Origin: a virus
Length of the DNA: 27,942 bases
Virus record (IMG/VR): IMGVR_UViG_3300025138_000261
Span: 1 to 27,942 of that record
Direction: 5' to 3' (one strand)
Shown here: in pieces, positions 1-27,942 of the stretch
Position numbering within the stretch: position 1 is the stretch's first letter
How the letters are laid out: every line of letters begins with the position of its first letter
Notes under the pieces: generated by a model
Told to the model about the DNA's origin: nothing
Database searches by the model: none
What the model saw: only the letters and a program-made list of their open reading frames with translations
Program-made: the position numbers and the translations under genes

Positions 1-87
1 TTTGACTGCGTCCTCGACTGGCCTGTCTTCGTACCAGTTCTTACGTGTTGCGGTGCAGTGAATGATGATTTCGTCGATGTGTCTCAT
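1..87 (-). CDS. N-acetylmuramoyl-L-alanine amidase (T7 lysozyme-like), N-terminal fragment
   Basis: Only the first 29 codons are in the window and the gene runs off the left edge. The visible N-terminus (MRHIDEIIIHCTATR...) is the first beta strand of the Amidase_2/PGRP fold, which cuts the amide bond between MurNAc and L-alanine in peptidoglycan. His10, in the IIIHCTAT context, is the expected first zinc ligand; the other ligands lie outside the window. The ATG at 85-87 is chosen because AAGGAG lies 7 bases upstream. An in-frame ATG at 195 would add 36 residues, but that stretch is better explained by an overlapping gene in another frame. It is the last gene seen in the lysis cluster, after two candidate holins, which fits an endolysin. 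In T7 the homologous enzyme also inhibits the phage RNA polymerase; nothing here tests that. Confidence 0.85.
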   Translation of the reverse strand, partial: MRHIDEIIIHCTATRKNWYEDRPVEDAVK

Positions 88-205
88 CGGCTTGCTCCTT
101 GATGAGTTTTTTTTGTCGCTCGATTTCATCGCGCTGTGTTTCAAGCTCGACAAATTGCCTGTCAATTTCTGTAAGTTGCGGGAAAGCCACGACATTATCG
201 GTCAC
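41..205 (-). CDS. Small coiled-coil protein overlapping the amidase start (54 aa)
   Basis: A 54-codon frame starts with GTG at 203-205, overlapping the TGA of the preceding membrane-protein gene (GTGA), and ends with TAA at 41-43, inside the amidase gene in another frame. The protein starts MTDNVVAFPQLTEIDRQF and continues as a charged heptad-like helix rich in E, R, K and Q. It has no transmembrane segment. It may be a small cytosolic or lysis-linked protein, perhaps helping couple translation to the amidase, but no family is recognised. A purine-rich AAAGGGAA lies immediately before the GTG, closer than an ideal ribosome binding site. The stop-start overlap and the ordered composition favour a real gene over a shadow. 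The roughly 47-base overlap with the amidase frame is the main doubt. Confidence 0.55.
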   Translation of the reverse strand: MTDNVVAFPQLTEIDRQFVELETQRDEIERQKKLIKEQADETHRRNHHSLHRNT

Positions 206-591
206 TTCCCTTTACCAAAGTAGCTAGTTGCGCCACGTATTCCGAACGACGCAGCGACGCAGCACCCCCATGTGTAGATGAACCAATCGGGAGCACGACT
301 AAGAGCCTCGAAACCATCGAAGACTATGGCCTGTCCTCGTGGCCCGCAGAAACAAAGGATCATGGGGATCGACATCAAGCCTAAAATATACTCGTCTTTA
401 AAACTGTGCTTCGATCCTTCAGCCATGATCTTTTCCCAGTTGGCCTCGCTCTGGGCTTGGGACATAAGTATCTGCGACTTGGCCTCTGCCTGCGTCACCC
501 GCATCTTAGTCTCGGCTGCTTTAGTCTCGACTTTGCCTTGCAACCAAGTGCCTGCGAGGTTTGCCAGTGGGCCTATGAGTGCTTGTATCAT
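202..591 (-). CDS. Two-TM membrane protein with helical N-terminus; candidate holin (129 aa)
   Basis: The first 60 residues form a charged amphipathic or coiled-coil helix rich in A, K, E and Q. Two hydrophobic segments follow, at about 68-83 (with SIPMILCF) and 101-119 (with FIYTWGCCVAASFGIRG), and the tail is short and basic (YFGKGK). This layout is common in small inner-membrane proteins encoded beside the endolysin in marine phages, which are often annotated as holins. The ATG at 589-591 overlaps the TGA of the upstream gene (ATGA), so it is translationally coupled. The start of a T7-lysozyme-like amidase lies just downstream. A holin role is inferred from size, membrane segments and position. 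The 66-aa neighbour is an equally good holin candidate, and the two could act as a holin/antiholin or pinholin pair. Confidence 0.75.
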   Translation of the reverse strand: MIQALIGPLANLAGTWLQGKVETKAAETKMRVTQAEAKSQILMSQAQSEANWEKIMAEGSKHSFKDEYILGLMSIPMILCFCGPRGQAIVFDGFEALSRAPDWFIYTWGCCVAASFGIRGATSYFGKGK

Positions 592-788
592 TTTTCATGC
601 GAAAGCCAGACGGCTATCGTCCCTGTCATTGCGCCAGAACATACTGAAATCATTGCGCTTTGTTGCGTGGATAAGTCTTCGAGGCTCATGCCCCATTCTA
701 AAACTCGGCAATACATTACGGCCATCACAGCCATTAATATGCGAGGCAATAGCTTCCACGCTAAGATGCGTTCCATTGCTAAAGTCAC
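588..788 (-). CDS. Small two-TM membrane protein; candidate holin (66 aa)
   Basis: The protein has two hydrophobic stretches, at roughly 11-33 (with ILMAVMAVMYCRVLEWGM) and 44-62 (with AMISVCSGAMTGTIAVWL), joined by a short SLEDLSTQQ loop, and ends in a charged SHEK tail. Its size and topology fit a small phage holin or another lysis-linked membrane protein. The GTG start at 786-788 is preferred over the internal ATG four codons on because AAGGAAGGA lies 8 bases upstream of the GTG, and GTG overlaps the TGA of the preceding gene (GTGA). Its own TGA overlaps the ATG of the next gene. The frame shifted by one base over almost the same interval (595-795) lacks the paired hydrophobic pattern and is a shadow. 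The holin role is inferred. Confidence 0.75.
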   Translation of the reverse strand: MTLAMERILAWKLLPRILMAVMAVMYCRVLEWGMSLEDLSTQQSAMISVCSGAMTGTIAVWLSHEK

Positions 789-1045
789 TTTTCAAATCCT
801 TCCTTCAATCCATCCATGATTTCTTTCACAGTCGGTCGACGTTTGGCGTTCGGAGCGTACCGACACTGGAACTGCTTGGGACATTCTGTGTAGCTGACTG
901 ACGGGTAGTGATATGCCGTCGTACGGTTCGGCCCCAGATATATGCACACCATCTCGCCCGCAATTTTTGCGCGTCGTGCTAACTGGCACGTCACGTATTC
1001 TGGGTTGGCTAACCCAGCGACTAAGGCGGTTGAAAGAAGCCACAT
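785..1045 (-). CDS. Small secreted or membrane-anchored Cys-containing protein (86 aa)
   Basis: The N-terminus (MWLLSTALVAGLANPEYVTC) is hydrophobic and could be a short signal peptide or membrane anchor. Four cysteines (about 20, 34, 55 and 60) are spaced across the rest and could form two disulfides outside the cytoplasm. The C-terminal third is basic and ends in a helix. The ATG at 1043-1045 overlaps the TGA of the 4016-aa gene (ATGA), so it is coupled to it. The upstream G-rich tract encodes the Gly-rich tail of that protein and may double as a ribosome binding site. I do not recognise the family. Its place between the ejection block and the membrane/lysis genes would suit a spanin-like, superinfection-exclusion or other envelope role, but the sequence does not decide between them. 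Confidence 0.75.
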   Translation of the reverse strand: MWLLSTALVAGLANPEYVTCQLARRAKIAGEMVCIYLGPNRTTAYHYPSVSYTECPKQFQCRYAPNAKRRPTVKEIMDGLKEGFEK

Positions 1046-4000
1046 CAGCCAAAGCCACCCCCACCAAATCCGGTGCTGTTAAACTTACTGCTGCCAAATC
1101 CTTTGCTAGAGCCACTACCTTTCTTTCGTCCGGGTTTCTTAGCCTCGCCGCCGACTGCGTCGACGAAGGCTTCACGACCAGCAGGCCCACCATAGATACG
1201 TCCCGCAACGGGGATGCGCCCGTACACGTCACGTAAGGCTGTCCTAATCTTAGAGTTACTGTCTTCCCCACTGACCGCGTTGCTTACGGCTTGGCCTGTG
1301 CCTGCTGCCACGTTAAAGGCCAGTTCGGCTGTGCCTACCTGTGGCCCAAAGATGCCAGACATGGTGCGTACAAAGCCGTACTTGCCGTTGTCTAGCTGCG
1401 CCGACGTGTTGTATAGTAGCTCTCCGATCAGGCCCAAGCCACCAACCGCAAGCAGACCATCTATGTACCATCCGAGTGCAGCGTCTAGGTCATCGCCTTC
1501 TTTGACGCCCAGCACTTTAGCCAGACCCGCTTTGCTTTCTGTAAGAGAACGCTTGCGTGCTTCCGCTGAACGCTCATCTTCACCGCCACGCATCTGCACG
1601 TAGTCTTTCACACCTACGGCCACCATGCCTGCGCCTACGCCCGCTGTGAGCATGTAGAAAGCAGGGGCAGTGTTGCCCTGTTTAAACTCATCCATGATGT
1701 AACCTTGCAGCTTCATCATCAGCATAGGGAACGACTTGAGTTGGAACATCATACCGCCCCAAGGCGTCTGGCCCCACATCGGCAAGTCGTTTGGATTAGG
1801 TGTAAATATACTCTCGTTTGTAAATCGTATCATTGCCATCTGGACTTGCTGTTGGATAGCCTCGTCCTTTGGCAAAGTGTCAATCCTGAACGACCCCTCG
1901 CCTAGAAAGTCGTGGGTCGCGTTCTCACCAGTCAAACCATAGCGTTCGAGATACCTGACCGCAGTCTGATAACTCTTCGTATCAGTTTTGCCTTTTCGTT
2001 TAAGCCTCATCGCTCTGTCGATCTCAGACTTAAAGCTTTCAAACCCGACTAAGCTTGCGACTTCACGCATCGTGTTTGTCCAAGGGGTAAGCAACGTCGC
2101 GTTAAAGAAAGCGTTAGCAAACTTTTGGTTGCCTTCACCAGACATGTGAACCATGCGCTCGTGCATCAGGTTGTCGATCCCGACACCTATGTTTTTGGCG
2201 GCGGCTCGGTAGGACGGGTCAGTAGCATACTTAGCCCAAGTCTTTGCGAAAGCTCGCATGTTTCCACTGCGTATTAAGGGCAGAGAAACGTCTGGAATAG
2301 ATGTGAACATTGTAAAGCCAAGCAATGATACGCTTGTAAATGATTTAAGCGCACGACTAACTTTGTAGCGGGCCTCTTGACCAGTGCCGCCGTCGATTGG
2401 TTTTTTGTTGAGCACATCAAACATCTGCTTCATCTTAACAACAGTGTTGGGTGGTGGCTGGCCGCCTGCAAAGTCAATAGTCGCGTTGACTACTGCTTCA
2501 ACACGCTTTCTAAACTGCACATTGTTGTAAGCGTCTGGCCCAGCCGCTTCAATAATCATACTGATTGCAGCTTGTTTGTTGTTAATGTTTGTCTCAGGAT
2601 CGCCAAGCATCTGACGCAACCTGTTAGCCATGCCTCGTCGTTCGGTTTGTGTCAGGTTTAACCGAGGCACTACTAGATCATCGACCTCGCCCATTCCACT
2701 CTCAGTAGTTACCGCTGTCTTGGGTCTGTACTCAGTGCCAAGAATAGCCATAGCTGCGTCTATAGCGTTGGGAGACTGGGCTATATCAGCGTAAGCATTG
2801 AACGCATGGCCGTTCACACCAAACTGCTCAGTCAGCACGCGCTTACGGATCGTGCGGTCGTAGTATTTAGCCAAGATACCTTGCAAGTCTTGGACAAGAA
2901 ACTCATCCATAAACTCTAAGTCTCCGGGCTTTAGATTTAAAACACGAGATGCGAATGGATCGGACGAAGCCATCTGCAATTCGCCGTCGACTGTGTGGTC
3001 ATTGCCTCTGGTAATCTTGGAAGCAATCGCGGTAGCTGTTTCTCGCAACTCTCCCAATGTCGAACGTGTGTCATCAAAGTCTGGACTGTTTTGTTCACGA
3101 CGTAGAAATTCTACTAAGCTGTCGTGGAAACGCTTAGGATTAGCCAGCATAGCTTCAGTGTCCCAGACTTGCGGAACGTAGTAGTCGCTGCCTAGCTTGC
3201 GTGTGTCACCAACTCTCATGCCAAGTGCCTTCATTTTAGAAAGCTCATCGGCAAATGCTTCGCCAATGTCCAAAGCGACCTGACGCTCGGCTGGGTCTAG
3301 TAATTGCACCGCACCACGTCCACGTCGCAACGCTTGTATGATGCGCTTGTGGCTGGCTGGCTGGCCTACGTCGAGCGCACCCATAGCAAGCCCACGATTG
3401 CGTCTGTTCCAGCGTTGGAAGTTGTTGCCGCTGTCAGGTAACTCGTTCAGCTTGGCTATGATCGGCTGTAGCCTGCGAGCCAACATAGCGTCGTGCTTCT
3501 CAAAAGTACCAACACCGTTCACTGGCTTGATTAAATCGCCAAACCAGTTGGCACCAAGCTGCCGGAACAGGCTAGAGTTTTCGCGGAAGAAGTTTTTAAC
3601 TGTCGACCACTTGGAGATTTTTTCTACGTCGTGCTCTCCAATTCTATGCTGTTTAAATATTTTTTGCGTTACGTCGAGCACAGGCTTTGGCACACCCATC
3701 CGTCGAGCTTCGCGGGCAACGCCTACAAACGCAGGGTTCTCAAGTCTACCGTTCTGCACCATCATCTCTTCGACGACTTGACCTGTCAGCTTCATGTCAC
3801 CGCCAAAGGTTTCGCCCTCAAAGTTCAAAGCGTCTGTGCTTTTGAAGCTATCGGCTGCTTTGACCATCGTAGGATCAAACACAACTTCACCTTCGTCGGT
3901 GACTAGACCGTCGTAGTTCAAATCTTTTAAGAGCTTGTTGAATTTAAGTCGCGCATCGGCTCCGTTTCTGGCTGCGCCCGACTGGACTAACAGACCATTA

Positions 4001-7000
4001 GTGCCATTAGTAAATGCCGAGTACATATTCCGACCGGGCATTGGTTGAGCAAACATTGTCACTGCCGACTGTATACCCTCGGCGTCTAAGATTTTTCTGT
4101 CTGCCATCTCGACTAGAAGATTGCGAACTGTACCGTCACTGTCTTCGCTCAAAGAGTATGTCTGCTTGCTGCTTACGTTTAGTGGTGAGCGTATGCGTGC
4201 AAATACAGGAGAAACCTTTTGGTCTATCGCTATGCCGTTAGTTAAGTCTCGCACAGTGTCCCATGCCAACCGTTCTTTCTTTATTGTGTGAGACAGTAGC
4301 CGTTTTTGGTCAAACGAAAGACTGCTCATGTTAGATAAATCTCTAATACTTTCACGCTGTCTAATGATAGTTTGCATTAAGCCGTTTATCTCGTCGACTT
4401 TTTGAGCGTCTGTTATGCCAGCCATGCTCATGTCAGCTTGAGCTTTTTGATAGACTTGCTCTGCGCTGTAATCTGCGTCTACGTGTTTAGTCGATTTGAG
4501 ATACACCCCATCGCCGTAGTCGCCATTCGTTGTGGCAGTTACGCCTCGCACATTTTGATCTGAAGATACGTTAAAACGTAAGCGGTTTCTTAAATCAGCC
4601 TTCGGTGTCAGACCTACAAAATCTCTAACTGCGTTTTCTAGTCGAGCACTCATAGTCTTGAGCATTGAGTTCGCGTATTTGCCTGCAACGGCTGGGTGAA
4701 CTAACACCTCTCCTTGAGGTGTTGTCACCATGCCTTGTATCGCGTGCTTACCACGCTCGGCCATATCCAGATCAGCCGTAGCTATGCGGCGAACTTCCAT
4801 TTTACGCTCGGCTCTGCTTTTTGGCTGAAACAAAATGCCGTCTAATATTTGCGTGGCCTCATCGACCATTTGTTTCAAGGCGACGAATTGTTCTGGGCTT
4901 GATCCTTTAAGGCTGACCGTTCCATCGTTGTATAAGTCCTTAGTTGTCATGCGAGCAAAGCGATCTTTGAACGCGGCAACTCCCTCAAGTGGCATTTCAG
5001 AGATAGACTTTTGGACAAGCTTGTCTTGAAGCGCAAACGAAAAGTCATACAGCATTTCAAACAATGGCGTGCGGTGCTCTGTGACAGAAGCGTCGTACTC
5101 TTTTTCCATTTCTCTTTGCCCGCCCTCGGACAAAGCCTTGTAATTCTCACGCAAGTCGTTGATCTTGTCGATGTGGTTTGCCATCTCGCGTATTTTTTTG
5201 CGAGCACGGTCGTAAGCTGGGCCTTGGGGCGTAGCAATAGCGTCTTCGTCAAAGTCCATTGCTCTTGGGTCGCCGTTAATTGCAGCCAAGTCTAACTCGT
5301 TTACAGTTACGTCGGCTGGTATTTCGATGCTCTCGTCTTCGAGTAGCTTAATTTTTCTAATCATTTTTATGAATAGGTCGTGTGCAATTCCTTGCTGGGT
5401 TTTGTTTAGCCCTCTCACAGTTATCTCAGAAAACTGCGACACGGCAGGCGTAACTGGGTCAGTCGATATTGGCTCTGGCGTGTCTGGCGATGACGCCCCA
5501 TGCTTGCGACCGTAGTCGAGAATTGCCAAGTTGAAATCAGTAGGATCAGCTTCAGCCATAGCCATTAGCTTTGCTTTTTGGGCTTCGTCTGTTCCTCGTA
5601 ATATAGCTAGTATTGGGCTATCATCTCGCTCAAGCTTGGCAATAAATGACGCGCTGTCAGTCACAACATACGACACCCGTTTCTTTACTTCGTTGATCGA
5701 CGACGCCAAGCCGTTTAAGTTTTCTGCGTCTTCAGAAGCACTCGCGTTGTGAATAGCGTTTGCGTGTTCTTCCTCAGTCACAGCTTTTGCTGCACGAGTT
5801 TTTGCTTCATCCATGATTGCGTCTTCGCTTACTTTGCGCCAGTCGACGCCTCGGTTGGTAAGCTGTTGCACGATCTCGGAGACTGCGCGTGCGGTCTGTA
5901 GTTCTTCACGATTTTGTTTTGCGTTCTGCTGTCTAAACTTAGCACTCTTAGGAGATACCGTCTCGACGTATGATGCGCCTGTAAACTCGTCGATAGCTAT
6001 GTGCTTTCGCTGGGTGTGTGGCATCATGCGTTTGTATATACGTGTGTATTCACCAATGCCTCGTTGCATTGCGACTTGTAAGTCTGTCGACAAAGCGTGC
6101 AGGCGGTCTACGATTGCTTCGTCTAATCCTTCGTAAGCTGATTTGCTTTGTGTCAGCATCTTTTCGTACATGTCTTGTACGTCGCGCTGTGTATCCGTGG
6201 ACATCTCTGAAGCGATAGCGTTCTGCTGCGCTACGTCAGTTTGGTTTTTGCCAGATAAAGCGTCAGCAAATTTGTGGTCAGCTTCTTCAGCACGAAGTGC
6301 TTTTAGGAACCCGTGGATTTTGTACTGGGCCTGCATGATGTCTTCGAGAATTGTTTTGTCGTTAGCGTAGTCGAGAGCCATAATCCGGGTCGAGCCGCTG
6401 TCAGGTCTACCCGGAATTTTAGCGTGCTTTGGCTGGCCCTTTTTGCCGCCGTACTCTCCGTAAATAGACTTGGCTATTTTCTCCAACTCGACTGCAAGTG
6501 CAAAGCTATCACCCATACCTTTTGGGTTTGCCATCTTGGCTATTTGCAAGTCGCGTATGCGCTCGTCAAGTGCAACCATTTGCTTTGCTGCAAATTGCGC
6601 CATAGGCATTTCGCCTTGGCCCATCTGGCTTTGGCTTTCGATCCCATGTTCTTCGCCCATCTTTTCAAGGTGGCCGAACTTTGACACGCCTCTTTCTGGC
6701 GTTCCAGTCAGCGGGTCGATCTCTTCGTTTGGCAAATATTTTGAAAAAATTTCGGCTAAGTCAGGGTCGACTTTAAAAGTTTCACGACCGAGCATCCAAT
6801 TCATTATGGCGTGACCAAAACGACTAACCTTCTCGAAGACTTGCATCATTGGCGAGCCGGGTACTCGAAGTGCATCTGTCTGCAAGACGTAGCCTAAAAA
6901 CTGGTTGGCAAAAAATTCTTGGGGATTGCTTGCTGCATTTGGCACTAGCTCAGTGTCGACTAAACCTCGGCTCAATGCGTCAAAGTCTAGCTCGCCACCG

Positions 7001-10000
7001 CCGCGCATTGCATTGTCATCATAATATTTTTCCAGTGACGACCAGAACTTTTGCTTGTCACCTTCGTCGAGTAAGTTCTCGTAAATCCAATGGCCCATCT
7101 CGTGAACCAATTCCATAGACATAGGCGTTGGTCTTTGCGCTTTGTCAGAACCAACAACAATTTTAATTTCGTTAGTGTTTGGATCAAACGAAGCTTCGTC
7201 ACCTGTCGCCTTGGCAAGCAATGGTGCGCGTCCACCGTTGTACGCAGCCACACGCTCAAGGAAATCTACGGCTGTTTGCACCTCACGGTCAGGGTAGCCA
7301 TCAAACATAGAGCGCAACTTGTTAGCTGATACGCCCAGATTAGTTGACGGTTGCTTGATGCCGTTAGGTACGTTTGATTTAAGAACTCTGGAAGCTGCCG
7401 CACGAAGCGTTGCAAACCTCTTTAAACCTTTGAGGGACTTGATCTCACCTTGCCAGTCGACAGTTTCAATCCGATCAATAAAGTTGACAAGATCATCAAT
7501 AGTTCGCATTGGCTCGCCGTGACCTTGGAAAAACAATCGGTCTTGTTCAGAAAGAACTAAGTCTTTACTGCGTATTGTTTCAAAGTCGCTTGCTCTGTTC
7601 TCTCGTTTGCGTTGGCTCTGCACATTTTGAGTAACCCCACGCTTGCCCTTTTCTACGTCTAGGCCAGCCAGCTTGTTACCGTTCTGATCGACGAAGGTAT
7701 CCTCAACAGTCATGGGGAAAAAGGTTTCCCGATCTGTCGCACGGCTGCCACCAGTCTGCACATGCCCAATGACGTATGGTACGTCTGCGCTTTTACCTAA
7801 CAAATCGCCAATTACTTGAGGGTCGCCGTTTTTCTTTCTTCCGATCTTACGGACTTCACCTATCTTCGCTAAAGAACCTTTGTCTAAAAATTGGATAGCG
7901 AGACTACGGCCATCTGGCAGTTCTTCAAAGTCGTTAGTCGAATGTGTAAGCACATTGTTCGGGTCGCTTTTAGCGGGCGGGCTAATCTCTGGGGTGTCGC
8001 TGCCCTTTGGTGCTACAACAGTTTTCTCGTTTTTATACGTTTCTGTTTTCTTTAAATTAGTCTGAGTGTGAGGCAGACCTTTAGCGTTTTGGTTTACGGC
8101 AAAACGATTGCCGCCCGACTTAGCCTGCATGTCCTCAATTTTGTTTTTAAAGATTTGAGCCAACGACTTTTTTAAAGCGGTGCCAGACTTAAACTTTAGC
8201 TTCATCCCATCAGGGTGCATGATGGAAGCTACGCCGTTCTCATCTTCAGTGTATCGACCTAAAACCTGACCATCTAATTCAACGCGAATTGACTGGTCTG
8301 CCTTTGATCTAAAGTATTTTATGTCGTTGTTTAAGTCGACTTCAATACCTGAAGGAGTTGTAGCAATGATTGGTGTGTTTTTAACACCCAAAGGTTTGAC
8401 GTTTGGGGTGTCAGCCGAAGCCAGCGTTTGCACTTTAGCTTGTAAGTCGGCTACTGCCGCAATCAATTCTTCGCGGGACAGTGCGCCAGACTTAGCCTTT
8501 TCAGCCAAAGCGTTGTAGTCTGCCACGGCAGCTTTTTTGGATGTCGCTTGTTCGTTTATAGCGTCCACTTGTGTTTCGATCTGGGCTTTCTGATCAACAT
8601 TAGGCTCGCCATCAAAGTAAGCTGCGTACCCTAAGTCTGGGTCAGCTTCACCATCAGACGTAGCTCTGGACAAATGCTCTAAGTATGCAGCGTTGTTGAT
8701 AGTAGCTTCTTCATCTATTTCACCAAGACGTTCTTCGCCTGCTGCTACGCTGTTCTCATAGTCGAAATAACCAGCGGCCACCTCTTCTTCGTATTTCTTT
8801 TTGGCGTATGCTACTTTTCTCGCTTTAGTATATGCGAATTTGGCTAATCGTTTAGCGGCTTCAACATCTATCGGGGTGCCTTTGCCAAGGTGGTACTGAA
8901 CCAACTTGTTCTGTTGCTTTCGCATGGTAATTAAAAACTCTAACAAGTTGGTGTCTTCTTTGCTTAAAGACTTGCCGATAGCTTTTAGGTTGTTTTCTTG
9001 TTGCACGAGAGCGTGATGTCTGGCTGTAACTTCAATCGCAGTCTTTTTCAAAATAGTTCTGCCGAAGTCTTCTTTAGCGGCTGCGACTTTGTCGCCTAGC
9101 ATTTCTTGCTCAGTCGACGTTCGCAATTTTGATCGTTCGTTCTTGAGGCCACCTATTACAGTCTGGCTGTCTGAGTTCGTAATGAACGCAATGTTTGTTA
9201 CGTTTGTTCTTGCGTCATTCTCTGCTGCGAACAAAGCGTCCTCGACTTCAGGCAGTGTAAGCTTGGCCCCACCTTTTTCTAAACTAAAGGTTTTAGTTTT
9301 ATTTTTCTTTAAATTAGCAATCCCACTTTTTAACTTTTCAATAAGCGTGATGTGGTACTCTAGGACTTCTAGCCGCTGTTTGTTGCGAGCAGCCTTCTCG
9401 TCGTTTCGCACGACTTGTTGGGTGCCGCCTTTAATGCGGGCTTCGTAGCTTTCGTTCAGAGCGTTCTCTATCGCGTCTACGCGATGAGCTACGCCGTCTG
9501 AGCCACGCTTGTAACCTGAACGTATAAGTTTTCCTGTAAACCCTCTTGCGCCAACGGTTCGCAGAATAGATTGTATCTTGCCGTTTTCTTCATAGACGCC
9601 ACGGCCATCCCTGATTTGGCTGCGGCCCATAAAGTCGGCAAGGCCAGCGTCGGTTGTTACACTAACGTCAGTCGTTAGTCGCATACCTCTGGTGCGGATT
9701 TCTATCGTGCCGTTCTTCTTACGATTAAGGGTAGAAACCTCGTCTTCAGCACTGTTGATGAGGTCGCCCATGTTAAGCTGGCTGCCTTTTTTCAACACAA
9801 CATTTTTGCCGCTGGTTCTTTTGTATCTGTCTCGGACTTCTTTAAGTCTGGCTAGGTTCTCGTAGTGCGCGACGATCAGTTTTTTTTCCGCGTCAGTAGG
9901 TGCTTTGCCTTGATTTAAGTTGTACCGAAATGTCTCAAACTCTACAGGTCTACCGTCTTGGCCGATGACGGTCATCACCCCTTCCTCGCGTGTAAACTCA

Positions 10001-13000
10001 CTCTTAAAATTTGGGGGCAAACTAGAGTATGAGTTAAGATACTTTTGTCTTGCCGCTTTCATATCTTGGATGTGAGATTTGATCTCGCTAATCCGGCCAT
10101 TTAAGTAACCAATGTTGCGACTAACAAAGCTTTCATTGCCCGCCGCCATCTTATCAATGCGCTCGTAGTACATTTTCGACGCAATCTCGTTAGCCTTGCT
10201 GTCTGAATACCCTGCGTCTATTGCTTGTGCTCTAACTTTTTCCTTAAAAGTTATAAGTTCTTCGTTGAACGTATCGTCTAAAATACTTTCAAAATGTTTC
10301 ATGCGGCCATCTATGTTGGCAGCGTTCTCAGTCGCAAAGTTACCAGACGGCAGCGCGACTTCTGCGCCTTCGACTTTCATACCCCACGGCTTTTCGCCAG
10401 ACGGCGTACTCATTTTCCTTTCTGGCAATGGTTGTGTTTGAAGCGCAATCTCTTCCAGTCGGGCGACTAAACGATTGGCAAAATTTACGCCACCAAACTT
10501 TTGAGCAGCGTCAAAGAAACCAGTCGGGCCGTCGGCCACTTCTCCTGACTTCATTAGTTCTTCAATTTGGCTGTCTATAACTTTAGGGTTAGCTAAAGCA
10601 CGCTCTTGCGCTGCAATAGTTGCCGCCCTCATTTCAGGTGTAGCACCCTCAAGCATGGCTTCTAAAAAAGTCTTGCCTGTGTCACCCATTGGGTCTGTGT
10701 TCACAATGTTAATGTTCACTTCGCCGTCTACAGACAAGTCGTTTAAAATGTGAGCAAGCTGATGCTCACCCATTTTTTTGTAAAACAACTCGACGAACTT
10801 AGCTTTTTTCGCAGGCGTTCGACCGTCTATAGATTTGAACTCTGCTATGTCTTTTGCGTCTACGTCGATGTCTGTCAGGTATTGTTCTGCGGCTGCAACT
10901 GTTTTCCCATTGTCGTAAATTTTTTCAGGGTTAGCCGCGTCTGATCTTGCTTGAGCGGCAGCCGCGTCTGCTTCGGCTTGCTCGTTTGCCAAACGCAAGT
11001 CTTCGGCCAACCGCTCATTTGTTGCGCGTTCTTTAGCTGCGTTTCTGGACTGAACATACTCGGCAGTTTCAGTGTCAATCAGCTTATTGTTATCGACTTG
11101 AGAAACTTTTAGATCGGCTAGTTCTGTTTCTAACCCCCTGACCTTTTGCAGTAAGGCGTCTTTACCACCGACCCTAGCGTTCTTTAGCTTTTGTATAAGT
11201 TTAGCGGCAGTGTCTTCTGGTGCAAATGGGACTTGGGCTGCTTGCGCCGTACCCTCTAGTTTTGCTCTAAGCTCTGGCGTTACGTCGCCCTGCAAGCCTT
11301 CCTCTAAAATCTTTACGATCTCAGTGTCAAACTTGTCGTTTGTTTCCTTGTCCAAGTCTGGCGTGCCGTCATATTCTTCTTGGGCTACACGCAGTTCTTC
11401 TTGCTTTGCAACAACGTCGTCTTCAAATTTTTTCTTGCGACTGTCAGTTATCTCAAGTCGGTCTTTAAAGTCTTGGTCGGCATCGCTTAAATCTGTACGA
11501 CCTTCTTCTTGCGGCCCCATTCTAACGTCTGGGCCTTCGTCGGGCGCAGTGCCGCCCTTAGTGTCAACGTCGATCCGATTAAGTCGCACGTCGCCTGCCG
11601 GGTTTAGCCCGTCGTCACCTTGTCTGAAACGGTTTGCGTTTTTCTGCTGCGCTGTAGTCTCTGCGCCTGTCAAGTTGCGAACCGTGCCATCGCCTGTTGG
11701 TGTCGCTGGGCCATCGGTTATGCCGCGACCCAAGTTATTCTCAAGCAAGCCTTGTGATAGCAGATCGCTTTGGTCTGTGATTTGCAAAAGTTCTTCGAGG
11801 TCTTCAGGCTGTGTGATTTCTTCACTGACAAACTTTTGCAGTTTAAGCTTGATGCGACTAACCTCGTTTCTCATTTGCCTAGAGGTTCGAGCCAACGCGC
11901 TTTGCTTGTCGATGTTGCTTTCTGCCGAAGCTTTCCCTGCAAGCTCATCAGCCATGCGATTAAGATTGACCATTTGGTCTGCCGCTAAGTCGAGCACGTC
12001 CTCTTCGGACAACGCGCTTGCGTTAATCGTTTCTGATGTCGCAGGGCCGTCGCCCCCCATAGCGGAACTAGCTCCATCTTCCATCATCTCAGGAGACAAT
12101 GCGCCTGTGTGCCTAGTGCCTGTAGTTCTTGCGACCACTTGCGCTTGCAAGTCTGCAAGCTCTTGTATTTGCGCCTGCGCTGGTGTTAAGGTTTCTTCTT
12201 CTTCAATCTGCCGCACACCTGACTTTGTGCTTGCGTCAACGTCGGCCCTCGCTTGGTCGACTACTGCTTTTCGGCCCGCCTCAATGCCTCTTGTTGTCTG
12301 ACTTTTCAACCCAGCAAACGGGTTTGCTATTTTTGCTGCTGCGCCACCTAACGCGCCACCCATTACACCGCCTATGGTCGCGCCAGCACCCACCGCCATC
12401 GCGCCCTGTGCCACGCTGTAGCCGTCCTGTAGGCCCAACTCTGTGTTCCGCGCCTGTATGCCTGCGTCAAGCACGCCCTCTGCCAAGCCTGATGCTCCGG
12501 CTTCGTATAACGCACCTTTGTAAACGCCCGCTTTAAGGGCTGCGCGTGACGCTTCTTTTTTCAGAGAGTTGCCTATTAAGCCTTTTGCGCTGCCGTGGAT
12601 AATGGCCTGCTTTGCCGCTTCACGAGCGGCGATACCACCCGAACCAAAACCGACTAAGTTAATGGGGTCGGCTAATGTGGCAAGTGCGTTTGTTGCAAAG
12701 CCCCGCCATCCGTCGCCGCCTTCTTGATAAAAGTCTGGCAGTGCGTCGAAGGTGGTTTGCAACCGTGCCAAGCGCGTAGATTGTTCGTCGCTTTGAGAGT
12801 TAGCGTCGTACAGGTCGCGGCCAATAGAGACTAGGTTCATGTTGCGCCAGCGGCGGTCTTCCATAAAGTAGTCTTTGGCTTCGTCTACGCTGCCGAACGT
12901 CTTGCCGTCACGCTCATAGTAATAGTCGAAAAGGTCTTGAACAAAGTCTTGCCTAGCAAAAACATTCTTAGCGTTTTGCTTGCTCAAATTATTAGCGTAA

Positions 13001-13095
13001 CCTAAACCGTTAGTTTCTTGGCCTTGCTGAGAAATATTATCGGCAGGGCCAACCGCCCGCATACTTGCAAAATGGTCGTTAAGTGCGTTACCCAC
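1045..13095 (-). CDS. Giant polyvalent ejection (internal virion) protein with zincin protease and ART-like regions (4016 aa)
   Basis: This 12-kb gene occupies the position of T7 gp16, after gp14- and gp15-like genes. It starts with GTG at 13093-13095; TGGAG lies 7 bases upstream. Regions seen: an N-terminal helical part with Gly/Ala-rich hydrophobic stretches (1-270); a low-complexity linker (270-540); long charged coiled coils (540-740); further helical segments to about 1600; a beta-rich patch near 1576-1635; a zincin motif (H1998, E1999, H2002 in VHEMGHW) with likely third ligand E2060 in NPQEFFAN; an ADP-ribosyltransferase-like region (2830-3090); and a C-terminal domain with hydrophobic stretches near 3585, 3808-3830 and 3872-3895, ending in a Gly/Ser/Phe tail. 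No transglycosylase motif or clear RNA polymerase motif was noticed. Packaging in the virion and delivery into the cell are inferred from position and from similar marine phage proteins. The protease could mature the ejection proteins or cut host targets. Confidence 0.88.
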   Translation of the reverse strand: MGNALNDHFASMRAVGPADNISQQGQETNGLGYANNLSKQNAKNVFARQDFVQDLFDYYYERDGKTFGSVDEAKDYFMEDRRWRNMNLVSIGRDLYDANSQSDEQSTRLARLQTTFDALPDFYQEGGDGWRGFATNALATLADPINLVGFGSGGIAAREAAKQAIIHGSAKGLIGNSLKKEASRAALKAGVYKGALYEAGASGLAEGVLDAGIQARNTELGLQDGYSVAQGAMAVGAGATIGGVMGGALGGAAAKIANPFAGLKSQTTRGIEAGRKAVVDQARADVDASTKSGVRQIEEEETLTPAQAQIQELADLQAQVVARTTGTRHTGALSPEMMEDGASSAMGGDGPATSETINASALSEEDVLDLAADQMVNLNRMADELAGKASAESNIDKQSALARTSRQMRNEVSRIKLKLQKFVSEEITQPEDLEELLQITDQSDLLSQGLLENNLGRGITDGPATPTGDGTVRNLTGAETTAQQKNANRFRQGDDGLNPAGDVRLNRIDVDTKGGTAPDEGPDVRMGPQEEGRTDLSDADQDFKDRLEITDSRKKKFEDDVVAKQEELRVAQEEYDGTPDLDKETNDKFDTEIVKILEEGLQGDVTPELRAKLEGTAQAAQVPFAPEDTAAKLIQKLKNARVGGKDALLQKVRGLETELADLKVSQVDNNKLIDTETAEYVQSRNAAKERATNERLAEDLRLANEQAEADAAAAQARSDAANPEKIYDNGKTVAAAEQYLTDIDVDAKDIAEFKSIDGRTPAKKAKFVELFYKKMGEHQLAHILNDLSVDGEVNINIVNTDPMGDTGKTFLEAMLEGATPEMRAATIAAQERALANPKVIDSQIEELMKSGEVADGPTGFFDAAQKFGGVNFANRLVARLEEIALQTQPLPERKMSTPSGEKPWGMKVEGAEVALPSGNFATENAANIDGRMKHFESILDDTFNEELITFKEKVRAQAIDAGYSDSKANEIASKMYYERIDKMAAGNESFVSRNIGYLNGRISEIKSHIQDMKAARQKYLNSYSSLPPNFKSEFTREEGVMTVIGQDGRPVEFETFRYNLNQGKAPTDAEKKLIVAHYENLARLKEVRDRYKRTSGKNVVLKKGSQLNMGDLINSAEDEVSTLNRKKNGTIEIRTRGMRLTTDVSVTTDAGLADFMGRSQIRDGRGVYEENGKIQSILRTVGARGFTGKLIRSGYKRGSDGVAHRVDAIENALNESYEARIKGGTQQVVRNDEKAARNKQRLEVLEYHITLIEKLKSGIANLKKNKTKTFSLEKGGAKLTLPEVEDALFAAENDARTNVTNIAFITNSDSQTVIGGLKNERSKLRTSTEQEMLGDKVAAAKEDFGRTILKKTAIEVTARHHALVQQENNLKAIGKSLSKEDTNLLEFLITMRKQQNKLVQYHLGKGTPIDVEAAKRLAKFAYTKARKVAYAKKKYEEEVAAGYFDYENSVAAGEERLGEIDEEATINNAAYLEHLSRATSDGEADPDLGYAAYFDGEPNVDQKAQIETQVDAINEQATSKKAAVADYNALAEKAKSGALSREELIAAVADLQAKVQTLASADTPNVKPLGVKNTPIIATTPSGIEVDLNNDIKYFRSKADQSIRVELDGQVLGRYTEDENGVASIMHPDGMKLKFKSGTALKKSLAQIFKNKIEDMQAKSGGNRFAVNQNAKGLPHTQTNLKKTETYKNEKTVVAPKGSDTPEISPPAKSDPNNVLTHSTNDFEELPDGRSLAIQFLDKGSLAKIGEVRKIGRKKNGDPQVIGDLLGKSADVPYVIGHVQTGGSRATDRETFFPMTVEDTFVDQNGNKLAGLDVEKGKRGVTQNVQSQRKRENRASDFETIRSKDLVLSEQDRLFFQGHGEPMRTIDDLVNFIDRIETVDWQGEIKSLKGLKRFATLRAAASRVLKSNVPNGIKQPSTNLGVSANKLRSMFDGYPDREVQTAVDFLERVAAYNGGRAPLLAKATGDEASFDPNTNEIKIVVGSDKAQRPTPMSMELVHEMGHWIYENLLDEGDKQKFWSSLEKYYDDNAMRGGGELDFDALSRGLVDTELVPNAASNPQEFFANQFLGYVLQTDALRVPGSPMMQVFEKVSRFGHAIMNWMLGRETFKVDPDLAEIFSKYLPNEEIDPLTGTPERGVSKFGHLEKMGEEHGIESQSQMGQGEMPMAQFAAKQMVALDERIRDLQIAKMANPKGMGDSFALAVELEKIAKSIYGEYGGKKGQPKHAKIPGRPDSGSTRIMALDYANDKTILEDIMQAQYKIHGFLKALRAEEADHKFADALSGKNQTDVAQQNAIASEMSTDTQRDVQDMYEKMLTQSKSAYEGLDEAIVDRLHALSTDLQVAMQRGIGEYTRIYKRMMPHTQRKHIAIDEFTGASYVETVSPKSAKFRQQNAKQNREELQTARAVSEIVQQLTNRGVDWRKVSEDAIMDEAKTRAAKAVTEEEHANAIHNASASEDAENLNGLASSINEVKKRVSYVVTDSASFIAKLERDDSPILAILRGTDEAQKAKLMAMAEADPTDFNLAILDYGRKHGASSPDTPEPISTDPVTPAVSQFSEITVRGLNKTQQGIAHDLFIKMIRKIKLLEDESIEIPADVTVNELDLAAINGDPRAMDFDEDAIATPQGPAYDRARKKIREMANHIDKINDLRENYKALSEGGQREMEKEYDASVTEHRTPLFEMLYDFSFALQDKLVQKSISEMPLEGVAAFKDRFARMTTKDLYNDGTVSLKGSSPEQFVALKQMVDEATQILDGILFQPKSRAERKMEVRRIATADLDMAERGKHAIQGMVTTPQGEVLVHPAVAGKYANSMLKTMSARLENAVRDFVGLTPKADLRNRLRFNVSSDQNVRGVTATTNGDYGDGVYLKSTKHVDADYSAEQVYQKAQADMSMAGITDAQKVDEINGLMQTIIRQRESIRDLSNMSSLSFDQKRLLSHTIKKERLAWDTVRDLTNGIAIDQKVSPVFARIRSPLNVSSKQTYSLSEDSDGTVRNLLVEMADRKILDAEGIQSAVTMFAQPMPGRNMYSAFTNGTNGLLVQSGAARNGADARLKFNKLLKDLNYDGLVTDEGEVVFDPTMVKAADSFKSTDALNFEGETFGGDMKLTGQVVEEMMVQNGRLENPAFVGVAREARRMGVPKPVLDVTQKIFKQHRIGEHDVEKISKWSTVKNFFRENSSLFRQLGANWFGDLIKPVNGVGTFEKHDAMLARRLQPIIAKLNELPDSGNNFQRWNRRNRGLAMGALDVGQPASHKRIIQALRRGRGAVQLLDPAERQVALDIGEAFADELSKMKALGMRVGDTRKLGSDYYVPQVWDTEAMLANPKRFHDSLVEFLRREQNSPDFDDTRSTLGELRETATAIASKITRGNDHTVDGELQMASSDPFASRVLNLKPGDLEFMDEFLVQDLQGILAKYYDRTIRKRVLTEQFGVNGHAFNAYADIAQSPNAIDAAMAILGTEYRPKTAVTTESGMGEVDDLVVPRLNLTQTERRGMANRLRQMLGDPETNINNKQAAISMIIEAAGPDAYNNVQFRKRVEAVVNATIDFAGGQPPPNTVVKMKQMFDVLNKKPIDGGTGQEARYKVSRALKSFTSVSLLGFTMFTSIPDVSLPLIRSGNMRAFAKTWAKYATDPSYRAAAKNIGVGIDNLMHERMVHMSGEGNQKFANAFFNATLLTPWTNTMREVASLVGFESFKSEIDRAMRLKRKGKTDTKSYQTAVRYLERYGLTGENATHDFLGEGSFRIDTLPKDEAIQQQVQMAMIRFTNESIFTPNPNDLPMWGQTPWGGMMFQLKSFPMLMMKLQGYIMDEFKQGNTAPAFYMLTAGVGAGMVAVGVKDYVQMRGGEDERSAEARKRSLTESKAGLAKVLGVKEGDDLDAALGWYIDGLLAVGGLGLIGELLYNTSAQLDNGKYGFVRTMSGIFGPQVGTAELAFNVAAGTGQAVSNAVSGEDSNSKIRTALRDVYGRIPVAGRIYGGPAGREAFVDAVGGEAKKPGRKKGSGSSKGFGSSKFNSTGFGGGGFG

Positions 13096-13098
13096 GTC

Positions 13099-13138
13099 GG
13101 TACTCCAGTTTCCGTCGTTATGTTGGAAACATCATACC
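13099..13138 (-). promoter_or_regulatory. Hairpin enclosing the ribosome binding site of the giant gene
   Basis: On the minus strand GTTTCC (13125-13130) pairs with GGAAAC (13108-13113), and the flanking GGTA (13135-13138) pairs with TACC (13099-13102). The internal loop between the two arms holds the GGAG ribosome binding site (13103-13106) of the GTG-started 4016-aa gene. A fold like this could lower initiation of that very long protein. The rest of the 77-base gap (13096-13172) shows no gene. A TATGAT at 13131-13136 resembles a -10 box but has no convincing -35 partner. Confidence 0.4.
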
Positions 13139-13172
13139 GATCTAGTCTGGCTAAGTCGTACCCCCTGCGGTT

Positions 13173-16037
13173 TTAGAACTGTTCGTTTAAGTCCGTCTCT
13201 TGCCCAAAGCCAGAATATATTTCTTCTATTGCATTTTCAGCATCTACACTTCTTTGGTTTGCGCCTAATCCTATATTTCCTCTAGGTAATTGTTCTTGGC
13301 TTGCAGCTATGCTTGCAAACCAAGCAAGAGGGTCAGCTAACATTGCTTCTCTTGCTTTCATTGCCTTCTTATGGTGTGGGTTGTGAAGAAGGCGACCGTC
13401 CCTCATATTCAATAAATAATTACGAACGTCCTTGTTCGCTAACATATAGTCTAACATATCCATTTGACGTTTGTTTCTCGCTAAAGCAAAACGACTATAA
13501 GCTCTATTTATTTCTTCAGCTACGGATTTGTTTGCGCCTGTTAAATCGACTTGAATTTTTCGTAAAGGCACAGGCTCTCCGAATGGGTTTTCACCATATT
13601 CTGCTATGGCTAATTCTGCGGCTGTCGCTTTCCCGGCTGCCTGTGTCCCATCTGGGTCGTCTGCGTGATTGCTTGCTACGTCGACTTTAAATCCTTTCGG
13701 GTCATTTTCGTCGATCACATACTTAACGCCCACTTGAAACCCAGCTTTTCTAGCAGTATCGGCGTTGGGTTCGTTCACTTGGTACGTTTCAGTATTTGGG
13801 ATGTGTCGCAAAAACGAAGGCATACCTTGAGGCACAGCTTTTTTGTATAGGTCTATCTTTTTATTTAGACGGCTTTTTAACTCAGACATAGCCGCAGTCG
13901 CACTTGACCCATCGTCTAAAATTTCGGCCAACTCTGGGGCTTCTAGTTCTGTTCTTAAAACTTTGTCTCGCAGAAGTTCTAAATCTTTGATGTGGCTTTG
14001 GAGCTTCTCTCGTCTTTCTGTAACTACAGATTGAGCCGTATCACGCGGTAAAGAAATTAACCTGTCATAGTGTGGGTCGCTGATTTGAAAAGATAAATCA
14101 AGAACACCTTTCCCCCAATTTAAAACAGTAGTCCCAGGTTCGACTAAGCCATCCATACCAGCGTTTATGTAGTTATTCGTGTACGTCGTTATGCCAGTTT
14201 GTAAAGGCAGCAACCCTTGAGCTTGTGCCACCTCTCTAATAATTCTCTGAAACTCGGAAAAATTTTCAGCGTTGCCTTGGTCATAATCCCCGTCTTCTGG
14301 AAGCGCAGTCGTGACCGCATTAAACACCTCTTCCACTCTTTCCGGTGGTATAAAATACTGACTGACCATTTGCGATAAAGCTCGGTAGTCTTGTCGTCCT
14401 TCTGGTTCTTCGCCCAGACCCCCTGCCCAATCGGCAAGTAGATTACGAGCTTTTTCTTGCGTTTCTTTGACTATAGTTTGCGCGGTTGCTGTTAAACCTT
14501 TTGATTTTTCTCGGTAAATGTCTGACTGTCTCAAACCAATTTTTCTCTGAAGGTGTGTCCAAATTGGCTGCCACTCTTTGTCGTTATAGTCTTTAAGGGC
14601 AACCCGCCCGTATTTTGCACGGATGCGGTTTACTTCAGCAAAGAGTTTTTGTTTTCTGTTCTGGTCTTTTTCTTCATTTATTAGTCGTTCTATAACGCTT
14701 GGTCGTGGATCGCCCGGCGTAGACGCAGGATCAACCGCGCCCATGATCTCGTTCATCATAGGCGTTTCATCAGCCGCAAACTCAATGTCGTTTGCAATGT
14801 TTAACTTAGCCAGCAAATGCGATTTGATTTGAGCGTGAAGCGTAAGATAAGCTGGGGTGAACTGGCCGTTCTTCTTCCATCTGGTTCCGTTTAAATCTAT
14901 CCGGCTGCCACCTATGTATTGGTCTACAAGCTCATTTATATCGCCGTCGTCAGTCGACATATTTTCAGCCACGTCCATTCGCAGATCACTGATTGTGCCT
15001 TTGATTTCAGTTATAGCTGCGTCTTCGATTGTTGTAAGGCTTAGTGTTGCATTGGCTAATAAGTCGTTTCTAAGTCGAGTTCTAAAGTTTTCAGCTTCAA
15101 CAGACGTATCGGTTTCATTGAAAATCTCCGATGCGTATTTGTTGACCAGTCTGTTTATCTCGTCAGGATTGTTAGCATACGCGGCGGGTACTGTCTCCCC
15201 TTGCGCTTTGCCGATAACCGCTTCCATTTGACGATTGCGAAGTTGCGAGAAATCTGTAGCTGCGCTTAGTCTAATTCGATCTTCAAATGTACTAGACATC
15301 TCAACTTCTGAAGGCAAAAATCGTTTAATATAATTAACTGCTGCATCGGCTGCGTCTGAAGTGTTATCTATGTCAGCCATGACTGTCGTAAGGTTTGCAA
15401 TAAGTGCGCTTTCTGCTAATCCTTCTGCTTCATTCACGTATCGCTGGCGGTTGCCTTCTAGAAAAGACTTAACGCCTGCTTGAAAATGCGCGGGGGCTGC
15501 TCCGATTGCAGTCTCTATACCAGCATTAGTCTTGTACTGCTGAAGATTAAAAGTGGTGATGTATTTTCCCAAGGCTTCTGTGTTTAACATGCCGAGATAA
15601 TTCTTAGCCTGTTCCTCACCATAAATTTCTCTCAGATCAGGCAACGACCCTTTGTCTTTGTTTGCTGCCCACCAAACGTCGTCAGTAACATCTACGCCTA
15701 TGTAGCCGTCCAAAGTGGCTTTAAGATTATCAAGTCTTGTTCTTTGATTTGCTAGTCTAGTCGTTGCAAACTTAGCGTCTTTGTCGGCTTGGATTGCGCC
15801 TAGTCGCGCAGACGTTTCCTCAATGACGTTCGACGAAGGTAACTGCTTGCCGTAATAAAAATCACCGCCTGCAAGGTTGCGCTTCATCGTCTCTAAGTCT
15901 TGCACGGACGCATCCACGCCTAGCTCGGCTTGGGTCTTCACATAACTATTGAACGCCGCCATGTTGTCACTGCGACGTTTCTGTATGCGATCTTCTTTGT
16001 TATCGCGTGCTTTGAGAAATGCTGAACCAATACGCAT
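13173..16037 (-). CDS. Large helical internal virion protein, T7 gp15-like by position (954 aa)
   Basis: This long, mostly helical, charged protein has no transmembrane segment and no signal peptide. Its N-terminus is basic (KARDNKEDRIQKRRSDN) and helical repeats fill the rest. No catalytic motif is seen. It lies between a 307-aa gp14-sized protein and the giant protein, matching the gp14-gp15-gp16 order of the T7 core, whose members form the internal core and then the trans-envelope ejection channel. At 954 aa it is somewhat longer than T7 gp15 (about 750 aa). Its ATG overlaps the TAA of the preceding gene (TAATG at 16035-16039), which indicates translational coupling. A G-rich run about 11 bases upstream is a weak ribosome binding site. 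The assignment rests on position, size and composition, not on a recognised domain. Confidence 0.8.
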   Translation of the reverse strand: MRIGSAFLKARDNKEDRIQKRRSDNMAAFNSYVKTQAELGVDASVQDLETMKRNLAGGDFYYGKQLPSSNVIEETSARLGAIQADKDAKFATTRLANQRTRLDNLKATLDGYIGVDVTDDVWWAANKDKGSLPDLREIYGEEQAKNYLGMLNTEALGKYITTFNLQQYKTNAGIETAIGAAPAHFQAGVKSFLEGNRQRYVNEAEGLAESALIANLTTVMADIDNTSDAADAAVNYIKRFLPSEVEMSSTFEDRIRLSAATDFSQLRNRQMEAVIGKAQGETVPAAYANNPDEINRLVNKYASEIFNETDTSVEAENFRTRLRNDLLANATLSLTTIEDAAITEIKGTISDLRMDVAENMSTDDGDINELVDQYIGGSRIDLNGTRWKKNGQFTPAYLTLHAQIKSHLLAKLNIANDIEFAADETPMMNEIMGAVDPASTPGDPRPSVIERLINEEKDQNRKQKLFAEVNRIRAKYGRVALKDYNDKEWQPIWTHLQRKIGLRQSDIYREKSKGLTATAQTIVKETQEKARNLLADWAGGLGEEPEGRQDYRALSQMVSQYFIPPERVEEVFNAVTTALPEDGDYDQGNAENFSEFQRIIREVAQAQGLLPLQTGITTYTNNYINAGMDGLVEPGTTVLNWGKGVLDLSFQISDPHYDRLISLPRDTAQSVVTERREKLQSHIKDLELLRDKVLRTELEAPELAEILDDGSSATAAMSELKSRLNKKIDLYKKAVPQGMPSFLRHIPNTETYQVNEPNADTARKAGFQVGVKYVIDENDPKGFKVDVASNHADDPDGTQAAGKATAAELAIAEYGENPFGEPVPLRKIQVDLTGANKSVAEEINRAYSRFALARNKRQMDMLDYMLANKDVRNYLLNMRDGRLLHNPHHKKAMKAREAMLADPLAWFASIAASQEQLPRGNIGLGANQRSVDAENAIEEIYSGFGQETDLNEQF

Positions 16038-16960
16038 TATGAATTAACCCCCGCCGCCTCTCTCAAGGCTTCAACATTTTCGCCTGCATATTTTTCCAAA
16101 GAGGCCAAGTATCTTGCGTCTGCGCCCGATCCTGTGTCTGTCGGGCCAGCCGCTCTATTGCCAAATCCATAGCCAATGTCAGGCGCGATCTTCTCGTTGA
16201 ATGAAGCCATCGTGTCACCAAATACCGACTGGCTATCAGCGTAGTTTGTGGCGGCATTGTTAGCGAAGTTTGTAAAAGTCGACGACGCATTAGTCATTTG
16301 GCTTGGCGCGTTGTTTGTAACAAACTGGCCTTCCAGCTCGGCTGCTTTACCAAGGACGCCAGTTATTTCGTTGAAGGTTCCTTGTCGCCCACTGTTGATT
16401 GCATCAGAAAAAGACTTGCTGCGATTGATTGCTGCATCAAATGCTGCTTGGTCTATGTTAGCCAACTGATCCGTCGACTTAGCAATAAGCTGTGCTTGCT
16501 CGTCGGTAAACTGGGTCGACCTGTCCATGCCTCGACGCATGGCAGACGCCTTGCCTTGAGACGACACGCGCTCGACTGTGTTGTAGTAGTCGTCCATTAA
16601 CTGACCGCGAAACGTCTGATAATTTGCTGCGATGTCTGCGCCGTCCACCTGTGATCTCGGCCCAAGTTTTGCCATCGAAGACTTCAGTGCGTTGTCCATG
16701 TCGGAAATGCGCGCCAAAATACGGTCACGGTATGCGGCTTCGTCGGCGGCTGACTGCGCTGCCATTGAAAGTTGCTGTTCGGCAATGCTTCGCTGCAATG
16801 CCGATATTTCTTCCATCGCTGCTTGGTCTTGCTTGCTCTGCCTAAACGAATAACCCATGTCGAAGATTGAGCCATAGGCTTGTGCTTGAAAAGCGTCTCT
16901 GCCTTGTGGGTCTTCATAGTAGCTGCTGGCTACTCTGCCTAATGTTTCGCCAAATGCCAT
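16037..16960 (-). CDS. Internal virion protein, T7 gp14-like by position (307 aa)
   Basis: The protein is rich in Ala, Gln, Ser and Asp, and helical over most of its length: a Gln-rich segment (about 45-75) is followed by a long helix with QVDGADIAANYQTFRGQLMDDYYN. The C-terminal third is Asn/Ser/Thr-rich and flexible. TAGGAG sits 7 bases upstream of the ATG at 16960. Its stop overlaps the start of the 954-aa gene. In T7-like phages a protein of about 200 aa at this position (gp14) is ejected first and forms the outer-membrane part of the DNA channel. Homology to gp14 cannot be shown by eye; the call rests on gene order and on an N-terminus (MAFGETLGRVASSYYEDPQG) of the kind seen in related marine phage proteins. 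Confidence 0.75.
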   Translation of the reverse strand: MAFGETLGRVASSYYEDPQGRDAFQAQAYGSIFDMGYSFRQSKQDQAAMEEISALQRSIAEQQLSMAAQSAADEAAYRDRILARISDMDNALKSSMAKLGPRSQVDGADIAANYQTFRGQLMDDYYNTVERVSSQGKASAMRRGMDRSTQFTDEQAQLIAKSTDQLANIDQAAFDAAINRSKSFSDAINSGRQGTFNEITGVLGKAAELEGQFVTNNAPSQMTNASSTFTNFANNAATNYADSQSVFGDTMASFNEKIAPDIGYGFGNRAAGPTDTGSGADARYLASLEKYAGENVEALREAAGVNS

Positions 16961-16969
16961 TGATTACTC

Positions 16970-17392
16970 CTAGCCAAAGTTGCGGCCAAAACCCATGCGT
17001 TGGTTCATCATACCACGAGACATAGGGCCAGTCGCCTGCTGAGACGCAGGCAAAGAATTAGGCGCAAACCCGCGTTCGACACCGCCGCCTTGGGCTGCCA
17101 TTCCATAGTCTACGTCGTCCATTACCATTTGTCCGGGCATAGGTTGCTCGCCCGTTGCGGCAACGTCTGACGCCATCTCTGGGCTAACTTCTGTCGTTTG
17201 CTCCATCTCACCATATGGCATTGCGCCTGCGTCCACGCCAACTTCGCCGCCCATAAAACGAAAACCAAAACCAGCACCGGCTTCGCCTGTGTTCTTTTTT
17301 TGGCGTGCAACAAACTGCTGTTGATTTTCAGGAGTATCCACGTCTAAGCCTGTGCCAGACATATACATTTGTCCAAAGCTCATCTCATTCAT
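16970..17392 (-). CDS. Met/Gly-rich protein of unknown function (140 aa)
   Basis: This low-complexity protein is rich in Gly, Met, Gln and acidic residues, starting MNEMSFGQMYMSGTG and ending RGMMNQRMGFGRNFG. It has no predicted membrane segment, no catalytic motif and few hydrophobic core residues, so it is probably largely disordered. TAGGA about 8 bases upstream supports the ATG at 17392, and only 9 bases separate it from the preceding gene. It sits just before the gp14/gp15/gp16-like block, so it may be a minor virion component or an assembly helper for the core. I do not recognise a family and infer no biochemical role. Codon use and absence of GANTC match its neighbours. Confidence 0.7.
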   Translation of the reverse strand: MNEMSFGQMYMSGTGLDVDTPENQQQFVARQKKNTGEAGAGFGFRFMGGEVGVDAGAMPYGEMEQTTEVSPEMASDVAATGEQPMPGQMVMDDVDYGMAAQGGGVERGFAPNSLPASQQATGPMSRGMMNQRMGFGRNFG

Positions 17393-17401
17393 TCTTGTTT
17401 C

Positions 17402-18931
17402 CTATCCTGTCAAGCGGCTGCGACGATTGCGTTTGTATTGTTGGTCGCGACTTAGTGCCTTTACTATAGCGTTTCCGCTATCTCTATTCGTCCTCTGTGA
17501 AAGTAACCGCACGCCACTTGCCTGTGGGGCTGCACTAAACAGTGGAGTGTCGGCTACGTCTTCAGTGGAAGAGACTGTCCAATCCGTAGGTTTTTTAGTC
17601 TGCTTTGAGGTAGCGGCCAGCCACGACTGCCAGTCAAAGTCTGGGTTAGCTGCTGTAGACAACTCGGAAGTTGATACAGGCTTAGTCTCGTCGTCGCTTC
17701 CTATGCTTGCACTAAACCCAGTGTTTACGCGGTCTGCTTTAGGAGTGCTGTAAGCCGGAGAAATGTCGCTGCTCATTATTGACGGGCTTAGTCCAAATTC
17801 ATCAGAAAGGTATCCACCTATAGCCTGACCACCCTGCTCTGCCGTAATTATGCCAGCACCCACTGCGCCAGCCATCGACGCGCCTACATCGCCAGTCTGC
17901 TTATATAGTGCTTTACCTACTGCTGGTGCGGTTTTACCCGCTATAAAATCTCCTGCCGCTCCACCAAGCATATTCTTGTAGTCGAATGATGCTGTGCTAG
18001 TCGTGCCTGTGCCAAAGCCGGGAACCGAGGTTCCATAATTATTCATTACTTTGTAGTCGGTGCCGATAGCAGCAGCACTACCTACAGGGCCAAGTACGCC
18101 GCCCATCACCACACCCTCGACTATATTGCCAAGGCCACGCGCAAACCTTTGACCAAACCCTGTGGTGCCGATATTGCCTGCTGCATCGACTTCAAGTTGT
18201 TGACGAAACATGCTAGTGTTATAGGCTTTTGAAAGTCGGGCAAAATTTTCTCGTTGCTGTCTAGCTGTTAAGTTTGAGCCGCTGTATGTGCCAGACAGAG
18301 TTGGCCCTAAAGCTGTACCTAAAGGATCGTCAAATGTGGCGTCAGGGAAGCGGGCGGTTCCTGTGCCAAGATAATTCCCACGCATCGCTTCAGCAAGCAT
18401 TTTTGTGTATGCGTCTTTTTGTTTTTGCGTTGCTTTCTGTGTTCCAAATGATGCGTCTGTAAGACTATAGCCTTCTTTTAAAGCTAAGTCGCTTGTGCCA
18501 AGTCCAGCCTCTATCAAAGCCGGACTGACGTTTTGTGTAGCGGCTGCCTGCGTTGCTTGAAAATCTGCGACTGCTTTCACACGAGCCGCGTCGTATTCTA
18601 ATTTACGCTCAAAGTCGCTTTTGGAATTTTCTACAAGGTCTGTGTAAGTGCCAGACTGAACAGGGTTGCCAAAGCCGTCTAGGACTGCGCCGCCTTGGCT
18701 ATCAACTACGCCTTTATTGTTTGCGCCGTAGCCCGCCAGCTTGGCTTGGTTCTCAGCGTAAGCCTTACCAGTCTCAAAGTCGCGGGTTGGATCGTCAGAC
18801 TGGATAGGATTAGTCTGATTGTCGCCTGAACTTTCCCATTCGCGCACAGTTCTATTTTTTGCCCTGTTAAAGCGGTTGGTTTTTTCTCTGTCGCTTTCGC
18901 TGTCACTGTCGTCGCTGCCGCCAAAACACAT
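17402..18931 (-). CDS. Structural-module protein of unknown function starting MCFGG (509 aa)
   Basis: The start is set at the ATG at 18929-18931, giving an N-terminus MCFGGSDDSDSESDREKTNR. AGAAGGA lies 8 bases upstream, and the acetyltransferase stop codon is only one base away. An open-frame start at 18988 would add 19 residues overlapping that gene, with no better signal. A Cys-Phe-Gly-Gly start followed by an acidic Ser-rich stretch recurs in marine phage structural proteins. Helical, Ala/Gln-rich sequence follows (about 80-160). Two Gly/Ala-rich hydrophobic stretches (about 267-290 and 329-374) could enter a membrane or pack in an assembly. The C-terminus is basic (YKRNRRSRLTG). Position between fibre and ejection genes suggests a virion or ejection accessory role, which is inferred. 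Confidence 0.75.
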   Translation of the reverse strand: MCFGGSDDSDSESDREKTNRFNRAKNRTVREWESSGDNQTNPIQSDDPTRDFETGKAYAENQAKLAGYGANNKGVVDSQGGAVLDGFGNPVQSGTYTDLVENSKSDFERKLEYDAARVKAVADFQATQAAATQNVSPALIEAGLGTSDLALKEGYSLTDASFGTQKATQKQKDAYTKMLAEAMRGNYLGTGTARFPDATFDDPLGTALGPTLSGTYSGSNLTARQQRENFARLSKAYNTSMFRQQLEVDAAGNIGTTGFGQRFARGLGNIVEGVVMGGVLGPVGSAAAIGTDYKVMNNYGTSVPGFGTGTTSTASFDYKNMLGGAAGDFIAGKTAPAVGKALYKQTGDVGASMAGAVGAGIITAEQGGQAIGGYLSDEFGLSPSIMSSDISPAYSTPKADRVNTGFSASIGSDDETKPVSTSELSTAANPDFDWQSWLAATSKQTKKPTDWTVSSTEDVADTPLFSAAPQASGVRLLSQRTNRDSGNAIVKALSRDQQYKRNRRSRLTG

Positions 18932-18932
18932 C

Positions 18933-19385
18933 TTATAAATCCTTCTGGAAAATGTAGCCTGTTTGGACATAGCCGTTTCTTTTGGCAAACTTGTCCCAAC
19001 GCTCGTCTACACCGTTGTTACACGGCATGAACAACATGACTTTTGCTTCCATGTATCGCGCCCAGTGCTCAAATTTATCCATAAATCGGGAAGCAACTTC
19101 AGCACCACGATGCAATGGATGAATATACATACATTGCTCTATCGCCAGTTTTGTCGTGCCGAAGTAATGAAACGACAGACTGGCTAAAAACCAACCAATT
19201 ATCTCGTCATCTTTAGTTGCTACGAGAGCCAGCCTGTCATCGTCTGTGACGTATTGGGAAAGCATGATAACAACTTTTTCTTCATCATAATCAAACTTGC
19301 TGAACAAACCTTCAGCGTGCATCATCTTTCCCATTTCAGCTAACTGTTTTATCTCTTCATACTTGACCAATCTAATTTTTATCAT
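18933..19385 (-). CDS. GNAT-family N-acetyltransferase (150 aa)
   Basis: Size and strand order fit the Gcn5-related N-acetyltransferase fold, which moves an acetyl group from acetyl-CoA to an amine. The N-terminal strand is MIKIRLVKYEE. Central strands include RLALVATKDDEIIGWFLA (about 51-68). Motif A reads QCMYIHPLHRGAEVASRF (84-101), where the RGAEVA loop (93-98) would hold the pyrophosphate of acetyl-CoA; the second Gly of the usual RGxGxG is replaced. The C-terminus has the typical FAKRNGYVQTGYIF strand turn. The substrate is unknown. The ATG at 19383-19385 is favoured, although no ribosome binding site is clear and a GTG three codons upstream, right after the preceding stop, is possible. 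An enzyme inside a virion block is unusual and may modify a virion or host protein. Confidence 0.88.
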   Translation of the reverse strand: MIKIRLVKYEEIKQLAEMGKMMHAEGLFSKFDYDEEKVVIMLSQYVTDDDRLALVATKDDEIIGWFLASLSFHYFGTTKLAIEQCMYIHPLHRGAEVASRFMDKFEHWARYMEAKVMLFMPCNNGVDERWDKFAKRNGYVQTGYIFQKDL

Positions 19386-19394
19386 TGATTGCAC

Positions 19395-20714
19395 TCACAC
19401 AATTATCATGTTTCCAAAGCCTTTACGCCTTGATGCCCCCTGGAGAGCACGCGCAAAAGCACCTTGATCAGATGGATTGCTTGCTCCGATGTAGCGATAC
19501 TCTCCTGTGTCTTTGTCACGAACTAACTCTTTGTATGAAACACCTTGCGGCAATGGGATTACCGGCATTGGTGTTACTTGGTTTTGTGACGGTAGCGTAG
19601 CAGATAAGTTAGCTTGCTCGTTCTGTGGAAACTCTTGCGTAAAATCAGACAATGGTCGAATGTCCGGCATTACAGTAGACGTTGTATTAGCAATGTTTAA
19701 AGGCTGGAAAGACGGCTTAACAGGTGCCAGCATCTGACCAAGGCCAGCACCAGAAACCGCGTACTTTAATCCCTTTTCGTTGAAGTTACCAATAGCATCC
19801 ATCGCTGCGGAACCTAAGTTTTTTAAAGTCGGGTCTACGTTGCCATCGTTGTAATTATCTATTGTGGGCGTCTCGATTTCAGTGGCGGTCTTGTCTGTTT
19901 TTTGTAACTCTTTAAGCTGCGATCTGTTGTCGAGATAATTACCAACGCCATAGCCAATGCCAGCCCCCGCGCCTGTCGCAAGTGCAGTCTTGGTGTCTTG
20001 ACCCAAGAGGTATTTAGACGTGGCTGCGGTGCCAAGTCCTGTTAGTGCAGCCTGACCAAACTTACTATTGCCAATGTAGTCTGCGCCCTTGATGCCCATC
20101 TTTATCAGGTCTTCGTACCACCTAAACTCTTGTGCGCCTGTATCGGGGTTGTAGCTGCCTTCGGGCGAGCCTGCGACGTACTGAGCAGGGTTTGCCCCCA
20201 TGTCTGCCAAAGTTTGCATTGCGGCTAGTGCAAGGCCGGGGTTTGCTTGAGCGGCTTTTTTCGGAATAACAATGTCGCCAGTCTCCGTGTACGACAACGT
20301 GTCGTCGCCGCCGCGCATAGCCTTGTCGTGCATCCTGTCGTTGCGCTCTAAGTCTTCGCGGTCAAAGCTCTCTGGTCTGCGGGGTGCGCCTGCTGTCGCT
20401 ATTTTGTCTCGCGCATAATCTCTGTCTTGATTGTAGCCTGCTGCGTTTTCTGTGTCCGCCAAAGACATGTCGTTCGTGTAGTAGTTGTTGACGCGGTAGG
20501 GTTCCATCCTTGCGTCTGCGCGATAGCCTTGGGGCATAGCGGCAGCGGGGTTTTGCCCTAAGTACGTCAACGCTATGTTGTTATTGAAGCGACGCTTATT
20601 CTCTATCATCCGTGTCTCAGGCTCAAGAGGTGGCGGCAAGGGCTGGCCTAACGCTCGGCTTAGGCCACGCATATCAATGCTTAGGTTTGGTTGAGGCCGA
20701 TTATAGTTAGCCAT
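19395..20714 (-). CDS. Probable virion protein with TETGDIVIPKK motif, unknown function (439 aa)
   Basis: The N-terminal 130 residues are polar, Pro/Asn/Arg-rich and probably flexible. At about 137-153 comes TLSYTETGDIVIPKKA, followed by a helix (PGLALAAMQTLADMGANP) and YVAGSPEGSYNPDTG. I have the impression of similar segments in structural proteins of marine podoviruses, but no named domain fits. A Gly/Ala-rich stretch (about 230-261) resembles a membrane-active or packing segment, and the C-terminus is basic (ASRRKGFGNMIIV). AAGGAG lies 8 bases upstream of the ATG at 20714, and 12 bases separate it from the fibre gene. The position between fibre and ejection proteins suggests a tail-associated or ejected protein; the role is unproven. 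Confidence 0.75.
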   Translation of the reverse strand: MANYNRPQPNLSIDMRGLSRALGQPLPPPLEPETRMIENKRRFNNNIALTYLGQNPAAAMPQGYRADARMEPYRVNNYYTNDMSLADTENAAGYNQDRDYARDKIATAGAPRRPESFDREDLERNDRMHDKAMRGGDDTLSYTETGDIVIPKKAAQANPGLALAAMQTLADMGANPAQYVAGSPEGSYNPDTGAQEFRWYEDLIKMGIKGADYIGNSKFGQAALTGLGTAATSKYLLGQDTKTALATGAGAGIGYGVGNYLDNRSQLKELQKTDKTATEIETPTIDNYNDGNVDPTLKNLGSAAMDAIGNFNEKGLKYAVSGAGLGQMLAPVKPSFQPLNIANTTSTVMPDIRPLSDFTQEFPQNEQANLSATLPSQNQVTPMPVIPLPQGVSYKELVRDKDTGEYRYIGASNPSDQGAFARALQGASRRKGFGNMIIV

Positions 20715-20726
20715 AGCTTTTTCTCC

Positions 20727-22559
20727 TTACACGTTGACCGTTGCTGCTGCGACTACGACTTCAAGGTTTTGCCCCGAAGAGTTATTACTCACGACTAATT
20801 CTAACCTCTTAGATGCAACCGTGCCATTTACCTCAATGACCGTTGCTATGTTGTCCGACTGCAAAGTGCTTGTCGCAGAAAAGGTGCTGCCTACAGGAGT
20901 GCCGTCTACCGATAGTTGAAGCGTAGCTGTGCCGGAACTGAGCTTATACGCAATGCCATCAATGCGGATTGTCTGCTTCCAGATACGCGACAGATAGTAA
21001 GTCTTATTACTGATGCTCGCGCTACTGTCCTCGAAGGTTGAGAAGAACGGGATCGACACAGTCGAGAAAGTTTCGGGAAGCTGCGTGACTGGTAAGTTGC
21101 CCGAACTGTCTAGCGTTGCGACGCCGTTGGCTGCGCCCATAAAAGTCTTCGGGACAACCGAACTAAAGTCAATATCGCCATATTGCAGACCTGTCCCTGT
21201 GCCGTTTACGCGCACAAACTGGTTTGCGTTTGTCTGCACGAACGTAGGCAAAGAGCTTTCTGGGGATGTCTCTAAAAATTGGGTGCCGTCATAAAACTTT
21301 AGGATCGCAGGGTTAAGTGACGTGTCCAGCCACAAGTCGCCCGTCGAAACACTTGAGGGCGTAGTCGACTGAGAAACAAGATTGGCTTTGTTCGTAAGCG
21401 TTGTTGCCAGTGCTGAGACTTTTGCCTGCGGGATTTCGTTGTCTGCGACTGCAAGCTTGGCATAGTTGATGTAGCCAGATGCGTTTGTATATTCGTCTTC
21501 AAACATTAATCCTGCCACAGTTTTGAGACTGGTGTTTTCGACAGTGAGCACTGTGACTTTGTCGCCAGCAGTTAGCTGGTTCGACGTGTCGACGAAGGTC
21601 AGTGTTCCTGATGCCGAAGACGGAATATAGTCTGCGCTGCCACCCGGCTCTTGCAGAATACCGTTACGCCAGACCAAAAGTTTTTCGTCGGCAGTGTGAG
21701 CAAAAGCGACTACGGTTGTCGTAGTTAATATTTCATTGTCAGTGCGACGAAAGTTTGTAACTGCCTGAGAGCGAACAGAGTAAATAGTAACCTTGTCGCC
21801 CAGAGCCACGGCAGGGCTGGCGGCTGCTAGGGTGACTGTATTTGCACTTGTGCTGAACGTGTATTGAGCGGCAGTGCTTGCAGTCGTGGTGTCATGCAAG
21901 AGCAGCCCGTTGCGGTAGACGACAATGTTCTCGGTGCTGGCGTTGAACGTGTACGAAAGCACGCTGTTAGGACTACCGACTGCACCTGTTGCAGTAGCGT
22001 TCGATCCACCGCCGCCTGAGATTGTGACGGTTGGCGCGGCTGTGTATCCAGAACCAGCGTTCGTAAGAGTAATCGCATTGACTGCACCGCCAGAAATAGT
22101 CGCGGTGGCGGTAGCTGTTGTGCCAGTCGTTTCCTGCGGGGCCGAAATGGTGACGGTTGGGGCCGTCGAATAACCAGACCCTGCGCCCGTTACAGTAATG
22201 GCCGAGATCGCGCCACCGACCAGCATGTCCCTTCTGTCAAAAAAGAATGGCCCTTCGACGTTGCCGACCGACGCGCCTGCGGTGCCTCGAATAGACGCTG
22301 ATGTGGCGATGGTAGACCAGCCTGTCTCTGCGTCTGAGTATTGGCCTACGCGGTATTGCAGGCCAAGTGAGCCGTCGAGCCGCATAGAAATAGGCCCGTC
22401 AAAAACACCTTGCTCGTTGAAGATTGTGGCTAGAAGCTCAGAGAGTGTTTTATCGCCAAGTTCTGCCGTATTGATGTAACGTATGACGTTCTCAAAGTCT
22501 GTATGGATGTTCCCACTGTTGACGTAATTCTGTGGGTGCTGCTGTCTTAGTCGTGCCAT
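20727..22559 (-). CDS. Tail fibre / receptor-binding protein (610 aa)
   Basis: The N-terminal 60 residues (with [20 protein letters not shown] and [16 protein letters not shown]) look like the virion-attachment part of marine podovirus fibres. The shaft holds two copies of a GSGYxxAPTVTIS beta module (about 115-139 and 157-181). Two copies of a second module follow (about 201-260 and 283-350), each with a [10 protein letters not shown]- or [10 protein letters not shown]-type strand and ending GDKVTIYSV or [10 protein letters not shown] segment with [17 protein letters not shown] (about 395-411) is typical of phage fibres. The Ser/Thr-rich beta C-terminus (about 525-610) is the likely receptor-binding end. 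AGGAG is 8 bases before the ATG and overlaps the previous stop region. No depolymerase or chaperone-cleavage motif is seen. The host receptor cannot be inferred. Confidence 0.85.
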
Positions 22560-22562
22560 TGT

Positions 22563-24053
22563 TTAGCTCCTAACGGTCACGGCGAAGCCGATGATTTTCA
22601 ACAGCCCCTTGCCTCTAGTGGTAAAACGAAACTGTACGCCTTTGTACCTGTGCTCAAACTTGCGCTCGTATTGCCTATTGAGCGGAACGTCTGGAAACTT
22701 GTTCTCTATGCCATCGCCCTCAATGAGAAACTGCATTGCTGAAAGGTATCGACCTCGTTCGTCGAAGGCTTCAATTTGTAACTCGCCTTTTCCTGTGGCT
22801 TGAAGAATAAAACTATAGCTTTCTTTGGTGTCGTTGATTGCGCCTTGCCATAGGATCGGCGTATCGACGACCATCTCAGGACTATCTGTCACTAAGTCTT
22901 CAATGTTCGAGCGGTTCCATATGCCGCCGGGGGTTCCGATCAAAGAAACTCCACCAAGCTGCCTGCCACATGATGCGTTTAGAAATTCTCCTGATGACCA
23001 CTTGCTTTCGCCGCCCTTCATTGGGTTAAGAGAAAGCGTTAGTCGTTTTGTAATCTGCTCAGAGTAAGGAAAGAAAATATGATACTGCCCTTCGTCTTGA
23101 TCATAGAAAGCGTTAATTGTTTCGTGATCGTCGACGTAGGTCAAAAGTTCACGGTATATCAAATCAATCTTGTTGCTCATCGGAACAGTGTAAAGAGAAA
23201 GCCCGTTTGTTTCTGAGCGACGAAGCGAGTGAACACCATCGCGTGAGCAGAACATTAAGTCTGATCCAGCGTTCTTAATTGTGTTGTGGCTTATGCAGCC
23301 GATATTGACGTTCACCTTGTCAACGATTTGCCATTGAGTGAAGTCAGGGTGAATGTCGTAAAGCAAAGTTTTATCGTTTGTAAAAACAGCGAGGCGTGTG
23401 TTCTCAAATACGCCAAGACCCTTAATCTCGTCAGCAGTGCCAATAATATTAGAAACGTCTATGTCTGCTCCCTTTAAGACTGAAGTTGAGTTTACGTCTT
23501 CGTCGGCTGTAAAAATATCTTCTTGGTCAACGCGGCTAAAGTCTATGACTGTGCGTTTTCCGGGCATACCCGCTATTGCTAGTCGGCGTTGTATCGACAC
23601 AATGTATGCTGGTCGTGGATCACTGTTCGCAGTAATTTCATTCCATTTAAATCCGTCGTACTGATACATACTGTAGTCGCGACTGCCAAAAATAATCTTG
23701 TTGTTAAAAGTTGTAGACGTAACAGCGGAAGACTTGGGGTACACCTCTTGTTTGATATGGCTTCGCTCGGATTTTAAAGTTGTCCCACCGCCGTCAATCT
23801 GCGCCCAGACCGCCAAGTCGCGCCCGAAAAAGTTTACGTGCTTGATGTACTTGTTGCTCTCTGTGCGATTTACTGCGCCGGGGTCGCGCACCATCGTTCC
23901 ACGCCAGTCGGCGTAGCCATCTTGAATACGAACCATGTGCTGTTTTTTGCCAGTGTCGAGCGCACCAATGTCACGACTTGCGTCAATGCCTTGGAAGTCT
24001 TCATAGGGGTAAATTTTAACTTTAACACCAGACGGAGCGTGAGTTGTAGACAA
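22563..24053 (-). CDS. Tail nozzle / packaged-DNA stabilisation-like protein (496 aa)
   Basis: The protein is almost entirely beta-strand, with repeated strand-turn units such as NNKIIFGSRDYSMYQYDGFKW and ENTRLAVFTNDKTLLYDI. This suggests a beta-propeller like the nozzle proteins of short-tailed phages (P22 gp10, about 470 aa; T7 gp12, about 790 aa). The length is close to P22 gp10. It follows the adaptor gene, as expected for a nozzle that closes the connector and carries the fibre encoded next. The start is TTG at 24051-24053: GGGGAG lies 7 bases upstream, the preceding TAG is 3 bases away, and the next Met is about 40 codons in. The family is inferred from architecture and position; no signature motif was read. 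Confidence 0.8.
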   Translation of the reverse strand: MSTTHAPSGVKVKIYPYEDFQGIDASRDIGALDTGKKQHMVRIQDGYADWRGTMVRDPGAVNRTESNKYIKHVNFFGRDLAVWAQIDGGGTTLKSERSHIKQEVYPKSSAVTSTTFNNKIIFGSRDYSMYQYDGFKWNEITANSDPRPAYIVSIQRRLAIAGMPGKRTVIDFSRVDQEDIFTADEDVNSTSVLKGADIDVSNIIGTADEIKGLGVFENTRLAVFTNDKTLLYDIHPDFTQWQIVDKVNVNIGCISHNTIKNAGSDLMFCSRDGVHSLRRSETNGLSLYTVPMSNKIDLIYRELLTYVDDHETINAFYDQDEGQYHIFFPYSEQITKRLTLSLNPMKGGESKWSSGEFLNASCGRQLGGVSLIGTPGGIWNRSNIEDLVTDSPEMVVDTPILWQGAINDTKESYSFILQATGKGELQIEAFDERGRYLSAMQFLIEGDGIENKFPDVPLNRQYERKFEHRYKGVQFRFTTRGKGLLKIIGFAVTVRS

Positions 24054-24056
24054 TCT

Positions 24057-24686
24057 CTATCTCCCCGTGTTGTAAGATTGCGTGCCTGTCGGCTTTTGGG
24101 ATACGTCCCACGGGCTGACTTCGATTGCGCCACTGCCATACTTGCGGTGATACAGAACACGGTTCATCATCTTGAAATACATCGGGCCATAGGCTTCGAT
24201 CTTGTTCGACTGCTGTTGTACGGCGTAGTGATAAAGCAGGCCGTTTACCATTATGTTGTCTGGGATCGGCAAGATTTCTGAAGGGTGCGTGTAGTAGTTT
24301 ATTTCGGGGTTGTCCCAATAGGGGTGGCCCCGCAAGTCTTCGATAACGAGATTTGCAAATTCGACGAACATCATCATCACTTCGCCGTCGACTGTGCCGG
24401 GGTGCATGTCTCCGTATCGACGAAGAGATTGCATGACCAAAGCCTCAAGGTTTGAGTATGGCGAGTTGAGATGTGGGTTGTTGGCAGAAAACCGATTGCG
24501 CTTCTCTCGTGTTTTTGCGTCGTCGCGCCAAGTCTTGTCGACTGCATCAATAACAGTAGCGTTAATGTCAGTGCGTAAATCTACTGCGCCTACAACAGAC
24601 GTACCATTATCATCCGTGTGGCGAGGATCGTCGTTAGATGGAAGACTGCCTGTGATAGTCGCGCTGTCGTAAGTCCGATATGGCAT
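24057..24686 (-). CDS. Head-tail connector / adaptor protein (tail tubular A-like) (209 aa)
   Basis: After a polar N-terminal extension (about 1-85) the protein becomes helical: SNLEALVMQSLRRYG, then MMMFVEFANLVIEDLRGHPYW, then a helix with VNGLLYHYAVQQQSNKIEAYGPMYFKMMNRVLYHR. Length and helix-rich core fit the ring-forming adaptors (T7 gp11, P22 gp4, gp6-like connectors) that bind under the portal. It precedes the nozzle-like gene, as in T7 and P22. ATG at 24684-24686 overlaps the TAA of the previous gene (TAATG), with AGAGGA just upstream. The C-terminal 25 residues are polar and may contact the nozzle. Homology to a specific adaptor family cannot be proved by eye. Confidence 0.8.
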   Translation of the reverse strand: MPYRTYDSATITGSLPSNDDPRHTDDNGTSVVGAVDLRTDINATVIDAVDKTWRDDAKTREKRNRFSANNPHLNSPYSNLEALVMQSLRRYGDMHPGTVDGEVMMMFVEFANLVIEDLRGHPYWDNPEINYYTHPSEILPIPDNIMVNGLLYHYAVQQQSNKIEAYGPMYFKMMNRVLYHRKYGSGAIEVSPWDVSQKPTGTQSYNTGR

Positions 24687-24967
24687 TAGTCCTCTTCCCT
24701 AATAATGCGTTCTTGGACAAAAAATTCGTGCATCTCAAAGCGTTCGGAAAGATGTGTCGGAACATTCCAAGTTAAGTATTCACGATCTTCGCACCACTGC
24801 GAACGAATTTCTTCTCCGACAACTGTAATAGAGATGGATTGAATTTCAGGGTATTTTGAAACGTATAGAACAGTCTTCGGACGGTGGCGGGATATGCTCG
24901 CTACGTCTTTAGCTTTCTTAACTACGACCTTAGATTTAGCCGCTTGTTTCTTGCTTACTGTTGACAT
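24686..24967 (-). CDS. Small basic protein of unknown function after the capsid gene (93 aa)
   Basis: The first 25 residues are Lys/Ser-rich (MSTVSKKQAAKSKVVVKKAK), probably disordered and able to contact DNA or acidic capsid surfaces. The rest forms beta strands (KTVLYVSKY, SISITVVGEEI) with a conserved-looking WCEDREYLTWNVP stretch and an acidic end (IIREED). GGAG lies 5-6 bases before the ATG at 24967. It is the first gene after the terminator that follows the capsid gene and is coupled to the adaptor gene by a stop-start overlap. A head-decoration, head-completion or connector accessory role is plausible from position, but no family is recognised. Confidence 0.7.
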   Translation of the reverse strand: MSTVSKKQAAKSKVVVKKAKDVASISRHRPKTVLYVSKYPEIQSISITVVGEEIRSQWCEDREYLTWNVPTHLSERFEMHEFFVQERIIREED

Positions 24968-24980
24968 GAGTTCTCCACAT

Positions 24981-25010
24981 GAAAAGGGGCTGCAATAGCT
25001 TACAGCCCCT
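24981..25010 (-). terminator. Rho-independent terminator after the major capsid gene
   Basis: On the minus strand the transcript reads AGGGGCTG (25003-25010), a 10-base loop, then CAGCCCCT (24985-24992) and TTTC. That is an 8-bp perfect, GC-rich stem ending in a short T run. It lies 34 bases downstream of the capsid stop and before the 93-aa gene. T7 likewise places a leaky terminator just after its capsid gene, so that capsid mRNA is more abundant than the tail mRNA. The short T run suggests partial read-through. Confidence 0.75.
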
Positions 25011-25044
25011 AGTCTACAAAGTTTTATGGAACGGTTCGTCCTCG

Positions 25045-26220
25045 TTAGGTGACGGCGTTCCAGTTCTTAACGCGGTGGTGTACTTTCGACTGCAACATTT
25101 CTAAGCCGCACTCGCTTTGGTACATGTGCTTGACGCCGTCAAAGTCTGGTGCCTGCACGTCGCGGATAAGCTGAGTGTCACGACCCTGCATGTAGCGATA
25201 CTTCAGTTCGCTCATGTCGAGAATGATCATCTCTTTATCCATAGTCGGCACCTGACGGAACATCGGGTGCATGTAGACAAGCAGATCGCCTGCGTAGGTG
25301 GTGTACCTAGAAAGCGATACGCCATAAGCGTTGTCAATCGCGGTCGGCTGCCAACGGTTCTTGCCAATCTCCATTAGGTTAGAGATTACGCGAGCACCAC
25401 AGAACGCTACCTTTTCAGAGCCGCCATATGCGAAGATGTTTTCGATCAAGAGACGATCAAATTCTTTCTCCGTGATGACGTTCGACGAAGCACCATAAGA
25501 TGCAGCGTCGGTCACAGTTGTGATGCTGTTACGCAACCCACCTGTGAAACGAAGGGGCGATGCAGTTGAGCCGTTTACCTCTGCACGCTTGCCGAAAAAC
25601 ATGGCGCGTTCAATGTCGCTCATGTGCATCTTGAGTGCTTTGGTTAGCTGCTCTTGCTCTTTATCACCTGTACGCAAGTAAGTGTTCTGCAAAGTTCCTG
25701 TGACTTGCACAGCAGTTTTGAAGATTTGCGTAAAGTTAAAATCAAGAGTTGGATCAAAGCTGATAGCGATGGGGGCTGACCCGCCTTCAGTATCTGCAAA
25801 CCCACCGATGATGAGGTTGGCATCATCAGCAATTTGGTGCGACGTACCGCCGATGTTGCGCTCGACTGCGATGGCGTTGCTGCTTGGAGCAGCGGTTGCA
25901 CGCATGACTTCGCCAGTATCGACGTTGACGATGATGGTTCCCGGCACGACAAACTGCTGGTCGTCGGCAGCATCTACAGTAATAGACGCAGTCGAAGTCG
26001 ATGCTACAGCACCGTTGATTTGCAGTTTGCGATCTGGAAGTTCGTCGCGGTAGTGGTTGTACTTAGGGTCATCCGTGCTTTCGGAACCAGTCATCGACAA
26101 CAATGCCTGTAGCGGTGCGCTGCCATTTGGTTCAAGAAGCGTAAATAATTCGCGGTAATTGGTGGGACGGAAGTCAGTCGTGAACTGGCCTGTCCCGCGT
26201 AGTCCTTGTATAGCGGTCAT
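25045..26220 (-). CDS. Major capsid protein, SU10/DUF5309-like HK97 fold (391 aa)
   Basis: The N-terminal pattern NYRELFTLLEPNGSAPLQALLS (about 21-42) followed by YNHYRDELPD resembles the start of the SU10-like major capsid family (DUF5309). The C-terminal LKYRYMQGRDTQLIRDVQAP and LEMLQSKVHHRVKNW fit the strand that closes the axial domain in the same family. The beta-rich insertion (about 70-155) contains DDQQFVVPGTIIVNVDTGEVM. Length is usual for such capsids. AGGAG 8 bases before the ATG at 26220 is a strong site. The gene follows a scaffold-like gene, sits alone between two hairpins, and precedes connector genes, all as expected. No protease or cleavage site is evident. I am confident of the capsid role and fairly confident of the family. 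Confidence 0.88.
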   Translation of the reverse strand: MTAIQGLRGTGQFTTDFRPTNYRELFTLLEPNGSAPLQALLSMTGSESTDDPKYNHYRDELPDRKLQINGAVASTSTASITVDAADDQQFVVPGTIIVNVDTGEVMRATAAPSSNAIAVERNIGGTSHQIADDANLIIGGFADTEGGSAPIAISFDPTLDFNFTQIFKTAVQVTGTLQNTYLRTGDKEQEQLTKALKMHMSDIERAMFFGKRAEVNGSTASPLRFTGGLRNSITTVTDAASYGASSNVITEKEFDRLLIENIFAYGGSEKVAFCGARVISNLMEIGKNRWQPTAIDNAYGVSLSRYTTYAGDLLVYMHPMFRQVPTMDKEMIILDMSELKYRYMQGRDTQLIRDVQAPDFDGVKHMYQSECGLEMLQSKVHHRVKNWNAVT

Positions 26221-26395
26221 GGCTATAGCTCCTGTAACTAGGTTTGTGGGGTGGGGCAGTAACAGTCTCGCGGCTACAGCGACGAAGACTTGTCGTACCT
26301 ATGTCGATAGGCGTTCGGGCCGTAGCGCAAACTTTGCCTGTCTTGTGTATTAAATCAGAAAGAAGGGGGGCTTGTCTTCCCCCCCTCTAATGTTT
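26221..26395 (-). promoter_or_regulatory. 175-base leader between scaffold and capsid genes
   Basis: This is the longest stretch without a gene. In the direction of transcription it contains a strong GC hairpin (26361-26388), a short perfect inverted repeat CCTAT-CGAC-ATAGG (26298-26311), and the AGGAG ribosome binding site of the capsid gene. A TAATAC at 26347-26352 echoes the left half of T7-type promoters, but the rest does not match. The length and position suggest that a capsid promoter or an mRNA stabilising or processing signal lies here; no specific promoter can be named. Confidence 0.4.
26361..26388 (-). terminator. GC hairpin downstream of the scaffold gene, possible terminator
   Basis: AGAGGGGGGG (26379-26388, read on the minus strand) pairs with CCCCCCTTCT (26361-26370) around an 8-base loop, with one mismatch in ten pairs. 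It begins 7 bases after the scaffold stop. The following sequence is T-rich but interrupted (TTCTGATTT), so termination may be partial. It could instead be an RNase III-type processing site, or act on antisense transcripts, because a TTTTT run lies on the plus-strand side. Confidence 0.55.
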
Positions 26396-27442
26396 TTATG
26401 CAAGGCCACGCTTTTGCATGGCTTGTGCTGCAACTGCATCCATAAACTGCTGGTCAGCATTAGGGGCCGATACTGTGGCGGCACCGCCAGACGGCATTGG
26501 GTTGACCGCGCCAGTAAAAGCTTGGCGGCGTTCGTTGAGTGCGCGTAGTCTTTCCATCTCCGGCTGGCTGCGATTGGCGGCAAAGTCTTGCCCGATCTTC
26601 ATAGTCAGTTCGGGGTCGAGAAAGTCGTCCTCTGTGTATCCACGGCCATAAGCAAAGTTGAAGAAGTCTGCGTCGGCGTCGTCGGGGAAGCCAAGAGACT
26701 GCTGCATCTGGTTGAGGTTGTTGACGGCCTGCTGCTTGTAGGCGTCGTTTGCGCGTGAGTTTGCTGTTTGCAAGGCTTGCCCTGCATCAGTTGATACGCC
26801 TTGCGCCTGCTGTATTAAACCCTGCATCATCTGACGCATTTCGTTGTTCTCGCCCTGTAGCTGCTGGATAAGCTGCATCCCTTGGCGATACATCGGCGGC
26901 AGCTTTACAGCATTTGCGTCTTCCCAAGCCGACATTTCGTCGTCGGCTTCCATAGCTGCGCGGTTGCCATCAGGTCGGTCAGGGGTTGGGTCGCGCTGGT
27001 CGCCCAGCGTCGGGTTCTTGGTGTAGGCTTCAATGCTGGCCTGTAAGAACTGGGCCATGTCGTCGCCGGATACGTCGTGGCCTGCCTGCTTGGCGTTCGC
27101 CATGACGTTTTCGATGATCTGAAGCGCGGGTTCCATCGGCTTGTAGCGAGTGGCGTTCTTATGATTGAGGTCTTTATAGCGGCTACTCATGCCTGCGACT
27201 TGCGAAGCTGACATAGTCTGCTTGCGGCCATCGCCCATATCGACGTTGATAAAGGCTTCCTCTTGTTGCTTGTCGCCTTCTGTCTCAGGGGCCAGCTTTT
27301 CTTGAGCTTGCTCACTGATAGTCGGGGGCGTCTCTGGTGGTGGGCCTGTAGGTACAGGGGCGGGTTGCCCATCTGCGGCTGGTGCTGCACCTAGCTGCTG
27401 TGCTGCAAGCTGTGCAATCATTTGGTCGTCTGCTTCTGCCAT
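26396..27442 (-). CDS. Capsid scaffolding-like protein (348 aa)
   Basis: The N-terminus is Ala/Pro/Gln/Glu-rich and disordered (about 10-60, with PVPTGPPPETPPTISEQ). The middle is helical and Gln/Met-rich (MYRQGMQLIQQLQGENNEMRQMMQGLIQQAQG, 184-215) and likely forms a coiled coil. The C-terminus has further helices and ends AVAAQAMQKRGLA. An acidic, helical, weakly folded protein directly upstream of the major capsid gene is the usual picture of a podovirus scaffold, which shapes the procapsid and then leaves. GGAAAGGA lies 6-7 bases before the ATG at 27442. No protease domain is visible. The assignment relies on position and composition, since scaffolds diverge quickly. Confidence 0.82.
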   Translation of the reverse strand: MAEADDQMIAQLAAQQLGAAPAADGQPAPVPTGPPPETPPTISEQAQEKLAPETEGDKQQEEAFINVDMGDGRKQTMSASQVAGMSSRYKDLNHKNATRYKPMEPALQIIENVMANAKQAGHDVSGDDMAQFLQASIEAYTKNPTLGDQRDPTPDRPDGNRAAMEADDEMSAWEDANAVKLPPMYRQGMQLIQQLQGENNEMRQMMQGLIQQAQGVSTDAGQALQTANSRANDAYKQQAVNNLNQMQQSLGFPDDADADFFNFAYGRGYTEDDFLDPELTMKIGQDFAANRSQPEMERLRALNERRQAFTGAVNPMPSGGAATVSAPNADQQFMDAVAAQAMQKRGLA

Positions 27443-27472
27443 GTTCTTTTCCTTTCCAGCCGTAGCGGGATG

Positions 27473-27757
27473 TTATTTGGAAGCCGTAGCGTCCATTTTT
27501 AACTCTCCACGATTGGCAGCGTCCATCAAGATATTGTTGTTTAAGATTTGGCTGACTGCGGTGGGGAGATCGACAAACTTCCTCGCGGCCCACATGGAGC
27601 CGCGACGAAAATGCACCTCTTCTATGGACATGGCTGGGCCATCACATAGCTGATATGCTGCTTGGGTTATGGATTTTTCCATTTCTTCTTGGATTACTTG
27701 CCAGCCCTTCGACTTGAGCATGGCGTCCACTGCGACTTGTTTTTGTTTTGGTGTCAT
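27473..27757 (-). CDS. Small protein between membrane protein and scaffold genes (94 aa)
   Basis: The start is set at the ATG at 27755-27757 (MTPKQKQVAVDAMLKSKGWQ), which overlaps the TGA of the preceding gene (ATGA). The open frame continues 20 codons upstream, but that part lies over the membrane protein's coding sequence and looks like a shadow. The protein is helical, with a WQVIQEEMEKSITQAAYQL helix, a short SIEEVHFRRGSMWAARKFVDLP stretch and a polar tail. Phages often have a small alpha-helical protein between portal and scaffold genes; its role is generally unknown. The ribosome binding site is weak (TTAGG), so translation is probably coupled to the upstream gene. No catalytic motif is seen. 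Confidence 0.7.
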   Translation of the reverse strand: MTPKQKQVAVDAMLKSKGWQVIQEEMEKSITQAAYQLCDGPAMSIEEVHFRRGSMWAARKFVDLPTAVSQILNNNILMDAANRGELKMDATASK

Positions 27758-27942
27758 TTGCCTAACGTCACATATGCGCCAACAGACAAGATGCCGAGGA
27801 TGCAGACGATGCACCAACGAACTACTGTCTTGAGAGCGGTTGATTTGATGTCGCGCCAGCCGTCGATGAGTTGACGCAAGTCGCGCACGTCGTTAGCGGC
27901 TGTGTCGTCAGACAAGCCGATACGTGTGAGAGCTTCCCTTGC
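27754..27942 (-). CDS. Small one-TM membrane protein, DUF6127-like, C-terminal fragment
   Basis: Only the last 62 codons are in the window; the start lies beyond the right edge. The visible part begins with AREALTRIGLSDDTAANDVR, then an amphipathic helix with LRQLIDGWRDIKSTALKTVV, then one transmembrane segment (about residues 42-60 of the fragment), and ends LGK. The order ...RIGL-[DS]D..A..D.R[ED]LR.L.D.WRD followed by one TM helix matches my memory of the DUF6127 family found in alphaproteobacterial prophages. Function is unknown. The TGA overlaps the ATG of the 94-aa gene. It probably follows the portal gene, which is not in the window. Confidence 0.75.
   Translation of the reverse strand, partial: AREALTRIGLSDDTAANDVRDLRQLIDGWRDIKSTALKTVVRWCIVCILGILSVGAYVTLGK

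Follow-up and report, generated by a model that had tools for sequence, protein, structure and literature searches.

Which pressure empties a phage genome of GANTC, the target shared by CcrM of Alphaproteobacteria and by HinfI-type restriction enzymes, and does that loss stand alone? The question arises from a 27.9-kb virus fragment (IMG/VR record IMGVR_UViG_3300025138_000261; all 27,942 bp were analyzed and are called the window here), in which a program count of zero confirms the original prediction that the site is absent throughout. GANTC is one among dozens of restriction-enzyme targets that have been erased, lineage by lineage, in CRP-810-type phages: over the whole record (positions 1 to 27942), of the 64 six-base palindromes 43 are missing along with it, as are many degenerate Type II sites, and the further claim of an avoidance confined to GANTC is thereby overturned.

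A CRP-810-type fragment without GANTC

Judged from its sequence, the record is a fragment of a CRP-810-type phage. Its capsid protein matches that of Roseobacter phage CRP-810 at 62.9% over 99%, its structural genes follow the same order on the minus strand, and the two phages are alike in having a very large internal virion gene and depleted six-base palindromes; CRP-810, however, retains GANTC (105 sites). The Prim-Pol, TerL, portal, cobS/cobT, and integrase genes of the CRP-810 family fall beyond the 27.9-kb fragment.

All of the features described here lie on the minus strand. The major capsid protein (25045..26220; 391 aa, SU10_MCP family, Pfam PF17236, E=1.8e-41) serves as the kinship marker, and immediately upstream of its gene is one for a 348-aa protein (26396..27442) that is syntenic with CRP-810 gp46, gave no confident match in family searches, and is putatively scaffold-like, by position only. 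A tail-fibre-like protein and two adjoining structural genes (20727..24686), taken with the capsid gene, share 80-96% identity with two GANTC-free relatives (G002 and G004), and the internal virion and structural genes (13173..20714) are 30-46% identical to the same two. The latter stretch includes a GNAT acetyltransferase (18933..19394; Pfam PF00583), which occurs in other CRP-810-type phages as well (PMC11288001). The remaining 4016-aa open reading frame (ORF; 1045..13095), 12 kb without any GANTC, returned no Pfam or PHROG match and, by synteny with CRP-810 gp35, is a candidate giant internal virion protein, the CRP-810 counterpart being about half as long. We take it to resemble the giant multi-domain virion proteins that are injected with the DNA, like "polyvalent" proteins; its translation contains an HEMGH (HExxH-like) motif.

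These differences in identity reflect a mosaic joint near 20.7 kb. To the right of the joint (20727-27442), identity to G002 and G004 is mostly 75-96%, and to its left (1045-20714) it is the 30-46% given above; when a donor of the divergent left part was sought, the sole match was the window's own near-identical contig. Both mosaic parts are free of GANTC (0 versus 48 expected in 1-20726 and 0 versus 14 in 20727-27942).

The absence of GANTC is real and far from chance. Independent bases predict 105.8 copies in the whole window, dinucleotide shuffling 87.9 (sd 8.5), a maximal-order Markov model 59.9, and codon-preserving shuffles, in which synonymous codons are permuted and every protein is kept, 59.4 (sd 6.3; lowest value in 60 shuffles, 47). 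The earlier figure of about 100 expected sites therefore holds as a compositional expectation (106) but not as a codon-preserving one (about 60), from which the observed zero is still far removed; the codon-preserving shuffle had been proposed as a check, and its outcome, 0 versus 59 (sd 6, minimum 47), upholds the avoidance. GATC is as frequent as had been described, with 81 copies against 75-76 expected. The loss of GANTC reflects selection and works via codon choice, again as predicted: serine codons that follow Asp or Glu comprise 42 AGY and no TCN, against 176 AGY and 342 TCN in other places. The codon analysis covers 13 ORFs, with about 1.9 kb of the window outside them; much of this remainder, bases 1-1044 included, is probably coding, which leaves little DNA for the original claim that non-coding sequence avoids the site as well.

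An origin in chance, base composition, or faulty assembly has next to no probability. Zero lies well below the shuffle minimum of 47, independent contigs of the window's clade share the absence, and a second contig (L001) reproduces the window across the mosaic joint at near-perfect identity.

Sites missing alongside GANTC

Codon-preserving shuffles of the window leave a mean of 1.1 and a maximum of 5 six-base palindromes unrepresented, compared with the 43 that are absent from it, and the summed count of contiguous six-base palindromes is 135, compared with 391 in the shuffles; spaced palindromes occur at about the expected frequency. Across the enzyme specificities of REBASE, as held in Biopython, the palindromic ones have a median observed/expected ratio of 0.48 in the window, 54 of 154 being at zero, and the asymmetric ones a median of 0.96, such that the asymmetric class is not avoided. 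Some patterns are over-represented, namely AAGNCTT (39 versus 16.4, z 5.9), GTCGAC (23 versus 15), and AANNNTT (249 versus 187).

Depletion of contiguous hexamer palindromes as a class is what a general avoidance of short palindromes, structural or recombinational and with no tie to restriction, would produce, but such an avoidance is extremely improbable here. The window retains good numbers of several palindromes (TTGCAA, CTATAG, TAGCTA, TTTAAA, AAATTT, and GTCGAC). Seven of the eight hexamer palindromes for which no exact enzyme is known are still present, and a known enzyme exists for 42 of the 43 that are absent (Fisher p=0.001). Moreover, the borders of the purge coincide with those of degenerate enzyme sites (observed/expected in the window): CCWGG is at 2/40 versus 18/20 for CCSGG, GGWCC at 0/31 versus 43/40 for GGSCC, RGCGCY at 0/32 versus 130/125 for GCGC, and RGATCY at 0/17 versus 81/75 for GATC; CYCGRG (0/13), GRGCYC, and GKGCMC are all at zero, yet GWGCWC is at 14/14. 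The purge reaches non-palindromic members of such sites too, 5 of 27 known degenerate sites having zero copies when these members alone are counted, although it is not universal among them, about 20 of the 27 occurring at close to the expected frequency. Just 4 of 261 enzyme-less patterns are at zero, three of which contain GGWCC or GANTC and the fourth of which is the BsmI site GAATGC; of 1,751 further asymmetric hexamer pairs for which 8 or more copies are expected, just 21 have at most one. The retention of enzyme-less palindromes, combined with the exactness of the degenerate borders, refutes general palindrome avoidance as the main cause, and sister lineages with different lists of missing sites likewise speak against it. 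The avoided set tracks enzyme specificities, not palindromes generally.

Avoidance of recognition sites by phages is established, orthodox Type II sites being eliminated and the asymmetric class not (Rusinov et al. 2018, PMC6286503), and the window likewise lacks orthodox Type II sites and leaves the asymmetric class unavoided. In the same survey, temperate phages showed such elimination less frequently (PMC6286503), whereas the family considered here, most members of which bear an integrase, purges dozens of specificities together, with lists that are specific to lineages. IncP-1 broad-host-range plasmids also avoid six-base palindromes, more so with wider host range (Shaw et al. 2023, PMC10359461); this avoidance is common to both systems, one a plasmid and the other a virus. 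Other phages lack many hexamers as well: in 28 kb, T7 lacks 24 of the 64, N4 32, HMO-2011 33, and DSS3phi2 38, compared with 43 for the window and up to 47 for its relatives, so the degree seen here is extreme but not unique. GATC is at zero or nearly so in T7, N4, and HMO-2011, and GANTC is lacking in none of the four. The first 28 kb of DSS3phi2, an N4-like roseophage (L143), combine their 38 absent hexamers with unavoided GANTC and GATC.

A family-wide purge with lineage-specific lists

The CRP-810-type phages are a marine family that infects the Roseobacter group and in which most members carry an integrase. The paper on this family covers 251 metagenome genomes, 217 of them with an integrase, gives a tRNA-Thr gene as the CRP-810 integration site, and makes no mention of restriction sites (PMC11288001).

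The purge is seen in all 16 relatives that were read at length. In these, 24 to 42 hexamer palindromes are absent, against 0 to 5 in shuffles, and hexamer palindromes stand at 0.28-0.62 of expectation (27 to 47 are absent when the stretches are cut to at most 27.9 kb), with TTGCAA and TAGCTA again near expectation. CCWGG is purged in most lineages, and other sites come and go. In the window's clade, GANTC is absent or almost so, repeatedly in independent contigs, and GATC is normal; in the nearest sister lineages (L014-L020), GATC is at zero, with GANTC at about half of its compositional expectation in L014-L018 and scarce in L019-L020. Elsewhere in the family, G014 and G015 (L102-L105) have no GATC, CCGG, GGCC, GCGC, or CGCG over 32-35 kb, G028 is without GANTC, CCGG, GCGC, and CGCG, and G042 has no GATC and a single GANTC. 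On the capsid tree, the strict GANTC-free state requires at least 8 changes, against an average of 19 with shuffled labels, and the GATC-free state 6 against 15, from which it follows that both states are inherited but turning over. Four-fold sites are saturated between the window and the sister clade (identity 0.33), and the GATC/GANTC switch therefore cannot be dated.

Elimination that is complete and that switches between lineages would also be expected if a phage-borne nuclease cut host DNA at GANTC and the phage protected itself by keeping its own genome site-free, and early genes do lie outside the fragment. We nonetheless consider such self-protection very improbable: among the orthogroups of the 16 relatives (several of which are partial genomes), a search for genes tracking the GANTC-free or the GATC-free state found none that does so across independent clades, and accounting for all of the missing sites would require dozens of nucleases.

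Restriction enzymes, CcrM, and the host

We propose that the sites have very probably been erased to escape the bacterial Type II restriction enzymes met by each lineage. For a phage entering a cell with a restriction system, every unmethylated site would be a cleavage risk; variants that lose a site, often via a single synonymous change, would survive more, until zero sites remained, and once the pressure was over, the site class would drift again to its neutral level. Because different lineages would meet different enzymes, their purge lists would differ. We infer that the agents are host restriction enzymes and that the one acting on GANTC is a HinfI-like enzyme, not CcrM itself; the two recognize the same site, and no gene of either kind was seen in the window.

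In 296 genomes from the family of the Poseidonocella host (see below), an EcoRII-like nuclease domain occurs in 18, consistent with most lineages having lost CCWGG. A DpnII-type nuclease family (GATC) was found in none of the 296, nor were HaeII-type (RGCGCY) or SinI-type (GGWCC) nucleases, for which the controls were silent too. These null results count against restriction, as do two further observations: the family is largely integrase-bearing, elimination being rarer in temperate phages according to the survey, and the HindIII, SalI, and DraI sites are unavoided in the window.

A phage methyltransferase was considered as the cause and seems unlikely, the searched families being rare in the relatives. 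PF01555 is found in 1 of 50 relatives' records, and PF02086 is missing from all 29 records searched for it; PF00145 turned up once in 29 records, in a bacterial genome and thus in no phage record. The 10 proteins scanned from the window, itself a fragment, gave no methyltransferase match. The sole N6/N4 methyltransferase among the 50 relatives (L084; G042:10243-11436) lies in a genome without GATC and with almost no GANTC.

CcrM could act in another way, with its methylated GANTC being avoided because un- or half-methylated sites would interfere with phage gene regulation or draw a methyl-sensing nuclease. To gauge this, GANTC was counted in a small, hand-picked panel of 18 reference sequences (11 alphaproteobacterial phages or prophages and 7 others). 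Mild depletion appears in 9 of the 11 (observed/expected, 0.26-0.71); the other two are DSS3phi2 (1.16) and Agrobacterium phage 7-7-1 (0.91). The 7 remaining sequences show no such depletion (0.87-1.32; p=0.002 between the two sets, uncorrected for kinship). Outside the window's clade, the mildly depleted alphaproteobacterial phages are L127, L129, L134, L140-L142, L145, and L146. Such depletion fits a weak CcrM-linked effect, and the kin of the window's phage infect Roseobacter-group hosts; as an explanation of the complete loss, however, CcrM is unlikely. Not one of the 11 has eliminated GANTC, CRP-810 keeps 105 sites, elimination is patchy within the family, other sites have been eliminated just as sharply, and the 43 missing hexamers are left unaccounted for. 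To our knowledge, CcrM has no partner nuclease. There are, then, two GANTC signals, a mild depletion in alphaproteobacterial phages and a complete loss that is lineage-specific. The panel of reference sequences revealed only the first of these; of the two activities attributed to the host, methylating or cutting GANTC, a cutting enzyme remains the likely agent, whereas the absence does not serve as a mark of CcrM.

Avoidance of restriction sites is a known phenomenon, of which the present phages are an extreme and apparently unreported case. As far as the literature searched shows, what is new is the family-wide extent, the exactness of the degenerate borders, the turnover between lineages, and the occurrence in a mostly integrase-bearing family, the last of which runs counter to the reported rule for temperate phages. 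It is conceivable, though we advance it tentatively, that each genome of the family is a record of the Type II enzymes its lineage met, precise to the degenerate bases, and that changes in the GATC-free and GANTC-free states between sister clades mark shifts of host or host population. If so, the purge lists would offer a way to read the restriction repertoires of uncultured ocean bacteria from no more than phage sequence, lysogeny-capable phages included.

An alphaproteobacterial host for the window's phage is likely, as originally proposed, mainly by kinship: the capsid is 63% identical to that of CRP-810, and a related prophage resides in Poseidonocella sp. HB161398. The mild depletion in the panel lends the link between GANTC and Alphaproteobacteria some support; the complete absence of GANTC, on which the proposal had been founded, is no marker of one. 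A prophage search of the 296 genomes of the Poseidonocella host's family recovered a single case, the HB161398 prophage already found. One further CRP-810-type contig (L135) is binned in a metagenome-assembled genome of Candidatus Neomarinimicrobiota, where it is probably misplaced.

What the first reader, a model, noticed from the sequence alone, without database searches (positions are those of the whole stretch)
1045..13095. 4016-aa ejection-position protein with a zincin protease in place of a lytic transglycosylase
The last protein of the T7-like core block is about three times the length of T7 gp16. It carries HEMGH (1998-2002) and a spaced NPQEFFAN (E2060), the layout of a gluzincin-type metalloprotease, and I noticed no transglycosylase signature. 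A virion-borne protease delivered into the cell could cleave ejection proteins to let them thread through the portal, or attack host defences. Such giant multi-domain virion proteins in marine phages are poorly described experimentally.
Basis: partly seen in the sequence, partly recalled or inferred. Interest (0 to 1): 0.7.

Follow-up and report, generated by a model that had tools for sequence, protein, structure and literature searches.

The report
Giant phage ejection protein carrying protease
A marine bacterial virus encodes a giant 4,016-residue protein, in the place where its injection proteins normally lie, with a strictly conserved zinc-protease site shared by dozens of related uncultured marine viruses; it fits a known class of multi-enzyme injected proteins but belongs to an undescribed family.

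Summary
The 4,016-aa ORF (1045-13095, minus strand) is real. HEMGH (1998-2002) and E2060 are not chance: in relatives fetched only by their C-terminal domain, His, Glu, His and Trp are identical in 50/50 and the later Glu in 53/53, while the residue before it varies. The AlphaFold model of 1780-2170 best matches gluzincins: lethal factor's catalytic region, Pro-Pro endopeptidases, ArdC, IrrE.

It is a gp16-position ejection protein: the N-terminus matches pelagiphage 'internal virion protein D', the C-terminus virion structural families. Roseophage CRP-810 has the orthologue, annotated as three ORFs. Between zincin and C-terminus lies an ADP-ribosyltransferase-like domain, recognised by Pfam in relatives, with a changed first motif here. 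Many relatives carry a second HExxH.

'In place of a lytic transglycosylase' fails as a swap: the zincin sits mid-protein, and pelagiphage gp16-like proteins also lack that domain. The absence itself holds (0 of 31 related records over cut-off).

Best reading: a polyvalent ejection protein (Iyer 2017), without recognisable RNA polymerase, whose protease probably acts after ejection, on host proteins or on itself. Packaging, activity and targets are inferred.

The parts
1045..13095 (-). giant ORF, 4016 aa, gp16-position ejection protein
   Evidence: full-length relatives of 4052 and 4002 aa; orthologue in CRP-810
13103..13106 (-). GGAG, ribosome-binding-site-like, seven bases before the GTG start
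   Evidence: sequence
12322..13038 (-). residues 20-258: N-terminal module matching pelagiphage internal virion protein D, with Gly-rich hydrophobic stretches at 137-157 and 233-253
   Evidence: tblastn E down to 4e-19, blastp 32% E 6e-28 with HTVC109P, hydropathy
7996..11898 (-). residues ~400-1700: poorly conserved middle, low occupancy in relatives
   Evidence: per-100-residue conservation 0.14-0.31
6721..7503 (-). residues 1865-2125: gluzincin-like metallopeptidase domain
7090..7104 (-). HEMGH, residues 1998-2002
   Evidence: invariant H, E, H in all covering relatives
6904..6927 (-). NPQEFFAN, residues 2057-2064; E2060 is the predicted third zinc ligand
   Evidence: E 44/44 and 53/53
3841..4593 (-). 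residues 2835-3085: ADP-ribosyltransferase-like domain, first motif changed (FNVS for YHGT)
   Evidence: ART-PolyVal in 30 of 51 relatives; motif table; fold match to cyanophage A4 pre-ejectosome chain
1066..3591 (-). residues 3169-4010: helical C-terminal virion module
   Evidence: 36% identity with CRP-810 gp34; phrog_684 E 8e-15
13173..16037 (-). 954-aa protein in gp15-like position
   Evidence: gene order; no family hit
16037..16960 (-). 307-aa protein in gp14-like position
   Evidence: gene order; no family hit
1..195 (-). start of an amidase-type endolysin gene, cut by the window edge
   Evidence: translation; Amidase_2 E 1e-16 in L008, a contig identical over the end of the giant gene

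Best explanation
A giant polyvalent ejection protein. It is made late, packaged in the head as the gp16-position core protein, and ejected with the DNA. Its N-terminal and C-terminal modules do the envelope-crossing work of gp16. The middle carries enzyme cargo: a gluzincin peptidase, catalytically competent by all sequence signs, and an ADP-ribosyltransferase-like domain that looks altered in this phage. The peptidase most likely works after ejection in the new host, on host proteins or by cutting its own chain to free domains. Shown here: the gene, the invariant active site, a gluzincin-like fold in the model, ART-like relatives, kinship with ejection proteins. Inferred: packaging, ejection, zinc binding, activity, timing, substrate.
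For: Active-site residues invariant in an unselected set, the general-base Glu included. Fold matches dominated by gluzincins, with a weak Pfam ATLF hit on the window's own domain, E 0.045, and DUF6782 putative metallopeptidase E 1.6e-5 in a relative. N-terminus and C-terminus match internal or structural virion proteins, phrog_342 (internal virion protein with endolysin domain) in relative L045. Protein under purifying selection, dN/dS about 0.11-0.14 over the full length although dS is near saturation, and 0.09-0.19 for the zincin in closer pairs. ART-PolyVal domain in 30 of 51 relatives. Precedent: zincins in ejected polyvalent proteins and in N4 virion RNAP (PMC5512222, PMC12633501).
Against: No proteomics or biochemistry. 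Foldseek E-values are only 0.02 or worse and Z is under 8. No coordinates were available to measure His-His-Glu geometry. The ART first motif is lost here. Cis action and host-directed action cannot be told apart by sequence.
Confidence: 0.7

Rival explanations
1. Pre-ejection maturation: the zincin cuts the giant chain, and perhaps other core proteins, inside the head, so that the N-terminal module, enzyme block and C-terminal module are packaged or ejected as separate chains.
For: P1 DdrB is processed before packaging and has a C-terminal zincin (PMC5512222). CRP-810 and contig L043 have the protein as three ORFs.
Against: The ORF splits look like frame breaks: an exact 31-bp tandem duplication at one CRP-810 junction, and a single ORF in L032 that is 97% identical to L043. 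N4's zincin-bearing protein is packaged unprocessed (PMC5512222), and the recombinant full-length protein showed no degradation (PMC12633501).
Confidence: 0.15
2. The zincin is a cell-wall peptidase that replaces the transglycosylase, opening peptidoglycan for the ejectosome.
For: No SLT over cut-off in 31 related records and no M23 in 15, so the ejection apparatus has no recognised wall enzyme.
Against: Fold matches are protein- and peptide-cutting gluzincins. Position is mid-protein, not the N-terminus. Loss of the hydrolase without replacement is known in P22-like phages (PMC8954989).
Confidence: 0.07
3. The zincin is a structural relic with no peptidase activity.
For: The neighbouring ART-like domain has lost a motif in this subgroup, so relics occur in this protein.
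Against: The general base E1999 and all three predicted ligands are invariant at 20-30% identity; a relic would be expected to lose them somewhere.
Confidence: 0.05
4. The protein is not in the virion at all but is a late-expressed cytoplasmic enzyme.
For: No virion proteomics for the family was found in the sources read.
Against: Both ends match internal or structural virion proteins, and the gene block order matches that of CRP-810 and pelagiphages.
Confidence: 0.03

Closest known systems
Roseobacter phage CRP-810 gp36+gp35+gp34 (OR671924; PMC11288001)
   Same: Orthologue along the length: N-terminus 33%, zincin 28%, ART region 24%, C-terminus 36% identity; same motifs HExxH and PQEFFANQF
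   Different: Annotated as three ORFs, has a second HExxH and a Pfam-recognisable ART; the paper reports no protease
Polyvalent proteins with zincin-like MPTase and ART domains (Iyer et al. 2017, PMC5512222)
   Same: Multi-domain, late-gene neighbourhood, zincin with HExxH plus a Glu on the next helix, ART domain
   Different: This family is absent from Pfam and PHROGs as a zincin; sits in the T7 gp16 position with gp16-like ends
Phage N4 virion RNA polymerase gp50 (Schitoviridae)
   Same: Giant ejection protein (3500 aa) with an HExxH domain before a helical C-terminal region (PMC12633501); the homologous zincin of Pectobacterium phage CB1 also resembles PPEP-2 (PMC8472413)
   Different: N4 has an RNAP domain; no significant profile similarity to our alignments
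T7 gp16 and pelagiphage internal virion protein D
   Same: Gene position; N-terminal module shared with the pelagiphage proteins; one relative matches phrog_342 over its C-terminus
   Different: Three times longer; no transglycosylase; carries zincin and ART-like domains
Cyanophage A4 pre-ejectosome chain (PDB 9k3a_B)
   Same: Best Foldseek match of the ART-like model; VIA Z 8.1, rmsd 5.2, 174 aligned; A-4L ORF27, presumably this chain, has YHGT and GSGTYF in that range
   Different: No HExxH in ORF27 and no significant sequence similarity

Membership tests
Gluzincin metallopeptidase | HExxH with two His ligands and a general-base Glu, conserved | tested here: met
   44/44 and 50/50
Gluzincin metallopeptidase | Downstream Glu as third ligand, on the following helix | tested here: met
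   E2060 44/44 and 53/53; at the start of helix 279-293 of the model
Gluzincin metallopeptidase | Zincin fold | tested here: inconclusive
   Top fold matches are gluzincins, Z up to 7.5, Foldseek E 0.02 at best: supportive, but below the level the tool calls decisive
Gluzincin metallopeptidase | Bound zinc and peptidase activity | not testable with these tools
   needs protein
Lethal factor / Pro-Pro endopeptidase (M34-type) family | Significant sequence membership (Pfam ATLF over its cut-off) | tested here: not met
   ATLF 13.9 bits against a cut-off of 27.4, E 0.045: resembles in fold, not filed as a member
Polyvalent protein (Iyer 2017) | Two or more disparate enzymatic domains in one polypeptide | tested here: met
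   Zincin plus ART-PolyVal in relatives; in the window protein the ART-like part is degenerate
Polyvalent protein (Iyer 2017) | Encoded among late virion genes | tested here: met
Polyvalent protein (Iyer 2017) | Packaged and injected | not testable with these tools
   needs virion proteomics
N4-type virion RNA polymerase | Single-subunit RNAP domain in the middle | tested here: inconclusive
   No RNAP family among the hits of 14 members, but no positive control on N4 gp50 was run
T7 gp16 family | N-terminal lytic transglycosylase | tested here: not met
   No SLT in P0001 or the record
T7 gp16 family | gp16-like C-terminal region | tested here: inconclusive
   phrog_342 (internal virion protein with endolysin domain) matched by relative L045, E 1.7e-11, but not by the window protein, which matches phrog_684
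ART-PolyVal | Pfam PF18760 match and H-Y-D type motifs | tested here: not met
   Relatives match; the window protein does not, and has FNVS for YHGT while keeping the Tyr and Asp motifs

The most novel reading that the evidence does not exclude
A widespread, undescribed family of RNAP-less giant ejection proteins in marine podoviruses delivers an active gluzincin (in many members with a second HExxH site) plus an ADP-ribosyltransferase into the cell in the first moments of infection, to cleave and modify host proteins such as defence or transcription factors.
Probability: 0.35. Interest if true: 0.75.

Novelty: new variant of a known kind. Interest (0 to 1): 0.47.

Why it matters
Virion-carried enzymes act before any phage gene is expressed, so they are natural anti-defence or take-over tools, yet the papers read here offer only proposals for what the zincin cargo of ejection proteins does. 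Here the active site is invariant in every relative examined, the family is common in marine virus data (330 C-terminal relatives in one scan), and a cultured representative (CRP-810) exists. That makes the open question of what such zincins cut directly testable.

Tried and rejected
Whole-protein Pfam, PHROG and PDB-sequence searches gave nothing significant. The sub-threshold SLT match at ~1908-1960 was rejected as chance. Direct profile comparison with N4 gp50 was not significant; the only local hhalign match pairs the two HExxH segments. The three-ORF split of CRP-810 as evidence of natural processing was rejected: one junction is an exact 31-bp tandem duplication, and L043 is likewise split while a 97%-identical contig is not. 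The genome-collection scan found three MAG contigs, no useful host signal. PDB sequence search of the C-terminal 1297 residues gave nothing. PHROG search of N-terminal pieces gave nothing. The A4 pre-ejectosome paper is not held. Searches failed through wrong frames.

Full report
OBSERVATION. The window is a 27,942-base IMG/VR virus record. The ORF at 1045-13095 on the minus strand encodes 4016 aa from a GTG start with GGAG seven bases upstream. It ends a block ordered capsid, tail-tube-like genes, fibre, core genes (the major head protein and a GNAT acetyltransferase are recognised by PHROGs). Contig L008 overlaps the end of the gene at 100% identity and continues into an Amidase_2 gene, so lysis genes follow. 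HEMGH at 1998-2002 and NPQEFFAN with E2060 are as stated. Shuffling gives a HExxH somewhere in 3.75% of proteins of this composition, so the motif alone proves little.

RELATIVES. Scans of viral contigs gave two other full-length proteins (4052 and 4002 aa) and fragments. The only annotated phage matching over most of the length is Roseobacter phage CRP-810, whose discoverers describe a new phage family with 251 related uncultured genomes (PMC11288001). A profile scan on the zincin region gave 56 loci; one on the C-terminal region found 330 relatives, of which the tool kept 80. Uninterrupted complete ORFs in the family run from about 2,870 to 4,070 aa. The published size range for gp16-like proteins is 609-1337 aa (PMC8954989).

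ACTIVE SITE. The zincin-based scan used the motifs themselves, so conservation seen there is partly selected. The C-terminal scan is free of this. All 40 of its loci that reach at least 6.6 kb upstream carry the zincin region with HExxH. In the aligned set, His, Glu, His and Trp are identical in 50 of 50, and the later Glu in 53 of 53. The residue before that Glu is Q, A, S, G or D, and the one after it F, Y, L or M. Some contigs are near-duplicates, so the counts overstate independence. Because the general-base Glu is not a zinc ligand in this class (established knowledge of zincins), its invariance argues for catalysis and not only for metal binding.

FOLD. AlphaFold2 on residues 1780-2170 with 44 natural relatives gave mean pLDDT 75.8, near or above 90 through most of the core; HExxH lies in one helix and E2060 at the start of a following long one. 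Foldseek's top rows are lethal factor, PPEP-2 and IrrE, E 0.02 to 0.2. VIA-align gives Z 7.5 (rmsd 3.6, 147 aligned) to the lethal factor catalytic region, about 6-6.7 to Pro-Pro endopeptidases, 5.7 to ArdC and 5.4 to IrrE. Z under 8 is not decisive alone, but the rows shown are almost all zincins and the aligned range covers the motif residues.

OTHER DOMAINS. Residues 2723-3094 align to the CRP-810 region that Pfam calls ART-PolyVal, below its cut-off; 30 of 51 relatives match that family, best E 3.3e-11. In the window's subgroup YHGT is replaced by FNVS-like sequence while the Tyr and Asp motifs remain, so ART activity here is doubtful. The ART-like model's best Foldseek hit is a chain of the cyanophage A4 pre-ejectosome (E 0.0047; VIA Z 8.1). 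The A-4L protein presumed, from residue numbering, to be that chain carries YHGT and GSGTYF in the matched range but shows no sequence similarity to the profile. Seventeen distinct loci have a second HExxH about 600-715 residues after the first; the window protein does not. The N-terminal ~250 residues match internal virion protein D of pelagiphages, and the C-terminal third matches virion structural PHROGs.

TRANSGLYCOSYLASE. PF01464 is over cut-off in none of 31 related records, including the complete CRP-810 genome; one sub-threshold match lies in a separate 177-aa ORF behind the giant gene of L055. M23 is found in none of 15. The absence is real, but 'in place of' is not: the zincin is not where the T7 domain sits, the pelagiphage homologue also lacks that domain, and P22-like phages lack it in gp16 (PMC8954989).

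MECHANISM. The literature already offers the frame: polyvalent proteins ejected with DNA, about 36% of them with zincin-like peptidases, suggested to act by self-processing, after entry, or on host proteins (PMC5512222). N4's giant virion RNAP has the order N-terminal module, enzyme, HExxH domain, helical C-terminus (PMC12633501). I place most weight on action after ejection, for two reasons: the comparable N4 protein is packaged unprocessed (PMC5512222), and ART-type cargo found beside the zincin acts on proteins of the host in known cases. Self-cleavage after entry is close behind. Packaging, ejection, activity and substrate are all inferred.

NOVELTY. The kind is known; this family is not described in the sources searched. 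It differs from N4-type giants in lacking a recognisable RNAP (no positive control was run) and from T7 gp16 in carrying a peptidase and ART-like block and in size. I rate it a new variant of a known kind.

Noticed in passing
L010 (OR671924.1) 10062-10121 and 16066-16112: The CRP-810 orthologue is annotated as three ORFs; the gp35/gp34 junction is an exact 31-bp tandem duplication, so at least one break looks like an assembly artefact or a recent mutation.
   Followed up: partly
L043 6541-16397: Same protein split into three overlapping ORFs, although contig L032, 97% identical at DNA level, has one uninterrupted 3276-codon frame.
   Followed up: partly
L022, L036, L040, L059 and other loci: A second HExxH about 600-715 residues after the first; in CRP-810 it is followed by EEWFAESLAEYMAERV, which looks like a second zincin. 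The window protein lacks it.
   Followed up: partly
window 18933-19394 (-): GNAT acetyltransferase between fibre and core genes (phrog_1249 E 1e-20); CRP-810 has one (gp40) in the same block.
   Followed up: no
window 20727-22559 (-): Fibre-like protein with two similar stretches of the form [14 protein letters not shown] / [14 protein letters not shown].
   Followed up: no
L090 25321-28497 (Anabaena phage A-4L ORF28): Annotated 'peptidase'; by eye it contains an M23-like motif (YHLHWEV) and a transglycosylase-like stretch, so that phage seems to keep its wall enzymes on a different core protein.
   Followed up: no
P0007 (CRP-810 gp36) 99-376: Weak match to the N-terminal part of the N4-type virion RNA polymerase family phrog_2206 (E 5.8e-5), a possible link between the N-terminal modules.
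   Followed up: no
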